Shown here: positions 1 to 64,000 of the stretch, one piece after another
Position numbering within the stretch: the stretch's first letter is position 1
Layout of the letters: every line of letters begins with the position of its first letter
IMG/VR virus record: IMGVR_UViG_3300037011_000200
Coordinates: 1-64,000 of that record
From: a virus
Length of the DNA stretch: 64,000 nucleotides
Direction: 5' to 3' (one strand)
Notes under the pieces: generated by a model
Database searches by the model: none
What the model saw: only the letters and a program-made list of their open reading frames with translations
Told to the model about the DNA's origin: nothing
Translations under genes and position numbers: made by a program

Positions 1-1
1 A

Positions 2-760
2 GTAAATACATATGGTGATGCTCCTTGGTGGACTGCGCAGTTTGCTACACCTATACGAGTTGATAAGATACGAGTTTACAAATTTCATGTTGACTATGCT
101 CCTGATACGTGTTACATGGAAATAATGAAAGACAAAGACACTATTTATGGCATATCTTCTGCAGTGTTAGTTAGAGATATCCCATCAAGTGTAGATTGGG
201 AAGAGAGTGTATTTGTTGATGATAGCCCATTTATTTGCCCCATTTATGGATTGGCCTGCCGAGTTCGATCTCAAGGGTATATTGCCACCAAAAATCAAAC
301 GGCTAGTTTATATGAAGCAGAATTCTACAGAGCAACTCCTGGTTACACTTATGGTTCAAATATTTGTATCAGTGCAAATGGTGCGATCTCAGGTTCAGGT
401 GAATGCTCAAACACAGCTAACATCATAGATGAGAATGGTACAACTTATGGGCGAACAAATGTCGATGGTGCTGAACAGTATGGCTGGATTCAGTTTACTT
501 TTAGTGTAGCAAAGCAGATTCAGAAAGTCAAAGCATACAAATTAAATCATGTTCGGCATCCAGGTTCAGGGTTTGAGATAAGAGCTTATGATAGTGAAAG
601 TGGGTTGTGGGAATTACTAGTTATGAGAATTCCTGAGTTTAATGGGTGGGGTGAATATGAATTCGAAAACAACAAGAGTTATACACAGTATCGAATACAT
701 AGTAAGAGTGGATATGACACATTAATTTGCTACTCTTTAGAAATGTATGAACGGACATGA
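2..760 (+). CDS. tail-associated protein with discoidin-like (F5/8 C) repeats, 5' end outside window
   Basis: The reading frame is open to the first bases of the window, so the start lies upstream. The visible part has two similar beta-rich units: one around the first 60 codons with WWTAQFATPIRVDKIRVYK, and one near the end with GWIQFTFSVAKQIQKVKAYK and a closing YTQYRI segment. That layout is typical of coagulation factor 5/8 C (discoidin) carbohydrate-binding folds, which phages often carry in tail fibre or adsorption proteins. The stop TGA overlaps the ATG of the next gene. Receptor binding is an inference from fold and from neighbouring glycosyltransferase. Fold moderately sure, role less so. 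Confidence 0.55.
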   Translation, partial: VNTYGDAPWWTAQFATPIRVDKIRVYKFHVDYAPDTCYMEIMKDKDTIYGISSAVLVRDIPSSVDWEESVFVDDSPFICPIYGLACRVRSQGYIATKNQTASLYEAEFYRATPGYTYGSNICISANGAISGSGECSNTANIIDENGTTYGRTNVDGAEQYGWIQFTFSVAKQIQKVKAYKLNHVRHPGSGFEIRAYDSESGLWELLVMRIPEFNGWGEYEFENNKSYTQYRIHSKSGYDTLICYSLEMYERT

Positions 761-1812
761 GAATTTTAGAAGTACCTTCTCCGGGTTGTACTGTCGTCCC
801 TGAAGAAAGAATTCATTTAAATGCAGTACAACCCGGAGCAGTTGAAATTATGGTTTCATTATTTGTTCAGGGCTTTCGAGAATATAATCATGATTGTGAT
901 GTGTATGTAGTAAGTCACTCTCCTTACACACAGTTTCGTAATGTAAGAAATTTATATCCTCTACGAACTAATTTCATTGAGTGGGATCAATTTAATAATC
1001 TCTTGATTGATACAGTTTTAGATCATCCTGAGATTGATATAATACATTTACATGCAACAGGTTGCGCTCAGTCCTCACGATGGATAGAAGTCAAGAAACC
1101 AGTAATAATGACGTGGCATGATCCTCCACTTCTTTTCGATGAGAAAGAATCAATATTAAACATTTCAAAAGTGATGAGACATAAGAAAGTAACTCCTGTA
1201 TCCATAAGTCACTTTCAGAAGCAAGTTGGGAGTACAATCAATTCTGGTATTGCCAAGATTCCTACAATCTATAATGGAATAAATATACATCAATATAGTC
1301 ACACAAAAGCAAGAAGCAATAGATATTTTTCAATGGGAAGAGTTGTCCCTGAAAAAGGATTTGATATTGCTGTTAATACATGTATTAAGGCAGGTGTACA
1401 ATTGGATATTGCAGGGTTCATTCATTCTCCTGAATTCTTTGAAGAGAAAGTGAAACCCAAAATTGACAATGATAATATAAAGTATCATGGAGTTGTATAT
1501 GGTAATATCAAACGAAACTTATACCAAACATGTAAAGCTTTTCTGAATCCGATTCGATGGTCTGAACCCTTTGGCTTAACATTGGTTGAAGCGTTAGCTG
1601 CTGGCGCTTCTATTATTGGGTTTGCCCGTGGTGCTGTATCAGAAGTTGTTGGTAATTGTGGTGTTTTTGTTCAGTCTGAAAAACACTTGGTGGAAGCTCT
1701 TCAACAAGGAATGCCAAAAATTAGTCCAACAAAATGTCGAGATCGTGCAGAAAAATTCTCTTATGAAAAAATGTGCAAAGAGTATTTAAACCTTTTTGGA
1801 GGTTTAATGTAA
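757..1812 (+). CDS. glycosyltransferase family 4 protein
   Basis: A 351-residue GT-B enzyme that should transfer a sugar from a nucleotide-sugar donor. The C-terminal half holds the hallmark donor-binding region: FSMGRVVPEKGFDIAV after residue 190, then IRWSEPFGLTLVEALAAG and a following GAVSEVVGNCG loop. The EPFGLTLVEALAAG stretch contains the conserved E-x7-E motif of GT4. There is no signal peptide, so it acts in the cytoplasm. It overlaps the upstream tail gene by ATGA and is followed by TAATG coupling, so it is co-expressed with tail genes. Targets could be the virion, host surface precursors or modified DNA; the sequence does not decide. Confidence 0.85.
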   Translation: MRILEVPSPGCTVVPEERIHLNAVQPGAVEIMVSLFVQGFREYNHDCDVYVVSHSPYTQFRNVRNLYPLRTNFIEWDQFNNLLIDTVLDHPEIDIIHLHATGCAQSSRWIEVKKPVIMTWHDPPLLFDEKESILNISKVMRHKKVTPVSISHFQKQVGSTINSGIAKIPTIYNGINIHQYSHTKARSNRYFSMGRVVPEKGFDIAVNTCIKAGVQLDIAGFIHSPEFFEEKVKPKIDNDNIKYHGVVYGNIKRNLYQTCKAFLNPIRWSEPFGLTLVEALAAGASIIGFARGAVSEVVGNCGVFVQSEKHLVEALQQGMPKISPTKCRDRAEKFSYEKMCKEYLNLFGGLM

Positions 1813-2096
1813 TGATATTCAAGAGACCTAAGTCAGCCACCGCCTTGTTTGAGCGTATATATAAACTGCTCGAGGAAATAAATGTAAATATCAAACAGAT
1901 GCATCATGTATCTGTAATTGAGAAGAAAACTCTCGAGAAGGTTGAAAGCTTTGTCCCATCGATAAAAGCTCCTAACGTTGATATTCATGTTGAATTACAA
2001 AAGGGAGTTACCACAAAAGATGTAGATTCAAGGACTTCGCAATTAAAAGGTGTATACGAAGTTTCATTTAAAGGGTCGCCTAATGAGATAAAGTAA
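1812..2096 (+). CDS. small protein of unknown function
   Basis: The ATG at 1812 is preferred to an upstream in-frame ATG at 1773, because GGAGG at 1798-1802 sits nine bases before it and the previous gene stops in a TAATG overlap. The product of 94 residues is basic at the N-terminus (IFKRPKSATALFERIYKLLEEIN), helical in the middle, then beta-like. I recognise no family. It may be a tail accessory protein by position only. Confidence 0.6.
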   Translation: MIFKRPKSATALFERIYKLLEEINVNIKQMHHVSVIEKKTLEKVESFVPSIKAPNVDIHVELQKGVTTKDVDSRTSQLKGVYEVSFKGSPNEIK

Positions 2097-2119
2097 CATT
2101 TATTTAAGAGGTTAACTTA

Positions 2120-3115
2120 ATGAAAGAGCAACCTATCGGTTTAGATATTGGAACTATGTTTCTGGTAAGTGCAGAGAAATCCGGCGATGGTCAGATCACA
2201 TTTTCTAAGTTGAGAAACATGTTTCTTCGAGTGGATGATCCAATGTCTTTGGATTTATCTAAAATATCTCATGCTATTATAGATAATGAATTGTTCATCT
2301 TATCTGAGGATGCTTATAGTTTGCCTTCTATTTTAGGGCACCGCGTAGATCGCCCTATGGTACATGGGTTCATTAATCCTACAGAGATTAACTCACTCGA
2401 TGTTCTTTCCACAATGATTAAACGGTTAATTGGAACTTGTGAGGGCAACTTTCCTTGTTGTTTTTCTGTTCCTGGTAACCCCATTGATTTAGAAGCAAAC
2501 GTCCTTTATCATAGAAAAGTTTTAGAGCGTATCGTTAAGAGCTTAGGATATAATCCTATCCCTTTAAATGAGGCTGCTGCTATCGTTCTTTCGGAGTGTG
2601 ATAATTTTAATGGTATAGGAATCTCTTTTGGCGCGGGCGCTACAAACGTTGCTATCACATATAAGGCTATTCCTGTATTTGATTTTTGTGTTGTTCGTGG
2701 AGGAGATTGGATTGATGAGAATGCAGCGAATGCTACTGGTACAATACCAAGTAGAATCACTTCTCTTAAAGAAAGACATATAGATCTATCAAATTTTGAG
2801 CAGGGTGAGAAACGTGAACGAAGGATTCGAGAGGCTGTTGTTTATTACTATGCTGAACTCATTAGATATACATTGAATACAATTATGAAGGAATTAGTAA
2901 GAAGAACAGAGAAGCTTAATTTACCTGATGAGATCCCTTTGGTGGTTTCAGGAGGAACATCTTTAGCTCAGGGATTCATGACGCTTTTCAATCAACTCTT
3001 GGATTCCTATCGAAGCAAGCTTCCGTTCAAACTGTCAGAGGTTAGACAAGCAAAAGATCCTCTGAATGCTGTTGCTGAAGGTTGCTTAATAAGAGCTTTA
3101 GTGCAACTAAAATGA
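2120..3115 (+). CDS. actin/ParM/MreB-like ATPase
   Basis: A 331-residue protein of the actin-Hsp70-sugar kinase ATPase superfamily. The order of motifs is right: phosphate-1 loop GLDIGTMF at residues 7-14, phosphate-2 loop ISFGAGATNVAI near the middle, and the adenosine motif PLVVSGGTSLAQGF near residue 280. Length matches bacterial actin homologues such as ParM and Alp proteins. Family members form filaments that move plasmids or phage DNA. No partner ParR gene or centromere-like iteron cluster was seen next to it; the next 100 bases are a promoter region. Filament formation here is inference. Confidence 0.75.
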   Translation: MKEQPIGLDIGTMFLVSAEKSGDGQITFSKLRNMFLRVDDPMSLDLSKISHAIIDNELFILSEDAYSLPSILGHRVDRPMVHGFINPTEINSLDVLSTMIKRLIGTCEGNFPCCFSVPGNPIDLEANVLYHRKVLERIVKSLGYNPIPLNEAAAIVLSECDNFNGIGISFGAGATNVAITYKAIPVFDFCVVRGGDWIDENAANATGTIPSRITSLKERHIDLSNFEQGEKRERRIREAVVYYYAELIRYTLNTIMKELVRRTEKLNLPDEIPLVVSGGTSLAQGFMTLFNQLLDSYRSKLPFKLSEVRQAKDPLNAVAEGCLIRALVQLK

Positions 3116-3125
3116 TTTTTTAATG

Positions 3126-3158
3126 CCCCTTTTAAAGTTCTAAAAAATATTATATAAT
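3126..3158 (+). promoter_or_regulatory. sigma70-type promoter with upstream CCCC element (copy 1)
   Basis: CCCC at 3126-3129 is followed 23 bases later by TATAAT at 3153-3158. The -35 region is weak (TTTAAA at 3131-3136, 16 base spacing). The same CCCC-N23-TATAAT layout occurs upstream of 20809 and 40266. It sits in the gap between the actin-like gene and the helicase and should start the 3213-20719 unit. Confidence 0.7.
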
Positions 3159-3212
3159 ATAATCAAAGAAATAAAAATAGCTTAATTGTGCCCCAAATAA
3201 AGGTTAACCTGT

Positions 3213-4619
3213 ATGTACTTAGAGGTTAATAATACATTCACTTTCGCAAAAGAAGGTGATATCCCAATACATCTGCTCAAGATCTTCAACTTTTTCCTCC
3301 GCAATGATCTTTACTTGATGCGAAGACTCCCCAACCTTCCCGTGAAACGTAAGTCGATTTATTTCCCTCAATGGAAGTGCTTCTTTACAGGCGCCCTGCC
3401 TTTACTCATTCAGCAGTATCCATGTCGAATTGTTGACGCTAGAAAAAAGCCTGATATTGACAAAACTAAGATAAATCCTCCAGATTGGCTACGCCCATTT
3501 CAAAAGACAGCATTTCAGAAAATGCTCGATCGTGAACGAGGTATTATTCGTCACACTACAGCAACAGGCAAAACATATCTTGCAGCCTCTTGGGTTCAAG
3601 CTGTTCCTGTTAACCATTTAATTTTGGTACATATACGAGAAGTTTTTAAGCAATTTCAGGAACGCCTTGAAGATACATTAGGTGAAGAATTTGATGCAAT
3701 TGGATCGGGTGTTGAAGATTATAAAAACAGACGTGTGTGTTTAGGAATGATTGAATCTATAGAGCCTAGGATGGCTCGTAAAGAATTTGATATCATGCAT
3801 TATGACTCAATCCTTGTAGATGAATCACATCATACAGGGTGGGGCTCTAGATATGTAAACGTTTTGGCTCATGCTGATAATGCCTATTTCAGATTTGGGT
3901 TAACAGGAACTCCTAAACGGGAAGCAGGTGATAGCATAGTTCATATGGGCTTAATCGGCCCCATCATACATGAGTATCGATATGTTGATGCAGTTGCAGA
4001 TAAATACATTACTCCTGTAACTGTGTATTCTATTCATAATTGTAAGTATACTGGTATTATTCCTGCTATAGAGCCATACCATATCTTTTATAAGGATATG
4101 ATTGTTAATAACCCTGAACGTAACAAATTGATTGGTGACATTGCAATAGTACTTCTTGAGTCAAATATTAGTACATTAATATTAGCTAAAGAGATTATTC
4201 ATCAGGAAAACCTGTTGGAAATAATTCGTCAGGGATTAATTCATAAAGGTGTTCCTCTTGCAGATGTGTCACGTAAAGTAGATATAGTTCACGGAAAGGA
4301 TCCAGAACGATATCAGAAGAAGAAAGACTTTGAGAATGGTATAATAAAGTGTTTAATCACAACTACATTGTACGATGAAGGTATAGATATACATAGAATT
4401 GGTGCTGCAATTCTTGCTGCTGGAGAGCGCTCTGAGCGTGCGTTATTACAACGAATAGGAAGAGGTCAACGCTTAGATGAAGGCAAGAAGGTACTTTTAG
4501 TATTTGACTTTTTAGATGGATTCAGTCAGAAAACTAAAGATCATGCGAAGCAACGACTGAAGGCTTGTATTAGTGAAGGTTATAAGGTGGAAGGTTTACA
4601 ACCGGGGAGACAGTATTAA
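3213..4619 (+). CDS. SF2 DNA/RNA helicase (UvsW/SSL2-like)
   Basis: A 468-residue ATP-dependent helicase. Walker A is TATGKT (about residues 116-121), motif II is DESH (203-206), motif III-like is LTGTPKR (230-236), and the C-terminal RecA domain has TTLYDEGIDIHRIG followed by LLQRIGRGQRL, the arginine-finger motif VI. This set and length match UvsW-like branch-migration helicases and the SSL2/XPB-like family. In phages such enzymes restart forks or resolve recombination intermediates. It is first in the unit after promoter copy 1 and its stop overlaps the next ATG (TAATG). Confidence 0.88.
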   Translation: MYLEVNNTFTFAKEGDIPIHLLKIFNFFLRNDLYLMRRLPNLPVKRKSIYFPQWKCFFTGALPLLIQQYPCRIVDARKKPDIDKTKINPPDWLRPFQKTAFQKMLDRERGIIRHTTATGKTYLAASWVQAVPVNHLILVHIREVFKQFQERLEDTLGEEFDAIGSGVEDYKNRRVCLGMIESIEPRMARKEFDIMHYDSILVDESHHTGWGSRYVNVLAHADNAYFRFGLTGTPKREAGDSIVHMGLIGPIIHEYRYVDAVADKYITPVTVYSIHNCKYTGIIPAIEPYHIFYKDMIVNNPERNKLIGDIAIVLLESNISTLILAKEIIHQENLLEIIRQGLIHKGVPLADVSRKVDIVHGKDPERYQKKKDFENGIIKCLITTTLYDEGIDIHRIGAAILAAGERSERALLQRIGRGQRLDEGKKVLLVFDFLDGFSQKTKDHAKQRLKACISEGYKVEGLQPGRQY

Positions 4620-5821
4620 TGGAGAACTTGTACGGTTACATTTTAAAGTGTTGCTCTAATGTCAAGTTTGTGAAAGTTCGTCTTGATGTTCCTCTTTTAA
4701 GAAAATATCGACATACAGAGATGAAACTCCTTGCTCGTCGGGCTGAACGGTTATGCGTCAAACCAAGTGAAGATCCTACAAGATTGATAGAGCATATTGA
4801 CTTGTATGCTAAAGTTAATAATATTGATTTGTTTGGTGGAGAGTCTGGGAAGAAGTATGACACATTGTTTTTAGATACAGATTTCGCTGATTCAAGTGCC
4901 GGCTGTTATCGAAAACTGAAGAATAGAGTTGAACAAGTCTCTTTGGTAGATGAAAAAGTTTTATCTATTGTTTCTAAGAGTGCATGCTCGGTTGTATTCA
5001 AGACGAAAAGTCGAAGTTCCAACATTCGATATTCACCTATTCCAATTAAGTATTGCCCTATGTGGGTTAGAAAAGCTTTTTTCCCTGAACCAGAAAAATA
5101 CATGTTTGTTTATTTCGATGTGGTAACTGCTGAGTTTGCACACCTTCTTATGTGTGTTAACTTTGATAAGTATTACCCCTTATATGAATCAAAAGATATT
5201 TACAATTACATTCAACATGAGTTAGGGATAAATGCTCCACGAGATTTAGTAAAGCAGTTTTCGATGGCTATGATTTGTGGAGGTACATATAAGGTAGCAC
5301 AAACACTTCTTAGGATGACTGTTGATCACGCCAAAGATACAGTGCAGTCATTTTGGGAGTTATTCCCTGACGTTCAGGAACATTTAGAACAAGTTTGGAT
5401 GAAGGTTAAGTTAACCAGTCACGATTTAGAACTTTCGAATGGTTTAGCTTTAGTTTGGGTTAATAACTTTAAGCAAGAGGAAGATTTTGAGGTTTTCAGA
5501 AGGAAGATTTTGTCTACTTACGTTAGAGATTCATTTGTAGCTTACTTCGCTCGCTATATAAAAGGGCTACATCAAAGGATATCTCAATTACAATATATCG
5601 ATAAAAGATATCAAGGGTTTGCTTATCTTTGGGTTGATTGTGCTTTAATACCCATTCCTATAACAATCTCATTGAATAGAATACAACCTGTCTTTAATTG
5701 TGACGATCAAGTATTGAAATTAAAGATTACTAAAGGCAATGCATGGGGTGATGCGCAGGAGTCAAATGATTACTTAGTTACAATGACAGGAGGAGGAAAA
5801 CATGTTATTGGGTGGACATGA
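4619..5821 (+). CDS. divergent family A DNA polymerase-like protein (degenerate palm/fingers)
   Basis: A 400-residue protein with a weak but ordered match to the polymerase domain of PolA. A motif A-like segment is VYFDVVTAEFAHLL (about residue 165), a motif B-like segment is VKQFSMAMICGGTYKVAQTL (about 210-230), followed by FWELFPDVQEHLEQV as in the O-helix downstream region, and a motif C-like segment is LWVDCALIPIP (about 337). The usual HDE/HDA of motif C is VDC here, and no exonuclease domain is present. A full PolA lies at 24295. This may be an inactive or repurposed paralogue. Assignment rests on motif order only. Confidence 0.45.
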   Translation: MENLYGYILKCCSNVKFVKVRLDVPLLRKYRHTEMKLLARRAERLCVKPSEDPTRLIEHIDLYAKVNNIDLFGGESGKKYDTLFLDTDFADSSAGCYRKLKNRVEQVSLVDEKVLSIVSKSACSVVFKTKSRSSNIRYSPIPIKYCPMWVRKAFFPEPEKYMFVYFDVVTAEFAHLLMCVNFDKYYPLYESKDIYNYIQHELGINAPRDLVKQFSMAMICGGTYKVAQTLLRMTVDHAKDTVQSFWELFPDVQEHLEQVWMKVKLTSHDLELSNGLALVWVNNFKQEEDFEVFRRKILSTYVRDSFVAYFARYIKGLHQRISQLQYIDKRYQGFAYLWVDCALIPIPITISLNRIQPVFNCDDQVLKLKITKGNAWGDAQESNDYLVTMTGGGKHVIGWT

Positions 5822-6431
5822 GATTGCAAGACTTATCAGTGAAGGTGTTCCTGCACGATTCAAAATCGATGGAACGCAAGAGGAAAAAGATCTTAAGCTT
5901 GGTGATAACGAGAAAGGTTTACATTTATATCCTCTCATAAATAGCATTGACGAGAATGCTATTATTGAGGGCGCGTCATTTGATTTGCGTCTTGGAGGAG
6001 TCTTCTTGCATGAACCAACCAAGTATCGGCGTCTGTTAATCAATTCCCGCAACACTGGGAAGTATGATCCACTCAAGACAAGAACAATTGGAGACGTTTC
6101 AGATTTATATATTCTGGAGCCCGAAAGGTACTATTTGGCATCAACAATCGAGTCTGTTAACTTACCTCTTTATCTGTTAGGAAGATTGGTTTCACGAACA
6201 ACATGCTTTCGTTCAGGTCTTCAGGTTTTGTGTTCTGATATTAACCCCAATTACTTTGGTACTCTAACAATAGGGCTAAAGAACCTTACAAACACTTCTT
6301 TAATTATTCAGAGAGGATTTCGTATCGTTTCAATAGAGTTTTATATCATTCAGGGGAAGAGCAATCCTTACGTTGGTAATTGGCAGGGAGGCAAAGTTTC
6401 GACTGAAGGAGAATTTGATCCATCAAGATGA
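5802..6431 (+). CDS. dcd: dCTP deaminase / dUTPase superfamily protein
   Basis: A 209-residue protein of the trimeric dCTP deaminase-dUTPase fold. Visible signatures are IEGASFDLRLGG, then LGRLVSRTTCFRSGL and DINPNYFGTLTIGLKNL, then IIQRGFRIVSIEF, in the order found in Dcd. The reaction would be dCTP to dUTP (or dUTP to dUMP), feeding dTMP synthesis with the dCMP deaminase at 12605 and the ThyA-like gene at 19925. The ATG at 5802 has GGAGGA just upstream and lies inside the end of the previous gene. Whether it is a mono- or bifunctional enzyme cannot be told by eye. Confidence 0.8.
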   Translation: MLLGGHEIARLISEGVPARFKIDGTQEEKDLKLGDNEKGLHLYPLINSIDENAIIEGASFDLRLGGVFLHEPTKYRRLLINSRNTGKYDPLKTRTIGDVSDLYILEPERYYLASTIESVNLPLYLLGRLVSRTTCFRSGLQVLCSDINPNYFGTLTIGLKNLTNTSLIIQRGFRIVSIEFYIIQGKSNPYVGNWQGGKVSTEGEFDPSR

Positions 6432-6446
6432 AAGATTTAGTGATAT

Positions 6447-6560
6447 ATGAATGTCCTTATTATAAGGAAACTTGATATTGCGTTAGGAGGAATTAGATTG
6501 TTAATTGTTGCACGATTAACAAGTGGTTTAGAGGAAGATCTCGAATGGCTACAAAAGTAA
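6447..6560 (+). CDS. possible small ORF (37 aa) with internal strong RBS
   Basis: ATG at 6447 opens 37 codons ending at 6560 inside the next gene. A much better ribosome site, AGGAGG at 6485-6490, serves an in-frame TTG at 6498 that would give a 20-residue product. The sequence is hydrophobic then acidic (LLIVARLTSGLEEDLEWLQK). It may be a leader that couples translation to 6545. Weak support. Confidence 0.3.
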   Translation: MNVLIIRKLDIALGGIRLLIVARLTSGLEEDLEWLQK

Positions 6561-6766
6561 CTGAAATGTTTGCGTTTATCGCTGAGGATGAAAAAGGAGA
6601 TGAAGGTGTAATGGCTTTTCATACTCCTCAACAAGGATGGATGCCTTTAGTAGGCGCTGATATTGAAAGAGTCAGCTCATTGATTCCTTATGCGAAAAGA
6701 ATGTCTCAAGGTAAACCGTATAAGATTCTTCATTTCAAGTTAATAGGTGAAGTTCCAGTCGCTTGA
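6545..6766 (+). CDS. small protein of unknown function
   Basis: A 73-residue product beginning MATKVTEMFAFIAEDEKGDEG. It is acidic early and reads as a small beta-rich domain ending in YKILHFKLIGEVPVA. An AGAGGA sequence precedes the ATG. No family recognised. It lies between the dCTP deaminase and another small acidic gene. Confidence 0.6.
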   Translation: MATKVTEMFAFIAEDEKGDEGVMAFHTPQQGWMPLVGADIERVSSLIPYAKRMSQGKPYKILHFKLIGEVPVA

Positions 6767-6778
6767 AAGGAGGCTGAT

Positions 6779-6979
6779 ATGTTTACACCAGAAGAGTTTA
6801 CACCAGAAGAGCTGAAGGAAATCGAAGAATGGTGTGTTAGCGCTCTAGAGAATGTGTATATTCATGATGAGCTGAAAGGTATTCCAGAAGACGTTGCCAC
6901 CGCTGTTGCGTCCGAATTTGATGAGTCGCCTGAAAAGGTAGCGACATTGCAATCTATTATCATCAAATGTCGTATATAG
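6779..6979 (+). CDS. small acidic protein of unknown function
   Basis: A 66-residue product with a duplicated FTPEEFTPEEL start and an acidic helical body. A strong AAAGGAGG lies just before the ATG, so translation is well supported. No family recognised. Confidence 0.65.
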   Translation: MFTPEEFTPEELKEIEEWCVSALENVYIHDELKGIPEDVATAVASEFDESPEKVATLQSIIIKCRI

Positions 6980-6995
6980 AAAAGGGATAAGTGCT

Positions 6996-7076
6996 ATGCG
7001 AGGATTTTTCCGTTTCATCTTTTTTCGTGATCATCCAGACGCAGTTAGTATTTGCTTAGCACTTCTTTGTTGGTGA
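6996..7076 (+). CDS. possible 26-residue hydrophobic peptide
   Basis: ATG at 6996 follows AAGGG with normal spacing and encodes MRGFFRFIFFRDHPDAVSIC and a short hydrophobic end before TGA. It could be a small membrane peptide or a fragment. It precedes a stretch where reading frames look broken. Confidence 0.25.
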   Translation: MRGFFRFIFFRDHPDAVSICLALLCW

Positions 7077-7084
7077 TTGGATAG

Positions 7085-7235
7085 GAAGATGACATATCTC
7101 ATCGTAAGGTTAAAGAGATTCTTGAGATCCTTGATTGGGCAAGTGGATTGAGTTTACAAAAAAACACATGACTTCGAAGAGTTACAATACTTTCTGAAGA
7201 ATCTGAAATCACCTCTGAAGGGTGAGGTTGATTAG
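7085..7235 (+). pseudogene. probable frame-disrupted small gene around an A7 run
   Basis: From 7085 one frame reads EDDISHRKVKEILEILDWAS and continues GLSLQKN to a TGA at 7169. Just before that is a run of seven A at 7158-7164. Dropping one A joins it to a frame reading THDFEELQYFLKNLKSPLKG that ends at TAG 7233-7235. No good start codon follows the TAG at 7082. The rest of 7236-7324 has only short open stretches, for example one reading LRLEDRIRQALRRYKEGL in the same frame. The likely explanation is a decayed gene or a base-count error. Confidence 0.4.
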
Positions 7236-7360
7236 TTACGTTTAGAGGATCGCATTCGTCAAGCCTTGCGTCGATACAAAGAGGGCTTACTAATGCAAAC
7301 TACTCTCTTCCTAGACGCTAGGAGATGAAACGGGAAGAGGATACGAAGTGGAGGATAAAC

Positions 7361-7711
7361 ATGAACGAGTACCAAGAAGCTCTAGTGAAGGCTAAACGAG
7401 AAGGATTGTGTGAATACTATATTCGATCGTCTGGACACTTCTGTTGTAATAAAGGTATTGTTCAAGTCGATGGAAGGTGGTTTTGTAAGCGTCATGATCC
7501 AACTGTTATGGAGCAACAAAGAGAGGAAAGGTTCAATAAGTTCAGAGATAAAATAGAAGATGAAAGAGCTCTTGATTTGATTTATAGATTTGCCCCCGAG
7601 TTATATAAAGCTTGTAGAGCGGCTTTGCGTGGAGATTATAGTAAAATAGAACTCGCGGTTGCCGTAGCAGAAGGACGAATTAGCCAGAATAGCTTGCCCC
7701 GTGATTTTTAA
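7361..7711 (+). CDS. small zinc-binding protein of unknown function
   Basis: An in-frame ATG at 7325 exists, but the ATG at 7361 has GGAGG six bases upstream, so a 116-residue product is preferred. Residues C-x10-CC then C-x2-H in the first 40 positions (CEYYIRSSGHFCC and WFCKRHDP) look like a treble-clef or zinc-ribbon site. The remainder is charged and helical. Function unknown; it lies just upstream of another zinc-ribbon gene and a helicase. Confidence 0.6.
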   Translation: MNEYQEALVKAKREGLCEYYIRSSGHFCCNKGIVQVDGRWFCKRHDPTVMEQQREERFNKFRDKIEDERALDLIYRFAPELYKACRAALRGDYSKIELAVAVAEGRISQNSLPRDF

Positions 7712-7729
7712 ATTAAGGTCATTTATAAT

Positions 7730-7954
7730 ATGTATATAATTGGCGCTCGATGGACTCCACAAAGAAACTTTTTGTGTATAGTATGTGATTGTGGCTATCA
7801 CTTAGCACATCCCGCAGATCGGTGGACCGTCAAGTGCTATCATTGTGGTAAATGTGAACGTCTTTCAGTTTTGAGGGAAACTTATTATGCAGAATGCAAT
7901 TCAGATCGATCCTCAGGAGCAACGTCTGGAACAGGAATGCTTAGAATGGATTAA
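7730..7954 (+). CDS. small zinc-ribbon protein
   Basis: A 74-residue product with a clean ribbon: CDCGYHL, then KCYHCGKCERL about 20 residues later. The C-terminal third overlaps the start of the following helicase by 68 bases. It may bind nucleic acid or a replisome partner; nothing more specific can be said. Confidence 0.55.
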   Translation: MYIIGARWTPQRNFLCIVCDCGYHLAHPADRWTVKCYHCGKCERLSVLRETYYAECNSDRSSGATSGTGMLRMD

Positions 7955-10205
7955 GGAACTTTCCAACTTAAACACTTTCAGTCAAGTTGATTCTCTTCTA
8001 AGACCTTCCTCATTGGAAATCATCTTCAGTTCCTGTCAAAGTAATATAATTGTTACATCTCCCGTGGGATCAGGGAAAACGATTGAAGCTGTACATCACG
8101 CTATTAATTGTGCAAGGAAAGGGAAGACTGTAATCATCGCGTGTCCACGCACTATCATTTGCGAACAATATCATAATTTGTTGAGAAACGCTGGTGTCAG
8201 CTGTTATCGATACTACAGAAAACATAAAGGGTATGGACAAGGTATTAATATAGTTATATTCGAGCAGTCTCACAAAGTTTTTATGAAATTGTTGATGAAA
8301 GATATTAAGGTCGACTTTCTTATCGTTGATGAATTTCACTTACTCGACAACGACAACCTATTTCGTTTCCTTCAGAATAATGAGACGAGAAATGTTATCA
8401 ATCTTTGTACAAGCAAAGGTATACCTACAATTCTCCTATCAGCAACTCCGACACCGAAATCTCTTAACCGTTTGAGGGGCCTTTTTGAACATGTTCGGTT
8501 ATCAACTCCAGCTACGAAAACATTAAAGCTTTATCCATCATTGAATCCTTTGTCTTCCCTCATAAAGATGATTTCGGATTCTATGGATCAACAGCGTGTC
8601 GTAGTGTTTAATGACAATTGCGGAATCAATGGAGAGTTAGCTGTTCTTTTCGCACAGAAAGGTAAACGAACTCTTTCTTTAAACAACAAGTCGAAAGACA
8701 CTGTTCCTGATTCATTAGACTGGTCAGGGTATGATATAGTTTTTGCTACCAGTGTTTCAGGTGCAGGGTTCTCTGTTCAAGATGGTATTTCAACACGTGT
8801 CATTGTAATGGCTGCACATGATGGAATTTTTTCAGTGGTTCAAAAGGCAGGGCGTTTACGTTCAAATGTTTCTGAATATTCTGTAATACTGTCCGCTCGA
8901 AGAAGTCCTTGGTATCGAAAAGCAGTTGATGGGTTTTGGGCTCCTGGAATATCTAATCCAAATATTGACAGCATTCCTCAAGGATGGGAAGCTATGCCTA
9001 TCAGCGAAGGAAAAGCAGTTAAACATTGGGTGTGTAAAGATATTGAAACTTACAAGCAGAAGATCATTCTCTTTGGGGTGTCATCCAACAATGAAATTCG
9101 TTATGTGTATAATGATAGCTTTGCTGACTTTACAGGATTCTCCATCTCTAGTCCTTCACTTCAATATTTCAATTTTAACAAGATAGAACTCAATGTCTTT
9201 AGTAGCATATTCAGAGCTTTCCTAGAAAGTATGTATCCCAGATTCACTCATATCCCAAACAGTGTGCGTGATTTATATGCTGCTGCTTCACTACTTCACA
9301 TGGCTCCAATAAAAGGAAAAGCCAAACCTGGTATAGATATTCTTTGTAATTACATCAATACAAAGTATCGTCTCGATACAGGCCTTATGGCTGAGGCAAG
9401 CAGAGAGTTTCGTGAAATATATCAATGCCCCAGTGCACTCGCTGCATATCAGGATGAAGTAGAACAGCTTGCCATTACTTTTATCCAAAGTAAATTCTTT
9501 GATCAATTCTCTTTAGACCTTCCGAAAACGTTTGACGATCTACTCTCTCGATCATCACGGAAACGTAAAGCTGATTCAAGAACGGCTGATCTCTTAACCC
9601 AATTTATATATAGTAACATTTATCCAGATAAGAAGCTGAGTCTTGATCCCATTCCAAATGCTGCAGTTCAATTAGTGTCAAAGTTATTCAATATGTTTAA
9701 TGAACAGATGAAGTCCCAACAAGATTTGGATCCAGTTGAATTGAGAAAATGGGGTATATATGAGAAGGTTATCAAGCGACCAGTGTTCGAAGATACAACG
9801 ATTGATACAGCTTACTTGAGAGAGTTTGTTTCTAAGCATATAACTAAAGGTTGGGATTGGATTTTTGGTGGTGAATACATTGCTTCTAATTTGCCACCTG
9901 ACTACGAAAATCGATTGTATATCGCTGTATCTCAAATCGTTCAACTGTTTGCTCCAAAGGTTAAGCGTCATAATGTTTGCTATGTAATCTCTAGAGAAAA
10001 CTTTAATCGTTTCTCCGCAATGCTAGGGGAGATGATTTCTTTTAAGATACATTTTAATCTTTTAAAAAGTCATCTCCCCCACCTGTTCATGAGAGACGCT
10101 TCGGAGATCTTTCTATGCCCAATCCTTTATTCTATTCTGAAAGAAGAGATGGATTTAATGTTTCAGATACGAGATTCAGCGAATTCTGTAGCAGTCAACT
10201 ACTGA
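7887..10205 (+). CDS. large SF2 DEAD/DEAH-type helicase
   Basis: A 772-residue ATPase. Walker A is SPVGSGKT (about residues 58-65), motif II is VDEFH, motif III is LLSATPTP, motif V-like is FATSVSGAGFSVQDG, and a motif VI-like QKAGRLRS follows, with the Q-x2-GR spacing of SF2 enzymes. The 350-residue C-terminal part has no domain I recognise. GAGGG precedes the ATG at 7887. With the primase and DnaB-like genes downstream it probably serves origin opening or recombination. It differs from the UvsW-like helicase at 3213 in size and motifs. Confidence 0.78.
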   Translation: MQNAIQIDPQEQRLEQECLEWIKELSNLNTFSQVDSLLRPSSLEIIFSSCQSNIIVTSPVGSGKTIEAVHHAINCARKGKTVIIACPRTIICEQYHNLLRNAGVSCYRYYRKHKGYGQGINIVIFEQSHKVFMKLLMKDIKVDFLIVDEFHLLDNDNLFRFLQNNETRNVINLCTSKGIPTILLSATPTPKSLNRLRGLFEHVRLSTPATKTLKLYPSLNPLSSLIKMISDSMDQQRVVVFNDNCGINGELAVLFAQKGKRTLSLNNKSKDTVPDSLDWSGYDIVFATSVSGAGFSVQDGISTRVIVMAAHDGIFSVVQKAGRLRSNVSEYSVILSARRSPWYRKAVDGFWAPGISNPNIDSIPQGWEAMPISEGKAVKHWVCKDIETYKQKIILFGVSSNNEIRYVYNDSFADFTGFSISSPSLQYFNFNKIELNVFSSIFRAFLESMYPRFTHIPNSVRDLYAAASLLHMAPIKGKAKPGIDILCNYINTKYRLDTGLMAEASREFREIYQCPSALAAYQDEVEQLAITFIQSKFFDQFSLDLPKTFDDLLSRSSRKRKADSRTADLLTQFIYSNIYPDKKLSLDPIPNAAVQLVSKLFNMFNEQMKSQQDLDPVELRKWGIYEKVIKRPVFEDTTIDTAYLREFVSKHITKGWDWIFGGEYIASNLPPDYENRLYIAVSQIVQLFAPKVKRHNVCYVISRENFNRFSAMLGEMISFKIHFNLLKSHLPHLFMRDASEIFLCPILYSILKEEMDLMFQIRDSANSVAVNY

Positions 10206-10267
10206 AAAATACTATAATTGCCAATATCTCTAACATGTGTTTGTCTATTCCTCTGTGGAGAGAAGAG

Positions 10268-10390
10268 ATGAATCTGTTAAAGCTTGCTGTAAAAGTTTCT
10301 GGTGTGATTGGTGAATCTACTGCGACTGTGAAGAAGATTCTGAAGGCTCAGTGTTCTGATGAGCGACTTGAAGATCGAGTTCGCAAGTGA
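10268..10390 (+). CDS. small protein (40 aa) of unknown function
   Basis: A longer frame opens at 10115 inside the helicase, but the ATG at 10268 has GGAGAG at normal spacing and follows the helicase stop, so the 40-residue form is more likely. The product is a short basic helix ending LEDRVRK. It overlaps the GTG of the next gene (GTGA). Confidence 0.4.
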   Translation: MNLLKLAVKVSGVIGESTATVKKILKAQCSDERLEDRVRK

Positions 10391-10881
10391 ATAATATATT
10401 GTTAGTTGTTTCTCTTATTTTTAACGTTGTATTGCTGCTTGCTATGGGTATTTTGTATGGGAGTTTGCGTAAGCGTAAAAGAGAATCAATGTCTTGCATT
10501 AAATGTACTGAACCACAACAAGGGCATCGTCCTTTAATAGATGATACTGTATTCTATACATTAGTGCAAATGTTTTATTCAACATTATTAAATGGTGCAA
10601 CTGTTGAAGATTTACAGAAAGCGTCAATACTAGCACGTCTCAAGTATGAGATAAAATATTATCATACGTCTGAACTTGATCAATGTGTTCTTGTAGAGAC
10701 GAGATATAATATGGACCAACAATTCAAAACAATTGTTGATGGAGTCTTGCGATTACTTGACAATGCTAGTTCTACGCCTTCGGAATTACGTTGTGCATTG
10801 TCTATGGCTGCGAATGAGTTTGAACAACATAGAGTAATGAGAATCATTGTTGATAAGAATGGAGAAATAAAAAGTGCATGA
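10387..10881 (+). CDS. single-pass membrane-anchored protein of unknown function
   Basis: GTG start in a GTGA overlap. Residues 3-25 (NILLVVSLIFNVVLLLAMGI) form one hydrophobic helix followed by KRKRES, a stop-transfer pattern with the rest in the cytoplasm. The soluble part is helical and has no family I recognise. Total length is 164 residues. A membrane protein within a replication unit could tether the replisome, but that is speculation. Confidence 0.6.
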   Translation: MNNILLVVSLIFNVVLLLAMGILYGSLRKRKRESMSCIKCTEPQQGHRPLIDDTVFYTLVQMFYSTLLNGATVEDLQKASILARLKYEIKYYHTSELDQCVLVETRYNMDQQFKTIVDGVLRLLDNASSTPSELRCALSMAANEFEQHRVMRIIVDKNGEIKSA

Positions 10882-11152
10882 AAAAAAGATTTTTTGGAGC
10901 CCATGGGACCTGATAGATTATGATCCCTCAAATATTGAACAGATTCAATCACAGTTTAAGTTTGAGTTAGTCATCGAGGGAGCTGGAGCTTATACTGTGG
11001 CAAGGTCGCGGCTCCCACTAGGGTATTTCCTTCCGTTTAGATATCTTGATTGTGCCTTTTATGACAAATGCCTTCTGTTTGCTGAGGCTAATGGATGGGA
11101 AACCTTTTTCTGTCCTGTCAAATGTATTCAATGTGAATTGAAAAAGAAATGA
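10874..11152 (+). CDS. small cysteine-ended protein of unknown function
   Basis: GTG at 10874 with GGAG at 10861; it overlaps the previous stop. The 92-residue product has an aromatic N-terminal half and finishes in CPVKCIQCELKKK, three closely spaced cysteines that could hold a metal. The stop overlaps the next ATG. Confidence 0.55.
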   Translation: MHEKKIFWSPWDLIDYDPSNIEQIQSQFKFELVIEGAGAYTVARSRLPLGYFLPFRYLDCAFYDKCLLFAEANGWETFFCPVKCIQCELKKK

Positions 11153-11976
11153 ATTGTATTGTTGAAAGCTGTGAGCTTTGTGGTGGCTTTTGTTGTAGAG
11201 CTATCACTTTAGATATGGGTATTCGAGCTCCTCAATGCTTCAAGAAGATTAATGGTCTTCAAGCGTTGGGGAAGAATCCTTTCTTGCCTTTACATGAACT
11301 AGTTTACCTTTCGAAAGATGTTCCAGTTGAATTTTATAGTTGTGATAAACTGAAGGATGGTTTATGCTCTTGTTATGATAATAGAATGGAGATGTGTAAA
11401 CGATATCCTGTTTATCAGGGAATGGATCAATTGCTGCATTTCGTTTTCGTTGTTCCTTGGTGTCATTATAGAATGTATCGACTCATTTTAGAGAATGAAG
11501 ATTATGAATTCAAGACTTTACAAGAATGCTTAGATTTCTATAGTGATCCCAGTGAAGAGAGATGGTTTTCTGGAATAAGTCCTTTAGATTGCTATAGGTT
11601 CAATAGTTTATATAAGCAGGTAAATCATTTTCCTTTAATCACCCCTAGTTCTGTTAATGATTGGTTTCTTCAGGAAGTTTTTAATGGGTATCTGGTTCAC
11701 TTTATATATAGGTTTAAGCGGGCAACAATCAAATTGAGTTCTGCTAGAAATTCGTTTCACAAGGCATCGCTATTATGTTATAAGTATGGCCTCTCTCCTG
11801 AAGCCTTTTGGAATATAGCTAGTCTATATGGGCAGGTTAACAGAGTTCCTGGGCAGTTTCCTTTTCCTACTTATATAGCAGGAGAAGCATTTGAGGAATT
11901 CGTTATCAGTAGGTTAGATAAGCTTAGAGATAGGGAGACTTTGAAACATGGCAAGACTGACGAGGGAATATTATAA
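11149..11976 (+). CDS. YkgJ-type CxxCxxCC metal-cluster protein
   Basis: A 275-residue protein starting with C-x2-C-x3-CC (ESCELCGGFCCR) and continuing with YSCDKLKDGLCSCY and MCKRYPVYQG, the cysteine spacing of the UPF0153/YkgJ zinc- or iron-chelating domain. The C-terminal 170 residues are helical and without a known domain. Biochemical role of the family is not settled. Two shorter proteins of the same type lie at 26934 and 38014. Confidence 0.65.
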   Translation: MNCIVESCELCGGFCCRAITLDMGIRAPQCFKKINGLQALGKNPFLPLHELVYLSKDVPVEFYSCDKLKDGLCSCYDNRMEMCKRYPVYQGMDQLLHFVFVVPWCHYRMYRLILENEDYEFKTLQECLDFYSDPSEERWFSGISPLDCYRFNSLYKQVNHFPLITPSSVNDWFLQEVFNGYLVHFIYRFKRATIKLSSARNSFHKASLLCYKYGLSPEAFWNIASLYGQVNRVPGQFPFPTYIAGEAFEEFVISRLDKLRDRETLKHGKTDEGIL

Positions 11977-12142
11977 TGCGATAAGAGATACGGCTCTGGG
12001 AGCTAACAAGAAATGGGTTGATGCTTTGTGTCCTAGGTGTGGTAAATGGCATAAAGCTAAAGTGTACTGGACAGGAAATACAACGCCAAAATTCTTTTGT
12101 AACTTTTGTAAGTTTATTAGAAGAGGGGTTTCTGAGTTGTGA
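11948..12142 (+). CDS. small zinc-ribbon protein
   Basis: A 64-residue basic protein with CPRCGKWH and FFCNFC, a four-cysteine ribbon 25 residues apart. It overlaps the end of the previous gene by 29 bases and the next frame by GTGA. Confidence 0.55.
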   Translation: MARLTREYYNAIRDTALGANKKWVDALCPRCGKWHKAKVYWTGNTTPKFFCNFCKFIRRGVSEL

Positions 12143-12325
12143 TTTTAAACAATAGTCAAAAGAGAGCTCTTGAATATGTACGAAATACGAATGGTGGTGC
12201 ATCAATAGAAAATTTCATTTGGAGAATTATGGTCTGATATCAAAGTACCTGGATGGGTAACTGTTGATAAGAACGGTAAAATTCGTCTTACTGAAGAGGG
12301 AAAAAGTCAACTTAAAAGAGGTTAA
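12139..12325 (+). pseudogene. probable frameshifted small gene
   Basis: GTG at 12139 (GTGA overlap) gives ILNNSQKRALEYVRNTNGGA and SIENF, then soon hits TGA at 12237. One frame over, SFGELWSDIKVPGWVTVDKN and GKIRLTEEGKSQLKRG follows to TAA at 12325, with no start of its own. Joined by a one-base shift near 12205-12215 they read as a single small helix-turn-helix-sized protein of about 60 residues. A programmed frameshift is possible but no convincing slip site was found for the needed direction. Confidence 0.4.
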
Positions 12326-12330
12326 GTTTT

Positions 12331-12549
12331 ATGACTTTACCAAAGGAAACGATTCATACAGGTGCACCTAACAAGTGTCCAGATTGTGGTAAGAGATTAG
12401 TAGAAGAGGTGCTTTATTCTCCTGCAGGATATTATATTGGTACACAGTGTTGTTGTGGCCCCTATAGCAGAGAGAGCTATTACTATATTTCACGAGAGAC
12501 TGCTCAGAAAGACTTGGATGCGAGGACCGTTAAGTACAGAGAGTTGTAA
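12331..12549 (+). CDS. small zinc-ribbon protein
   Basis: A 72-residue protein with CPDCGKRL early and CCCGPYSRESYYY later. AGAGG precedes the ATG. Similar in style to the other ribbon proteins of this region; function unknown. Confidence 0.55.
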   Translation: MTLPKETIHTGAPNKCPDCGKRLVEEVLYSPAGYYIGTQCCCGPYSRESYYYISRETAQKDLDARTVKYREL

Positions 12550-12604
12550 TAGATGGAGAGTTGTCGAAGATTTTCTTGATTGATGATCCTCCACGAGGAT
12601 GAAG

Positions 12605-13153
12605 ATGCCAAGAATCTTGTGGGAAGAATATTTCCTTCTGCTAGCAAAGGTGGCTGCTCTTAGGAGTGGTTGTAACTCTCGTCCTAATGGCGCGATTATA
12701 GTTAAGAATAAACGCATTTTAACGACAGGTTATAATGGCCCAATTCCTGGTCGATGGCATTGTACTGATCAAGGTTACGGATATTGTTATCGTAGGAGTC
12801 TTGGCATCCCTGATATTGATAAGTACAATTTCTGTCCTGCAATTCATGCCGAAGCTAATGCACTTAATCAAGCAGCTAGATTTGGAATTTCTGTAGATGG
12901 ATCTGAGGTTTATTGTACTCTTGCCCCGTGTTATCCCTGTCTAAAGGATTTGGTTGCAGCAGGAATTAAGCGTGTGTATTTCGAGTCTGTATATGAAAGC
13001 AAAAATTTAGAGCGTGACACATTGTGGAATAAAGCATTGAAGGAATCAGGTGTTGAATGGAATCAGATTTCATTGTCTGAGGAAACTATTGAGCTTGCCT
13101 CTTCTTGGATGCATTCAATCACTTCGGTACGTAGATTAGCTCCTACGGATTAA
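12605..13153 (+). CDS. deoxycytidylate (dCMP) deaminase
   Basis: Converts dCMP to dUMP, the substrate of thymidylate synthase. The zinc site is complete: HAE at residues 81-83 and PCYPC at 108-112, with upstream NSRPNGAIIVKNKRILTTGY typical of ComEB/dCMP deaminase. Between them is a CPAIHAEAN region. GAGG at 12595-12598 sits six bases before ATG 12605; another in-frame ATG at 12599 is less well placed. Length (182 residues) fits the family. Confidence 0.9.
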   Translation: MPRILWEEYFLLLAKVAALRSGCNSRPNGAIIVKNKRILTTGYNGPIPGRWHCTDQGYGYCYRRSLGIPDIDKYNFCPAIHAEANALNQAARFGISVDGSEVYCTLAPCYPCLKDLVAAGIKRVYFESVYESKNLERDTLWNKALKESGVEWNQISLSEETIELASSWMHSITSVRRLAPTD

Positions 13154-13157
13154 GTTT

Positions 13158-13478
13158 ATGGATGACACTGAATATTATCATTGGTTTCATTATATTGTTA
13201 CTTCAGGAATAGGTTGTGGCCTGATTCATCCTATTGAGTGGTGGTTGAATGCTTATCGTACTCCAGGTGGCACCTTGGATGATGGTTACTACCAAAAGAT
13301 TGTGCAGGTAGCTTATCGTTACTTTAATGATATGTTCTCTTCTATTCATTTAAAGGATCCTGATGCTCAATCAGTTCGTGAATGGCTTGTTAGCTATTAT
13401 CAGGAAGATCACTTTTTCAAACGAAGTTTCGGTGCGATTTTGGTTGAGGCTTATGAAATGAAACATAATGGTTCCTAG
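13158..13478 (+). CDS. protein of unknown function
   Basis: A 106-residue acidic, aromatic protein (YYHWFHYIVTSGIGCG early). No motif recognised. Its end overlaps the start of the DnaB-like helicase, so they are likely translated together; it may be a helicase partner by position. Confidence 0.55.
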   Translation: MDDTEYYHWFHYIVTSGIGCGLIHPIEWWLNAYRTPGGTLDDGYYQKIVQVAYRYFNDMFSSIHLKDPDAQSVREWLVSYYQEDHFFKRSFGAILVEAYEMKHNGS

Positions 13479-14991
13479 CATTGACATCATCAGATGCCTA
13501 AGGAATAAGCGTGCTTATAAATTCGTGGTTAGGTCAGGTGTGCCTATACCCGGTGAGGGGGGAGTCGCTGTGTTAGCTTCAGCGATTAAGAGAGCATGGG
13601 ATCAAGCACCTGAGTCGCTTTCTTTCTTGAGGAATGAATTAATAGAACCTTATCTACCTTCTGAATTGCAGCCTGATACAAGACAAAGTGTAGTTCAGTT
13701 AATGGATTTAACTCATGAGTTTTATGAGACAGAAAAGGCACTCCGAGTTGCATATACAGTTGTTTCAACTCGTAAGCTTTCAATTACAATTGAAAGGGTG
13801 TTTCAAGAGAATTCAGCTCCCCTTGAGATGGAGAAGAAACTTCGAACAGCTTTTGCTGAGTTGGCTCATCTTGAAGTATTAATGAGGAGATACTCTGAGG
13901 AAGATGATGTTGATAATAAGTTGTCTCTATCACCAATTATGGATGTAATGTCATTACGTTCTCCAGGAGGAGGAGGCAGAGTAAAAGCAGTAACAGGTGG
14001 AGATTTAGATATCTCTTTGGGAGGTGGCTTAGAAGAGGGGACATATACTATTTTATTAGGAAGTAAAGGAGAAGGTAAAACTTGGGTCACCTCTTGTGTA
14101 GCAGCACATAATGCAAGGATTGGGCGCAACGTTCTATTCTTCACGTTAGAGAATAGTAAATATTCAATAGCTCAACGAACATATCCATTATATTTACAGT
14201 TCCCATTTTTTGTTGCTTCGTTCAGAAATTTTACTCAGACATTGGTAAGGACTGGGGCCACCATAATTACAAAGAATGTAGTTCAAAGAGTGGTAGACGC
14301 TGAGCTTGACGGCACAGGAGATTTACTTCTGAGAGAGTGGAAAAATATTTTCTTGAAACGCATTGAGGATTTTAATGGTCCATTACCTGTGTTACAAGCA
14401 ATGGATCTTCTTCAGGACCCTTTTTATGAATCCTTGGAGATTCTAAAAAAGTTTCGTGAAGAGCAATTATTGGGGCGTCTTGACATTCGTTTCTTTCCTG
14501 CTAACAGTTTGAAGATATCAGATATTGAACGTGAGATTGAAACTTCAGATGTTCATTATAGTTTGATTATTGTTGATTACTTAAATGCAGTTATGGTGCC
14601 TCCAGAGACACCTCGCCATGAATTTTTAGGGTGGTTTGCTAACGAGATTCGAAGATTATCTTCTGAGACTAGATGTGCAAGTTGGATAAACGCCCAATTG
14701 AAGAGGGGATTCAAGTTATATTCAAAAACTATTTCAAAAGGGGGAAGTGGTATAGATGAGGAAGCTTTTTATGAATTTGTAGCTGAATCATTTGCTGCTG
14801 TTTGGGGTGCTGATTATGTCGTTGTTTTGTTAATGAATCCTATCGTTCACAAACATGTGCAGACGGGGTATGTTCAACATGAACGTGCTTTACTATTGAA
14901 TAGAGCACGAGAAGTTATCTGTGGTGATTGGTTTTCGTTTAACGTAGACTTTAAGAAAGGTGTTTATGATATAAGGAAGTTGACAATATGA
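13468..14991 (+). CDS. DnaB-like replicative helicase
   Basis: A 507-residue protein: an N-terminal helical region of about 165 residues, then a RecA-fold motor. Walker A is GSKGEGKT (198-205), followed by NVLFFTLENSKYSIAQR, a DnaB-type H1a region, then YSLIIVDYLNAVM (Walker B) and ASWINAQLKRG, which corresponds to the DnaB sensor segment. It should unwind DNA at the fork. The primase follows after one small gene, the classic pairing. Confidence 0.82.
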   Translation: MVPSIDIIRCLRNKRAYKFVVRSGVPIPGEGGVAVLASAIKRAWDQAPESLSFLRNELIEPYLPSELQPDTRQSVVQLMDLTHEFYETEKALRVAYTVVSTRKLSITIERVFQENSAPLEMEKKLRTAFAELAHLEVLMRRYSEEDDVDNKLSLSPIMDVMSLRSPGGGGRVKAVTGGDLDISLGGGLEEGTYTILLGSKGEGKTWVTSCVAAHNARIGRNVLFFTLENSKYSIAQRTYPLYLQFPFFVASFRNFTQTLVRTGATIITKNVVQRVVDAELDGTGDLLLREWKNIFLKRIEDFNGPLPVLQAMDLLQDPFYESLEILKKFREEQLLGRLDIRFFPANSLKISDIEREIETSDVHYSLIIVDYLNAVMVPPETPRHEFLGWFANEIRRLSSETRCASWINAQLKRGFKLYSKTISKGGSGIDEEAFYEFVAESFAAVWGADYVVVLLMNPIVHKHVQTGYVQHERALLLNRAREVICGDWFSFNVDFKKGVYDIRKLTI

Positions 14992-15197
14992 AAATAGTTA
15001 CACTGTCTTGTATCGCGGGTATTGCTGGCGTTGTTGATAAGAATGGAAATTTATTTACTGAAGAGTGTGATTGTGGGATGTCTTACTGCAAGGGTTGGGT
15101 AGTACGACCACACCCTAATATCGAAGAGTTGAAAAAGGTTTTACCACATTTGAGTAAGGCTGTGCCTGATGTGATAGAGGACATTTTCAAAAAGTGA
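14988..15197 (+). CDS. small protein of unknown function
   Basis: A 69-residue protein between helicase and primase, coupled to both by overlap. It begins with a hydrophobic stretch and has ECDCGMSYCKGWVVRPH, three to four cysteines plus histidine that may bind zinc. Confidence 0.55.
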   Translation: MKIVTLSCIAGIAGVVDKNGNLFTEECDCGMSYCKGWVVRPHPNIEELKKVLPHLSKAVPDVIEDIFKK

Positions 15198-16027
15198 GTA
15201 GATTTACAACTCTATATGATTTTCCTCCTGATGTCGACTTTGTAAGGGCGAATGGTGTGCCTGTACCTGGTCGTGCTGATGAGTATAGGTTTAATTGTCC
15301 TCACTGTGGTATGACTGATGGAAAATTATATGTTAATATTAAGAAGAAAAGGTATCAGTGTTATAGGGGGTGTGTTCGAGGTGGCTTTGGGAGTATTGCT
15401 GTGATACCAAACACTCTTCAGATTGAGCAAATTCAATTGAAGAAAGAGAAAACAAAGGCTGTGTACTCTTTGTTTTCATTAGAACAGGAAACTTTTGAGT
15501 CTTCTATAGTTAAAGCTTATTTAAAAAGTAGAGGTATTGCTGATAATATCATTCGATCATTCAGGTTGCAAGGGGCTTTTATTTTTGGATGTTTTGCTGT
15601 TGCCTTTCCTGTTGTGACTCCCTTGATAACATATGAGGATATTGGATTTAGGTTAATCAATCATCAAGTGCTGAGGTATTATACTGCTTTCCCAAAAAAG
15701 ATTTATGGGCATCCAAGTACTTTAACTGCGAAGGAATTGTTCCTTATGGAAGGACCCTTTGATGTATTGTGTTCGATACCTTTCAAAGCAATCGCCACTT
15801 TTGGTAAATCACCTACGGATGAACAGTTATCTTTTCTATCCAACTTTGTTTGTGCAAGTTTCAATATTTGTTTGGATGGATCTGTTGATGAGGGAAAGAA
15901 AATTACTTATGCGATGAAGGTGAGAATGATTACTGGAAGGGATGTATTTATAGTAGATTTACCGAAGGATAAGGATCCTGGTGATCTACGAGCAGAAGTG
16001 TTACAATGTCCGAAACACAAGATATGA
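15194..16027 (+). CDS. DnaG-type primase (zinc finger plus Toprim)
   Basis: Makes RNA primers. GTG start overlaps the previous stop. The N-terminus has a CHC2-like ribbon (FNCPHCGM then YQCYRGC, residues about 34-60). The Toprim domain shows LFLMEGPFDVL (the acidic EGPFD motif, about residue 181) and ICLDGSVDEGKK as the second acidic motif. At 277 residues it is shorter than bacterial DnaG, as usual for phage primases. The helicase gene is two genes upstream. Confidence 0.78.
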   Translation: MSRFTTLYDFPPDVDFVRANGVPVPGRADEYRFNCPHCGMTDGKLYVNIKKKRYQCYRGCVRGGFGSIAVIPNTLQIEQIQLKKEKTKAVYSLFSLEQETFESSIVKAYLKSRGIADNIIRSFRLQGAFIFGCFAVAFPVVTPLITYEDIGFRLINHQVLRYYTAFPKKIYGHPSTLTAKELFLMEGPFDVLCSIPFKAIATFGKSPTDEQLSFLSNFVCASFNICLDGSVDEGKKITYAMKVRMITGRDVFIVDLPKDKDPGDLRAEVLQCPKHKI

Positions 16028-16266
16028 GATGTGGTCATGATTGGAAACCAATTGAGGGTTGGGTAGGTCGCTATAGGTGTTCTTGGTGTAATATAATTGG
16101 TTATCGTAAAATTATTATACCGCGATCAGTATTACGTGATAGTAAGGATGATCCTGGAGGGATTATCCCATATAAATGTGGTCATCCTAAGTGTAAACAT
16201 TATGCTCATCGTTCTATTAGAAGAGGAGAATTCCGTTGTCTCAGTCATTCGAAAAAGACAACTTAA
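16006..16266 (+). CDS. small double zinc-ribbon protein
   Basis: An 86-residue basic protein with two metal sites: CGHDW with YRCSWCN, and YKCGHPKCKHYAH with FRCLSH. It overlaps both the primase end and the start of the broken ASCH gene. Likely nucleic-acid binding; role unknown. Confidence 0.55.
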   Translation: MSETQDMRCGHDWKPIEGWVGRYRCSWCNIIGYRKIIIPRSVLRDSKDDPGGIIPYKCGHPKCKHYAHRSIRRGEFRCLSHSKKTT

Positions 16267-16565
16267 TACCAAAGATTCCTTTTAATACTTGGTCTTGGGA
16301 GAGGATACACCAAGGCCGCAAATGTTGTACTTCTAGAACTAAACGGTTTATTGTTTCTGGAGTCACGAGGATTGATCATATTACGTTGGATCATGTACAA
16401 TGAGAGTTTTGGAGAGAGGAAGGAGCAGACTCTCCTGAAGAGTTCGAGAAGATTTGGTGTGAAATTCATCCTATTAAGGGATTCGATCCGTTTCAGAAAG
16501 TTTATGTTCATTGGTTCACTAATCCTTATCTATGTACAGTAACACCTATTCGAGTGTTGAGGTAA
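16236..16565 (+). pseudogene. ASCH-domain protein interrupted by an in-frame TGA
   Basis: TTG at 16236, with AGAGGAGA seven bases upstream, opens a frame that reads IPKIPFNTWSWERIHQGRKC then TSRTKRFIV, the W-x2-I-x2-G-x4-T-R start of ASCH domains. TGA at 16401-16403 (codon 56) interrupts it, but the same frame goes on as EFWREEGADSPEEFEKIW, CEIHPIKGFDP and KVYVHWF to TAA at 16565, which is the conserved second half of the family. One base change would restore a 109-residue protein. ASCH proteins are RNA-binding-fold proteins. The two halves are too well kept for an old pseudogene. Confidence 0.6.
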
Positions 16566-16570
16566 CAAAA

Positions 16571-17287
16571 ATGAATGTGAAATTGGCTTTCGAGGCTCCA
16601 CTAAAGAGTTTAGAGTTGTCTTCAAAGTTTGGTGACTATTTGTTTGCGATTGCTCTCTGGTTAAAGCATTCTGAGTATTCTGACTTTGTTTTAGGTCGTC
16701 CTGAAAGTATGGAATTGTATCTTGACAATGGTTGTTATGAACAGGGAGCCTCAATTGATATTAGAGAGTATGTTGGTTACATTGAAGGGTTACAACCTGA
16801 CGTCGCGGTTGTTCCAGATGTATATTTAAACTATCCTGATACAATTCGTATGGCTGGAGTTTTCTTTAAGGAACATTTACCTCAGACGACGAAGTATATG
16901 CTTGTTCCTCAAGGTAAGACTATGAGCGAGTGGGTGTTGTGTTATCATAAATTGTTACGAATGTTTCGTCATAGATTTAGTATTGTAGGAATTCCTCGAA
17001 ATATGTTTCCTCACAGGTTACAGTTAGTTCGTCATGTATACAACATTTCGAAAAAAGATATTCATATTCTGGGTTGTGTAGAGCCCAGTGAAATTGCCGG
17101 GATTTTAGCATCGAATGTACCAGTAGTATCTATAGACACTTCATGGCCAGCCCGTTATGTTTTAGGGAAATTAGGAAAAGAGGATCGCATTGATTTTGAA
17201 ACCGATGAGATTGGCTTTCAAGAATTTGATGGTGCTGTGAAGGAATTCTTGAGAAGAATCACACCTGAAAGAGTAAGGGTACGTTGA
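16571..17287 (+). CDS. dpdA: DpdA-like tRNA-guanine transglycosylase-fold protein
   Basis: A 238-residue protein from ATG 16571 (GAGG eight bases upstream; an in-frame ATG at 16532 is less likely). Segments match a shortened TGT fold: ELYLDNGCYEQG, PDVAVVPDVYLNYPDT, KYMLVPQG, FSIVGIPRN and IHILGCVEP, in TGT order. In bacteria and phages DpdA inserts preQ0 into DNA in place of guanine. The nearby QueC (19136), and QueD and FolE2 further on, supply preQ0, which supports this role strongly. Catalytic aspartates probably lie in DNGCYEQG and PDVYLN; I cannot confirm them by eye. Confidence 0.72.
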   Translation: MNVKLAFEAPLKSLELSSKFGDYLFAIALWLKHSEYSDFVLGRPESMELYLDNGCYEQGASIDIREYVGYIEGLQPDVAVVPDVYLNYPDTIRMAGVFFKEHLPQTTKYMLVPQGKTMSEWVLCYHKLLRMFRHRFSIVGIPRNMFPHRLQLVRHVYNISKKDIHILGCVEPSEIAGILASNVPVVSIDTSWPARYVLGKLGKEDRIDFETDEIGFQEFDGAVKEFLRRITPERVRVR

Positions 17288-18555
17288 TGATCTGTGGACA
17301 AGAATTGTTAAAGGTTTTCGAGGTTACGAAGACTTTAGGAACCAACCAAAAGATTGCTCTGTTTTCACAACTTAAGAGTAATCCTATAGTATGTAACATT
17401 TTGGTTTATGGTACTGATATTTATAGGCAGTATCATATACGTGATCTACCTCAAGTCAATTCTCCCTTTGATCATTGTCAATGGGAAACTTTATTTAAAG
17501 CATTAGATACTCTCACACAGAGTAAAGGAGCTTCCAACAAAGACAGAGAAATTTTGTCTGTGATAGCAAGTCCTTGTGAATTCTGTAGAAAGATCGTTCT
17601 TGATGTTTTACGGCATGAATTGCGTATAGGAATGGGAATTAAGAATCTTCGAGAAGCTGGATACAATATTGAATCAAGTGAGCACGTGCAACTCTGTAAA
17701 GAAGATATACTTAAGTTTCAATCCAAAGATTGTTTTCTTGCATCTGATAAACTGAATGGTTTTCGGGTTAAGTTTCATCAAGGAAATAATGGTATTGAGT
17801 TTCTTTCGCGTAAAGGGAAGCCTTACCTAATGTTTAATCAGTTGTTTAGAAAGTATATGATTCCCTCGGGTGTAATTTTTGATGGTGAAATCATTCATAA
17901 ATTAGGCAGGAAGGAAGACTTTGATTTCTTAGCTTCCGTTGCAAAAAGTGAGAAGTCAACTTATGACGATCCTCGTCAGTGTGATGTGAAGGTTGCTGTT
18001 TTTGATTGTCCTTCTCTGGGAGAGGAAAGTTTATTTTATCGTTTGAAGTTTCTTAAGGAGGAGATAAAATTACCTCAGGATGTAATGTATGTTTTACCTC
18101 ATATAGAAGTCAAGCCAACTTCAGAAAGTAACTTTGTTGAAGAAGTACTACGACTCCTTGAGGAGGCAATACCTAAGAGATATGAAGGTATTATAATTAA
18201 GAATCCATTTGTTGAGTATGAGTTAAAGCGATCTCATAGTTGGGTTAAGGTTAAGGAAATGAAGTATTCTGATTTCCCTCTGGCTTTTGATCTTCCTGTC
18301 GTTGGGAAGATAGAGGGAAAGAGGGGTAGTAAGAATGAAGGGAGGTTGGGTTCTCTAGTAGTTGATTTTCAAGGGGTACAAGTTCGAGTGGGTTATGGAT
18401 ATAGTGATCAACAGAGAATTGAGTTTTGGTCTAAGCCTCCCAAGATTATTGAAGTAAGGGCTCAACAGATTACAAAGGACGGTTCACTTCTCTTTCCCGG
18501 TTTTATGAGACCTCGTGATGACGAGAAGGATACAGGAGACTTTCAAAATGTCTGA
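17287..18555 (+). CDS. ATP-dependent DNA ligase
   Basis: Seals nicks in DNA. The adenylation lysine lies in SDKLNGFR (motif I, Lys155), followed by GVIFDGEII (motif III), RYEGIIIKNPF (motif IV) and HSWVKVKEM (motif V); an OB-fold with GKRGSKNEGRLGSLVVDF follows. The 422-residue length fits T4/T7-class and archaeal-type ligases. An N-terminal helical domain of about 140 residues includes ELRIGMGIKNLREAG, as in DNA-binding domains of larger ligases. The ATG at 17287 overlaps the DpdA-like stop. Confidence 0.9.
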   Translation: MICGQELLKVFEVTKTLGTNQKIALFSQLKSNPIVCNILVYGTDIYRQYHIRDLPQVNSPFDHCQWETLFKALDTLTQSKGASNKDREILSVIASPCEFCRKIVLDVLRHELRIGMGIKNLREAGYNIESSEHVQLCKEDILKFQSKDCFLASDKLNGFRVKFHQGNNGIEFLSRKGKPYLMFNQLFRKYMIPSGVIFDGEIIHKLGRKEDFDFLASVAKSEKSTYDDPRQCDVKVAVFDCPSLGEESLFYRLKFLKEEIKLPQDVMYVLPHIEVKPTSESNFVEEVLRLLEEAIPKRYEGIIIKNPFVEYELKRSHSWVKVKEMKYSDFPLAFDLPVVGKIEGKRGSKNEGRLGSLVVDFQGVQVRVGYGYSDQQRIEFWSKPPKIIEVRAQQITKDGSLLFPGFMRPRDDEKDTGDFQNV

Positions 18556-18886
18556 AGATCGAAGAGTTGTAATTTTCAAGTCGGTTTCAGGAGAGTTAGG
18601 AATTGGTTATCTTATTTTAGAGGGTGAGATACCACAGCGTATTGAGAAGTGTTTAGGATTGAAGTTTCCTAAACTTCCTGCTCCCCCTCTATTTGGAAGG
18701 GATCAGCAGATTGAGGTTGCTATGTATCCATTGAACCCTTTAGGTCAAGAACCTCCGACGTTTAAGATGGAGCATGTAATCTTTTATGATCAAGTTATTC
18801 CTGAGCCTGTGTATTGTAAATTTATTGAACTTGTTTCGAAAATCAAAGTTCCTGTATTGAATGTGGTAACTAAAAGAACGAACTAA
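18548..18886 (+). CDS. protein of unknown function
   Basis: ATG 18548 with GGAG upstream is preferred to an earlier in-frame ATG. The 112-residue product is beta-rich early (VVIFKSVSGELGIGYLILEG) and proline-rich in the middle. No family recognised. Confidence 0.55.
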   Translation: MSEDRRVVIFKSVSGELGIGYLILEGEIPQRIEKCLGLKFPKLPAPPLFGRDQQIEVAMYPLNPLGQEPPTFKMEHVIFYDQVIPEPVYCKFIELVSKIKVPVLNVVTKRTN

Positions 18887-18887
18887 A

Positions 18888-19130
18888 ATGAATGAAATCG
18901 AAATCAAAGGGAAATTAACACCAGCACACATCGAGTGGATAAAAGAGAAATATTATAAACAGTATGTCGGCTGTCAAAACACGGGGTTTCCAATTATAAC
19001 TTATTCAGGGGTACTCAGTGAAGAGGTTCTTAAGAAGATTAGGTTAGAATTGGTGATTGGTTTTAAACCAGAGTCGATCGAATATTATTTGGGGCGTCCT
19101 CAGGAAATTCCAAACTTATTCAGGAGGTAA
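18888..19130 (+). CDS. small protein of unknown function
   Basis: An 80-residue basic protein directly upstream of QueC. The C-terminal YYLGRPQEIPNLFRR is arginine-rich. Not recognised. Confidence 0.55.
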   Translation: MNEIEIKGKLTPAHIEWIKEKYYKQYVGCQNTGFPIITYSGVLSEEVLKKIRLELVIGFKPESIEYYLGRPQEIPNLFRR

Positions 19131-19135
19131 CAGTT

Positions 19136-19873
19136 ATGGTTCCATTTACACACACAAACGTTGACATGATTGATCCTGATAACCGCAAGGTAGTGCTCTT
19201 AGCTTCAGGAGGAATAGACTCTTCCTCATTGTGTTTCTTTCTGAAGAAGCACAGTTTTAAACTGAAACTTATCACATTTGATTATGAGTCCAAACATAAT
19301 GAGGCGGAGTATAACGCTCTTATTAGGATATGTAATTTTGGTCATATTGATATTCCTCCTCGTATTTCTCTTTCTTTTATCAACCGACTATTTGTCTCTA
19401 CTCTTTTGAAGAGTGGAAGAGATACGCCTCGAGGTCATTATGAAGATGTTTCAATGAAACAAACGGTTGTGCCTGGGCGTAATAGCATTATGTTGTCTAT
19501 TGCAGCAGGCTATGCTCAAAGTTTGAAGTATTCTTATGTCGCTTATGCGAATCATGCAGGCGATCATTATATTTATCCTGATACCCGTCCCGACTTCGTG
19601 GATGCAATGAATACAGCTATCTCTTTGAGTTCTGAAGGATCTGTGAGTCTTTTAGCGCCGTTCACGTATTTGACCAAAGCAGATATTGTTCAGATTGGTG
19701 CGGAATCAGGAACGCCTCTCGAGTTGACTTGGTCCTGTTATGAAGGGCGCTGGCCTTTTAGTTGTGGGCATTGCGGAAGCTGTGTTGAAAGACATTGGGC
19801 CTTTGGGATGGCTGGTATTCCTGACCCAACACAGTATAAGGACAATCCCGAACAATATCTGGAAGGCAAGTAA
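19136..19873 (+). CDS. queC: 7-cyano-7-deazaguanine (preQ0) synthase QueC
   Basis: Converts 7-carboxy-7-deazaguanine to preQ0 with ATP and ammonia. The PP-loop LLASGGIDSSS is at residues 21-31, the second conserved segment VPGRN at 112-116, and the zinc site has four cysteines at 201, 210, 213 and 216 (CYEG, then CGHCGSC). The 245-residue length is normal. It stands between the DpdA-like and ThyA-like genes. A hairpin follows the stop. Confidence 0.93.
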   Translation: MVPFTHTNVDMIDPDNRKVVLLASGGIDSSSLCFFLKKHSFKLKLITFDYESKHNEAEYNALIRICNFGHIDIPPRISLSFINRLFVSTLLKSGRDTPRGHYEDVSMKQTVVPGRNSIMLSIAAGYAQSLKYSYVAYANHAGDHYIYPDTRPDFVDAMNTAISLSSEGSVSLLAPFTYLTKADIVQIGAESGTPLELTWSCYEGRWPFSCGHCGSCVERHWAFGMAGIPDPTQYKDNPEQYLEGK

Positions 19874-19880
19874 GTCAACT

Positions 19881-19905
19881 ACCGCTTGTCTAAAGAACAA
19901 GCGGT
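19881..19905 (+). terminator. 9 bp hairpin after queC
   Basis: ACCGCTTGT at 19881-19889 pairs exactly with ACAAGCGGT at 19897-19905 around a 7-base loop. Only three T follow, so it may be a weak terminator or an RNA-processing site rather than a full stop. Confidence 0.5.
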
Positions 19906-19924
19906 TTCCGAAACTGGAGATTAA

Positions 19925-20719
19925 ATGAAATTTCAACCTGTTTTCATTAATGCTACTACTATAGATGATGGGTGGCATCAGATATTGATCAATCTTAATC
20001 GATTTGGTCGGGCTTATACCATTACTGATGGATCGCATGCTGGTGAAGATCGCTTGGTGTTTGACCATGTATCTGGTTTCATTCATTATCCACATAACCG
20101 GCCTTTAGCTGTACAAATGCCTGAAGGACTAGGTTTAGATCCTCCCACGACTGAGGAAGTTATTGAGGAGTATTTTACGGATTATCTTATGAATCCAACT
20201 CTTGGCTCTAATGAAGAGTATAAGTATGCTTCGTGGGTTATCGGAGGTAATGATATCTGTCCAACACCTCAATTAAATTGGGTAATTAGACATTTCCGAG
20301 AAGTAGGTTATGGTAATGAACATTGTACTATACGAATTGGAAATCATGACAGCAACTTAGCTTATGACAGATTCTTCTTCCGCTGTCCAAAATGTAAGTC
20401 GTATTACCCTCGAGGTTCTATTTGTGTTCTTTGTCGTATACCTACAGAACCCGATGAGACTAAAAGAGGAACTTCTCCTTGCTTAGTTGCCTTGGATTTC
20501 CGAATGATTGAAGGGTTTCTTTCGACTCATGTAATATATAGATCGTGGGACGCTTTCGGAGGCTGGCCAACAAACATTGCGGGTTTTACTTTACTTAATG
20601 AATTTGTTGCAGGTCTGTTGGGAGTTCAACCTGGGCCATTGAGTTTTAGTTGTAAATCATTACACATTTATAGTCATCATTTGAAAATTTTATTAAGGAG
20701 GCTCCATAAAGAATCCTAA
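19925..20719 (+). CDS. thymidylate synthase superfamily protein with inserted zinc ribbon
   Basis: Probably methylates (or hydroxymethylates) dUMP. The catalytic region reads SPC (Cys186), LVALDFRMIEGFLSTHVIYR, SWDAFGGWPTNIAGF with Asn217 in the position that selects dUMP, then SKSLHIYSHH-like closing residues. The RSWD-GG-PTN form resembles archaeal-type thymidylate synthases. Unusual is CPKC and CVLC (Cys154, 157, 167, 170) just before the catalytic cysteine, a four-cysteine ribbon not found in E. coli ThyA. Length 264. dUMP hydroxymethylase is the main alternative. Confidence 0.7.
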   Translation: MKFQPVFINATTIDDGWHQILINLNRFGRAYTITDGSHAGEDRLVFDHVSGFIHYPHNRPLAVQMPEGLGLDPPTTEEVIEEYFTDYLMNPTLGSNEEYKYASWVIGGNDICPTPQLNWVIRHFREVGYGNEHCTIRIGNHDSNLAYDRFFFRCPKCKSYYPRGSICVLCRIPTEPDETKRGTSPCLVALDFRMIEGFLSTHVIYRSWDAFGGWPTNIAGFTLLNEFVAGLLGVQPGPLSFSCKSLHIYSHHLKILLRRLHKES

Positions 20720-20723
20720 ATTA

Positions 20724-20756
20724 CCCCTTGAAAAAACTTAAGAAGTTTTATATAAT
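20724..20756 (+). promoter_or_regulatory. sigma70-type promoter with upstream CCCC element (copy 2)
   Basis: CCCC at 20724-20727, TTGAAA at 20728-20733, 17 bases, then TATAAT at 20751-20756. This is a near-consensus promoter and starts the unit beginning at 20809. Confidence 0.85.
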
Positions 20757-20808
20757 AGAATAAAAAGATATTTTTGTTATTCGTTTGTGTTTCTGATTTG
20801 GGTGCATT

Positions 20809-21855
20809 ATGCGAAGACGGAGAAAGTTTTTTTGTACCACTGGTCGAGTTCATGGAATTCAAAAGCCCAAGTTCCGCGGTGCTTCTACTATTTGGTATAG
20901 TATAATAAGGGCTTTCAAAGATAAAACACATTCAGAACTTATGACTCAAGATTTATTTGATTTCTATGTGACTCGCGAGTATTCGAAGTACAGTGTTGTC
21001 GAATTTAATTCTTATCGTTGGACAGATGATGGTTTTACCTTCTTTTGTGGTCAGTGGATTGTTTCTAGATGCTTAGTCACTGTTGTTCCTTTAGTTTTTG
21101 GTTCTAATCCCTCTCTATATGAAATCACTCCATACGTCGAAAATCAATTGCACTTCTTTGAACCTCAAAAATTTACTGTCAACGTTTTGGATCCTCTTCA
21201 TCTAGATGATATACTTCGTCAGCTTGTTGTTAAGATGAACATAAATGTTTCTTATGCGAAAGCTCGTAGTACTTCTTCTTCTCGAGGCTTTGAAACATCT
21301 TATGTATTATGTTACGGCAAATTTAGTAGTTATTATGTTATTCACCATAAGGATTTATGGGCTACTACTTTCACGAAGGATTTGACTGCCCTTGTAGGTG
21401 ACATTGGTAAAACATTTAGAGTTCTAGTTGAATTAGATAATTCAGTGTTGGGGCGGTTATTGTTAGATTCGCCTTTGTTAGGATCTCAAATTAATGATCC
21501 TCCTTGTACAGTAGTTTCTATTGGTAGTAGTACAAGGCAGTGGATGGAAGTAATTGATTCTAGTAATCGTTGTCAGAATGCTTCATGGAGTCAAGTGCAA
21601 ACTGGTAAAGATAATGGACTCTTCGAAAAAGTTTTAAGAATTGCACACAGAAAATGTAAAAGTTTTCGTTTCGGTGATATAGTTAGTATTAGGCATGCTG
21701 AAAAGTCTAGTACAGGAGGAGCAACTTATGCATATTATTTTCTGAATATCAAGTTTAAGGATTTTAGTCGCTTGTCTTTTCTTCTTCAGGTTTGTGGTTG
21801 TTATTCGAGAGTGATAAATGATATGGTTAAGGTAGTTTTGGAATACGCAGAGTAG
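20809..21855 (+). CDS. protein of unknown function
   Basis: A 348-residue protein, first in the unit after promoter copy 2. It starts with a basic MRRRRKFFCTTGR and has no motif I recognise; it is rich in aromatic and serine residues and lacks membrane helices. It is followed by a strong RBS and the MoxR-like gene, so it may belong with the MoxR-VWA pair. Confidence 0.55.
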   Translation: MRRRRKFFCTTGRVHGIQKPKFRGASTIWYSIIRAFKDKTHSELMTQDLFDFYVTREYSKYSVVEFNSYRWTDDGFTFFCGQWIVSRCLVTVVPLVFGSNPSLYEITPYVENQLHFFEPQKFTVNVLDPLHLDDILRQLVVKMNINVSYAKARSTSSSRGFETSYVLCYGKFSSYYVIHHKDLWATTFTKDLTALVGDIGKTFRVLVELDNSVLGRLLLDSPLLGSQINDPPCTVVSIGSSTRQWMEVIDSSNRCQNASWSQVQTGKDNGLFEKVLRIAHRKCKSFRFGDIVSIRHAEKSSTGGATYAYYFLNIKFKDFSRLSFLLQVCGCYSRVINDMVKVVLEYAE

Positions 21856-21866
21856 GGAGGTATGTT

Positions 21867-23051
21867 ATGCCTGATTCTCCAATGACAGTTTCAAAGATTA
21901 ATGCAAAGCCTATTCATGAGGTTTTAGAGTATGTCGAGGCAATGATCAAACTCTGGGTAGCAGGAGCTGATGTAGCTATTCCTTATCTGGTAGGTACTCC
22001 AGGTATAGCCAAAACATCGCTCCTGCTTCAAATGTGTCAAAGGAATGATTGGAATCTTTTACATTTGCATTTTATTCGTCCTATCGAAGAAATTTCAGGG
22101 ATGCCTGACTTCAAGGATATTGAAATTAATGAGATACTTTATCGAGGGACAATGTGGAGACTCCCTGAAGTGCTAACAGAATTATATAAGATCGCTGGCA
22201 ACGGAAAGACTACAGTTTGGTTCTTGGATGATTATCATTTAGCATCTCCTGCTCATCTACATCTCTCGTATGAAATGTTTTCACAAGATCGCAAGCTTCG
22301 GGGTTACGAGATTCCTAAGAATGTGGGATTCGTATTAGCAGGTAATGATAGTTCGAAAGCAGGAGCAAAGTCTCAGTTTTCAGCGGTTATGAATAGGTGT
22401 GCAAAGTTTCCAGTGACTTTAGATTTTGATTTCTGGAAGAATACTTATGCATATGAACATGGAGTTAACCAAAAGGTAGTCTCATTTCTTTCTCATGCAA
22501 GTTACAAGCAATGGTTTTGTGGAGAAGAGAAAGTAGATCGCCCTTGGCCTTCTCCTAGAAGTTGGACTCGATTCGCTCGGATGTTGTCGATCATCGAAGC
22601 GAATCGAAAGAATCCTTCTCATGAAGAAGTTTTGTATTTAGGCAGTTCACATTTAGGTGAAGAGGGTGCAAGTGACTTTACTGGGTATTACAAGATTTAT
22701 TCAAAGATAGACATGGCTGGTGTTTATAATGGTAAGATCGATATTCTGATTCCCGATGAAATGGTCAATCGATATGTTTATGTCATCGCTGCAACTCTGG
22801 AATTAGTAGACCGTGCTGCTAAGCAACAATCTATAGTATTGGTTGCAAGAGCATTGGATACTTATAGCCGAATTCTAGGTGAGATGACAAAGGTTAGTTC
22901 AGAGCTTGCAATTGTAGGATTAAAGGAAATTGTCATTTTGGAGAAATCACTGCAAATCAAAAAACTGTTTCAAGCAGTTATGGCTGCGATTAAGAAGATT
23001 TGTAGTGATAGTGTTTACCAGCAAATAATTGAAGATGTGAGATACACATGA
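21867..23051 (+). CDS. MoxR-type AAA+ ATPase
   Basis: A 394-residue AAA+ protein. Walker A GTPGIAKTS is at about residues 42-50, Walker B is TVWFLDDYH, sensor-1 is VLAGNDSS, and an arginine-rich NRCAKFPV segment follows. The pattern fits MoxR-type chaperone ATPases, which remodel partners together with VWA-domain proteins; such a protein is encoded next with an overlapping start. AGGGAGG precedes the ATG. Confidence 0.78.
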   Translation: MPDSPMTVSKINAKPIHEVLEYVEAMIKLWVAGADVAIPYLVGTPGIAKTSLLLQMCQRNDWNLLHLHFIRPIEEISGMPDFKDIEINEILYRGTMWRLPEVLTELYKIAGNGKTTVWFLDDYHLASPAHLHLSYEMFSQDRKLRGYEIPKNVGFVLAGNDSSKAGAKSQFSAVMNRCAKFPVTLDFDFWKNTYAYEHGVNQKVVSFLSHASYKQWFCGEEKVDRPWPSPRSWTRFARMLSIIEANRKNPSHEEVLYLGSSHLGEEGASDFTGYYKIYSKIDMAGVYNGKIDILIPDEMVNRYVYVIAATLELVDRAAKQQSIVLVARALDTYSRILGEMTKVSSELAIVGLKEIVILEKSLQIKKLFQAVMAAIKKICSDSVYQQIIEDVRYT

Positions 23052-24295
23052 TTCACGAAACGTTACGTAGATCTATCCTAAAGATTTTGACTGCTGACTC
23101 TTTACGATTCTGGGGCCTTATTCTGTACAATTTAGAATTTAAAGTGGCGGAAGATGATCCTTTAACTCCTACAATGACTATTTATTATGACCGCGGGTGG
23201 TACTGCCGATATAATCCAGATTTCGTGAATGGAAAAAGTGAAACCGAAATGGTTTATATAGTCATTCATGAATTGGTTCATATGCTTAATGGTCATTGCT
23301 TTAGATGTAGTGAAGAATATGTTTGGTATATTTGGGCTATCGCGATAGATCATGTAGTTAATGTTGCATTAGATCATGATATGGATTGTGGGTATTTGAA
23401 GAGTATCTCAAAACCCCAAGACAGGACGATTTTTGAGGAGATTAAAGATAAAAATTGGACAGCGGAGCAAGTTTATAAATGGTTGGTGGAGAATGCAAAG
23501 GTAATTTTTCTTCCTCCTACTATGGTTGTGGTTGAAGTAGGTGATAAGCATTATCAATTTCCGATAGATATGATTGTATGTAGTGCAACCTTGGAATCAT
23601 TGAAGGCTTTGCGTGATTTAGTTTCTCAGGCTCGGGCTCATATCAATTCAGATAGAAGTAGAGGTTTACTTAGGGGATTCCTTAGAGAATTGTTATCTGA
23701 TCTGATAGATGTGGTGATTCCTCCTGAAGTTATTTTGGAGGATGCAATTAAGAATATGTTGTCAATTTCGGATAACCGAAGTTGGCGCAGTGTAAACAAA
23801 AGATTGTTTGCACATGGCATTCTAGCTCCTGCTGATGATACTGAACTTTTGATGGCAGACGTCGTTTGTTTAGTCGATCATTCTGGGTCAATATCTAAAG
23901 AGGAAGCAAAAGCATTTTCAGGGGCAATAAGAAATTGCGCGCATCTGTTCAAACGTTTACACATCGTCAAACATGATGCTGCAGTTGACAAAGACGGGGG
24001 AGTTACCATCCTAGATAGGGATGAGGTTTATCGATCCGGAACTTTGTTTGAGATGATTGGTCGAGGAGGTACAAGTCATAAAGAACCTTTTGATTATTGT
24101 CAGCAGTTATGCAATCAGGGAGAAGAGATTAGTCTGGTTCTAGTATTTACAGACTGGGCAAGTGATATTCCTGCTATTTGGGATAAGTATACTTGGCACA
24201 CAGAATTTCCTGTTCTCAATATAATTCCTAAAGGTAAAAGTTGGCTTGTCCCTGATAGATTTGGAAAGAAATATGAATTGTTTAAGGGGAAATAA
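23048..24295 (+). CDS. VWA-domain protein with zincin (HExxH) motif
   Basis: A 415-residue protein of the DUF2201 type. IHELVHMLNGH (about residues 73-83) has the HExxH zinc-protease motif. The C-terminal von Willebrand A domain has the MIDAS loop DHSGSIS (about 277) and a later GGTSH that supplies the MIDAS threonine. It overlaps the MoxR-like gene by ATGA. MoxR-VWA pairs act in metal insertion or complex remodelling in bacteria; the phage target is unknown. Confidence 0.78.
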   Translation: MIHETLRRSILKILTADSLRFWGLILYNLEFKVAEDDPLTPTMTIYYDRGWYCRYNPDFVNGKSETEMVYIVIHELVHMLNGHCFRCSEEYVWYIWAIAIDHVVNVALDHDMDCGYLKSISKPQDRTIFEEIKDKNWTAEQVYKWLVENAKVIFLPPTMVVVEVGDKHYQFPIDMIVCSATLESLKALRDLVSQARAHINSDRSRGLLRGFLRELLSDLIDVVIPPEVILEDAIKNMLSISDNRSWRSVNKRLFAHGILAPADDTELLMADVVCLVDHSGSISKEEAKAFSGAIRNCAHLFKRLHIVKHDAAVDKDGGVTILDRDEVYRSGTLFEMIGRGGTSHKEPFDYCQQLCNQGEEISLVLVFTDWASDIPAIWDKYTWHTEFPVLNIIPKGKSWLVPDRFGKKYELFKGK

Positions 24296-26934
24296 TGAGT
24301 GATCTTGTTCGAATATATGAGCCAATTATCAGTAGACTAGGAAAGTATTTATCTGCAAAACATTACTCTAGTGTGGATGAAATCGCGCATGCTTTGCGAT
24401 GGATGTATAATGATCATCTCCCCACAAAACAGCCTGTGATGGCTTTGTTGGGAGAAGCTCCCTCAGATGATGAATTCCAATTAGGATTTCCCTTTGTAGG
24501 TCCTGCAGGAGTAGTTCTTGAGGCTGGCTTAGAGTTTTCTAATTTCCCTCGTGATAACTGTTTTATCACAAACGTTTTTCCTTTTGAAAAGCCAGATGAG
24601 TACAGATGGAAAGTAGGGGATTCTGATGTTGTTTCGTCATATATAAGAGATAAACTAAAAGACTTTCCTGTAATTACCTGTTTAGGTAAACCCGCGGTTC
24701 GAATATATTCAGATTCTCAAGAAAGTATTATTGACGCTAGTGGTAGCTGCTTTGAAGTTAATGGGCAGAAAATTATACCCTCAATTCATCCAGCATACGC
24801 GTTGAAGGCTTTTATTTCTGATACAGGGGGTGACGAAAGCGTTTTTTGGTATTTAGTTCTCGCACTGCGAAACGCTAAGGGTATATTAAATGGTGAAGAT
24901 GTTTTCGAATCTACAACAAATCATAAGGCAGGTTTAATCCTTGATAAGAATGATATGATTTCATGGTTTGGGTCTGTTCCTGATAAAGCTTTTGTTTCTC
25001 TAGACTATGAAGCAACACATACTAATCCTTATTTATCCTCGTTGCCTTTATGTGGTGGTTTGAGTTATGATGGTGTGAATAGCGTTTCGATGGCATTCAA
25101 TCCATGGTTTCCTGATTCAAACATTTCGTTTTCTGACTTCTTAAAGGTAGTTGCGGAGTGTAATCATTTACAGTTTATAATGCACAATCTCTTGTATGAT
25201 TATTCTCTTATGTACCGCTTTGGATATCGAGGGAATCCTCCTGCTGCAGACACGATGTATTTAGCTCACCTTGGATTCGAGTTCATGCCTAAAAATCTCA
25301 AATTCCTTTCGTCTTTCTTTTGTAAGATTAAACCTTATTCATTTTCATTCAAGAATTTGGAGCCTTTCATACGTAAAGGGCCTGAACTTTATGAGGATTA
25401 CAAGTATTGGTTAATTCGTCTTTTGAAATATAATGGTGTTGATGCTATAGCAACACGTCTTTTACTTGATGCGATTCCACGTTTCTTAGGTTTAGATTGG
25501 CCTCGTGTTCAGAAGTTGTATAATGAATATATGCATCGATTGTTATTGAAGTTAAGGAAAGTTCAAGAGAATGGAATGATTTTGAATCTCAGTGTGAGAG
25601 AGGAAATTCATGATCAATTAAAGAGTGAGATGTCTCAGTCTGAGCATGGTTTCAAATCATATATGCCTGGTGTTGACAATCTAAGATCTTCTGATCAGGT
25701 AGCTGATGCGTTCAAAGGGATTCTAGAAGATCAGTATCCGAGTTTAATTAGAAAGACTGAGAAGGGAAATCTTTCATTAACGGCGGGAGTGCTTAAAGCT
25801 CTTGCTGAGCAAGGAATTCAGCCTGCAGATCAGTTATTACATTATAGGAAGACATGTAAGCTTTTATCAACTTATATTGATAGTTATCCTGAGTATCTTG
25901 ATTCAGAAGGTTTGATTCACACTCAATTTGCATTAACTAAAACGTCTCGCTTGCGTTCTTCAGATCCTGCCCTTCAGACTCTTCCACGACAATCCGCTGT
26001 TTTGCAATTGTTTACTGCAGATGTTGGGATACCTCCTTATGAACATGTTCTTGTAAAGGGTGATTATTCTGGAGCTGAAGCTCGAGAGTTAGCTTATTTC
26101 TGTGGTATTCAAGAGTTATTAGACCCTACTGTTGATATTCATGTTCTTACGGCTACAATATTTTTTGAAATTTCTAAAGAGCAAGTGACGCCGGAGAAAA
26201 GGCAAACAACTAAAAACTTGACATTCGGTGTTATTTATGGTGCGTCTGCTCCTCGGGTAGCTGTGCTTGTATTTGGAAGTGCAAGTCGTGAGAATATATC
26301 TAAAGCTCGTGATTTGATAGAAGCTTATTTTAAGAGGTTTTATCAGATTCCACAATTTATGCGTAATAGGGAGAATGATATCGCACGACTTGGATATGTT
26401 GAGACACCAATGGGTCTCCGACGTCATTTCCCTGTAGAGTGTATGATATTCCAAATTACTTTAGATGAAAAGCGAATGGTTGGTGCATTAGGTAGACGAT
26501 TTGGTAATAGAATGTACTCAAAGGCAAAACGTGAAGGATATAATTGTTTCCCTCAGACTGGAGTTGCGTATACGACAAATGTTTCCTTGTGTAACCTAGA
26601 TGACGCCTTTGAGGCGAAGGAGTGGAATGATAGACCTAAACCTACTGTCAACTTACAAATACATGACGCGCTGATATCAAGAATGCATCAGTCAGTTTTT
26701 ATTGATGCTTTTGAGATAAAGAAGAATGAAATGTTAAGACCAATTATAGGGGACTTGGTCATCCCCGTAGATTTTTCGATAGGGTGGGATTTGCGTAATC
26801 AGGTAAAGATTATTTCAGCTGAAGAAAGTGTTCAACCTATTGATTGGGATAAGATTTTAGGCCGTTTAAGAGATTCCAAGAGAACAGATCTTTATGACTT
26901 TGCATTACATGCAAAGTCTTTCAAGGAGGTTTAG
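24295..26934 (+). CDS. DNA polymerase I-family replicative polymerase fused to a uracil-DNA glycosylase-like domain
   Basis: An 879-residue three-part enzyme. Residues 45-190 match family 4 uracil-DNA glycosylase: GEAPSDDEFQLGFPFVGPAG (53-72) and IPSIHPAYAL (161-170). Residues about 230-400 are a 3'-5' exonuclease with LDYEAT (motif I), MHNLLYDYS (II) and YNGVDAIATRL (III), so proofreading looks intact. The polymerase follows: motif A GDYSGAEARELA (about 590), motif B RQTTKNLTFGVIYGAS (about 640), motif C IHDALISRM (about 789). A similar N-terminal domain is known in SPO1 DNA polymerase. TAATG overlap with the previous gene. Confidence 0.9.
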   Translation: MSDLVRIYEPIISRLGKYLSAKHYSSVDEIAHALRWMYNDHLPTKQPVMALLGEAPSDDEFQLGFPFVGPAGVVLEAGLEFSNFPRDNCFITNVFPFEKPDEYRWKVGDSDVVSSYIRDKLKDFPVITCLGKPAVRIYSDSQESIIDASGSCFEVNGQKIIPSIHPAYALKAFISDTGGDESVFWYLVLALRNAKGILNGEDVFESTTNHKAGLILDKNDMISWFGSVPDKAFVSLDYEATHTNPYLSSLPLCGGLSYDGVNSVSMAFNPWFPDSNISFSDFLKVVAECNHLQFIMHNLLYDYSLMYRFGYRGNPPAADTMYLAHLGFEFMPKNLKFLSSFFCKIKPYSFSFKNLEPFIRKGPELYEDYKYWLIRLLKYNGVDAIATRLLLDAIPRFLGLDWPRVQKLYNEYMHRLLLKLRKVQENGMILNLSVREEIHDQLKSEMSQSEHGFKSYMPGVDNLRSSDQVADAFKGILEDQYPSLIRKTEKGNLSLTAGVLKALAEQGIQPADQLLHYRKTCKLLSTYIDSYPEYLDSEGLIHTQFALTKTSRLRSSDPALQTLPRQSAVLQLFTADVGIPPYEHVLVKGDYSGAEARELAYFCGIQELLDPTVDIHVLTATIFFEISKEQVTPEKRQTTKNLTFGVIYGASAPRVAVLVFGSASRENISKARDLIEAYFKRFYQIPQFMRNRENDIARLGYVETPMGLRRHFPVECMIFQITLDEKRMVGALGRRFGNRMYSKAKREGYNCFPQTGVAYTTNVSLCNLDDAFEAKEWNDRPKPTVNLQIHDALISRMHQSVFIDAFEIKKNEMLRPIIGDLVIPVDFSIGWDLRNQVKIISAEESVQPIDWDKILGRLRDSKRTDLYDFALHAKSFKEV

Positions 26935-27287
26935 TGGAAAAGAAAAGAGTTCTTGTAAGATATGGAGAGTGTTTAAGGTGTGGTCAGTGCTGTCGTTTAG
27001 TTGAACTGGTTACTGCTGATGTAATAAATAAGGAGAAAGTTCAAGGTAATCTGAATTTACAACACTTTCTTAAACAAGAAGTTGCGCAATCAGTTCATTG
27101 TGTTCATTTGTGTTTTGATCCTTCGACAAAGTTAGTATCTTGTGGGTTGTTTGATAAACCCAATCGTCCACAATTTTGTATCGATCATCCAAGTAGTCCA
27201 GCATCTCTGACGAAGAGTTGTATAGGATATAAGTTTGAGTATGAGTGGTTAACTGATGAGGAGATTGCAAAACTGAAGCCCAATTAA
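26934..27287 (+). CDS. YkgJ-type CxxCxxCC metal-cluster protein
   Basis: GTG start with AAGGAGG upstream, sharing a base with the polymerase stop. The 117-residue protein has ECLRCGQCCRL, later LVSCGLFDKPNRPQFC and IDHPSSP, the usual UPF0153/YkgJ cysteine pattern. Second of three such genes. Confidence 0.65.
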   Translation: MEKKRVLVRYGECLRCGQCCRLVELVTADVINKEKVQGNLNLQHFLKQEVAQSVHCVHLCFDPSTKLVSCGLFDKPNRPQFCIDHPSSPASLTKSCIGYKFEYEWLTDEEIAKLKPN

Positions 27288-27291
27288 TATT

Positions 27292-28380
27292 ATGTCTTGG
27301 ACGAAAATCAGTTTAAAAACATCTAATAGGTTAGAGGTTTGGGAGTTGCCAATGTCTAGAGTACTGGGAGTACCAGATAATCCGCATATTGTTTATGAGT
27401 ATAAAGATAAAAATGTAAGTGTGTCGTCTCCTGAATTCTTTATTGGCACTTTCAGGGGTGTATTATGTTTTGGTTGTAAGCTTGAAGGACATTTGTGGTC
27501 TGTAGATTTTTTCTTATCGGAATTTCAGTCAAGTGTGAAGAGTTTACAGAATCGTTTCCGAAGAAAGATTTGTTCAGATCTTAATAATGATAATTATGAC
27601 TTAGAGTTGAAACAAGTTTGTTGTCTTACCGATGACTTGCGATTAAGGAGCGGCAATTCAAATAATGTAATGACATTCGATCGAGCGAGAATGTCTTTAT
27701 TTGTGCAGTTGACTAATCATGCAGCTCTTTTTAATTTCTTGTGTACTTTCAGGATGCATTATATATCTTGGCGTAAAATGATTGATGAGATTATGAATGT
27801 GACCGTGACAATTAGTAAGGAATTAGATAGAACTGAAGGAGCAGCTTTAAAATTCTTTCAGTTCTTTGCTTCAGGAGGTAACTGTGAATTCAAACAGTTA
27901 GGAGGGGTTTCTCCTTGGTTTGGTTTGAGAGACGCGAAATCTCTTTTGACATTTTTGAATGTGTATTCACAAAATCGGAAATTATTTCAGGAGTATCAGG
28001 ATCTTGATCATTCCAATTTTGTCAATTCTAAGGAATTCAAGGATTGGAAAAGAATATTATCTTTAGCTCAAATAGCTCGGGTTTCAAATTATAAGTTACA
28101 AGGGATTACTGTGTCAGCTGCTCGTATGCCCCATTCGACTGTGTCAATCAATAATAATTTACCTGCTTCGACTGATTGTCATGAAAATTGGTGGTTGCAA
28201 TTTAAGATTGCAGGAGCCCTTTGCATTTATATTTATTTCAAAAATGATGAATTACAACCAGAACAATTTGTTCAGCCTAGTGCTTTACGTGCGGTTTGTT
28301 TCCCGCTGTTCTACTTGAAGGTAACTCATCAGTTAGATAAATTTGTAACTTCGTTAATGTCAAGGAAGTTAACAGGATGA
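27292..28380 (+). CDS. protein of unknown function
   Basis: A 362-residue soluble protein with many aromatic residues and no motif I recognise. It overlaps the following 78-residue gene by ATGA. It lies between the polymerase and QueD, but nothing ties it to either. Confidence 0.55.
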   Translation: MSWTKISLKTSNRLEVWELPMSRVLGVPDNPHIVYEYKDKNVSVSSPEFFIGTFRGVLCFGCKLEGHLWSVDFFLSEFQSSVKSLQNRFRRKICSDLNNDNYDLELKQVCCLTDDLRLRSGNSNNVMTFDRARMSLFVQLTNHAALFNFLCTFRMHYISWRKMIDEIMNVTVTISKELDRTEGAALKFFQFFASGGNCEFKQLGGVSPWFGLRDAKSLLTFLNVYSQNRKLFQEYQDLDHSNFVNSKEFKDWKRILSLAQIARVSNYKLQGITVSAARMPHSTVSINNNLPASTDCHENWWLQFKIAGALCIYIYFKNDELQPEQFVQPSALRAVCFPLFYLKVTHQLDKFVTSLMSRKLTG

Positions 28381-28613
28381 GTTATTTAGAGTTTGATTTA
28401 ATGTCGTACTGTTTACGTATGAAAGGTAAATGGTGGGCTAATCATTTCTTTCGTAATAGGGAAGCAAACACCTTTTATAATCATCTGCGTGTGCAGGACT
28501 TAGGTACTGTGATTGAGATTTTAGGATGTGGTTGCCCTAATTATCAAATTCATATTGATGGTTACTTTGGGTATATGTGTTCAGAACTTTACCCGCATAG
28601 GAGTATTCAATGA
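28377..28613 (+). CDS. small protein of unknown function
   Basis: A 78-residue protein with several histidines and cysteines (ILGCGCPNYQIHIDGYFGYMC). It is coupled by overlap to both neighbours, ending within the start of QueD. Confidence 0.5.
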   Translation: MSYLEFDLMSYCLRMKGKWWANHFFRNREANTFYNHLRVQDLGTVIEILGCGCPNYQIHIDGYFGYMCSELYPHRSIQ

Positions 28614-29167
28614 TGGGAACTTGTGTAGCAAGACATTTTAGTTTCTGTGCGAGCCATAGACTTTTTCTCTGTGTAGACAAAAATCATCCTTGTAGTCACT
28701 TGCATGGGCATAATTATGAAGGTGAAGTAATTGTGTCTGCCCGTCGTGCATATGATGGGATGTTTATTGACTTTAGTACTCTGAAAGAAAGGATTTCAAA
28801 TCTTGAGCAGACTTTTGATCATTGTACTATTGTGAATGAGTCGGATCCTTTTGTAAAAGTTCTCACTGAATATAAAATGAAGAAAGTTGTTCTTCGTCAT
28901 GGAGATCCTACTGTAGAGCATATGACTACAGTTTGGGCTGAAATGCTTACGAGACAAATTTTATATTACTTTATGAATGTAAACCGGCTAGATCGAATTG
29001 CTGATCTCAAATCTGTTACTGTCAAAATGGATGAGACCCGTAACTGTTGGGGTTCTTACGAACATGTTATAGAAGATTTAGTATTAATACAACCAAATAA
29101 ATATAGCGATTCTCAGATTAAGGCAAGTATCTGTACAATCAACTCGAGATCGGAATTTTCAACGTGA
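28610..29167 (+). CDS. queD: 6-carboxy-tetrahydropterin synthase QueD
   Basis: Second step of the preQ0 pathway: 7,8-dihydroneopterin triphosphate to 6-carboxy-tetrahydropterin. The T-fold shows FSFCASHRL, the zinc-binding histidines at His16 and in HLHGHNYEG (HGH 32-34) with Cys28 as the likely catalytic cysteine nearby, then FIDFSTLK and a PTVEHMTTVW segment. Works with FolE2 (40266) and QueC (19136). Length 185. A second ATG at 28613 is an equally possible start. Confidence 0.9.
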   Translation: MMGTCVARHFSFCASHRLFLCVDKNHPCSHLHGHNYEGEVIVSARRAYDGMFIDFSTLKERISNLEQTFDHCTIVNESDPFVKVLTEYKMKKVVLRHGDPTVEHMTTVWAEMLTRQILYYFMNVNRLDRIADLKSVTVKMDETRNCWGSYEHVIEDLVLIQPNKYSDSQIKASICTINSRSEFST

Positions 29168-29691
29168 GATCATTTTTATCTATCTATTCTCAGGAAGTTC
29201 CTGTCTTGATCAAGCGCTCTGATACTAGAGTTCGGCCAAGAGTGTTAGTATTTAAGCTAGGGTATAGAATTCCTGAGGGTGAAAAGATTAAGTTGAAATG
29301 GTCTCGTCATCTGGAAACGTTTAATGATAATTTGTTTGTGGACGCAAGAGATCCTATCAAGCATAATCCTTTTGATCCGTATAAGAAGGTTGTCAAGTTG
29401 CCAGATTTTAGAGATAGTAATTGTGCTCTACATATCATCTTAACATTTGAAACTCAATTCAAGGAAGAGTTTGAGAAGCATGTGATGTTCTGTACTGTGG
29501 AAGGTTTTGAAGAAACGTTTATGCTTCTTACGAGTACTTCAGCACGTGCAGCTGACGCATTGTTGGCGCTGCGAACTCTAGATCGAAGGACCGAAAAAGA
29601 GGTTTTGAAAGAAGCGGAATATTCAACTGAGCATACTTTAAACGTTGAGGCTGCTAAGGCGTCTCAAATAATCAAAAGAGGAAAGTCGTGA
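29164..29691 (+). CDS. protein of unknown function
   Basis: A 175-residue protein from GTG in a GTGA overlap. The N-terminal half is basic and beta-rich, the C-terminal 60 residues are helical (SARAADALLALRTLDRRTEK). It precedes a nuclease with a GTGA overlap, suggesting co-expression. Not recognised. Confidence 0.5.
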   Translation: MRSFLSIYSQEVPVLIKRSDTRVRPRVLVFKLGYRIPEGEKIKLKWSRHLETFNDNLFVDARDPIKHNPFDPYKKVVKLPDFRDSNCALHIILTFETQFKEEFEKHVMFCTVEGFEETFMLLTSTSARAADALLALRTLDRRTEKEVLKEAEYSTEHTLNVEAAKASQIIKRGKS

Positions 29692-30326
29692 GCAGAATAG
29701 TTTCTGTTCGTATTCATGGGACAGTTGATTATGAAGGTGAGATTCCGAAGAAGGAGATTCATGATTGGGTTAATACTTGCCCCTTTCCTTGGGTGGGTGT
29801 ATCTGTGGAAATGGAAAAGCGGATGAAGCACCCAACACAAAAGGGATCTAGTTTTGAAAGACAATTTTGTAGGGCATTATCTCTGTGGGTATCTAAAGGT
29901 GTTGATGAAAATATTTATTGGAGGACTTCAGGGTCTGGGGGTTGGGCAACGCGTAAGCGTGCAAAAATTCAGTTAGGAGATATTACTTGCTACCCCGAGA
30001 AAGTAGAACTTGGGGGCTGGCTTCTAGAGTTAGCTGTTTTTGAATTGAAGTGTCGAGATATAGCAATTGGAGAGCTGTTTACCAAACCGTTTATGTTTAT
30101 GGAAGAGTTAATTCACAAACTAAAATGTTCTGAGGAGGCGACAAGGATTCCATTAGTTGTTATGAAGTCGGAAGGAGCAATGCTTACGTTATCTCTTACT
30201 CGATTAGTTGAAACTCTCGGAGTTCGATTTTATAACTTCGATAATACGTTTGCTTTATTTGACTTCCGTGAGGTATTCACGAAAATTGATCCAATGCACG
30301 CTAGAGTCGCTTGGACTCTAATATAG
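29688..30326 (+). CDS. PD-(D/E)XK nuclease-like protein
   Basis: A 212-residue protein with the PD-(D/E)XK active-site pattern: KGSSFERQF (Glu57), LGDITCY (Asp98) and VFELKCRD (Glu119, Lys121). The region TSGSGGWATRKRAK lies between, as in Holliday-junction resolvase-like folds. Probably a structure-specific or junction endonuclease in recombination. The target is inferred. Confidence 0.7.
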   Translation: MSRIVSVRIHGTVDYEGEIPKKEIHDWVNTCPFPWVGVSVEMEKRMKHPTQKGSSFERQFCRALSLWVSKGVDENIYWRTSGSGGWATRKRAKIQLGDITCYPEKVELGGWLLELAVFELKCRDIAIGELFTKPFMFMEELIHKLKCSEEATRIPLVVMKSEGAMLTLSLTRLVETLGVRFYNFDNTFALFDFREVFTKIDPMHARVAWTLI

Positions 30327-30337
30327 AAAGAGCGTTA

Positions 30338-30901
30338 ATGTTTACTCAAGTCGAAAGAGAACCTCTAATTCAAATATCAACTTTCCAGAATCAGGGGTTA
30401 TACTTTCCTTTTGTTCGGGTTGATAATACTTTACACTTTACATGTGAATGTTTAAATTCAATTCCTTGTGATGAAATGCTAAAGATGTCTTTATTCCCTT
30501 TAAATGCTTTAGTTAATCCTGTATTTCGAGATCGATTCCAGAGTGAATTTGAACTTGTTATGCTTGAAACATGGGATAGCAATCATTCTATAGTAATTCC
30601 GATCTTTGGAGAAATTCCTCAGTATATAGAGCTATTTTATTTATGGGAATTATTCTTGATGCATGTTGAGGATGTATTTTCCATCCCTTCAACACTTGAT
30701 CTGCTTAAGTTCAAGGTGAAGCTTGAGGAGTCAGAAGAGGCTGCGCCATTAATTTTACAATCGTTTCCCTCGAAGAAGAAATTTGTTTGTTGGCTTCCTT
30801 TGGTAGATTATGCTTTACGTGGGTTGAATGGAGTTCTGTCTACTTGTGAGTGTGGTAGGACGTTTGGAATAATTCAAAAGATGTTATTGCATTACAGATG
30901 A
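30338..30901 (+). CDS. protein of unknown function
   Basis: ATG at 30338 follows the nuclease stop; a TTG at 30311 in the same frame is an alternative. The 187-residue acidic product has no motif I recognise and ends with CECGRTFGIIQKM. Its stop overlaps the gyrase start. Confidence 0.55.
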   Translation: MFTQVEREPLIQISTFQNQGLYFPFVRVDNTLHFTCECLNSIPCDEMLKMSLFPLNALVNPVFRDRFQSEFELVMLETWDSNHSIVIPIFGEIPQYIELFYLWELFLMHVEDVFSIPSTLDLLKFKVKLEESEEAAPLILQSFPSKKKFVCWLPLVDYALRGLNGVLSTCECGRTFGIIQKMLLHYR

Positions 30902-33900
30902 AATACGACGATAAATCAATACAGGTTTTCAAGGGCGTTGAAGCTGTTCGCAAACGTCCTATGATGTACATTACTAGTCTTGACGCTAGTGGTATTCGTC
31001 ATATGTTTCGCGAGATTTTGACAAATGCAGTAGATGAACATTTAGCAGGATATGGTAATAAATTAATAGTCAAGAAGGTTGGTTCTCAGATAATAGTACG
31101 AGATTTTGGTAGAGGCGTCCCATTCGGAATTCATCCCGAAGAGCAGATTAATACCCTCACATTAGTCGCAACTCAATTACATGCAGGCGGAAAGTTCGAT
31201 GAGAACCTCTATAAAATTTCTGCGGGATTACACGGTGTGGGGTTGTCGGTTGTGAATGCTTTATCTTCTTCCCTTATAATTAAATCGTTCCGTGATGGGA
31301 AGAGTGCACATCAATTCTTTAAGAAAGGTATTCCTGATTCTGATGTTGTGCTTGGAAGTACTTCAGAGGAAAATGGAACCCTTGTTGTATATACTCCTGA
31401 TAATGAAATCTTTAATACGATAGATATATCTGTTGATTGGCTTGTTGAAGACTTATTTTTCATCTCCTGTTTGAACTCGTTGCATATTGTAGCAGATCTC
31501 GACGGGCAAGATTTAGAGTTAAAAGATAGATCACCTTGTTCGTTAATTGAGTCAAAAGATTTGCTTCATGAAGTTATTGAGATTCCTAATGCTACGGCTG
31601 ATAATAAGGTTTATGTGCTTTTTGCGTTTTCATTATCGTATAATCCTAAAGTGTTTTGTTTCGTCAATAATGTTCCAGTGCAGAGGGGTAATTTTTTATC
31701 GTCATTTTATGATTGCTTTGCGAAGCAGTTGAATGAATCTGGGATGGGTTTTGAATCAGGTGATTTGCAGGAGTCTATTAGTTTGGTATTATCTATTCGA
31801 GCTCCTGTAAGTGTAATTCATTTCAAAGGGCAATCTAAAGAGGTTGCTGATTTAAAGTATGATAAGATCCGCCCATTATATGAATACCTTTTTGATAGAG
31901 TGTGGGAAGCTCGAGGGTTCAAGGCACTCCTTACAAAATATTATAAACCCTTTCTGACAGCTGTTCAACAGAGAAGAGCGAAATCGAAAGATTTAAAGAA
32001 TGCTTTGAAAGAGCTTGGTGATCAAAAGACTACTACTATTATTCTTCCTGGTAAGCTTGCTGACTGTCAAGATCAAGAGGGATATGGAGAACTGTATATA
32101 GTAGAAGGAGAGAGCGTTAGTTATGATACTATGATTCCTTTTATTGATAAGAAGGGAGTTGAAAGATTTTTACGTATTTGTGATATTAATCCTGAAGATA
32201 TAGAAAGCGTTCGAAGTTTTAATCTTCATTCTGGTAAATATGAGATCAAACGAGTTATTGGTGTTATTCGTCATTTATATAATAAGAAGTATATTTTTAG
32301 AGTTAAGGTAAAAGGGGGTTTTTGGTTTGATATTACAGAAGATAATCAGAGTATTTATGTATATAGAGATTCTTCTTTACATGAGGTTGGGCTTTCAGAT
32401 ATCAAGATAGGAGATTTGCTTGTTTCTCCAATACAAGAGGAGTTTAATATAATATCTAGTCCAATCAATGTAATTTCAGTTTTAGTTAGAGTTGTTGGGG
32501 AATCTCGAACTCAGAAGATTAGCAACAAGTTTATTCAGTTAGATTATCAAGATTTTGATTTTGGTGTAGAAGGGCTCATTTGTAGTTTAAAAGACGTATT
32601 TTATTGTTATGGAATGGATAGATCTACAATTTCAAGATGGACTAATATCTCTTATAATGCTTTGGAAGGGTTTGATCGTAAAAGGTATTCAATTAGTTTA
32701 TTCCATTTTGGGAAGGTCAAAAAATTTATTCAGGACTTTAATGAGAAGGATTTTTTTATCAAGTTACCTTTGACAGAAGAAAATGTTAAATATTATTCAG
32801 GCAAAAGTAGTTTTCAATTTGTTATTCAAAGAGGTTCAGGGGGCTTAGGGGATCATTTTCTTAGTCCTTTACCTCTTCAATATAAAATGTCTGTAGACTT
32901 AGCTTTTATTATAGGGCAGTATATTGGAGATGGCTATCATCGTATGCCTTGCACTCCTAAAGCACAAGTCGCTTTTTGTATTGGAGAAGATAAACATCTG
33001 ATTAGTGATCAGTTAAGATTGTGTTCAGAACGTCTTTTTAAGTCTCACGGTACGATCACGGAATCAAAACCTGCTAATAAATGTTTTCAACTAGGTGTTC
33101 TTGAACTGAGATTGATTTTATATGCATTAGGATTGACTCATGAGATTAAATCATCAGATAAATTTATTCCTCAGTGCTTCTTTTCGGAGAGTAAGGAAGT
33201 TGTCGAAAGTCTTTTAAAAGGATTATACTTAAGTGGTGGTTATTTAACTACTGATACAGATTATTTTAAGTTAGGTTTCGAGACTTCATCTAGAAGATTG
33301 GCTTTTGAATTATGTAGGTTGTTATTTTTATATTTTGGTATTATTCCAGTATTTCAAAGTAAACCCTCAAAAAGATATATTATCCAAGGTATTAGTGGTA
33401 TAACTAAAGAGGTTTTTTGTGTTACCATTAATAAATATAACGATCAAATACGGTTGAAGTTTATATGCAAATTATTTGAGAGTTTCAATTCTGATAAAAA
33501 TATATCTGATCGGCCGCAATATTTTTGTCAAGGAGATTTTAGGTATATTCCAGTTGTTAAGATTGAGAGAGTTCCTTACAATAATCCATATGTTTACGAT
33601 TTAAGTATTAAGGATAATGAGAATTTTCATGTTGGAGCAATCCCTTTATTAGTTCATAATAGTGCTTCAGGTACTGCAAAGCAGGCTCGTGACCGTCGAT
33701 TCCAGGCAATATTACCAATCCGAGGAAAAACTCTAAACACTTTAAAAGCAACACTTTCTAAAACAGTTGAGAGTGATGTGATTAAAGATATCTTCGCTGC
33801 GGTTGGCGTTGATATCTCGGGAAAGCAGATTACGATTAGACCTCGCTATTCGAAGATCATCATTGCCAGTGATGCCGACAGTGTTAGTGCTGAAACAAAA

Positions 33901-35811
33901 ATTCCTTTTATTAATAAAGATGGTTTTATTCGATTTGATCGTATTGATTCTGTGGTATTGGATAAGATTCATTCAGTTCTATCATTGAACGTAAATTCTA
34001 GAGAGAGTGAAAATAAAAAGGTTCTCAGGATCATTAGTCACAAATATAATAAAAAGAAGATGTATAGAATCACGACGAAGGGCTATTCTGAAGATGTAAC
34101 TAAAGACCATATGGTTTATACCTTTAATTGTTTAACTGATGAGATTTGTCGGAAAGGCCCTCTTGAAATTAATACCAAACGTGATTTCTTAATTATTAGT
34201 AACTCACTACCTGTTGTCAATAGAGAAATCACTTTAGATTTAAGAGAATCCCTTATTGAGGTACAGAAGAGCGAGAATAGCCTCTTCATAAGAGTCCTTG
34301 CTAAAGATTTCGATTGGAAAGTTGATGGCACTGTTAAATTAACAAAAGGAAACATTCAATTTACTAGAGAGCTTTCTAGATATAAGGTTGAGCGTCTTTT
34401 AGGATTTTCGAAGAATATGCTGCAAACATATGATGAGGGCAAAGGAAGAATTCCTTTAGATGTTTTTCAGAGAATTCGAGAGATTGTTCCTGTCGATCTC
34501 AGTACTGTTTATGTATATGTAAAGTATTCAAAAGAGAATTTTCATTATTTAGATATTCTAGGTAGTTGTATTATTGATTGCAAAAGGAATATTATTGATT
34601 GGAATGTTACATTAGATAGTGAAATAGCTTATCTAGTTGGTCTATATATTGGTGATGGATCATGGGGTACTGGTCCTGCGTATGCAATTGAGTTCGCGAC
34701 TGGATTAAACTTGTATGAAGACTTTATTAGGAATTGTTCTAAAAAGTTGGGATATCATTTTAAAGAATATTTTAGAATCGAGAATTGTGCAAAGGCAGTT
34801 ATCTGTTCTATTCAGTTTCAGGCTATTCTCTACGAGCTAGGATTACGGAAAAGTGTTAATCATTCGGTTAAATTTATTCCAGAGATTTTCTTTTCGGCAA
34901 CAGAGTCTACTCGAAAAGCTTTATTGTTGGGGCTATATCATAGTGATGGCAGTTTTTATTATGCCTTAGGTTATTCTCCTTGCCTTGATTTTCGTACTAC
35001 ATCAGAGAGTTTAAGAGATGGATTAACATTCTTATTACGTCAGTTTGGGGTATTTCCATCATTGCGTACTCGTCCTCCAAACAAGAAATTGAAAGAGCAG
35101 TGGGGCCGTTCTACTATTATTGACAGGAAACCTATTTTTGTTGTTACATGTAATCAGCAGCGTGACATTGTTAGTTTAGACTTTATTTGTAGGATGTTTA
35201 ACTTAGAGAATCTATCTAAATATAAAACACCTGTTGTTGATTTTATGGCACGTACTAGAGATTTTATTCCACTAACTGAAACGGTGTCTGCGGTTAGAAT
35301 TCGGAGGATCGAAGAAGTAAGTTATGCTTATGATAGAGTTTACGACTTGGAAGTTGAAGAGCATCATAATTTCGGAATTGGCATGACAGGAATGATACTC
35401 CGAAATAGTGACGGAAAACATATAACTTGCTTACTTTTAACATTCTTTTTGCAATGGATGAGACCTTTGATTGAGCAAGGGTATATTTATATTGCTAGAT
35501 CTCCTCTCTATCGAATTGTAGAAAAGACAAAGATTCAGTTTGCATATTCTGATATTGAGTTATCTAAAATACAGAAATCTCCAGGCGCGATTATTACTCG
35601 CTTTAAAGGGTTAGGTGAATTGAATCCAAATGAATTGGCTAAGGCAATATTTGATCCTTTAACTAGGCATTTGAGTTGTGTTTCGTTAAATGATCTTACG
35701 CAGGCAGCTACAGTTACTTATTGTTTAATGGGGCCTGATCGTGAGATGCGTTGGGATTTCATAAATGAATTTATGTCACAGATTGATTATGAATGGAAAG
35801 GGGAAGTATAA
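30898..35811 (+). CDS. gyrB: DNA gyrase/topoisomerase IV subunit B with two inteins
   Basis: A 1637-residue precursor. The GHKL ATPase is intact: EILTNAVDEH, RDFGRGVPF and SAGLHGVGLSVVNALS. The Toprim domain is split twice. The first intein (residues 406-921) sits after YIVEGE, before SASGTAKQARDRRFQAILP. The second (995-1503) sits after IIIASDAD, before SDGKHITCLLLTFF. Removing both gives about 612 residues, the normal length of a short GyrB/ParE, ending in an intact Toprim and C-terminal tail. No subunit A is in the window. Both inserts lie in metal- and DNA-contact motifs. Confidence 0.92.
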   Translation: MKYDDKSIQVFKGVEAVRKRPMMYITSLDASGIRHMFREILTNAVDEHLAGYGNKLIVKKVGSQIIVRDFGRGVPFGIHPEEQINTLTLVATQLHAGGKFDENLYKISAGLHGVGLSVVNALSSSLIIKSFRDGKSAHQFFKKGIPDSDVVLGSTSEENGTLVVYTPDNEIFNTIDISVDWLVEDLFFISCLNSLHIVADLDGQDLELKDRSPCSLIESKDLLHEVIEIPNATADNKVYVLFAFSLSYNPKVFCFVNNVPVQRGNFLSSFYDCFAKQLNESGMGFESGDLQESISLVLSIRAPVSVIHFKGQSKEVADLKYDKIRPLYEYLFDRVWEARGFKALLTKYYKPFLTAVQQRRAKSKDLKNALKELGDQKTTTIILPGKLADCQDQEGYGELYIVEGESVSYDTMIPFIDKKGVERFLRICDINPEDIESVRSFNLHSGKYEIKRVIGVIRHLYNKKYIFRVKVKGGFWFDITEDNQSIYVYRDSSLHEVGLSDIKIGDLLVSPIQEEFNIISSPINVISVLVRVVGESRTQKISNKFIQLDYQDFDFGVEGLICSLKDVFYCYGMDRSTISRWTNISYNALEGFDRKRYSISLFHFGKVKKFIQDFNEKDFFIKLPLTEENVKYYSGKSSFQFVIQRGSGGLGDHFLSPLPLQYKMSVDLAFIIGQYIGDGYHRMPCTPKAQVAFCIGEDKHLISDQLRLCSERLFKSHGTITESKPANKCFQLGVLELRLILYALGLTHEIKSSDKFIPQCFFSESKEVVESLLKGLYLSGGYLTTDTDYFKLGFETSSRRLAFELCRLLFLYFGIIPVFQSKPSKRYIIQGISGITKEVFCVTINKYNDQIRLKFICKLFESFNSDKNISDRPQYFCQGDFRYIPVVKIERVPYNNPYVYDLSIKDNENFHVGAIPLLVHNSASGTAKQARDRRFQAILPIRGKTLNTLKATLSKTVESDVIKDIFAAVGVDISGKQITIRPRYSKIIIASDADSVSAETKIPFINKDGFIRFDRIDSVVLDKIHSVLSLNVNSRESENKKVLRIISHKYNKKKMYRITTKGYSEDVTKDHMVYTFNCLTDEICRKGPLEINTKRDFLIISNSLPVVNREITLDLRESLIEVQKSENSLFIRVLAKDFDWKVDGTVKLTKGNIQFTRELSRYKVERLLGFSKNMLQTYDEGKGRIPLDVFQRIREIVPVDLSTVYVYVKYSKENFHYLDILGSCIIDCKRNIIDWNVTLDSEIAYLVGLYIGDGSWGTGPAYAIEFATGLNLYEDFIRNCSKKLGYHFKEYFRIENCAKAVICSIQFQAILYELGLRKSVNHSVKFIPEIFFSATESTRKALLLGLYHSDGSFYYALGYSPCLDFRTTSESLRDGLTFLLRQFGVFPSLRTRPPNKKLKEQWGRSTIIDRKPIFVVTCNQQRDIVSLDFICRMFNLENLSKYKTPVVDFMARTRDFIPLTETVSAVRIRRIEEVSYAYDRVYDLEVEEHHNFGIGMTGMILRNSDGKHITCLLLTFFLQWMRPLIEQGYIYIARSPLYRIVEKTKIQFAYSDIELSKIQKSPGAIITRFKGLGELNPNELAKAIFDPLTRHLSCVSLNDLTQAATVTYCLMGPDREMRWDFINEFMSQIDYEWKGEV
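32113..33660 (+). other. intein 1 in GyrB (516 aa, LAGLIDADG homing endonuclease)
   Basis: The first residue is Ser (SVSYDTMIPFIDKKG), the last is Asn in LLVHN, and the next extein residue is Ser, the splicing requirements. Two LAGLIDADG-like blocks lie inside: AFIIGQYIGDGY (about intein residue 263) and LLKGLYLSGGYL (about 366), the second having Gly in place of the acidic residue. That may weaken the endonuclease. Confidence 0.88.
33880..35406 (+). other. intein 2 in GyrB (509 aa, LAGLIDADG homing endonuclease)
   Basis: Starts SVSAETKIPFINKDG and ends MILRN before Ser. LAGLIDADG-like blocks are AYLVGLYIGDGS (about intein residue 249) and LLLGLYHSDGSF (about 348), both with the acidic residue. 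The N-terminus is clearly related to intein 1 and the insertion is in the next Toprim acidic motif. Confidence 0.9.
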
Positions 35812-36165
35812 ATGTCAGTATCAGCTTATGAGACAAAGTTGAATAAGACGCTCGATGATCTTCAAAGTTTAAAAGAGGTGCTTCAAGAATTACAGCGACT
35901 AAAAGATAAAAATTTGTCATTGGCCTACTTCGTAGAAGTCTTGCAACGTGATAATAAACTACTTCTATCACGTGTAAAGAAGATAGATGAGGATATTGTG
36001 AAAGGTGCAACTGAACAGGAAGCGTTACTTTTGGATAAGATTCGGCAATTACAAAGCGACTTTTCTGATATGTATGATGCTCATCGAACTACATTTAGGC
36101 GTTGTGTAAAGTGTAACCATTTACGAGAGCAAGGATTAATTTGTCCAAGTTGCGGAAATAATTAA
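35812..36165 (+). CDS. coiled-coil protein with C-terminal zinc ribbon
   Basis: A 117-residue protein: about 85 residues of charged heptad-like helix (LDDLQSLKEVLQELQRLKDK), then CVKCNHLREQGLICPSCGNN, a four-cysteine ribbon. It follows gyrB directly. Possibly a DNA- or protein-binding dimer; function unknown. Confidence 0.6.
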   Translation: MSVSAYETKLNKTLDDLQSLKEVLQELQRLKDKNLSLAYFVEVLQRDNKLLLSRVKKIDEDIVKGATEQEALLLDKIRQLQSDFSDMYDAHRTTFRRCVKCNHLREQGLICPSCGNN

Positions 36166-36166
36166 G

Positions 36167-36244
36167 GTGGAAGAGCAATTTATCACCTACAGATTCTGCA
36201 GAGATGTAATATTGGTTGAAATTCCAGAAAAGAATTGGACTTGA
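36167..36244 (+). CDS. possible 25-residue ORF
   Basis: GTG at 36167 opens MEEQFITYRFCRDVILVEIP and KNWT to TGA. RBS support is poor. It fills the gap before 36273. Weak. Confidence 0.2.
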   Translation: MEEQFITYRFCRDVILVEIPEKNWT

Positions 36245-36272
36245 TCGTCGTTAGAATTAAGGAAGGAATATT

Positions 36273-36596
36273 ATGACTGAAAAAGAAGTGTGGTGGAATA
36301 CGGTTGAGAAATACTGGGAGCATCTTTTCGCAATCATAATAAAATTTCTTCCTAATGTGACATTCATTGGTTGTGAGGGTAACATAATTTCTCATGATAC
36401 GTTGATGGAAATCACTTTACTAAAAGAATGTAAAGATCCTCGACTGTGTCGTTATCTTTTTATGGTATGGGATGCAGCACTTGATGATCCATCAATTCAT
36501 AGTATTTCTGGTTGGAGAATTTTATGTGACCTTCTTTCTGAAGAGTACATCTTCAATGAAGGGGAGGACAATGGGAATCTTGGTAAAGATGATTAG
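36273..36596 (+). CDS. protein of unknown function
   Basis: A 107-residue acidic protein, preceded by AAGGAAGGA. Aromatic and helical (VWWNTVEKYWEHLFAIIIKF); no motif recognised. Confidence 0.55.
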   Translation: MTEKEVWWNTVEKYWEHLFAIIIKFLPNVTFIGCEGNIISHDTLMEITLLKECKDPRLCRYLFMVWDAALDDPSIHSISGWRILCDLLSEEYIFNEGEDNGNLGKDD

Positions 36597-36759
36597 AGAG
36601 CTTATTGCTCGTGGAGAACCCCCTACACGCATTAAGTTTTTGCTAGGAATACCAAAGGAGTTCTTCGATACTTTTTATTCGACTGCAATTTATCAACATC
36701 AAAAGAAGGTTTTGTCAAAACGAGGGTATTATGTTAAGGTCAGTGAAACTATGTGCTGA
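36571..36759 (+). CDS. small basic protein of unknown function
   Basis: A longer frame opens at 36472 inside the previous gene; the ATG at 36571 after GGGGAGG or the ATG at 36556 are likelier. The 62-residue product (ILVKMIRELIARGEPPTRIK) looks like a small helix-turn-helix-sized domain. Start uncertain. Confidence 0.45.
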   Translation: MGILVKMIRELIARGEPPTRIKFLLGIPKEFFDTFYSTAIYQHQKKVLSKRGYYVKVSETMC

Positions 36760-36821
36760 GTAGTGTAGTGGTGAGCACCAGTCCTGCACCCCTAAGCTGG
36801 CCTTTTTGGGAAAGGGATATT

Positions 36822-37805
36822 ATGTCAATTTTAATCACGTCTGATTTGCATTTCGATGAAAAGATTGTTAATGATGGGTATCATGAAAAGCTTTCAGGGT
36901 TTCTGAGAGAACAGCAGACCGCTCACAGGGCAAATATGCTTTTCATTTTAGGTGATTTCTTTAGTGAGCATTTAGACCCTCATCGGCGTATTGCTTTCAA
37001 AGTACTTGATGCGATCGCAGATTTTTTCCATTCATTGGACTTCGAAAAGATTGTCATTTTGAAAGGTAATCATGACGAGTCGTTTATCGGTCATCATAAT
37101 CTGAAGATTCTCTCGTTGGATTTCCGTGTACAAATAATCGATACACCTACAATAGTTAAGATTAACAACATAAAATTCCTCTTCATTCCTTTCTGCAAGG
37201 ATAAAGATCTTTTTTATTCGATTATTGATCAGGCTGAAGGTGGTGAGAATGTGATCGCTTTGATTCATCAACCGATAGTTGGATTTCGAGTAAGTGCAAA
37301 ACATGCTTGCACGAATGGGATTGATTCTAACAAACTGCATAAGTTTGCTTTAGTTGTTGCAGGTGATTTTCACGATTATCAGAGTCAAGGTAATGTGGTA
37401 TTTATTGGATCACCATATCAGGTACGGCGTGACGAAGATCTCAAAAAGTTCATGATGTCAATATCTGATGATCGTGTGTCGCTTATAGAGTTACCTGTAG
37501 CTTTGTCTCAAAGGTTCATTTTTGTGGAGAATGCTACACAGATTGATCAGTTGGGGGACTTGCGAGGGAAAATTGTAGTTGTATCTGAAGATGTTGATAT
37601 TGATAAAATTAACCAGCTTAGAGATAAAGGAGTTAAGATTGTTTCTTCAAAGGCATTAATGAAGGAAAGTGCTCCTGTTGTTGAAGTGGATTTGTCATCC
37701 TTTTCGGTTAATCTTTTGAAATCAGCTGTTGAAAGAATGACTGATCCTTATATGAAGGCTGTAGGCCAAGATTTATTAGAAAGGATTGGTTATGGCTCAT
37801 CGTAA
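36822..37805 (+). CDS. sbcD: SbcD/Mre11-like exonuclease subunit
   Basis: A 327-residue metallophosphoesterase. The metal-binding motifs are in order: SDLHF (residues 7-11), LGDFF, KGNHDES, LIHQP and GDFHDYQ. ATG 36822 with GGAAAGGG upstream is used rather than an upstream in-frame start at 36753. Partner of the SbcC-like ATPase at 38354; the pair corresponds to T4 gp47/gp46 and processes DNA ends for recombination. Confidence 0.88.
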   Translation: MSILITSDLHFDEKIVNDGYHEKLSGFLREQQTAHRANMLFILGDFFSEHLDPHRRIAFKVLDAIADFFHSLDFEKIVILKGNHDESFIGHHNLKILSLDFRVQIIDTPTIVKINNIKFLFIPFCKDKDLFYSIIDQAEGGENVIALIHQPIVGFRVSAKHACTNGIDSNKLHKFALVVAGDFHDYQSQGNVVFIGSPYQVRRDEDLKKFMMSISDDRVSLIELPVALSQRFIFVENATQIDQLGDLRGKIVVVSEDVDIDKINQLRDKGVKIVSSKALMKESAPVVEVDLSSFSVNLLKSAVERMTDPYMKAVGQDLLERIGYGSS

Positions 37806-38013
37806 ATATCCGAGGTTGGGTAGCCAATATAAAACTCAGGTTACAGGGGAAGAAGGCTTCTTAAAGTGTGATCAGTGCCAGACGTATTTGGTGAAGGGTG
37901 AAACAGTTGTGAAGCAGGATATTCAGCTTGACTGGTTTCGTGAGGATGATGACGTGAAGAATTTATGTAAAAAGTGTGTACAGATTCTAGATTTGTCGAA
38001 GTTGTCGAAGTGA
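37792..38013 (+). CDS. small zinc-ribbon protein
   Basis: ATG 37792 with AAAGGA upstream overlaps the SbcD-like stop. The 73-residue protein has CDQCQ and CKKC about 35 residues apart. It sits between the two nuclease subunits; a role with them is possible but unproven. Confidence 0.55.
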   Translation: MAHRKYPRLGSQYKTQVTGEEGFLKCDQCQTYLVKGETVVKQDIQLDWFREDDDVKNLCKKCVQILDLSKLSK

Positions 38014-38352
38014 TTGAAGGAGTCTGTTATTCGGTGTATGAATTGTGGCTATTGTTGTATCTATTATGATGTTATAATTTTAAAGCCTGGAATTAACCTT
38101 TCCAAGTTACGGGCTGTAAAAACTGAAGATGTTATTCAACACAAAAGAGGGGGTGAATGTTGCCCTCATTTAGAATGGCTTGCTGATGGCAAAGCGAATT
38201 GTAAGATTCATCACTTCAAGATTTATAAGAAGACACCTTGTTTTTCTCATAGTCAGATAGAGCGGAATTTTGAATGTAATTGTCGAATGGGTGAATATAT
38301 TTGGAAGCAAGGACGTGCTAAGGAAATCAGGAAGGAATTTGAGGGAAGGTAA
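38014..38352 (+). CDS. YkgJ-type CxxCxxCC metal-cluster protein
   Basis: TTG start directly after the previous stop. The 112-residue protein has CMNCGYCCIYYD, later ECCPHLEW and NCKIHHFKIYKKTPCFSH, with further cysteines in ECNC. The cysteine pattern matches UPF0153/YkgJ proteins. Third of three such genes in the window. Confidence 0.6.
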   Translation: MKESVIRCMNCGYCCIYYDVIILKPGINLSKLRAVKTEDVIQHKRGGECCPHLEWLADGKANCKIHHFKIYKKTPCFSHSQIERNFECNCRMGEYIWKQGRAKEIRKEFEGR

Positions 38353-38353
38353 A

Positions 38354-40204
38354 ATGGAAGTAGTTTTTGAAAGTATGAAGCTCAAGAATTTTCGATCTTT
38401 CGTTGAGGCTGATGTTACGTTTGTTCCTGGAGTTCATTTAGTGCTGGGTAGAAATGAGAAGGAAAGCAGTGCGGATTCCAATGGTGCAGGTAAGTCAACC
38501 ATTTTTTCATATGCTCCGCCATACATAATATTTGGCCGTTTCAAATCACCCAACGGCAAAATAGTTCGAACTGGTATGGAACGACGCAACGCAGATGATA
38601 ATTGTTTTGGTGAGATGAATTTACGTGTTTCGAATCAACCTATAGTTATTACTCGGGGTCGATCGAAAGGGAAACCTTTCTTGAAGTTGTCAGGTACTAA
38701 AACTCCTGTAAAGGCTGATCAAGAGTTGTCTTTTCTTGTTGGGTGTGACTTTGATGCCTTTTCTTCCTTGCAGGTTTTAACAAGATCGTCGTTTGAGTCG
38801 GGATTGTTTTATGGGACAGACACCCAGCGTAAAGATTTCTTTTTATCAGTAGCTGGGATAGATAAACTAATTGAGCAATCTCTAGAAGTACTAAAAAGTG
38901 ATAAAGTAGACTATTCACTGAAGGCGTTAGAGATGAGAACGATGTATAACGCTGAGGAGTCTGCGAATACATTAGCTTTTCGTATGAGTGAGATTAATCA
39001 AGAAGTCTTGCGGCTTGAGTCAAATATTTCGAGTGCGGATTTATTGATCGCGAATTATCAAAGTGAATTAATGAAGCGGACAGATGAGCTGGTAGCTACA
39101 CAGGGTGTATTGAAGGAGAAGGAGCGAAAGGTTTTAGAACTATCTGAAGTTTCTGGTGAGTTTAAGCGTCTTCATAAAATGTATGAGGAAAAGGGAGAAC
39201 TACAAGGAAAGGTTAATAGTCTTAAGGACGCAATCTCTGAGAGATCGAAATACTGTGCTCGTTTGCAATCCTTGTCAGGGGCTGAATGTCTTAATTGTGG
39301 TCAATTGGTTAGAGAGGATTACGTCCGTAAAATCTTAACGAATATGCAGGAGATTATTCAGTCTTCGAAAACTGCTTTAAAGGAAGCAGAGTCAACCTTT
39401 GACAAGACATCTTCTTCGATATCCGAGATGGAAGAACTCAAGCGTCAGGTGGATAATCTTGATCGTACATTGCAAGCTGGACTTAGGACATTGCGCGACG
39501 AAATCAATAGGTTGCAATCTGATATTCGGGTTATGACGAGTCAGTATGAGCAAGCACTTCAAAATTTACAGCAATATAAGGATGCTCGTGAAGCGCATAC
39601 TTGTGCTCTAGAAGAGTTGAGGAGACGAGAACATTTTATATTGCGTAGATTGGGCGCTATTAGAGATGATGCTCTTTGTTTTGGAAATCTAGAAAGTGCA
39701 TGTCTTAAATGGGTTGATTTCTTCAAAAATCAATTACCAGCGCAAGCATTAACTGATATCACAAAGTTTTTGGGAAACTTCTCTGAACAGTGTCTTCGCA
39801 CTTTGTGGGACATGAAGGTATCTATGCAGGTATACTTTGATCCTGCTACACAGAAACCTATTATCGATGTGAAGGATTCGGATGGTGATTTGGTTAATAT
39901 CGATTCTTTAAGTGGAGGAGAGCAAGCTCGGGTTTATTTGTCTCTTACACTGGGTTCTATTCTTGCGACAAGAAGTTTTCGTGGTTGGAGTTCGAATTTG
40001 TTTGTGCTTGATGAAGTGTTTGATGGGTGTCTCGACAGAACTGGCCGAGAAATCATTCTTTCGCTTTTGCATGAGATGGCTTTGAAATTCAATTTATGTG
40101 TTTATGTTATTTCGCATCATTTAGATTACGCAAGAGAGAGTGTACCAGGTAGCATCTATACGTCGGTAAAAACTGTTGAAGGTAGTTATTTAGAGGTTTC
40201 ATGA
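38354..40204 (+). CDS. sbcC: SbcC/Rad50-like ATPase
   Basis: A 616-residue SMC-type ATPase. Walker A is GRNEKESSADSNGAGKST (32-49, longer than usual), the zinc hook is ECLNCGQLV in mid coiled coil, the ABC signature LSGGEQARVYLSL and Walker B LFVLDEVFDG follow near the C-terminus, then VYVISHH as the H-loop. GAGGGAAGG precedes ATG 38354; an in-frame ATG at 38270 lies within the previous gene. Acts with SbcD. Confidence 0.9.
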   Translation: MEVVFESMKLKNFRSFVEADVTFVPGVHLVLGRNEKESSADSNGAGKSTIFSYAPPYIIFGRFKSPNGKIVRTGMERRNADDNCFGEMNLRVSNQPIVITRGRSKGKPFLKLSGTKTPVKADQELSFLVGCDFDAFSSLQVLTRSSFESGLFYGTDTQRKDFFLSVAGIDKLIEQSLEVLKSDKVDYSLKALEMRTMYNAEESANTLAFRMSEINQEVLRLESNISSADLLIANYQSELMKRTDELVATQGVLKEKERKVLELSEVSGEFKRLHKMYEEKGELQGKVNSLKDAISERSKYCARLQSLSGAECLNCGQLVREDYVRKILTNMQEIIQSSKTALKEAESTFDKTSSSISEMEELKRQVDNLDRTLQAGLRTLRDEINRLQSDIRVMTSQYEQALQNLQQYKDAREAHTCALEELRRREHFILRRLGAIRDDALCFGNLESACLKWVDFFKNQLPAQALTDITKFLGNFSEQCLRTLWDMKVSMQVYFDPATQKPIIDVKDSDGDLVNIDSLSGGEQARVYLSLTLGSILATRSFRGWSSNLFVLDEVFDGCLDRTGREIILSLLHEMALKFNLCVYVISHHLDYARESVPGSIYTSVKTVEGSYLEVS

Positions 40205-40209
40205 AAGTG

Positions 40210-40242
40210 CCCCGTGAAAAATAAATTGAGTTTTTGTATAAT
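40210..40242 (+). promoter_or_regulatory. sigma70-type promoter with upstream CCCC element (copy 3)
   Basis: CCCC at 40210-40213, GTGAAA at 40214-40219, 17 bases, then TATAAT at 40237-40242. Same layout as the copies before 3213 and 20809. Starts the folE2 unit. Confidence 0.8.
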
Positions 40243-40265
40243 CTCATAATGAAGAGGAGTGCGCT

Positions 40266-41153
40266 GTGTTAACGGTTCATGATTTACAGCCAGATGTTCA
40301 GTTAAAGATTCAGAAAGTTGGTATTCGTAAGATTTCGGTTCCTGTTCAGTTTTCGTTAGATAGCTTTTTATATGGAGGTTTTCAATCTGATGTTTCTGTT
40401 CAGTCTTTGTTAGCTGATGCTTCGTGTTACGCTGAATTGAATCAAGATCAGAAAGGAGCACATCTTAGTCGGTTTGCAGAAATTTTACGCAAATGGTCTC
40501 CTATAACGCTTTATGAGGGTCTACCGCTTCGCTTGATTCAGGATCTTGCGAATCGTCATGAGTCGCATTGTGTATATCTTAAATTGAGATTTGTACCTCT
40601 CTTCGAAGGAATATTTACAGTTACATATCAGAAGAAAGCTGAGCCCTTTCTTGTAGACGATACTTTTATTCGTCATCCCGTCAATGTCAGTTTTCCGTTT
40701 CAAATGATTGTTCCTATGATTTTTGAATATTCTGCATATCGAGATGGAAAGGTTAAGTTTTTTGTAACCTTCGAATTAATAGGTTTCAATGTTTGTCCTT
40801 GTGCGCTGAAGGAGTGTGATGGCCTTGCTTCACACTCCCAACGCGCACTGTTACGTGTGAGTTTAGATCTCAGTTCGGTGAAGGCAAGTGTAATTACGTG
40901 GGATGAGTTGTTTCATGGTTTGATAAATACAACGTTCGCTGCACCTGCTGGCACGGTATTAAAGCGTGATCAAGAGTTAGCAGTCATCCAAACGGGCTTT
41001 CAGAACCCTCGATTCGTAGAAGATAGTGTTCGATTTGCAGCTTCTTATCTAACTGAACTCTTACCAGGTGTTCCTTATTCATTGGTATGCGATTCTGATG
41101 AAAGTATTCATTATCATAATGCAGTTGCAGTGATTCTAAATGGTATGCCATGA
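40266..41153 (+). CDS. folE2: GTP cyclohydrolase FolE2 (type IB)
   Basis: First step of preQ0 synthesis, GTP to 7,8-dihydroneopterin triphosphate. The GTG start has GAGGAG upstream. Conserved FolE2 segments are DQKGAHLSRF, NVCPCALKECD, ASHSQRALLRVS and NPRFVEDSVR. The 295-residue length is normal for the type IB enzyme. It is the first gene after promoter copy 3. Confidence 0.9.
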   Translation: MLTVHDLQPDVQLKIQKVGIRKISVPVQFSLDSFLYGGFQSDVSVQSLLADASCYAELNQDQKGAHLSRFAEILRKWSPITLYEGLPLRLIQDLANRHESHCVYLKLRFVPLFEGIFTVTYQKKAEPFLVDDTFIRHPVNVSFPFQMIVPMIFEYSAYRDGKVKFFVTFELIGFNVCPCALKECDGLASHSQRALLRVSLDLSSVKASVITWDELFHGLINTTFAAPAGTVLKRDQELAVIQTGFQNPRFVEDSVRFAASYLTELLPGVPYSLVCDSDESIHYHNAVAVILNGMP

Positions 41154-41195
41154 TTGATGAAGGCGCTTTAGAGTTTAAGATAAAATTCTTTGAAG
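41146..41195 (+). repeat. 50 bp exact direct repeat, copy 1
   Basis: Identical to 42059-42108. It spans the folE2 stop and the first codons of the 41150 gene. Confidence 0.9.
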
Positions 41196-41506
41196 TTATT
41201 GGGGATGAGTTTACAGCAGCTAATTTACGAGTCGAGCTTTCATTACAACGCCTTCACATTGCAATGTGGAGCGTATCACTTACGGCTCAGCAAACTGCAG
41301 ATGCATTTAAAGTGTTTACTGATAAGGTAAAAAAAGCAACTCTGGAGACATTTACATTTATGCTTTCTCTTAATCTCATTGGTAAGGTTAATGAGTATTA
41401 TGGTTTTCCCCCTCTTACTGCTTTTTATGGAGTGGACTATGGGAAAAAGAAAGTTGCTTCCGCTATTTTTAGTAGTGCTACTCGTAGGATGTTCAAGCTT
41501 CGTTAA
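41150..41506 (+). CDS. protein of unknown function, duplicated N-terminus
   Basis: ATG in an ATGA overlap with folE2. The 118-residue helical protein begins MIDEGALEFKIKFFE, the same 15 residues found inside the gene at 41970, from an exact 50 base repeat. The C-terminal part overlaps the lipoprotein gene. No family recognised. Confidence 0.55.
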   Translation: MIDEGALEFKIKFFEVIGDEFTAANLRVELSLQRLHIAMWSVSLTAQQTADAFKVFTDKVKKATLETFTFMLSLNLIGKVNEYYGFPPLTAFYGVDYGKKKVASAIFSSATRRMFKLR

Positions 41507-41780
41507 GGATGCCTACAAAACGATTGACGATACAGGAACCGTGTATCAGGAGTCTGTTAATCTGTACAACAACAAAACCCTTATTATAGATTTACAGGGC
41601 CACGCCGCAGTTCGCGCTGCAGCAACTAAGGTGTATACTGATTACAAGGGTGCAATAGATACTCTTGAGAGATACAAGTTGAACAAGACTGATCAAAATA
41701 AAGCGTCAGTTAGTGACGCGTTGGTCAAATTATCTAATTCAAGAGTTGAGTTAGAGAGGTTAATCCAAAAATATTATTAG
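41439..41780 (+). CDS. lipoprotein (possible outer spanin-like)
   Basis: ATG 41439 with GGAG upstream; a longer frame from 41379 is less likely. The product, MGKRKLLPLFLVVLLVGCSS, is a signal peptide with lipobox LVGC, so the mature protein would be a lipid-anchored 95-residue helix-rich chain ending in RVELERLIQKYY. It starts inside the previous gene in another frame, like Rz/Rz1 pairs, but the upstream gene lacks an obvious inner-membrane anchor. Lysis role is only a possibility. Confidence 0.6.
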   Translation: MGKRKLLPLFLVVLLVGCSSFVKDAYKTIDDTGTVYQESVNLYNNKTLIIDLQGHAAVRAAATKVYTDYKGAIDTLERYKLNKTDQNKASVSDALVKLSNSRVELERLIQKYY

Positions 41781-41791
41781 GAGGTTCTGTT

Positions 41792-41977
41792 ATGGGAAAA
41801 AATTCAGTTAATTCAGCACAAGCCGAATTTTTGTCACTGTTGATACGGATGGGAATTGAACAAGGTATTCCTGCTATCATTCAACTCTGTAAGAATTTGA
41901 GTGATGAGCCCTCGCTCGAGGAAATTCGAGCATTGCGAAAGAAGGTTCTTCCTCCTGAAGAAGCTTTTCATGACTGA
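41792..41977 (+). CDS. small protein of unknown function
   Basis: A 61-residue acidic helical protein with AGGAGG upstream. No hydrophobic anchor. Not recognised. Confidence 0.5.
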   Translation: MGKNSVNSAQAEFLSLLIRMGIEQGIPAIIQLCKNLSDEPSLEEIRALRKKVLPPEEAFHD

Positions 41978-42200
41978 AGAGGAAAAGTTTGGTGCAATGG
42001 CAAGCTTGTGGCCATTAAATGTAATAAGTGTAAGTGAGGCACGTAAGTTATTGAGTTTTGCCATGATTGATGAAGGCGCTTTAGAGTTTAAGATAAAATT
42101 CTTTGAAGCTATCGGTGACTCCGAGACGACTGAGAAGTATCGTGCAGAAGGGTTATGGTTACACTTTACACAACGCCTAATGGTATACACTTTGGTCTAA
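41970..42200 (+). CDS. protein of unknown function sharing a repeat with 41150
   Basis: ATG at 41970 gives a 76-residue product whose residues 32-46 are identical to the start of the 41150 gene. In a neighbouring frame the sequence goes on as WYTLWSNITYISNPKSFDFR and ends at 42260, so the annotated end may be another frameshift. Upstream ATG at 41901 is possible but unlikely. Confidence 0.45.
   Translation: MTEEEKFGAMASLWPLNVISVSEARKLLSFAMIDEGALEFKIKFFEAIGDSETTEKYRAEGLWLHFTQRLMVYTLV
42059..42108 (+). repeat. 50 bp exact direct repeat, copy 2
   Basis: Identical to 41146-41195, 913 bases apart, with weaker similarity continuing for a further stretch. It lies mid-gene in the 41970 reading frame. 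Confidence 0.9.
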
Positions 42201-42289
42201 TATAACTTATATCTCTAATCCTAAAAGTTTTGATTTTCGTCAACAGTATCAGGGAGATTGATCATTTTTAAAGAAGAAAGGGGGTGAAG

Positions 42290-42382
42290 ATGAAAAAAGA
42301 TTGTTGGCATCCAGAAGACGTTCCTCTGTGGAGAAAGGTATGGTTGTTAATCCGTTACGCAATCAAATACCATAGGAGGTAA
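42290..42382 (+). CDS. small basic protein (30 aa)
   Basis: ATG 42290 preceded by AAGGGGGTG encodes MKKDCWHPEDVPLWRKVWLL and a basic end IRYAIKYHRR to TAA 42382. Good RBS and correct spacing to the next gene support it. Function unknown. Confidence 0.45.
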   Translation: MKKDCWHPEDVPLWRKVWLLIRYAIKYHRR

Positions 42383-42387
42383 CAAGC

Positions 42388-42819
42388 TTGCTCCAGTTTA
42401 GTGTAGAGTCCATCGAAGACATTTCAAAGTGTTTAGATTGGATTCTTAGTGTTTCGTCTGTCGTTGAGTCTCAATCAATTTCTGATTATTCGGATAGAGC
42501 ATTAGGCTGGATGGGCTCGTTAGGTAGATTGCAAGCAATTTCTGATGCTAAACTGCTGGAAGTTGAAGTGAATATGAATACGCAATCTGCGAGACTCATA
42601 GTGAAGAAGGCTGATGTTTTACCGGAACTGAAGTATCGACTTATTGATATGTTGTGTGCTACCGATGAAGAATATCTCAAACTTGTCAATTTGAAGAAGA
42701 AGTTGAAGGAGCTCAACACGATTGCTTCGTCATTATGGAGAGTTTTAGAGTTGTCAGTTCGTACAACGCATAGGTTACTGGACATTCGTAAGCGGGATGA
42801 TATGGCACCGCCTACGTAG
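42388..42819 (+). CDS. helical protein of unknown function
   Basis: TTG start with AGGAGG at normal spacing. The 143-residue product is almost all helical, with a charged coiled-coil second half (LVNLKKKLKELNTIASSLWR). It directly precedes the gp32-like candidate and may be a recombination accessory protein, as in other phages, but no family is recognised. Confidence 0.5.
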   Translation: MLQFSVESIEDISKCLDWILSVSSVVESQSISDYSDRALGWMGSLGRLQAISDAKLLEVEVNMNTQSARLIVKKADVLPELKYRLIDMLCATDEEYLKLVNLKKKLKELNTIASSLWRVLELSVRTTHRLLDIRKRDDMAPPT

Positions 42820-42837
42820 TTCGAAAGGAGAATTGTC

Positions 42838-43779
42838 ATGGCAGAAAGTATGCAGGATTTCTCGTTTCAGGCTGCTCTGGATTACTTCAAAGATAAAGGT
42901 GCCCCTGAAGCGGGTATAATGCAACGTCAGCCTCTTCAGTATCTCAAGGCGAAGGAAGCTCATAAGCTTCGTATTCTTCCAGGAGTTTTGGTTCCTGTTG
43001 AGTGGTTTGTCGCTTGCAGGCGCCACTACTTAGGGAACCCTCCAGTTCAGGTTATTCGTAGAGCTGGTCTTCGATTCAACGCGTTCATCTGTCCTCAGAG
43101 TGTTGGAAAAGGGCCTTGCTGGGGGTGTCACGCACGGAGTTACCTGGAGGCTCTATCTTCTCAGCTGTCTCAGGAATTCTTTGCCCGTGAAGCGGCAATT
43201 GTGAATGCATATAGGCCCAATCTTGCTGAGCCCACTACTCAGTCTTATCTTTTGACTAAGACTGTTCTGGATCAGCTTATAACCAAGTGGCGTGAGGGGT
43301 ATGTCTTTTTTCATCCCACGGAAGGATGTACCGTTGAATTAGCTCCTGTGGCAAATATGAACGTTTTTGCAGTTCAGTTAGACTTGATGAAGAAGGTGCC
43401 TGTTCCACCTCCAATCATGAGTCAGGCAAAACCTTTAAGTGAAGTTATTGACATTCTGATGATTGATTCGAAGATTATCAAGAATTGGTTTATTGAAGCC
43501 TTCGTGCAGAATGTTGATCATTTCATTCAGACAGGTGAAGCGAGACCTATCGATCTGACAAAGTTGTTAACTCCACTTTCTACAGCCCCTCCTCCTTCTA
43601 CGGGAGAGGTTTCTGCAGCTCCGTCAGTCGCTGTGGGGGAACCAACAGATATGGGTATGCATACGCCCCTTCCAACCCCTGTTGATCAACCTCTTCCCAC
43701 TCCTCCCCCTGCAGCAGCCGCTGGGCAACCTAGCTTTCTTTCTGATCTGAAAGATAGGGTTGCGAAGCTAGGTTCTTAA
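42838..43779 (+). CDS. candidate single-stranded DNA-binding protein (gp32-like)
   Basis: A 313-residue protein. Around residues 45-105 is HKLRILPG, then RRHYLGN, FICPQSVGKGPCWGCHA, a H-C-C-C zinc site inside an OB-like region as in T4 gp32. A proline/alanine-rich tail (residues about 240-295) leads to a short basic end. It is followed by a terminator and then the RecA-like gene. Identification is by motif spacing and context, so moderate. Confidence 0.5.
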   Translation: MAESMQDFSFQAALDYFKDKGAPEAGIMQRQPLQYLKAKEAHKLRILPGVLVPVEWFVACRRHYLGNPPVQVIRRAGLRFNAFICPQSVGKGPCWGCHARSYLEALSSQLSQEFFAREAAIVNAYRPNLAEPTTQSYLLTKTVLDQLITKWREGYVFFHPTEGCTVELAPVANMNVFAVQLDLMKKVPVPPPIMSQAKPLSEVIDILMIDSKIIKNWFIEAFVQNVDHFIQTGEARPIDLTKLLTPLSTAPPPSTGEVSAAPSVAVGEPTDMGMHTPLPTPVDQPLPTPPPAAAAGQPSFLSDLKDRVAKLGS

Positions 43780-43784
43780 CTCCA

Positions 43785-43833
43785 AGAGAACCCGAGGATC
43801 CTTCATCGGTCTTTGGGTTCTCTCTCTTTTTTT
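43785..43833 (+). terminator. rho-independent terminator
   Basis: AGAGAACCC at 43785-43793 pairs with GGGTTCTCT at 43815-43823 across a 21-base loop, followed by CTCTTTTTTT. It ends the unit that starts at promoter copy 3. Confidence 0.75.
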
Positions 43834-43843
43834 GAGGTTCGTC

Positions 43844-44896
43844 ATGGAATTGGATTCAATAGGTATAATTCGTAAGGCGTTATCAGTAAGTGATGCACAA
43901 TTCAGGATCCCTACTATACCTACAGGCCTTTTAACTCTCGACTTAATGGTTGGGGGTGGCTTTCCGTTAGGACGCACTACTAGTATAGCGGGCTTGGGGG
44001 GGTGTGGAAAGACAACATTAGTATGGACTTTTTTAGATAACGTCGCAAAATTAGGTGGAGTACCTGTTCTGATTGATACAGAATATTATTATACAGAGCA
44101 GAGGGTACAAGAATTAGGTTTAACTCATCTCGCCGAGAGAATAATTTTAAAGCATGAATTAACCACTGGTACTCTATTCACACAATTTAAGGAAATCCTT
44201 GAGACGATTGCAAGTGTTAAGGGATATCGTTTTGGATTTATCGTAATTGATTCGTGGTCTGATACTCCTTCAGTAGAAGAAATGACATCAGGTAAGCCTG
44301 GTGTAGGTATTCATGCAAAGAGTGCAAGACATTTCTTTCGAAGTGCGTTACATTGGATGGTTAGGTTCAATATAGGTGTAATCTTTGTTTGTCAATCTAC
44401 AAAAAGAATTTCAACGATGCCGGGTTTTAAGGGAGGTTCTACATATCTTTCTCATGATGCGATATTTGCCAACTCTTTTTTAGAGATTCAAATGGCGCGC
44501 ATCAAGAATATGAAAAAAGGTGGGGCTACTGTTGGCTTTCAGACAAAAGTTGATATTAAGAAAAATAAGTTGGCTCCTCCTTTTCAAGAATTAACGTTAG
44601 ACTATTATTTTCATTTAGGATATGACAGGGCTCGTAGTGTTCTGAATGCGTTAGTCAATTTAGGGTTGTCTTCTCATAGTAAAGGTTGGTATGCAATTCC
44701 AGGGACTGAGGAAAAGATTCAAGCAGCGCAGCTGAGAAATAATCTCAAATTGTTTGATGCCCTTGAAACCTTAGCATATGAAGAAGGAATGAAAGCTTCT
44801 ACAGTCGAGATTAAGGATGTGATTGATGGTGAGGATTTGAGTGCTCCTGATGCAGATATTGAAGTAGAGGACTACACACCTGAAGAAGGTGTATAA
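43844..44896 (+). CDS. RecA/UvsX-like recombinase
   Basis: A 350-residue recombinase. Walker A is GLGGCGKT (50-57), the segment FIVIDSWSDTPSVEE follows with the Walker B aspartate, and GVIFVCQSTKRIS contains the sensor glutamine. The N-terminal IPTGLLTLDLMVGGGFPLGR is the RecA-type entry to the ATP site. ATG 43844 has GAGG six bases upstream; TTG at 43832 in the same frame is unlikely. Works with the SbcCD-like pair and gp32-like protein. Confidence 0.85.
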   Translation: MELDSIGIIRKALSVSDAQFRIPTIPTGLLTLDLMVGGGFPLGRTTSIAGLGGCGKTTLVWTFLDNVAKLGGVPVLIDTEYYYTEQRVQELGLTHLAERIILKHELTTGTLFTQFKEILETIASVKGYRFGFIVIDSWSDTPSVEEMTSGKPGVGIHAKSARHFFRSALHWMVRFNIGVIFVCQSTKRISTMPGFKGGSTYLSHDAIFANSFLEIQMARIKNMKKGGATVGFQTKVDIKKNKLAPPFQELTLDYYFHLGYDRARSVLNALVNLGLSSHSKGWYAIPGTEEKIQAAQLRNNLKLFDALETLAYEEGMKASTVEIKDVIDGEDLSAPDADIEVEDYTPEEGV

Positions 44897-45606
44897 TGGC
44901 TCTAGATGTTCAGTTACATAAAGAAGCGTATCTATGTCATAGACAAGGTATGCGATTAGCTGAAATGGCTGACAAGATAAAAGTTTCAATAGCTACATTA
45001 CATAGATGGTCTTCTGATGACCCGTCATGTGATTGTTCTTGGCATAAATGGAGTGCTCTCAAATTACTTGATTCAGATGAGAATCATAGTCGAGCTTTAG
45101 GATTACGAGGATCAGGGCATAATGTTGAACAAATCAGTATTGGATTAGGTGTGCCTCTTGATATAGTTCAGTCTTGGGGGGATAAAAATTATCCTTGTAT
45201 GTGTGGAAGTCATGGATGGCTTACTGGACTTACTGAAATAGTAGTTGCAGAAAAGCTTTCTCTTCCATCATTAGTAGTCATTTCTGACAGTGGAACTATT
45301 AACAGTTCTCATACAACAGCTCTAATAACTGTTTTGGACTCTCTTTCACAGGCAGTTCAAAAAGGAGAAGTTGCGCTACGATCATGGCGTGATGTTTTAG
45401 ATACACTGAAAATCTGCTCTGAAGTCATTGAAAAGTTAGGGTCTTTACCAAACGATAAAAAGCCATCTGTTGCAAGAATAAAGGAGTCGAGGACTGTAGA
45501 GTTCCCAATGAAGGAAGGTACCTCTGCAGATCTCACACGCAAAGCTAGTAGTCTGTCAGAGGAGTTAATGGCAACTGCAAGGGACTTTCGAGAGTCTAAA
45601 CGGTGA
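44896..45606 (+). CDS. probable terminase small subunit
   Basis: A 236-residue protein overlapping the recombinase by TAATG and lying directly upstream of the large subunit. The N-terminal 45 residues form a helix-turn-helix (MRLAEMADKIKVSIATLHRW) and a second similar one follows (ISIGLGVPLDIVQSW), each next to cysteines (CDCSWHKW, CMCGSHGW). The rest is helical, as in oligomerisation domains of TerS. Role by position and fold. Confidence 0.65.
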   Translation: MALDVQLHKEAYLCHRQGMRLAEMADKIKVSIATLHRWSSDDPSCDCSWHKWSALKLLDSDENHSRALGLRGSGHNVEQISIGLGVPLDIVQSWGDKNYPCMCGSHGWLTGLTEIVVAEKLSLPSLVVISDSGTINSSHTTALITVLDSLSQAVQKGEVALRSWRDVLDTLKICSEVIEKLGSLPNDKKPSVARIKESRTVEFPMKEGTSADLTRKASSLSEELMATARDFRESKR

Positions 45607-45809
45607 CGCTTCCTCTAAGTAAGACCACTGAAATCTTGCCTTTGTACCACTCTGGTACTTCGATTATTCTTCTCACTAGACATTCCGAAGTATGAAAGGG
45701 GCACAACATTCGTTTCTCATTCCCAAGTCTTGAGTCTATATCACCTTATCTGTTCGGTAGAACGGAATACGATCTTCGAGATCCTGAGATTCGTGATGAA
45801 GTTCGAAGG
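45603..45809 (+). other. open stretch upstream of terL with an in-frame TGA
   Basis: GTG 45603 (GTGA overlap) reads LPLYHSGTSIILLTRHSEV to TGA 45693-45695. After that TGA the same frame continues without a break into terL, passing LESISPYLFGRTEYDLRDPE. ATT at 45708 has AAGGGG seven bases upstream. The true terL start may therefore be upstream of 45810. Confidence 0.4.
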
Positions 45810-47963
45810 TTGACTCTCAATGATGAGGATTTTTATTTTCGTGTTGTCCTCAACTGTGATTTCTATCAGGAATTTCACCGTGATTGGTTTCGCTTTGGAG
45901 CTCAAAATTCAAGAACCCTCCTTTTAGGTCCTCGTGATTCTTTAAAGTGTGCTCACCCGTTAACTCTTATCCCTTCTGATGATTCTGTCTCCTATCTTTT
46001 TTCTTTGAAACGTAATCAAGAGATTTCTTCAGTCTTTAAGAGCTTATCTTCACGTGTTCAGGTTAGAGGTGAACGAGATGTCAAAAGAGTTTTTCGTGTA
46101 AAGGTTGGGCCTCCTTTTGACTTTTGGGTCTATCTTTCCCCTGAACATAAAGTTTTTTGTTATGATGTGGTTCAGGATTCCTTTGACGTTGTTGAGACGC
46201 AAAAGTTAAGTAAAACATCTCATCTTGTATTCCTCGCTCGACCCCCTATATTCAATCCTTTATTATCTGTTAAATCAAAAGAAAAGTTGAAGCTTATTCT
46301 TGCGAACACATTTTCGTCGAAGAAGATTCTAGATGAGAACGTTCTAAAGATGAATACCAAATCTTTTTCTAGGCTTCTTGCTGTTATCGACGATCATTAT
46401 AAGCATGATGAATTAAAAGAAGCTCATTCATTTCTTTATAATAAATTACAAGTAATGAAATTTTATCATGGTCTTATTAAACCAGATTCAACTTCCGCGT
46501 TAACCCTTATGAAGGGGTCTTGTCTAAGAAATCGATCAAAGCTTGATCGGGATAAGATTGCCTTCTTGGTGGATGAACAGACAGATTTTGCACCTTCACC
46601 TGTTCAAGTTAATTCGGATTTTTGCTGCTTTGCATGTATTGAGGAGATAAAGGAAGTTCTTCTAGATGGGCCTGTTACATTTTTTGATTGTAATGTCACC
46701 AATTCACATTATATTGCAAATGGATTTGTAACTCATAATTCGACCTTTCATACTGTAGGCCGAGTCCTTCATGATGCTTTAGAGAACCCTGAGAAACGTT
46801 ATGCTATTATTTCAGCAACGAGTAAGTTAGCTGCGGGTCAAGTTTCAAGAATTCAGCGTATATGTCAAAGTAGTCCTGTTGTTAGGTATTGTTTTAGTGA
46901 TGTAATTAATCCTAGAGAGATTCGTCGTTGGTCGGGTGAATCATTAGAATTTATTCGTAAGTCGATATATCCCGAACCTACTATTTGGGCTTTAGGTGTT
47001 GGAACGGATTTTACGGGTTTTCACTTTGAGGAGGCTTACTTCGACGATTTAGTTACAATACGACATAGGAAATCTGCCACTTTACGGACACAGACATGGG
47101 ATTGGTTTCGTTTAACGGCTATCCCTGCATTAGACAAGTTGAGAGGTCGTGGTCACGTTATTGGTACTCGATATCATTGGGATGATATGTATGGAAAATT
47201 GTATGAGATCGCTCAATCATCTGGTGGGTGGAAAATTTCAAGAACTCCTGCCCTAGATGAGGAATTACTTTCACAGGATATTGCAAGGTCTTTTTGGCCT
47301 GAGAGATTTCCGGAAGAGGATTTACTTCAAATAAGATCAGATTATGGTGAAGATGTTTTTCAGTTGCAGTATCAATGCGCAGCAGGCATTGTATTAGCCG
47401 AACAAAATAAACAGTATATAGCTAAACTCCGAGACTCAATAGTACCCATGTCAATAAAAGATAAGGTGGTTGATATTGTGTTAGGTGTCGACTTAGCCTC
47501 TAGAGGAAGCGGTACATTACCTGATGCGAAAAAAGCTTCCTTCAGTATAAGTGCTACTGGAAAGCATATGGAGACAGGTAAGTTTATTACTCTTGAGGTC
47601 ATTAAGATCAAACACCCCACTCTCAATGACAAGAAAGAGTGGGTTAAAACTATGCATAATAGATATAATCCGTTGCTTGTTGCGGTTGAAGCTCATTCAC
47701 AGCAGTCGGATTTTTTAGAATATTTAGCCGAGGATGATTTTCCATATTCAGTTAAACCCGTTAAGAGTTTTGAGTCTAAAGAAGCCCGATTTGATTATGT
47801 ATTAAACCTCATTGGTTCTGGATCTTTGTTTTTTGTGGAGGGAATGTGTCAACCTCTATTAGAAGAAATGTATATATTTCCAGAGACTACAGGAGACGCT
47901 ATTGATTCTGAGTTTTACTCGTTAAGAGCTTCTTATCGTGAGCCTAATATAAGATTCATGTAA
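45810..47963 (+). CDS. terL: terminase large subunit with intein in the Walker A loop
   Basis: A packaging ATPase-nuclease. The shown start is TTG 45810; homologous-looking sequence continues upstream (see the 45603-45809 entry). RTLLLGPRDSLK is split from STFHTVGRVLHDA by an intein (residues 47-310), and splicing gives GPRDSLKST, a Walker A of phage terminases. A Walker B-like AYFDDLV follows. The nuclease half has GVDLASRG, VAVEAHSQQSD and a late GDAIDSEFYSL, giving the metal-binding acidic residues. The extein is about 453 residues from TTG. Adjacent portal and TerS support it. Confidence 0.88.
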   Translation: MTLNDEDFYFRVVLNCDFYQEFHRDWFRFGAQNSRTLLLGPRDSLKCAHPLTLIPSDDSVSYLFSLKRNQEISSVFKSLSSRVQVRGERDVKRVFRVKVGPPFDFWVYLSPEHKVFCYDVVQDSFDVVETQKLSKTSHLVFLARPPIFNPLLSVKSKEKLKLILANTFSSKKILDENVLKMNTKSFSRLLAVIDDHYKHDELKEAHSFLYNKLQVMKFYHGLIKPDSTSALTLMKGSCLRNRSKLDRDKIAFLVDEQTDFAPSPVQVNSDFCCFACIEEIKEVLLDGPVTFFDCNVTNSHYIANGFVTHNSTFHTVGRVLHDALENPEKRYAIISATSKLAAGQVSRIQRICQSSPVVRYCFSDVINPREIRRWSGESLEFIRKSIYPEPTIWALGVGTDFTGFHFEEAYFDDLVTIRHRKSATLRTQTWDWFRLTAIPALDKLRGRGHVIGTRYHWDDMYGKLYEIAQSSGGWKISRTPALDEELLSQDIARSFWPERFPEEDLLQIRSDYGEDVFQLQYQCAAGIVLAEQNKQYIAKLRDSIVPMSIKDKVVDIVLGVDLASRGSGTLPDAKKASFSISATGKHMETGKFITLEVIKIKHPTLNDKKEWVKTMHNRYNPLLVAVEAHSQQSDFLEYLAEDDFPYSVKPVKSFESKEARFDYVLNLIGSGSLFFVEGMCQPLLEEMYIFPETTGDAIDSEFYSLRASYREPNIRFM
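45948..46739 (+). other. intein in TerL (264 aa)
   Basis: Starts with Cys (CAHPLTLIPSDD), ends FVTHN, and is followed by Ser. Block B-like VYLSPEHKVFCYD and block F-like VTFFDCNVTNSHYIANG are present. No LAGLIDADG motif is seen; the middle (about 100 residues) is helical and lysine-rich. It is larger than a minimal intein, so the middle may be a decayed or different endonuclease. Confidence 0.85.
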
Positions 47964-47973
47964 GGAGTCATTT

Positions 47974-48282
47974 ATGAAGTCTGTCACAATGTGTATCTTT
48001 ACTGATGAGAAACATCTTGGTGATGTGAAAAACTTAGTTTTGCCTGTAGATTCTACTCTTTACGTATTAGGTTTAAACAAGAAGGAACATAAGACTTGTA
48101 TACAGGTTGCGAAGAAGCATAGAGCGTTCAATTTATTAGAGGAGCATGGTATTGTGATGGTTATCATCGAAGCTGGTAACCGTCTTATAAAAGTCGCAGG
48201 GGCGGAAGCGATTGATCAATTTCTCTCCATGTATTTCGCTCAAACCCCTCAGAAGCCTGAAATAAATTTGGAGCGCTTGTAA
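47974..48282 (+). CDS. small protein of unknown function
   Basis: A 102-residue protein between TerL and portal, with AAGGAG upstream and a TAATG overlap with portal. Alternating beta and helix (VTMCIFTDEKHLGDVKNLVL). Not recognised. Confidence 0.55.
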   Translation: MKSVTMCIFTDEKHLGDVKNLVLPVDSTLYVLGLNKKEHKTCIQVAKKHRAFNLLEEHGIVMVIIEAGNRLIKVAGAEAIDQFLSMYFAQTPQKPEINLERL

Positions 48283-49610
48283 TGTCGAATACTGTTACGA
48301 AGGTTTGGCAGAGTACTCTTGGTAAGCTAGTTGAAGTAAAATTCTTTCCACGACGTACTCCTGAACAGATTCCACAAAGTAAAATCATCAAGGAAACTTT
48401 GTCTGATTATCCTTCACCGGCTCAATTCCCCAATCTTTTTACTTTGTATAAGAGAAATTCCTGGATCTTTTCTTCTGTTAACATGATTGTGCAGTCTTGT
48501 GTTGCTGTGCCTTTACGTGTTCGTGATCGATCAACTAAACGTATTATTTCTCCTACTGAGACTACTGAAGTAGGAATAGTTTTAAAGTATCCTAATCCAT
48601 TTATGACTCAGATGGAATTGATGGAGCGTCTTTTTTTACATTTAGAGATTGTAGGGAATGCATTTTGGGAAATGGTAGTCCAGGGAAATAAACTTCTCGC
48701 GATTTATCCTCTTGATCCTACCTCGATGACGATTATACCTGATGCACGCAATCTTGTCAAGGAATATGTTTATTCGGTAAATGGGAAAGATACTCACTTT
48801 GCGCCCAATGAGATTATACACTTTAAGTATGTTGATCCTCAGAGTGAATTTTGGGGCTGGGCTCCAGTAATGGTGATGATGCGTCAAGCCAGATTAGAAG
48901 ACAAACTGAAAACATATGGTGAAAAATTCTTTGATAATGATGCTACCCCTAGTGTTGTTTTGAAGACAGACCGTATTCTTTCTGATCCTACTTATGAACG
49001 TTTACGTAAACGGTGGCTGGAGCGGCATCAAGGCGCTGCGAATAAATTTTCTGTTGCAATTCTCGAAGATGGGATGTCTTTTGAAAAAGCTGGCACAATA
49101 ATGTCCGAGTTAGATTATTCTGCCATCGAGGATAAGGTTCGCGATGAAATTACAGTGTCGTCAGGAGTTCCTCCTACGTTGTTAGGGATTCCGGGAGTTG
49201 CAAATTATGCCTCCGCTCGAGTAGCTCAGTCGATGTTCTTTGATTCGATCATTGCACCTCGTTTACGTAAAATTGCAATGACTGTTGACAAAGATATAAT
49301 GAATCGATTTGATCGTGATCGTGAAGCCGTCTTTGACACTTCGGTTGCACCCATAAATATTGTGAAGCTTAGTGCGAATTCTCGAGTGGTGGCTAGATTA
49401 TATACGCTAGATCTTATGACTTTGGATGAAGCTCGAAATTTGTTAGGTTTAACTCCAGATGATAAAATAGGTGACAAATATAAGAGTGAAGTAGATGCGG
49501 AGAGAAGAAAAAGGGCTGCTGCTAGTGAGGGAGGAGATTCTAGTACAGGAGCAGACGCAGGCAGCGCTGCTGAAGGGACTCAGCAGGACCCTGGTGATAT
49601 AGGAGATTAA
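48282..49610 (+). CDS. portal protein (HK97 family)
   Basis: Forms the dodecameric DNA entry ring. The 442-residue sequence has the family pattern: WIFSSVNMIVQSCVAVPLRV, PNPFMTQMELMERLFLHLEI, IYPLDPTSMTI, then FAPNEIIHFKY, WGWAPVMVMMRQA and SGVPPTLLGIPGVANYASAR. The C-terminal tail is rich in Gly, Ser and Ala. Directly after TerL as expected. Confidence 0.88.
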   Translation: MSNTVTKVWQSTLGKLVEVKFFPRRTPEQIPQSKIIKETLSDYPSPAQFPNLFTLYKRNSWIFSSVNMIVQSCVAVPLRVRDRSTKRIISPTETTEVGIVLKYPNPFMTQMELMERLFLHLEIVGNAFWEMVVQGNKLLAIYPLDPTSMTIIPDARNLVKEYVYSVNGKDTHFAPNEIIHFKYVDPQSEFWGWAPVMVMMRQARLEDKLKTYGEKFFDNDATPSVVLKTDRILSDPTYERLRKRWLERHQGAANKFSVAILEDGMSFEKAGTIMSELDYSAIEDKVRDEITVSSGVPPTLLGIPGVANYASARVAQSMFFDSIIAPRLRKIAMTVDKDIMNRFDRDREAVFDTSVAPINIVKLSANSRVVARLYTLDLMTLDEARNLLGLTPDDKIGDKYKSEVDAERRKRAAASEGGDSSTGADAGSAAEGTQQDPGDIGD

Positions 49611-49617
49611 TATAAAG

Positions 49618-50640
49618 ATGACTTTAGATGATCTTTTGAATGCAGCCTTAGGTAAGGTTAGTGATAAAGAACTTCTGGAAGGGCACCTCCGTTTACATCA
49701 ATGGTTTATGAATGCGCCAAAAGAGGATGTTAATGCTCGTCAGGATTTGTTAAGAGCCCATCAAAAAGTATACTTGGAATTCATTAGAAGGGGGCTGCAT
49801 CATTCTCCTGGTGAGGGTATTGATAGAATTGATTTAGCATATCCTAAAATTGAAAGTTCAATGTATTCTGATTACTCTAATGCTGAAGCAATATTGGGCC
49901 AGAGTATTCCTAATACAAATGTGGGGTGGCATGCTTCATTGCATGACATTTGGATTGCGGTTAAAATGAGGATGGGTTTGACGAAACCTGAGGAACAGTT
50001 GATTAATACTCATGACATTGTTACTAATAAAATGGGCCATCATCCTATTTGGGATGAATTGGATGCTGATTGGGTATCTCAGTTTAAAAGCTTTTCTATG
50101 ATGGTAGATGAGGATCCTGAGTTTATTTCTCTAGAGAAGGTCCTTCAAGGTTTTCCTGATAAGATTACTCTTGTTTCAGGTGCGGTTACTTTTAAGAAAG
50201 GATCTATTTATATTGTAAAAGGAATTATGGGCTCTTTGCGTGTTGCGATTTTAGTCAAGTTGCTTCGGAGAACAACAGGTTCTGAGTTGCCCGATCTGCC
50301 AGAAGATCCTGATAGTGTTTTTGATCTTGATTTGGTTAATCATAGAGTAGTTGATTCATTGATATTGTCTTATACTGATTCAGCTTTTCCTCCTTTATAT
50401 TGGATTAGCCGACCATTTGTTTATCTGGTTGGAGGTGTTGTTGAAAGCAGGATTTCATTAGTAGATGCAGATATTTTGATTCGTAGTGGCCTTCCTGATT
50501 GGTTTTATCAACATGTAGTATCTACTCTGACTCTAGAACACCCAGAGGGGCATAATTTACATTTTTCGGCTGATATAGGTTTAGGGCCTTTATCACATAA
50601 TATTCCTCTGTATGATTTAGTGTTGGAGTTAGCCGTTTGA
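49618..50640 (+). CDS. protein of unknown function in head module
   Basis: A 340-residue protein after portal. The N-terminal 80 residues are helical (LEGHLRLHQWFMNAPKEDVN) and the rest is mixed, with no motif recognised. Position suggests a virion or head-assembly protein. Confidence 0.5.
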   Translation: MTLDDLLNAALGKVSDKELLEGHLRLHQWFMNAPKEDVNARQDLLRAHQKVYLEFIRRGLHHSPGEGIDRIDLAYPKIESSMYSDYSNAEAILGQSIPNTNVGWHASLHDIWIAVKMRMGLTKPEEQLINTHDIVTNKMGHHPIWDELDADWVSQFKSFSMMVDEDPEFISLEKVLQGFPDKITLVSGAVTFKKGSIYIVKGIMGSLRVAILVKLLRRTTGSELPDLPEDPDSVFDLDLVNHRVVDSLILSYTDSAFPPLYWISRPFVYLVGGVVESRISLVDADILIRSGLPDWFYQHVVSTLTLEHPEGHNLHFSADIGLGPLSHNIPLYDLVLELAV

Positions 50641-51191
50641 TACTTCAAATTGGGCCTGCTAAAGTAGAGATTTCGATTGATGATGGTGCCACCTTCTCTG
50701 AAGCTTTCGCGTCATCAGAAGCTAATATTACTCTCAATTTTCAGTATCGTGATCGTGTCAATGATGGTGTAGTAGTTGAATCTGCATATGAATCAGCTAC
50801 TTTAACATTTGAATTGAACGCTACAGAATGGTCAATAGATGTTCTGAAGGCATTGTTCCCTTTTAGTTATTCTTATACTGATGCACCTACAGGAGTTCCC
50901 CGCACTACTAGAAGTCATCTTTTTGATTTGGGGGGTTTGACAGAAGAAGTTGAGACTAGTAATTATACACAATGTATTGTGTTTAAGAATGTACCTACCT
51001 GCTGGATAAAGTTTACACCTAATGTTACAGGCAAGGCAATAGGAGCTGAAATTCCAAAGGCAAGATTTGCTGAGGAGTTATCCATTCCGTTTGCACCTTC
51101 ACAGGAAGTAATACCTATTAAAGGAATAGGAATGAAATCACCTAATCAAAGTTTATTACTTATTTGGATGAATCAATGTATAATTCTATGA
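50637..51191 (+). CDS. tail-tube-like protein (paralogue of 62563)
   Basis: TTG start in a TTGA overlap. The 184-residue protein has IGPAKVEISIDDG at the start and SATLTFELNATEWSIDVLKA, which resembles TATLKFESIEWNLANLAKA of the major tail-tube candidate at 62563. The shared element suggests the same beta-barrel tube fold in a smaller protein. Exact role unknown. Confidence 0.45.
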   Translation: MILQIGPAKVEISIDDGATFSEAFASSEANITLNFQYRDRVNDGVVVESAYESATLTFELNATEWSIDVLKALFPFSYSYTDAPTGVPRTTRSHLFDLGGLTEEVETSNYTQCIVFKNVPTCWIKFTPNVTGKAIGAEIPKARFAEELSIPFAPSQEVIPIKGIGMKSPNQSLLLIWMNQCIIL

Positions 51192-51337
51192 TAGGCAAAA
51201 AAATTTGGCATCAGAGTCGCCAGGTTATAATACGTAAGATTGTAAGATCGTGTTGTGGCAAGACAAGATTTCTTGTCGAAGACTCCAAGACAGGAAAACA
51301 AGAAATGATTATCGGCCGCCTTCCAGGTCAAAGATGA
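51176..51337 (+). CDS. small basic protein (53 aa)
   Basis: ATG at 51176 overlaps the previous end and the stop overlaps the methyltransferase start, so it fits the overlapping style of the region. Basic and beta-rich (GKKIWHQSRQVIIRKIVRSC). Function unknown. Confidence 0.45.
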   Translation: MYNSMIGKKIWHQSRQVIIRKIVRSCCGKTRFLVEDSKTGKQEMIIGRLPGQR

Positions 51338-51789
51338 CTCCTCAAGTCTTAGAATTTGTACAAAAACTAAATTTACAAGGCCGAACACTTGATGTTGGAA
51401 GTATGGATGTCAATGGAAGTGTTCGTGATTTTTTTATAAACTATATTGGTCTTGACATGCGCCTTGGGAAAAATGTTGATATAGTTGCGAAGGCAAATCA
51501 TCTTCCTTTCGTTAGTAATTTATTCGATAATGTGACATGCCTAGAAATGCTGGAGCACGATGATTGTTTCTGGGAAAGCATTCCTGAAATGATAAGAGTG
51601 TTAAAGATAGGTGGTTCTTTCGTTTTAACTGCTAGAGGAATTCATTTTGAGAAGCATGAATATCCTCATGATTATTGGCGCTTTACAAAAGAATCTTTTG
51701 AATTACTATGTAAAGGTTTAGCGAATATTGTTTGTATTGATGAAACCGGTGAAAGTGGTGTGTTCTTATGTGGAGTGAAGGGTGCCTAA
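51334..51789 (+). CDS. SAM-dependent methyltransferase
   Basis: A 151-residue class I methyltransferase of the type 11 group. TLDVGSMDVNGSVRD is motif I, with the acidic loop in NYIGLDMRLG, then FDNVTCLEMLEHDDCF and a RVLKIGGSFVLTARG strand. It overlaps the glycosyltransferase fusion that follows, so a methyl group may be added to a sugar made by this cassette. An in-frame ATG at 51250 is unlikely. Confidence 0.78.
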   Translation: MTPQVLEFVQKLNLQGRTLDVGSMDVNGSVRDFFINYIGLDMRLGKNVDIVAKANHLPFVSNLFDNVTCLEMLEHDDCFWESIPEMIRVLKIGGSFVLTARGIHFEKHEYPHDYWRFTKESFELLCKGLANIVCIDETGESGVFLCGVKGA

Positions 51790-53368
51790 ACTTTCTGTTT
51801 CTGTTGCAGTAATGAATCAGAAGGAGATCACTCAAACTTTTTTTGAGTCGTTGTATGCATTTACTATAGACTTTGAATTGATTATAACAGATAATGGATC
51901 AGGCGATGAGACAGCTCAATTTCTAAGTGAGTTTGTTCAGGCTCACGAGAATGCGGTTCTCATTAGACACAAGTTGAATGTAGGATTTGGTAAAGCACAC
52001 AATATAGCTTCACGTCGTGCTCAAGGCCAGTTTTTTGCTGTTTTAAATAACGACATTGAATTTTTTGAATTCTGGGCTGAAAAACTGTATCCTCTGTTCG
52101 ATGAATCTAATGTTGCATTAGTAGGGCCATCAAATGGAGTTTGTAATTCGTTAACACCAGATGCACAAGGAGTATTCAACCCCGAGAAAGTAAATGATCC
52201 TGATTACTGTGAAGGGTCATGTTTAATGATGCGAACTAAGCTAGCGCGTAAGTTTGGTCCATTCGACGAGGCTTATAGACTAGGATATTATGAAGACTCA
52301 GACTTAGGAATTCGAATAAGGAAGGCAGGCTTCAAGTTAAAGACTGTACCTCTTGATTGGGTTCACTATCGTGCAAAGACTTCTTCTGCTGTAGCTGAAA
52401 CACTTGATATACCAGGAATCCATTTTGTTAATGAGCAGATCTTTCGACGTCGATGGACAAGTTATCTTCTCCGTAAAAGGTTTGGTAAAACGTATATTAT
52501 ACAACGCAAAGGATCTCATGGAGATGTTCTCTTAACTACTCCAATTATTGAAGCAATTAAGAAAAGAGAGCCTGAATCAGTAATTTGTTTTTCTACACAA
52601 TGTCCTGAGACTATAGCAAGAAATTCTCAGATTGATTATCTAATCCCTCCTGATCTTCCATTTCAATGTGATGAGTTCATTAATCTGGACAGTTCTTATG
52701 AGAGGAGATTTAATGAGCATATTATTGATGTGTATGCTCGTGTAGCAAAAGTAAAAGTATTAAGGAAGAGAGCAAAGGTTACTTTGTTGAAAGACGACTT
52801 CAAATTTATTGAGAGGTATCTTCCCCCCAAATTTAACTCTTATATAGTAGTTGATGTTAGTGATACATGGCAAGGAAAACAGTGGACTATTGAGAATTGG
52901 GCTGGAGTTACTGAAGAATTAAGGAAACACAACATCACAGTTGTGTCTGTAGGCATTTCTAAAACACGCAATCTGAAAGGGATTGCACAAATAGATCTTA
53001 TCAATAAATTAAGCATATCGCAAACGTCTGCTGTGATTTGTCGTGCTGCAGGATTCATAGGAGCTGAAGGATTAACCGCTCATGTATCTCAGGCTGTTGA
53101 CACCCCCTGTTTAGTTCTATATGGATGCACTTCTCCTCAATATGTTAGTTGTTCAGATGCAATGATTGAGCATGTAATTTCATCTGTTGCATGTCAAGGT
53201 TGTAGACATGTTTCATACCCTTCTGGAGTTACAGTTATTTGTAAACGTGATTATGAATGCATGAAGCGCATAACGGTTCAACACGTAATAGATCAGTTTG
53301 CTGTGTTAATGCAAAAATATGGCAAATTAGAAAAGGTAGTCCATTTGAAGGACGTTCCTAATGCGTAA
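51782..53368 (+). CDS. GT2-GT9 fusion glycosyltransferase
   Basis: A 528-residue two-domain protein. Residues 1-235 are GT2: VAVMNQKEITQTFFESL, ITDNGSG, KLNVGFGKAHN, VLNNDIEF (the DXD-like site), and GYYEDSDLGIRIRKAG (the ED motif). Residues about 240-520 are GT9-like: QRKGSHGDVLLTTPIIEAI and IGAEGLTAHVSQAVDTPCLV, LYGCTSPQYV, as in ADP-heptose transferases. GT2-GT9 fusions in a phage head module are unusual. GTG start. Confidence 0.78.
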   Translation: MPKLSVSVAVMNQKEITQTFFESLYAFTIDFELIITDNGSGDETAQFLSEFVQAHENAVLIRHKLNVGFGKAHNIASRRAQGQFFAVLNNDIEFFEFWAEKLYPLFDESNVALVGPSNGVCNSLTPDAQGVFNPEKVNDPDYCEGSCLMMRTKLARKFGPFDEAYRLGYYEDSDLGIRIRKAGFKLKTVPLDWVHYRAKTSSAVAETLDIPGIHFVNEQIFRRRWTSYLLRKRFGKTYIIQRKGSHGDVLLTTPIIEAIKKREPESVICFSTQCPETIARNSQIDYLIPPDLPFQCDEFINLDSSYERRFNEHIIDVYARVAKVKVLRKRAKVTLLKDDFKFIERYLPPKFNSYIVVDVSDTWQGKQWTIENWAGVTEELRKHNITVVSVGISKTRNLKGIAQIDLINKLSISQTSAVICRAAGFIGAEGLTAHVSQAVDTPCLVLYGCTSPQYVSCSDAMIEHVISSVACQGCRHVSYPSGVTVICKRDYECMKRITVQHVIDQFAVLMQKYGKLEKVVHLKDVPNA

Positions 53369-54365
53369 ATTGAAGGTATGTTTCTTATCCGCAGATACTG
53401 GAGGATCTGGGTATTATCGTACAAAGTTGCCTGCGAAGTATTTACAACAGAGTCGATATGATGATCTTGAAGTTATGCACTATGATGATTTCAGGTTGAT
53501 TAAAGATCCCTTCGATGTTTTAATAATACAACGTCAATGGAGAGATCATATTCTTGTTTGGTGTCTACAGTTAAAAAAGCAGGGTACGAGAATCATTTTT
53601 GAATTAGATGACAATTTATGGTCTATTCCATCAACTATAGATTCTCATAAAATATATCAACTTGACACGCTACATAAAATAGAAAACTTTATTCGTATGA
53701 GTAATGCTGTAATTACCACTTCTGATCCTCTTAGAGTAATCTTATCGCAATTCAATTCAAATGTATGTGTTATTCCTAATTTTGTAGAGATTCCTGAAAT
53801 CATTCCGCAGTTGCCGAAGCGTAGAATAAAAATCGGGTTTTGTGGAAGTGTATCTCATGTTGAGCATCTTAAGATTTTAACTCCTATTTTAATTCGATTG
53901 AATGCGATCTGCCCCAAGATTGAATTAATTGTTATGGGATTACCGTGCCCAGAATTGAGTTTGTACGCAACAACGATTTTACCGGCTTCTCCTGAGTCTT
54001 TTATCAATGCATTGGCTTCTCTTGAGCTTGATATCGGTCTCGCATATGTATTTGACAATATTTTCGATAAATGTAGAAGTTGGTTGAAGTTTTTAGAGTA
54101 TTCTATCACGGGTGCTGTGACGGTGGCTCCGAATCTTGAACCATATTCAAATATTATTACAAATGGTGAAAATGGTATTTTAATAAATAAGGATTCAGAT
54201 TGGCTCTCCACTTTAACTGAGCTTGTGAAAAGTGGAGATTACAAATCGATGGCAAGAGTCGCTTATCAAGAAACTTTGAATTCTTGGTTAATACAAAATA
54301 ATGTTTATCGGTGGTATAATGTTATTCAGGAGACTGTAGATGGACAAAGAGAACAATGTGCGTGA
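53361..54365 (+). CDS. glycosyltransferase (GT4-like)
   Basis: A 334-residue GT-B protein with LSADTGGSGYYRTKLP at the start, FELDDNLWSIP, and the donor half KIGFCGSVSHVEHL, SLELDIGLAYVFDN and KFLEYSITGAVTVAPNLEPY. It overlaps the fusion and the next gene. It presumably extends the same glycan. Confidence 0.78.
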   Translation: MRKLKVCFLSADTGGSGYYRTKLPAKYLQQSRYDDLEVMHYDDFRLIKDPFDVLIIQRQWRDHILVWCLQLKKQGTRIIFELDDNLWSIPSTIDSHKIYQLDTLHKIENFIRMSNAVITTSDPLRVILSQFNSNVCVIPNFVEIPEIIPQLPKRRIKIGFCGSVSHVEHLKILTPILIRLNAICPKIELIVMGLPCPELSLYATTILPASPESFINALASLELDIGLAYVFDNIFDKCRSWLKFLEYSITGAVTVAPNLEPYSNIITNGENGILINKDSDWLSTLTELVKSGDYKSMARVAYQETLNSWLIQNNVYRWYNVIQETVDGQREQCA

Positions 54366-56898
54366 AGCTGACGCGCAAGCTAAAACCAATGAACTTTTAG
54401 GTCCTGGACACTTCTTCTGGGTTCCAAAGACATCAGTTTCTATAGTTAGTTATCGAGAGGCTGAAGTATATTCAGTCACACAACTTATGGAATATGTTGA
54501 TCTTCTTGAAAGAAAGTATCATACATTTCCTGAGATAGCTATTCAAAAGAAGTATGATGGTGATAATATCGAGTTTCACCGGGATACTCATGGGAAGTTT
54601 ACAATTTTTACGGATAATGGATCTACGGTTACGAATCGTGTACCTGGCCTCATTAAGCTTTCAGAGAAACTTTTTTCTGATAAGTCATATATTCTAATTG
54701 GTGAATTGGAAGGATGGTCTCATGGTGTTCATTCTGGTCGTGAACAAGTCTCAGGATATTTGAATGCACAAACTCCTCCTAATGATTCTACGTTGTGTAT
54801 AAGCTTTTTCGATTGTGTGTGGTTTGATGGAAAGGATTTGCATGGTGAGCCGTATAATGTGAGATATGGGCTTCTCGAGAAAGAGTTCAAGATTTCTCAA
54901 TCACTCATAACCAATTTGCAACCCGGTTTCAATCTTGCGCCAACCTTCATAGTTAAAGCGAAAGCTGCTTTACAGAGTGCAGTGCAACAGGTAGTACGAC
55001 CAAGAGAAAGCGAGGGCGCCGTTCTTAAGATTTGGAATGGGTTTAAATTTTCCCTAAACAAGAGTGCCAATGAGATGATTAAGTTTAAGAAATGGGCAGA
55101 AGCTCATTTTGTTGTATTACAGAAACGTCAAATTGCAGGGTCAAAACAAACGTTTCAGTATTGGATAGGTATTAAGGTTTTGGTGTCTGAGCGTGATACT
55201 GTTGTTCAGAATAAGGTTGAGGAATATGGTGGACAGAATTACTTGCGTTGTGCCAAGACATTTAACACGAATGTCCAAGCAAAGGTAGGTGATATAATTA
55301 CAGTTAGATTTAGCAATGTTTTTGTATATCATGAACAGGATAAAATCTATTTTGGTATTTATGCGCCCAATGTTTATGAGAATAGAACTGTGCAACAGCA
55401 TGATGAGGAACCTGATACTGTTTCTACATTGTTAAGGATAGGGGAAGAGTCTGGACTGATTGTGCAGAAAGGTATAGGAGTTTTCATTTCTAAGGCTACT
55501 GATGCTTTCATGCAATATCCTCCAGAAGCAAAACCTTGCAAGTATGTTATGCAAGAACATTTCAGAGGGAAGACTGCTCATATTGATTTCCGTATCCAGT
55601 CTATTTCAGATACTTTGATTGGTTATACTATCATGAATCAGGTTGAGGGAAAGATTAAGACCCCAATTCTAAATGTAGCACAAGGGCGTAAAGTTTTAAA
55701 ACAGTCTGATAATTGGAAGTTTGATGCTATCAAAGGTATTTTTCAACGACGTCGAATTGCAGGTGGAGAGATTCGATTTGCCAGTCTTCAGGTTGCACTC
55801 AAACAATCGGAGCCAGAAAATTGGCTTTCAGTAGAGGGCGTTTCCGAAGTTGGTGGGACGGGAGCCACTTCAAAATGGCCTGGAGTATTTGTCATTGCAT
55901 CGCAAGGACAGTTAGCATATGGCTATCGAGAAGTTTACTTTCACGAGTATTTTGTGTATAATGATAAATGGCCTGATGGGGGTCTCCGAATGTTGTTTAG
56001 ACTTCTCTCAGGTCCTGAATTACAGCAAGCATCAATTCCGATATCGAATTTGTTAGAACCTTTCACTGATGAACCTGACAAGTTTACTGTTGAGAATAAC
56101 GAAATTATTTTTGATAATGGAACGATTTCTATGCATGACTTCGAAGTAGATCGTCTTGGCAAATCTCTGCATAAGATACTTCCTCCTTCGGAGGAGCCTG
56201 GGCGTGAAATGCCTTTTGTTTGGCTTCTAGTTAAACCAAAAACGAATGAACCATATATATTATCTGCGCGGGCAAGGCTGAAAAAGAAATATTCTCCTGT
56301 AGGAGTATCGACTTTACCTGCTTCGGTCAAGAAACAAATCCCTGCTTCCTTGAGATATTGGGAAGCATCCTCTTCACAGAAGATGCAAGCTATGCTTGAT
56401 GAGCTGAGAGATAAAATTAAAGGACATGAAGTCGAGTTGGACTATAGTGATAAGGTTGTTTTCAAACGTGCAAGTAGCTTTGTTTTGGAAAAGGCAGCTG
56501 AGTCAAGTTATATCTTGAAGCGACGCTGGTGGCGGGGGCCCATAGTTATCAGATTGGGATCATCTGCGGAATTTTATGATTTGTATTTCCAAAAAGATCA
56601 GGAATGGGATCAGTTTATTTTAACGCAGAATCCTGTTAACTATGATTCATTCGCAGGATGGTTACGAATTAATATTACCCAAGATGAAGTTAATTTTGAG
56701 GGAACTTTGCCCCCTGGTCATGAGCTCAATCCAAATAAAAAGTTAGCAGCCGAGACGAAGATTGTTGGATCAGGTACTTTTAGTTTGAATGAGATATCCC
56801 GTGATGTTTGGCAATTAGAATTTAAAGATGGAACTTTGAAGGATAGATCTTTTACAGCGACGCGTGATGCTGGTATATGGAAGTTTAGTTTGGGTTGA
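54340..56898 (+). CDS. ATP-dependent ligase plus LigD phosphoesterase-like fusion
   Basis: An 852-residue protein. The first ~330 residues resemble an ATP-dependent ligase: QKKYDGDNIEF (motif I, Lys71), ILIGELEGWSHG (III), RESEGAVLKIW (IV) and NEMIKFKKW (V). Around residue 400 a LigD 3'-phosphoesterase-like segment follows (YVMQEHFRGKTAHIDFRIQS, the H-x-D-x-R site). The final ~350 residues are unknown. A ligase in the head module, separate from that at 17287, might repair or circularise virion DNA. AGGAGA precedes the ATG. Confidence 0.65.
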   Translation: MDKENNVREADAQAKTNELLGPGHFFWVPKTSVSIVSYREAEVYSVTQLMEYVDLLERKYHTFPEIAIQKKYDGDNIEFHRDTHGKFTIFTDNGSTVTNRVPGLIKLSEKLFSDKSYILIGELEGWSHGVHSGREQVSGYLNAQTPPNDSTLCISFFDCVWFDGKDLHGEPYNVRYGLLEKEFKISQSLITNLQPGFNLAPTFIVKAKAALQSAVQQVVRPRESEGAVLKIWNGFKFSLNKSANEMIKFKKWAEAHFVVLQKRQIAGSKQTFQYWIGIKVLVSERDTVVQNKVEEYGGQNYLRCAKTFNTNVQAKVGDIITVRFSNVFVYHEQDKIYFGIYAPNVYENRTVQQHDEEPDTVSTLLRIGEESGLIVQKGIGVFISKATDAFMQYPPEAKPCKYVMQEHFRGKTAHIDFRIQSISDTLIGYTIMNQVEGKIKTPILNVAQGRKVLKQSDNWKFDAIKGIFQRRRIAGGEIRFASLQVALKQSEPENWLSVEGVSEVGGTGATSKWPGVFVIASQGQLAYGYREVYFHEYFVYNDKWPDGGLRMLFRLLSGPELQQASIPISNLLEPFTDEPDKFTVENNEIIFDNGTISMHDFEVDRLGKSLHKILPPSEEPGREMPFVWLLVKPKTNEPYILSARARLKKKYSPVGVSTLPASVKKQIPASLRYWEASSSQKMQAMLDELRDKIKGHEVELDYSDKVVFKRASSFVLEKAAESSYILKRRWWRGPIVIRLGSSAEFYDLYFQKDQEWDQFILTQNPVNYDSFAGWLRINITQDEVNFEGTLPPGHELNPNKKLAAETKIVGSGTFSLNEISRDVWQLEFKDGTLKDRSFTATRDAGIWKFSLG

Positions 56899-56962
56899 TT
56901 TGAGTGCCTGTGCGTTTTATCTGATTTAGGATCAATATTTCTTAAAGAGAGGAGACCTGTAG

Positions 56963-56995
56963 AGGTTCTGCGTGCTTGTGACGTAGAACCTTTTA
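56963..56995 (+). terminator. hairpin terminator before capsid-region genes
   Basis: 56963-56973 pairs with 56981-56991 (11 bp including one G-T) across a 7-base loop, followed by TTTTAT. The 150-base gap between the ligase fusion and 57049 holds this and otherwise nothing recognised. Confidence 0.65.
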
Positions 56996-57048
56996 TGCAT
57001 GATGTCTCATAGTTTTCATTTGGTTGGCATTTAAGGAGGACTTTCATT

Positions 57049-57696
57049 ATGCCTACTTACAAAAACAACAGGTCCGAACGTTTGGTTGTTATGGGGATTG
57101 CCTTTCTTCCGGGTCAACAGAAGACGACTGACAAGATCTTGATGGAAACCACTCTTGAGGTTTCTGCAATATCAACCGCTTTCCAGGTAGGTGAAACTGT
57201 CAGTGCTGGATCTCCTACAGCGACTGGGAAGATTTTGAGAGTTAGGACAAATCCTGATCTCTTGGATCTTGTTGGTCGCAATAGCAACGATTTCGTGACA
57301 GGTACTACCCTTACGGGTGGAACTTCGAGCTGTTTTGCGAGCGTTGAACGAATCAGTGAGTTGGTAACAGCCATCTCGGCCGAGCCGTATTACAATCCCA
57401 AGACAACTGCTCATACGGTGACTGCTAGTGGGGCTGAAGTTGAAGTGATGTATCTCTCCGACTTTTTCAATACCAGATATCTCAAGATTTCGGATGTGTC
57501 GGGGGGTATCACCATTGATATTTATTTCCGTAGTGAGTCTAACACACCTGCGGTCGTTGACGGAATGGGAAACATCGATGATCCCATTATTCTCGCTGTT
57601 AATCAGAATGTGGAGTGCCTAGCAATTGATTTCTCCGGAGCGGGAACCTGTATCGTGGAGGAATTCACAACTCTTGAAGCCGCGGAGATTGGATAA
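57049..57696 (+). CDS. virion protein of unknown function (possible capsid decoration)
   Basis: A 215-residue beta-rich protein (TVTASGAEVEVMYLSDFFNT, GTCIVEEFTTLEAAEIG). AAGGAGG precedes the ATG. Position before the protease and capsid genes suggests a structural or decoration protein; no family recognised. Confidence 0.5.
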   Translation: MPTYKNNRSERLVVMGIAFLPGQQKTTDKILMETTLEVSAISTAFQVGETVSAGSPTATGKILRVRTNPDLLDLVGRNSNDFVTGTTLTGGTSSCFASVERISELVTAISAEPYYNPKTTAHTVTASGAEVEVMYLSDFFNTRYLKISDVSGGITIDIYFRSESNTPAVVDGMGNIDDPIILAVNQNVECLAIDFSGAGTCIVEEFTTLEAAEIG

Positions 57697-57715
57697 CTCC
57701 AACAGGGGGTAAATT

Positions 57716-58735
57716 ATGCCTAAAGTACAACTCAAGAAGCTCTTGAAGCCTGTCAAGTTTGAGGCAAGCCTTCATATCGAGAAGATTCAGGAAGTTCCTG
57801 AGTCTGATCAAAGCAATGCTGAAATCAAACGCATTGTTGAAGGTTATGCAATTGTTGCAGGTAACGTTGACGAGCAGAGAGATCGTATTGAACCCAGTGC
57901 TCTAGCGAAAGCAGTAGAGTACCTTAAGAGCTATACTACTGTTCTGTTTAATCATGATCCGAATCGACCCATTGGCAAGATTCTCGACATTGCAGTGCGC
58001 GAAGCCAAAATCTGGGTGAAGGTGCTCATCAGTAATTCCGAAGATGAAATCTGGGGTAAGGTTGTAGAGAAGATTATTAACAGTTTCTCTATCAGTGGAG
58101 AAATCGATGAATTCGCTTATGAATATGACAAGGCTCTACAATCTCAGGTTCGGGTCATAAAGAGTTTTAGGGTGTATGAAATTTCTTTGGTTTCAGTACC
58201 CGCAAATTCTGAGGCTAAGACTTTTAACGCGTATATTTCCAAATCGCTTCAGGACGCAGGGTACAGTTTTGAGTCTACGAATGAGGACCAATCGAATGTA
58301 TCGGAAATGCTTGAGTTCCTTAACATTGGCATGGAGGTCGTGAAAGCTATGGACTGGAAAGAAAAACTCACAAAGGCAATCAAGGCGTTGGGTGATGTGG
58401 CCGCAAAGATCGAAGATGCGCAGGTTCGGGATACTCTCAAAGAGATCCAGAAACTGTTGACAGATGTGGCCGCAGAGGTTCCCCAGAATTATCCCGCTGC
58501 CAACAAGGATCTCCAGGACGCGCTCGACAAAATCAAGGGCTTGGAAGGCAAGATTGGTAGTGTCGAGAAGACTCTTGCAGATCGTCTTGAAAAGGTGGAA
58601 AAGGATCTGGGGAGTGTCGATGAGATCCTCGGTGGTATGACCGAAATGCTCAAGTCCTCGGGCGAGACTGACGCAGCAGCTGCGGCGAAAGCTGCTGCGG
58701 CGGCGGCGAAAGGCACTCATATCAGCGCTGACTAA
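57716..58735 (+). CDS. prohead protease with scaffold-like C-terminus
   Basis: A 339-residue S78-type protease with HK97 gp4/XkdF signatures: catalytic His80 in VLFNHDPNRPIG, Ser in SFSISGE (about 123-127), and ISLVSVPANSEA. The second half is coiled coil (LQDALDKIKGLEGKIGSVEK) and an alanine-rich end, so it probably doubles as a scaffold. It directly precedes the capsid gene. Confidence 0.82.
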   Translation: MPKVQLKKLLKPVKFEASLHIEKIQEVPESDQSNAEIKRIVEGYAIVAGNVDEQRDRIEPSALAKAVEYLKSYTTVLFNHDPNRPIGKILDIAVREAKIWVKVLISNSEDEIWGKVVEKIINSFSISGEIDEFAYEYDKALQSQVRVIKSFRVYEISLVSVPANSEAKTFNAYISKSLQDAGYSFESTNEDQSNVSEMLEFLNIGMEVVKAMDWKEKLTKAIKALGDVAAKIEDAQVRDTLKEIQKLLTDVAAEVPQNYPAANKDLQDALDKIKGLEGKIGSVEKTLADRLEKVEKDLGSVDEILGGMTEMLKSSGETDAAAAAKAAAAAAKGTHISAD

Positions 58736-58799
58736 CGACTTAAAGGGCCGAGAGCCATACTGGAACATGTAACGGTTTAACACAAAGGAGATAAGGCCC

Positions 58800-60161
58800 A
58801 TGAAAAATTTGGAGATAGCCAAGAAATTGATCCATGACGCAGCTCTGCTTCGTAAGACGCAGGCTGACCAGTCACAGGTCAATGAATTGGTCAAAACGGC
58901 TATTGAGCAACAGATGAAGGCTCTCGGCGGTCAGCCCTCTCTGCGTAAAGGACAATTCAATCTCAGTATGGCGAATGCAGTTGCCGTCGGTGGCGCCAAG
59001 GGACAGCCTCTGCAGAAGGCTCTTCTGAGTCCGGCGGGTAAGGCTGATGATGCGCGCGAGTTCCAGAAGATGAGTGATACCGTATATATCACTTCGGTAC
59101 TCGTCGGGTGCCATCCGACCGATCTTGAGTGTTACAAGATGCTCAGGAGCAACAAGCTGTTCAAGGACGCGTACTCGTCAGGCGATTTCGACGCTACGTG
59201 GTGGTGGCCGGACACTCTTTCTCGTGACATGATCGAAGAGGTCGAGAAGGAGTTGAAGGTTGCGGCTCTCCACAGAACGATTCAGATGCCTACCAACCCG
59301 TACAAGATCCCTGCGAAATCGGGTAGGACGAAAACTTATCTGGTTGGGGAGTCAACTGACGACGCGGGGACCAAGCCGTCTTCCAGCAAGGGGCCAACTC
59401 CTGGTACCGGTATCACCTTCGATGCAAAGAAGCTGATGGCGTATTCCATTGTGTCGGAGGAAACCAGCGAGGATATGGTCCTCCCCATCATTGATCTCAT
59501 CAAGGAAGATGTCGGGAAGTCCATGGCCGAGGCTATCGAGACTGCTGTTCTCAACGGTCAGATCGTTGCAGAGACCATCGATACCGCGGCAGCTTATGCT
59601 GCGAACGATTCTGTTCGCGCATGGAATGGATATCGAGTGCACGCTCTTGGTGGTGGATGGACAGTTGACTTCTCAGGGTGGACCAAGTCAACGGCAGTTG
59701 ACTTGATGAGGAAACTCAGGGCGACCATGGGAAGGTATGCTGTCGGAATCGACAAGCTGGCGTGGTTGGTATCCATCAATGGGTACAATCATCTGCTCAA
59801 CACTGAAGAGATGTTGACCCTTGACAAGTACGGCGCCAATGCGACTCTGCTCAAAGGTGAGCTCGGAAGGTTTGATAACATTCCGATCATCATCACTGAG
59901 TTCCTTCCTGAGAATCTGAATGCATCAGGGGCTTACACTTCGGATGTCGACAACGACAATACTTGTGTTCTCTTGGTGTACAAGGATGGTTGGGTTCACG
60001 GTGAACGAGCAAGCTTTACTGTGAAACAGGGCGAGGAGATCAAGACGGACCAGAAGTATTTGATCTCTCGCGCTCGTAGGGATTTTCAGCCCCTTTATAT
60101 GGGGACCTCGTATTCTCAGTCTATCGTTGCAGCTGGTTATGGCTTGCCCAATACCCTGTAG
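58800..60161 (+). CDS. major capsid protein (HK97 fold)
   Basis: A 453-residue protein with an N-terminal helical ~100-residue region likely removed by the protease, followed by the HK97-type core: KLMAYSIVSEETSEDMVLPI, EAIETAVLNGQIVAE, then a late ITEFLPENLN and YKDGWVHGERASFTVKQGEE. AAAGGAG precedes the ATG. It is GC-rich with strongly biased codons, as expected for the most abundant virion protein. Confidence 0.88.
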   Translation: MKNLEIAKKLIHDAALLRKTQADQSQVNELVKTAIEQQMKALGGQPSLRKGQFNLSMANAVAVGGAKGQPLQKALLSPAGKADDAREFQKMSDTVYITSVLVGCHPTDLECYKMLRSNKLFKDAYSSGDFDATWWWPDTLSRDMIEEVEKELKVAALHRTIQMPTNPYKIPAKSGRTKTYLVGESTDDAGTKPSSSKGPTPGTGITFDAKKLMAYSIVSEETSEDMVLPIIDLIKEDVGKSMAEAIETAVLNGQIVAETIDTAAAYAANDSVRAWNGYRVHALGGGWTVDFSGWTKSTAVDLMRKLRATMGRYAVGIDKLAWLVSINGYNHLLNTEEMLTLDKYGANATLLKGELGRFDNIPIIITEFLPENLNASGAYTSDVDNDNTCVLLVYKDGWVHGERASFTVKQGEEIKTDQKYLISRARRDFQPLYMGTSYSQSIVAAGYGLPNTL

Positions 60162-60197
60162 TTGATAGTCTGGGAAGTTCATAGATGTGTACAATGA

Positions 60198-60229
60198 AGA
60201 GAAGCAGGTAGGGCCCTACCTGCTTCTCT
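60198..60229 (+). terminator. perfect 16 bp inverted repeat after the capsid gene
   Basis: 60198-60213 is the exact reverse complement of 60214-60229, with no spacer. It would form a very stable hairpin in RNA. No T-run follows, so it may reduce rather than stop transcription or protect capsid mRNA. Confidence 0.7.
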
Positions 60230-60248
60230 GTTCTGAGCAGGTAGACTG

Positions 60249-60857
60249 ATGATCGGTGATGCAAATGAGTTTGCGACATATCTGGGAATTTCTCCTTTAG
60301 AGGATACTGTCACCGGTTCCGCCCGCGCAAATTTATCTCTTGAACTCGCCCAAGGTTTTATCGAATTCATTATCAGTTACCCTCTTGAGCTTGCAGATCG
60401 ATCTGTGGTACTTGATGGCACAGGCACTTCTAATATCTTTCTTCCTAATTTTCCAGTTACTTCAATAACATCCGCACAGTATTTTGATGAGAGTGACCAA
60501 GAATGGAAAGATTACACCGTTTCCAAGATTAGATGCAATGGTCAGACAGGAGAAGTCTATTGTGGCAATGATGATAATATAACTAAGTGGCCTATTGGAT
60601 TCCAGAATATAAGGATTAATTACAGGCAGGGATTCGATTTCTCTGCAAGTCCATTAGATTCAATGGCTGCAAGTTTGAAATTTGCTTTGTACGAGATTGC
60701 GGGGTTGCTATTTAACAATTCAGGCATCCTCTCTTTCCTTTCTGTTGATGATGGAATGAATCGACAACGATTTTTCAATCAAAATGTGATGCATATGATT
60801 AGTCCAGAAATTACCCTTATTTTAACTTCAGCTGGAAAACGGGGTGATGCACGATAA
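60249..60857 (+). CDS. head-tail connector (HK97 gp6-like adaptor)
   Basis: A 202-residue protein with the adaptor pattern: ANLSLELAQGFIEFIISYPL, a FLPNFPVTSITSAQYFDESD strand pair, and INYRQGFD. It should bind the portal and begin the neck. ATG after a short gap following the hairpin. Confidence 0.7.
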   Translation: MIGDANEFATYLGISPLEDTVTGSARANLSLELAQGFIEFIISYPLELADRSVVLDGTGTSNIFLPNFPVTSITSAQYFDESDQEWKDYTVSKIRCNGQTGEVYCGNDDNITKWPIGFQNIRINYRQGFDFSASPLDSMAASLKFALYEIAGLLFNNSGILSFLSVDDGMNRQRFFNQNVMHMISPEITLILTSAGKRGDAR

Positions 60858-61406
60858 ATGGGACTTAGTGATGCATACTTTTATAAGCGTACTGAGTTTC
60901 TATTCGATGGAGTTTTAGTGGGTGTTCGATTCATCGATATAGATGTTTCTCCTTGGGGTTTCATTCGAGTTTCAGGTGATAGCGTAGTTCAAGTTGAAGG
61001 GCAAATGGAAGGTGAATCAGTTTCAGAAGATGTAGGGAAAATTTCTTCATACCGTTTTGATCGTGTGTTAACTATCACTCCAAAAGAATTAAGTTTTACT
61101 GGCAGAGTATTTGTAGTAGACTCGAATGGTGTTAAGGTACCTACAAATAGATTCCTATTCAAAATACCAGTATATGTAAATTACCCTTTTCTTCGACAAA
61201 GTGCAGCAGTAAGAACTCAACAAGAACCCGGTATAATTTCTGTTGATGACGTAATACAATTATCAGTGATTCATTTGGGACTTGAGAATGTAGAAGTTGG
61301 AGATTTGGTCAAGATAGATAATAAGATATTTACAGTACGTAACATCAAGCGCGTGCTCAACAGATGGATGATTCAAGCAGTAATACAAGATGCCCCTCCA
61401 ATTTAG
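60858..61406 (+). CDS. probable head-closure/neck protein
   Basis: A 182-residue beta-rich protein (VEVGDLVKIDNKIFTVRNIK near the end). Located between the adaptor and the gp10-like protein, where head-closure proteins sit. Assigned by position and fold style only. Confidence 0.5.
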   Translation: MGLSDAYFYKRTEFLFDGVLVGVRFIDIDVSPWGFIRVSGDSVVQVEGQMEGESVSEDVGKISSYRFDRVLTITPKELSFTGRVFVVDSNGVKVPTNRFLFKIPVYVNYPFLRQSAAVRTQQEPGIISVDDVIQLSVIHLGLENVEVGDLVKIDNKIFTVRNIKRVLNRWMIQAVIQDAPPI

Positions 61407-61770
61407 GACTATAAAGAGACCCGAACTTTCTTTCGACAAAATTGAAAAGGCAAAACAGCTTGCATTAGAACAAATTGGTAATCTTATTTTTCAGGAGCTG
61501 TTCGTTTTAACATCAGGGCGTGTAGGTGGTGACAAAGATGCGGTAGGAGCCAAAACAGGAACTCTCAGACGAAGTTTGAGAATGGATTTTATCGGTGACG
61601 AAGTTCACGTTTACTTTAATCCTTCTGAAGCAGTACACGCTGGCTTTGTAATTGAAGGAACGCGATTCATTACAGGAAGGAACATAATAAATACAGCGTT
61701 GAATCGTGTTTCTGATAGTCAGGAGTTTCAACAGGTCAAGAAAGATTTTTTCAAAAATGCGTTTGGGTGA
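61390..61770 (+). CDS. HK97 gp10-like tail completion protein
   Basis: A 126-residue protein with the family signs TGTLRRSLRMDF, a VHAGFVIEGTRFITGRNIIN segment and a final helix VKKDFFKNAFG. It overlaps the previous gene and should sit at the head-tail joint. Confidence 0.68.
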   Translation: MPLQFRTIKRPELSFDKIEKAKQLALEQIGNLIFQELFVLTSGRVGGDKDAVGAKTGTLRRSLRMDFIGDEVHVYFNPSEAVHAGFVIEGTRFITGRNIINTALNRVSDSQEFQQVKKDFFKNAFG

Positions 61771-61773
61771 CAA

Positions 61774-62178
61774 GTGAATTTAGACGTTGTTGCGAAATCT
61801 GTTATTGGCTTAATATTGTCTTTTGATAATGAGTCTGTTTTAAGTGGTGTTTATCATGCAGAAGATCCTGACCAAGTTCCATCGCAAGTTCCAGTATGCA
61901 CCTTCGCCTTTGTACCTGCGCCCTACAGCAAAATTTTCGATGAATTTTACATGGAATGGACATTCTGGTTTAATAACCCCTTCTTCAGTAATGTTTCTGA
62001 TATAGTGAATCGTATTGAGGAAAATTCAGACGAGTGGGTAGATTGTGTACAAGATGGAAAAGTTTTAGGTAGGGTATGGTTTCTTTTGAATCGGTCTCCT
62101 CAAACAGGTGGGCGTAACAATTTAAAGTATATTACCTTATTCATTAAGGTGCGTGCAACGTTTAATGAAATATGCTGA
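61774..62178 (+). CDS. probable tail terminator protein
   Basis: A 134-residue protein from GTG after the gp10-like gene, the usual place of the tail terminator. Begins with a helix then beta strands (FYMEWTFWFNN, KYITLFIKVRATF). Assigned by order. Confidence 0.5.
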   Translation: MNLDVVAKSVIGLILSFDNESVLSGVYHAEDPDQVPSQVPVCTFAFVPAPYSKIFDEFYMEWTFWFNNPFFSNVSDIVNRIEENSDEWVDCVQDGKVLGRVWFLLNRSPQTGGRNNLKYITLFIKVRATFNEIC

Positions 62179-62208
62179 AGAGCCCTTAGAGCTTTTATGG
62201 AGAGCATT

Positions 62209-62481
62209 ATGAATGAGGGTAGCAAGTGGAAAGATGAAAAATGGAAGGACAAACCTTGGAAGTGTACAAACTGCTCTTTCTTGTTAGGGGTGCTATCACA
62301 GGACTTAACTACATTAAGGATTAAGTGGCGTGATTTGTTTGTGACTGTGATCGAGGCTCAACAGGTGAAAGTGATTTGTCGGCGGTGTGGCCGCGAGAAT
62401 GTCTTAATGGGTGGAACTCCAAAGGAAGTTGGCTCTAAACCTGGTGAAAATGGTCAATCATCTGTTAAGGCCAGTATATAA
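62209..62481 (+). CDS. small zinc-ribbon protein
   Basis: ATG 62209 has GGAGAG upstream (an in-frame ATG at 62197 is an alternative). The 90-residue protein has KCTNCSFLLG and ICRRCGREN, a Com-like four-cysteine ribbon, followed by a flexible tail. It sits just before the tail-tube gene; a regulatory role is possible. Confidence 0.55.
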   Translation: MNEGSKWKDEKWKDKPWKCTNCSFLLGVLSQDLTTLRIKWRDLFVTVIEAQQVKVICRRCGRENVLMGGTPKEVGSKPGENGQSSVKASI

Positions 62482-62562
62482 TTTCAAAGCGAGAGCGTCT
62501 GGAATGCCCTGCTGGTGTAACACAAGGAGAATTGATAACAAATCAGTAGGGAGGAACTAGCA

Positions 62563-63711
62563 ATGCCATTCAATTTGCCAAAGTACAACACTTCCAGGTT
62601 CAGTATTGGTCCTTGCGTTGTCTATATGGCGCCCTTCTGTACTACCGGTACGGCGTGTATTCCCAGTACAGATGTGGGGGCTGTAAATGCAGGAGCAACT
62701 CTGACGACAACTCGTGAGAAGACGGAAATCTTTCAGGGATTTCCCAAAACGTTGGTTGATCAGCTCGCGACCCAGGAAACTGCAACTCTCAAGTTTGAAT
62801 CGATTGAATGGAATCTTGCCAACTTGGCTAAGGCGCTCGGTACGGGAATTCTGGATGTTGGGTCGGACGCCGTTGGATCGACGCCCTCGCCCATAAGCCT
62901 TACCGGTATTGGGACAGGTCCTTACGTTGGGACGATCACCATCGCGGCTGGTTTGGCAATTGTTCCTGGTTCCGTTCAGATCTTGGATGGTACCTTAGTT
63001 GAAGAGAGCGACGATGGCAACGAAAGCTTCGCGGTTGGTACGGGAACCGTTGATTATGGGACAGGAGCTGTCGAGTATACCTTCGATGTCTCACCAACGG
63101 GGACAGTCATGGCTAGCTGTCAACTCGGCGAGCTCGTTTGTGCTGCTGGAGCGATCGATCTGATGACTCTGTTTCTCAAGTGGCCTTATGTCACCCCAGA
63201 TTCTGTAACCATTACCGCTCAGCATGCTGCTGGTGCGCTGGTGGTCACAGATGATGGATCTGGCGGTTTGTCTGGTGACACCGCGGTACCTGGATCCGGA
63301 GAAGCTGCGAACTCAATCGAGTATGAAACGGGGAAGATTTCGGTCAAGTTCAGTTCAGCGCTAGTAGCTGGCGCTGTGGTTGTGGCAACCTACAATGGTA
63401 CCATGACTGAAACCCTGAGTTTCGGTGGTGAGATCTCCTTCCAGGAGGTGGCAATCAAGCTCGTTCACCAAACGCCGAAGGGGATGACCATCACAGTCAA
63501 GATCTGGAAGGCACAAGGGTCCGGTGCGGTTGAGATGAACTTTGGAAATGATCCTCACGCTTTCCCGATGGAGTTCAGTGGAATGGTGCCCTTCGATCCT
63601 TGCCTCAAGCAGATTGTGGACTGGGAGGGTAACCTTCTCGTACCTGGTAAACAGCTGTTTGAGGTCACGATCACCAAGGCGGCTAACACCTGCGCAAGTC
63701 AGTGTAGCTAA
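62563..63711 (+). CDS. probable major tail tube protein
   Basis: A 382-residue protein placed after the tail terminator. The start, RFSIGPCVVYMAPF, and TREKTEIFQGFPKTLVDQLA with TATLKFESIEWNLANLAKA, resemble long-tail tube proteins; the middle has two or three repeated beta-rich inserts (GTGTVDYGTGAVEYTF). GC-rich and codon-biased like the capsid gene. AGGGAGGAA precedes the ATG. Tail type cannot be decided. Confidence 0.62.
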   Translation: MPFNLPKYNTSRFSIGPCVVYMAPFCTTGTACIPSTDVGAVNAGATLTTTREKTEIFQGFPKTLVDQLATQETATLKFESIEWNLANLAKALGTGILDVGSDAVGSTPSPISLTGIGTGPYVGTITIAAGLAIVPGSVQILDGTLVEESDDGNESFAVGTGTVDYGTGAVEYTFDVSPTGTVMASCQLGELVCAAGAIDLMTLFLKWPYVTPDSVTITAQHAAGALVVTDDGSGGLSGDTAVPGSGEAANSIEYETGKISVKFSSALVAGAVVVATYNGTMTETLSFGGEISFQEVAIKLVHQTPKGMTITVKIWKAQGSGAVEMNFGNDPHAFPMEFSGMVPFDPCLKQIVDWEGNLLVPGKQLFEVTITKAANTCASQCS

Positions 63712-63726
63712 AGGGCCTCACTTTCA

Positions 63727-63760
63727 GGAGGTGGAAAGAGTTTAGGTTCTTTCCACCTCC
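63727..63760 (+). terminator. 13 bp hairpin after the tail-tube gene
   Basis: GGAGGTGGAAAGA at 63727-63739 pairs with 63748-63760 across an 8-base loop; the following bases are GCTCTTTCTC. The stem is strong but lacks a clear T-run. Confidence 0.6.
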
Positions 63761-63790
63761 GCTCTTTCTCGATGAAGGGAGGTGCGAACA

Positions 63791-63988
63791 ATGGCAATCG
63801 ACTATGGAAACACGGATGTGAAAACCCAACCTCGAGTTTCGGGACCCAAGGTTACTTCTGGGTCAAAGGAAGTCAGAGTTGCCCTACCTGGAATTTCCCC
63901 TCAGCCCAATGTGGGGAATCAGAGGGCGAAGGGTACCCTCGGCGTGGTGAAGCCGCCTAGCCCCAAGGCCGGTGCGGGTGGTGGTTAA
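63791..63988 (+). CDS. small basic virion-region protein of unknown function
   Basis: ATG 63791 follows GGGAGGTG at normal spacing. The 65-residue product is basic, low in complexity and ends PKAGAGGG. It may be a tail accessory protein. A second frame from 63772 is a shadow. Confidence 0.5.
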   Translation: MAIDYGNTDVKTQPRVSGPKVTSGSKEVRVALPGISPQPNVGNQRAKGTLGVVKPPSPKAGAGGG

Positions 63989-64000
63989 CCCGAGTCTCAG

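Follow-up and report, generated by a model that had tools for sequence, protein, structure and literature searches.

In the DNA of Campylobacter phage CP220, dG is reported to be 100% replaced by dADG (PMC8306585). Partial pathways have also been described in phages: Bipper is without QueC only, and 76 phages carry DpdA alone (PMC6884629). For QueC, the conserved motifs SGGxDS, VPxRN, C(x)8CxxCxxC and YPDC have been described (PMC13329287).

The DNA analyzed here, a stretch of 64,000 nucleotides (below, the window), is taken from a virus record of 98,541 bp, of which it forms bases 1-64000; nearly all genes in this record are located on the plus strand. Neither end of the record is complete: a reading frame is already open at base 1, and on the right the sequence stops within a tandem array. 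The unit lengths of the several arrays near this end (L003 12300-12650 and 16769-17541) include 31, 44 and 82 bp. A nucleotide search with bases 16000-40000 revealed no close relatives in 50,697 phage records. In scans of viral contigs, the single-sequence queries P0001 and P0004 gave nothing, and profile scans gave matches. The nearest relative that was found is the virus contig JAGGSE010000232.1 (96.9 kb, open) in MAG bacterium AUK014; inferring the host from this bin was rejected, since binning is no proof of host. Both viruses carry a fusion of a UDG-superfamily domain with DNA polymerase A, and they share 50% identity in DpdA, 46% in QueC and 26% in FolE2.

Genes for predicted 7-deazaguanine synthesis and insertion

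The pathway genes and the polymerase fusion gene are located in the window as follows:

16571..17287, plus strand: dpdA-like gene, DNA guanine transglycosylase (TIM barrel) with predicted 7-deazaguanine insertion into DNA; phage DpdA matches, invariant D residues, fold
19136..19873, plus strand: queC, 7-cyano-7-deazaguanine (or amido) synthase; PF06508 E 1.8e-51, TIGR00364 above cut-off
24295..26934, plus strand: fusion of UDG superfamily and DNA polymerase A that serves as a lineage marker; it is kept in related DpdA viruses, where it adjoins dpdA or folE2
28610..29167, plus strand: queD, 6-carboxy-tetrahydropterin synthase; PF01242 E 7.8e-22
40266..41153, plus strand: folE2, type IB GTP cyclohydrolase with a GTG start; PF02649 E 9.1e-40, own-genome search E 1.5e-39

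The positions given for the four pathway genes in a preliminary description of this DNA are all correct. The dpdA-like frame opens at 16532, and since a ribosome-binding site (GAGG) is present only before the ATG at 16571, the latter is the better start, yielding a protein of 238 amino acids. Its matches, with E values down to 9e-10 against phage DpdA (tblastn), share 24-28% identity with it; the one in Flavobacterium phage immuto is annotated as DpdA, and those in Campylobacter, Cellulophaga and Chryseobacterium phages are unannotated. The preliminary description held that absence of the TGT catalytic aspartates would speak against the assignment; in an alignment of 23 DpdA homologues, D65, D96 and D202 are invariant, and so are H178, L180, G181 and S200. 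Sequence search found no kin of the protein in the PDB, whereas fold search with its AlphaFold model (pLDDT 86.6) did: the top Foldseek match is 7ui4, the DNA preQ0 insertase DpdA (E 2.3e-7), with tRNA-guanine transglycosylase in third place, and the 50 matches listed by VIA-align are all TGT or DpdA, with Z of about 15-16. In the DpdA tree, this virus and its nearest relative group together with 99/96 support; the deeper branching order is unsure because of long branches.

The common fold of DpdA and tRNA-TGT, with nearly equal Z, and the fact that QueC and QueD are common to the queuosine pathway could be taken to mean that these genes raise queuosine in host tRNA and do not modify phage DNA. 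We regard this as very unlikely, since the transglycosylase groups with phage DpdA by sequence, a motif check found no TGT zinc motif CxCxxC in it, and QueF, which is required for preQ1, is absent from the 98,541-bp record, as the preliminary description had noted for the part that it covered.

QueC exceeds the curated cut-offs in both Pfam and NCBIfam and keeps SGGIDS (PP-loop), VPGRN and the C(x)8CxxCxxC zinc site, while YPDC is replaced by YPDT. The choice between YPDC and YPDT was considered as a sign of whether dPreQ0 or dADG is made, and this was rejected, since contigs that carry QueF, and hence need the nitrile, also have W-D-T. Some other viral QueC proteins (L100 13967-14800, L032, L026 and others) keep the PP-loop and have lost all cysteines of the zinc site; the contigs that encode them mostly carry QueF. 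QueD keeps CxxxHGH, DH and the C-terminal E142, and its best NCBIfam model is QueD, with a score below the model cut-off.

All four enzymes are thus genuine members of their families with catalytic motifs in place, and the fold and kinship of DpdA are established, which supports the earlier reading of a 7-deazaguanine DNA-modification pathway. From this we infer the enzyme activities, DNA as the target and the nature of the product, and consider it quite probable that the phage makes a 7-deazaguanine base and exchanges guanine in its own DNA for it. In the proposed pathway, FolE2 would convert GTP to dihydroneopterin triphosphate and QueD would then form 6-carboxy-tetrahydropterin. The step to 7-carboxy-7-deazaguanine would require QueE, for which the record has no gene. 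QueC would turn 7-carboxy-7-deazaguanine into the amide (ADG) or the nitrile (preQ0), and DpdA would exchange guanine in DNA for the ADG or preQ0 base. The expected base is one of these two because neither QueF nor an amidotransferase domain on QueC is present. By analogy with CP220, whose DpdA-like protein is related to that of this phage, dADG at a high level is a fair guess as to the product, but not more.

FolE2 and its distribution

The score of the FolE2 protein exceeds the Pfam cut-off (PF02649). With NCBIfam models it reaches 107.7 bits for FolE2 (cut-off 215) versus 98.3 bits for MptA, each under the cut-off, and it keeps the CPC, SHSQR and ESIHxH motifs. Falling below the NCBIfam equivalog cut-off, it is, as judged from its sequence, a divergent FolE2. 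The gene is preceded by an SbcC-like gene, so named by reading of the sequence.

As an alternative to FolE, a zinc enzyme, FolE2 is flexible in its choice of metal. The preliminary description considered its use unusual for phages, and the counts bear this out: FolE2 queries retrieved three unannotated and doubtful matches from the 50,697 phage records, versus 392 for a FolE query, and two of the three, labelled as Staphylococcus aureus phages, may be host DNA inside the records. FolE itself was not found in the 98,541-bp record. Among 20 large DpdA contigs, 17 have FolE and two have FolE2, and the two were never seen together (0/20).

Outside these phage records, FolE2 is present in five other DpdA-carrying contigs of about four lineages, namely, G002, G003, G005 and G006 from IMG/VR and the 96.9-kb relative. 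The four IMG/VR contigs share with this phage the combination of FolE2, QueC and DpdA; of the four, only G002 and G003 showed a QueD, the specific search for this gene not extending to G005 and G006. Unlike this record, G002, G003 and L100/G006 also have QueE. The FolE2 rows on the DpdA tree require at least three changes. Since FolE2 recurs in five DpdA contigs and never alongside FolE, the FolE2 pathway is a variant rather than an accident. Searches built on FolE would overlook this form of the phage 7-deazaguanine pathway, which recurs in uncultivated viruses, and the use of FolE2 may inform on the metal supply of the host.

The QueE step

QueE was searched for with a profile (A9), with phage QueE queries and with PF04055, and none was found in the 98.5-kb open-ended record. 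A profile built from 42 viral QueE proteins recovered the QueE of the nearest relative, itself a training member, at E 6.5e-56, and gave nothing credible in the record, where its best match was a 43-aa fragment with E 0.026. The cysteine motif of the relative's QueE is CX9CX2C and this protein is missed by PF04055, which is therefore the weaker test, and we relied on the QueE profile instead. A scan for CX3CX2C, which returned only short chance frames, was discarded as inadequate for the same reason. The preliminary description had reported no QueE from the lack of a CxxxCxxC protein and suggested a search of the rest of the genome; its conclusion stands for the whole record by profiles, but its criterion was insufficient and would have missed the CX9CX2C enzyme of the relative. 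Since the record is incomplete at both ends, absence of QueE holds for the record and not for the whole virus. It is unusual, since of 20 further large DpdA contigs, 19 gave a QueE with profile A9. The preQ0 transporter family was likewise not found in the 98,541-bp record.

That the cause is mundane is most likely. One such cause is that QueE is encoded in genome sequence beyond the ends of the record, in which case the pathway is complete and ordinary except for FolE2. This is a serious contender, if at somewhat less than an even chance, given that the left end opens inside an ORF, that the right end stops in a tandem array and that both the nearest relative and, with one exception, the other large DpdA contigs encode QueE. 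Against it, much of such a genome would already be covered by 98.5 kb, judged by the 96.9-kb relative (itself open), and the other four genes are all located inside the record.

Supply of the QueE step by a putative host queuosine pathway has slightly better than even chances in our estimate. The gaps in the two viruses are complementary: JAGGSE010000232.1 has FolE2, QueC, DpdA and QueE on one contig and no QueD by profile search, while this phage has QueD and no QueE. Either gap can result from chance truncation, because both contigs are open, and both gaps can be accounted for if the host supplies 6-carboxy-tetrahydropterin or 7-carboxy-7-deazaguanine. In the MAG that contains the relative, two radical SAM genes score just 25-28 bits against the QueE profile. 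Dependence on the host for this single step would be unusual, given that nearly all other large DpdA contigs carry QueE, and a further point against the proposed pathway is that in G001, a partial relative, only DpdA and QueD were seen. We read the pathway as patchy, filled by host queuosine enzymes or by a gene off the record. The complementary gaps make sharing of a queuosine pathway between host and phage directly testable.

There is little chance that the step is filled in any other way. Three proteins with CxxCxxCC cysteine clusters are encoded in the window (11149-11976, 26934-27287 and 38014-38352), two of them with homologues in G001, and it is conceivable that queE is absent from the phage altogether and that one of these unrelated proteins, or another phage enzyme, forms the 7-deazaguanine ring. 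The gene at 26934-27287 lies a few genes upstream of queD, its product has no match in known phages, and in the related virus L012 a homologue is likewise located in the neighborhood of queD. Nonetheless, this reading is scarcely credible, since such proteins are common and show no sequence kinship to radical SAM enzymes, and a lack of QueE is not established in the related viruses that share one of them.

Proposed transcription units and relation to known phage systems

The genes dpdA, queC and queD share the replication region with genes for helicases, a ligase, the polymerase fusion and an intein-bearing gyrase B. The gyrase B-like protein (1637 aa, window 30898-35811) matches intein splicing regions at 898-922 (C-terminal) and 997-1075 (N-terminal), which suggests two inteins in one gene. 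Window positions 19925-20719 encode a thymidylate-synthase-like protein whose C-terminal third best matches the methanogen-type model TIGR03283 and which carries a CxxC...CxxC zinc-ribbon-like insert; an unusual pyrimidine chemistry is possible. In the structural region, an 852-aa protein (window 54340-56898) has a weak match to ATP-dependent DNA ligase and two partial homologues in the nearest relative. The tail region (record bases 65270-81202, L002/L003) contains a single ORF of 5310 aa, likely a giant tape-measure protein; that of the nearest relative holds a 2205-aa ORF.

The neighborhood of the polymerase gene is partly conserved. A queD homologue also follows the polymerase gene in L012, and folE2 adjoins the UDG-polymerase gene, or is one gene away from it, in L099, L100 and the nearest relative, and adjoins a UDG-like gene in G003. 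In the nearest relative, unlike this phage, folE2 is located close upstream of the polymerase gene.

Three elements bear on transcription of the pathway genes:

19881..19905, plus strand: RNA hairpin, terminator-like with a short T run, directly 3' of queC; fold z-score -3.0
20724..20756, plus strand: CCCCTTGAAAAA-15-TATAAT, a promoter-like motif located in the gap that precedes the queD-containing block
40210..40242, plus strand: CCCCGTGAAAAA-15-TATAAT, a promoter-like motif immediately 5' of folE2

The motif common to both gaps is CCCCnTGAAAAA-15-TATAAT, and the copies at 20724 and 40210 are identical at 23 of 33 positions. Random controls reached at most 17/23; since the choice of the 23 positions was itself based on the two copies, this control is somewhat generous. 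When three or fewer mismatches are allowed, the pattern has six matches versus 1.25 expected, and none of 100 shuffles reached six. Another copy, weaker than these two, is present at 3126 and might stand at the head of the block that contains dpdA and queC. A looser form of the motif was found in neither of the relatives c1 and L012. Since the promoter-like motif precedes both the queD-containing block and folE2, and a hairpin follows queC, the three transcription units proposed in the preliminary description are plausible, and the pathway genes, which are spread through the replication region, are probably carried on three transcripts.

Two kinds of described phages come closest to this one. 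Escherichia phage CAjan (Queuovirinae, dPreQ0) likewise has a GTP cyclohydrolase, QueD, QueC and DpdA; unlike here, its GTP cyclohydrolase gene is located in one cluster with those for QueE and a putative preQ0 transporter. The CP220-type phages, whose DpdA family we take to be the DpdA3 of the literature, resemble this phage in a DpdA-like protein of about 240-260 aa with identical invariant residues, in a QueC of the YxSxH subtype and in genes that are scattered and do not form one operon. DpdA identity to CP220 is only about 25%, and in contrast to that group, this phage uses FolE2 and has no QueE in its record. We conclude that its 7-deazaguanine pathway is real and, among those of phages, slightly unusual, and that the use of FolE2 makes it a new variant.

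Follow-up and report, generated by a model that had tools for sequence, protein, structure and literature searches.

A phage gene for a GyrB-type topoisomerase subunit is occupied by two class 1 LAGLIDADG inteins that start with Ser, lie at neighboring catalytic motifs of the Toprim domain and appear, from their sequences, to derive from a single ancestor. We assign this explanation, taken as a whole, a probability of roughly 0.87.

Two inteins in a phage GyrB-type subunit

The gene lies in a 64-kb window (the whole stretch of DNA that was analysed) of a viral record 98,541 bases long (98.5 kb, G000). It forms one uninterrupted ORF of 1,637 codons in which three extein pieces alternate with two inserts, each of the five pieces showing a codon-position bias of the coding type.

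30898 to 35811, + strand: gyrB/parE-type topoisomerase gene, open frame for a 1,637-aa precursor
30898 to 32112, 33661 to 33879 and 35407 to 35811, + strand: extein pieces of this gene
32113 to 33660, + strand: intein 1 (int1), 516 aa, residues 406-921, Ser1 to Asn516, Ser at +1 (junctions; PF14890, 46.6 bits alone)
33880 to 35406, + strand: intein 2 (int2), 509 aa, residues 995-1503, Ser1 to Asn509, Ser at +1 (junctions; PF14890, 46.9 bits, and LAGLIDADG_3, E 1.9e-10, alone)

Each insert was scanned alone, and both scores for Pfam Intein_splicing (PF14890) exceed the cut-off of 35.8 bits, with E values of 4e-12 for int1 and 3e-12 for int2. For the LAGLIDADG_3 profile (PF14528), int2 gives a clear match (E 2e-10) and int1 a weak one (E 0.03), and the intein ends described by TIGR01445 and TIGR01443 were matched. 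These profile scores rule out a chance origin of the motifs in the inserts. Both inserts open with SVS and close with Asn, and the next extein residue is Ser in each case. The junctions of int1 are formed by YIVEGE, which ends at residue 405, and SASGTAKQ, which starts at residue 922; those of int2 by IIIASDAD, which ends at residue 994, and SDGKHI, which starts at residue 1504. Profiles and junctions together confirm, at the level of sequence, that int1 and int2 are full-length Ser1 inteins in a GyrB-type subunit, most likely class 1 inteins of the LAGLIDADG type. AlphaFold2 runs on a two-row alignment gave no usable models (mean pLDDT 28.7 and 31.8 for the two inteins).

Removing both inserts yields a 612-aa product with the GHKL ATPase, the transducer, and the Toprim and C-terminal part including the catalytic acids. 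This product matches the gyrB model PRK05644 at 1.7e-140, remains under both the gyrB and the parE equivalog cut-offs, and is judged to be a type IIA topoisomerase subunit of the GyrB/ParE class, which the PRK05644 score does not divide into gyrase and topoisomerase IV. GyrB/ParE structures in the PDB were matched in one piece; with phmmer, ParE (4juo) gave a single alignment over residues 2-598 at 337.7 bits, whereas the unspliced precursor aligned in three disjoint stretches, at 279 bits.

The metal-binding and catalytic residues of the Toprim domain are E424 and the D498-x-D500-x-D502 (DxDxD) motif in E. coli GyrB numbering, and all four acids are retained in the extein. The int1 site corresponds to D426^S427, two residues past E424, and the int2 site to D500^V501, within the DxDxD motif; the two sites are 74 codons apart, and the spliced product aligns to E. 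coli GyrB with zero gaps at either join. The original prediction had described two inteins in one GyrB-type gene, with Ser at the start, Asn at the end and Ser behind, sited exactly between the four flanking motifs and at catalytic acidic motifs of Toprim, and all of this stands; the two checks whose failure, by its own terms, would have refuted it, an intein profile search of both inserts and a continuous alignment of the spliced product to GyrB/ParE, came out in its favor.

The phage and its other genes

The window also encodes a portal protein, a terminase large subunit, a head protease and a major head protein, together with a UDG-fused family A polymerase, a DnaB-like helicase and an SbcCD-like pair. 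This gene content marks the record as a tailed phage, in agreement with the earlier description of the gene as a phage one. No match to the A subunit (GyrA/ParC, PF00521) occurs in the whole 98.5-kb record, which is possibly a fragment, and the partner subunit could be supplied by the host. A further intein was found in the terminase large subunit, at the K^S position of a Walker A-like GPRDSLK^ST motif.

45948 to 46739: third intein, 264 aa, from Cys1 to a terminal HN, Ser at +1, in the terminase large subunit, no LAGLIDADG match

The UDG-fused polymerase (24295-26934) showed no detectable intein; its homologue on a 217-kb viral contig (L006:2206-7989, 1,927 aa) has apparently three. Besides this full polymerase, a 400-aa protein at 4619-5821 gives a partial family A polymerase match. 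An 852-aa protein at 54340-56898, among the portal and head genes, has its ATP-dependent DNA ligase domain confined to the region near the N-terminus, and a second ligase gene is present at 17284-18555.

Splicing and endonuclease residues

Residues were called from an alignment of int1, int2 and seven relatives.

32332 to 32346, + strand: int1 block B, ITEDN, Thr kept and His replaced (alignment with the seven relatives and int2)
32908 to 32934, + strand: int1 LAGLIDADG motif 1, IIGQYIGDG, Asp kept (alignment)
33214 to 33240, + strand: int1 LAGLIDADG motif 2, LKGLYLSGG, catalytic Asp lost (alignment)
33646 to 33660, + strand: int1 C-terminus, LLVHN, penultimate His kept (junctions, alignment)
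34096 to 34110, + strand: int2 block B, VTKDH, Thr and His kept (alignment)
34633 to 34659, + strand: int2 LAGLIDADG motif 1, LVGLYIGDG (alignment)
34924 to 34950, + strand: int2 LAGLIDADG motif 2, LLGLYHSDG, Asp kept (alignment)
35392 to 35406, + strand: int2 C-terminus, MILRN, penultimate His replaced by Arg (junctions, alignment)

LAGLIDADG pairs had been predicted in both inserts. This holds for int2, which has a catalytic acid in each of its two dodecapeptide motifs, but only in part for int1, which has the acid in the first motif alone. The int2 endonuclease is thus most likely live and that of int1 dead. Because both LAGLIDADG acids are kept, int2 is predicted to home and is probably mobile; int1, because one catalytic Asp is lost, is predicted, and probable, to be immobile.

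The splicing residues lost are different ones in each intein. The block B His, which is essential in many inteins, is replaced in int1, whose -1 residue is Glu and not Gly, and the penultimate His is replaced in int2. Natural inteins without the block B His are rare exceptions that still splice (PMC7765530, PMC6333167), and its loss can be made good, a bulky -1 residue being one means (PMC6333167). In mycobacteriophages, inteins frequently do without a penultimate His and splice nonetheless; one of them, with a penultimate Gly, splices fully and becomes slower once His is introduced (PMC5050341). Those class 1 inteins resemble int2 in being phage-borne with a penultimate residue other than His, but they carry Gly, Lys or Ser in place of Arg, all start with Cys and none is listed in gyrB (PMC5050341), whereas int1 and int2 are Ser1 inteins in gyrB. 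Both inteins most likely still splice, although by their residues they are non-canonical. A degenerate block F in int1 (no His before NF) was considered as a further defect and dropped, since the relatives inserted at M496^T497 (see below) likewise have DENF and the HHNF of int2 is the exception.

Kinship of the two inteins

BLASTP aligns int1 with int2 end to end (30% identity, E 2e-48, 165 bits), whereas no other sampled intein scores above 66 bits against either one. In trees of 16, 18 and 19 inteins, int1 and int2 stand on one side of a branch with support of 99-100/99. End branches are long in these trees, which makes a long-branch effect conceivable; the BLAST score is independent of the tree. 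We infer that int1 and int2 are paralogues with one ancestor, each being the other's nearest sampled relative. Similar DNA around the two sites would favor copying within the gene, but such likeness has weak support: of the 20 bases lying up to 10 positions from the site, 10 agree, a level that 1.8% of gene positions attain, and over wider flanks the similarity is not above expectation.

No second member of the int1 or int2 allele was found in the searches made. No close relative of either was present in 50,697 phage records, nor of int2, the only query used there, in 72,556 plasmids. Peptide patterns for relatives, run on IMG/VR, returned a single, distant locus, which lies in a DNA polymerase fused to UDG. 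When 84,980 species genomes were scanned with int2, the only matches were distant inteins, located in PolII, SNF2 and PolB genes.

Other inteins in GyrB

The survey of GyrB comprised 146 cyanobacterial and 197 Halobacteriota genomes, with 30 genes read, picked mostly for long open frames. Complete inteins in these cellular GyrBs occupy two positions only, G430^S431 and M496^T497, each offset by four residues from a phage site, the former downstream of int1 and the latter upstream of int2.

Inteins at M496^T497 (IM^TDADVDG) were found in Halobacteriota (L090-L093), in cyanobacteria (L070-L072) and on a 340-kb viral contig (L105). They have 535-569 aa and share with the phage pair a LAGLIDADG endonuclease and Ser1-Val2, the latter in all members, the DxD Toprim motif with int2, and a block F ending in ENF with int1. 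They differ in their site, with Thr at +1 where int2 has Ser, and in a clear XRE-type HTH (Pfam HTH_3), of which none was detected in int1 or int2, and their identity to the pair is 20-26%. A profile of the pair matches a profile of this family over its full length (E 6.6e-21, 99.3% probability), but the PolII, SNF2, PolB and G430^S431 GyrB inteins only partially. By profile comparison, the M496^T497 family of archaeal, cyanobacterial and viral GyrBs is the nearest outside relative found for the pair. The trees do not settle whether it is the sister group, with support of 70/62 for int2 alone, an AU p of 0.395 for int1 alone, and an AU p of 0.253 for pair and family in a later tree. A Ser1 intein related to this family also occurs in a QueC-like protein (L100, ORF 3468-6323 of a 119-kb viral contig).

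The G430^S431 site (SAGG^SAKQ) is occupied in cyanobacteria (L072, L074-L088), archaea (L094-L097) and a virus (L102). We take it to be the published cellular GyrB intein allele, and probably the single 'gyrB' allele of the Halobacteria literature. In Halobacteria, gyrB has been treated as one intein allele (PMC4071816), and 61 intein-containing archaeal GyrBs have been counted in a study whose main text does not give the sites (PMC9348778). These inteins interrupt the same EGDSAGG Toprim motif as int1, but they start with Cys instead of Ser, are mini-inteins or carry an insert with an HNH-like stretch, and resemble int1 only in the C-terminal splicing blocks.

Two GyrBs combine both cellular sites. 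A 1,373-aa cyanobacterial GyrB (L072, genome G125) has inteins of 167 aa at SAGG^SAKQ and 551 aa at M^TDADVDG, and the viral GyrB of L105 (IMGVR_UViG_3300012931_000759, 340 kb) has inteins of 196 aa at SAGG^SAKQ and 535 aa at M^TDSDVDG. As in the phage, both Toprim motifs hold one intein each; here, however, they are of two unrelated types, whereas the phage pair are paralogues. The arrangement had been predicted to be rare. This is borne out only partly, as one of 146 cyanobacterial genomes sampled and one other viral contig have a two-intein GyrB, though at sites four residues away, and "exceptional" needs softening because these two cases turned up. No report of two inteins in one GyrB was found in a literature search that had most subscription journals outside its reach.

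In 2.9 million viral contigs, strict patterns were applied, whose silence is no proof of absence: the one for the int1 site gave three chance matches and no GyrB, and the one for the int2 site gave one find. This is a T4-like topoisomerase II large subunit (L027:2907-4703, - strand) with a Cys1 intein behind D500, of which the frame covers about 90 aa before it breaks off; the gene that follows is a separate one, on the opposite strand. The insertion position is identical to that of int2, but the element is of a different intein type in a fractured-phage-gene layout, int2 being Ser1 and full length. It resembles a split-intein N half; no C half was found. Another viral topoisomerase II large subunit (L104, match at 6351) is cut off some 100 aa into a Cys1 intein that follows SAGG, and probably has the N half of a split intein at the other of the two Toprim sites. 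Intact inteins at D426^S427 and D500^V501 were found nowhere else in the material searched.

Discussion

The mechanism is standard for inteins; what is unusual is the arrangement. The whole 1,637-aa precursor would be translated from the single open frame observed. Each intein would form an ester at its own Ser1, the N-extein would be handed to Ser+1, the terminal Asn would cyclise and the intein would leave, the residues and the conserved extein pointing to a GyrB of 612 aa whose Toprim site is intact. Precursor or half-spliced protein would be inactive as topoisomerase, because both sites adjoin or sit within the metal-binding acids. Intein-free gyrB copies are the probable homing target of int2, at DAD^S, while int1, probably immobile, may be retained because only an exact deletion would restore the gene.

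The residue losses could also mean that splicing has been lost in one of the inteins or in both and that gyrB is decaying or dead, perhaps useless without a visible GyrA. The block B His is gone in int1, the penultimate His in int2, and GyrA is not seen in the 98.5-kb record. Yet 1,637 codons are open, the Toprim acids are kept and the extein aligns over its whole length; phage inteins without a penultimate His do splice (PMC5050341), and loss of the block B His can be compensated (PMC6333167), int1 having Glu and not Gly at -1. We consider this reading improbable. An assembly artefact, a chimeric contig, might be suspected in a lone metagenomic record for which no near relative was found, but one unbroken frame runs across five alternating pieces, exact splice junctions occur twice and every piece has the codon-position bias of coding DNA, which leaves this explanation a very slight chance.

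A more serious contender is that inteins of two long-separated lineages invaded independently, with no copy made within the gene. Identity is only 30%, insertion alleles are usually inherited by site, and L072 and L105 do carry unrelated inteins at the two motifs. Against this, int1 and int2 are by far each other's best match, pair at 100/99 in the trees, and int1 is unrelated to the Cys1 inteins of G430^S431 beyond the last residues; we regard independent invasion as possible but rather unlikely. Under common ancestry, one intein would have been copied between the Toprim sites, or two alleles of one lineage, possibly brought together by recombination, would have met in one gene, in either case probably long ago given the 30% identity. 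The simplest reading is that int2 and the M496^T497 family share a recent target motif and that int1 came from the int2 side, presumably not from the Cys1 inteins of the neighboring G430^S431 site.

Inteins cluster in active sites, and neighboring inteins in one gene normally come from unrelated lineages, as those of L072 and L105 do. Double occupation of GyrB has counterparts in L072 and L105, at the cellular sites; the novelty here lies in the two inteins being paralogues, in two positions not seen before within a heavily invaded domain, and in residue losses that complement each other. The original prediction had not brought out the paralogy, the dead-looking endonuclease of int1 or the loss of a different splicing His in each intein. 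The Toprim domain of GyrB/topoisomerase II emerges as a hot spot with at least four entry positions and several intein types. The pair offers a test case for change of intein target, with one lineage at two sites 74 codons apart and one live-looking beside one dead-looking endonuclease, and a matched pair for the roles of the block B and penultimate His. It is conceivable, although we think it quite doubtful, that copying within the gene to both Toprim motifs has produced a two-step gate, in which two differently tuned inteins, each short of another splicing residue, time or condition the phage topoisomerase; if true, GyrB would be active only once both inteins have left.
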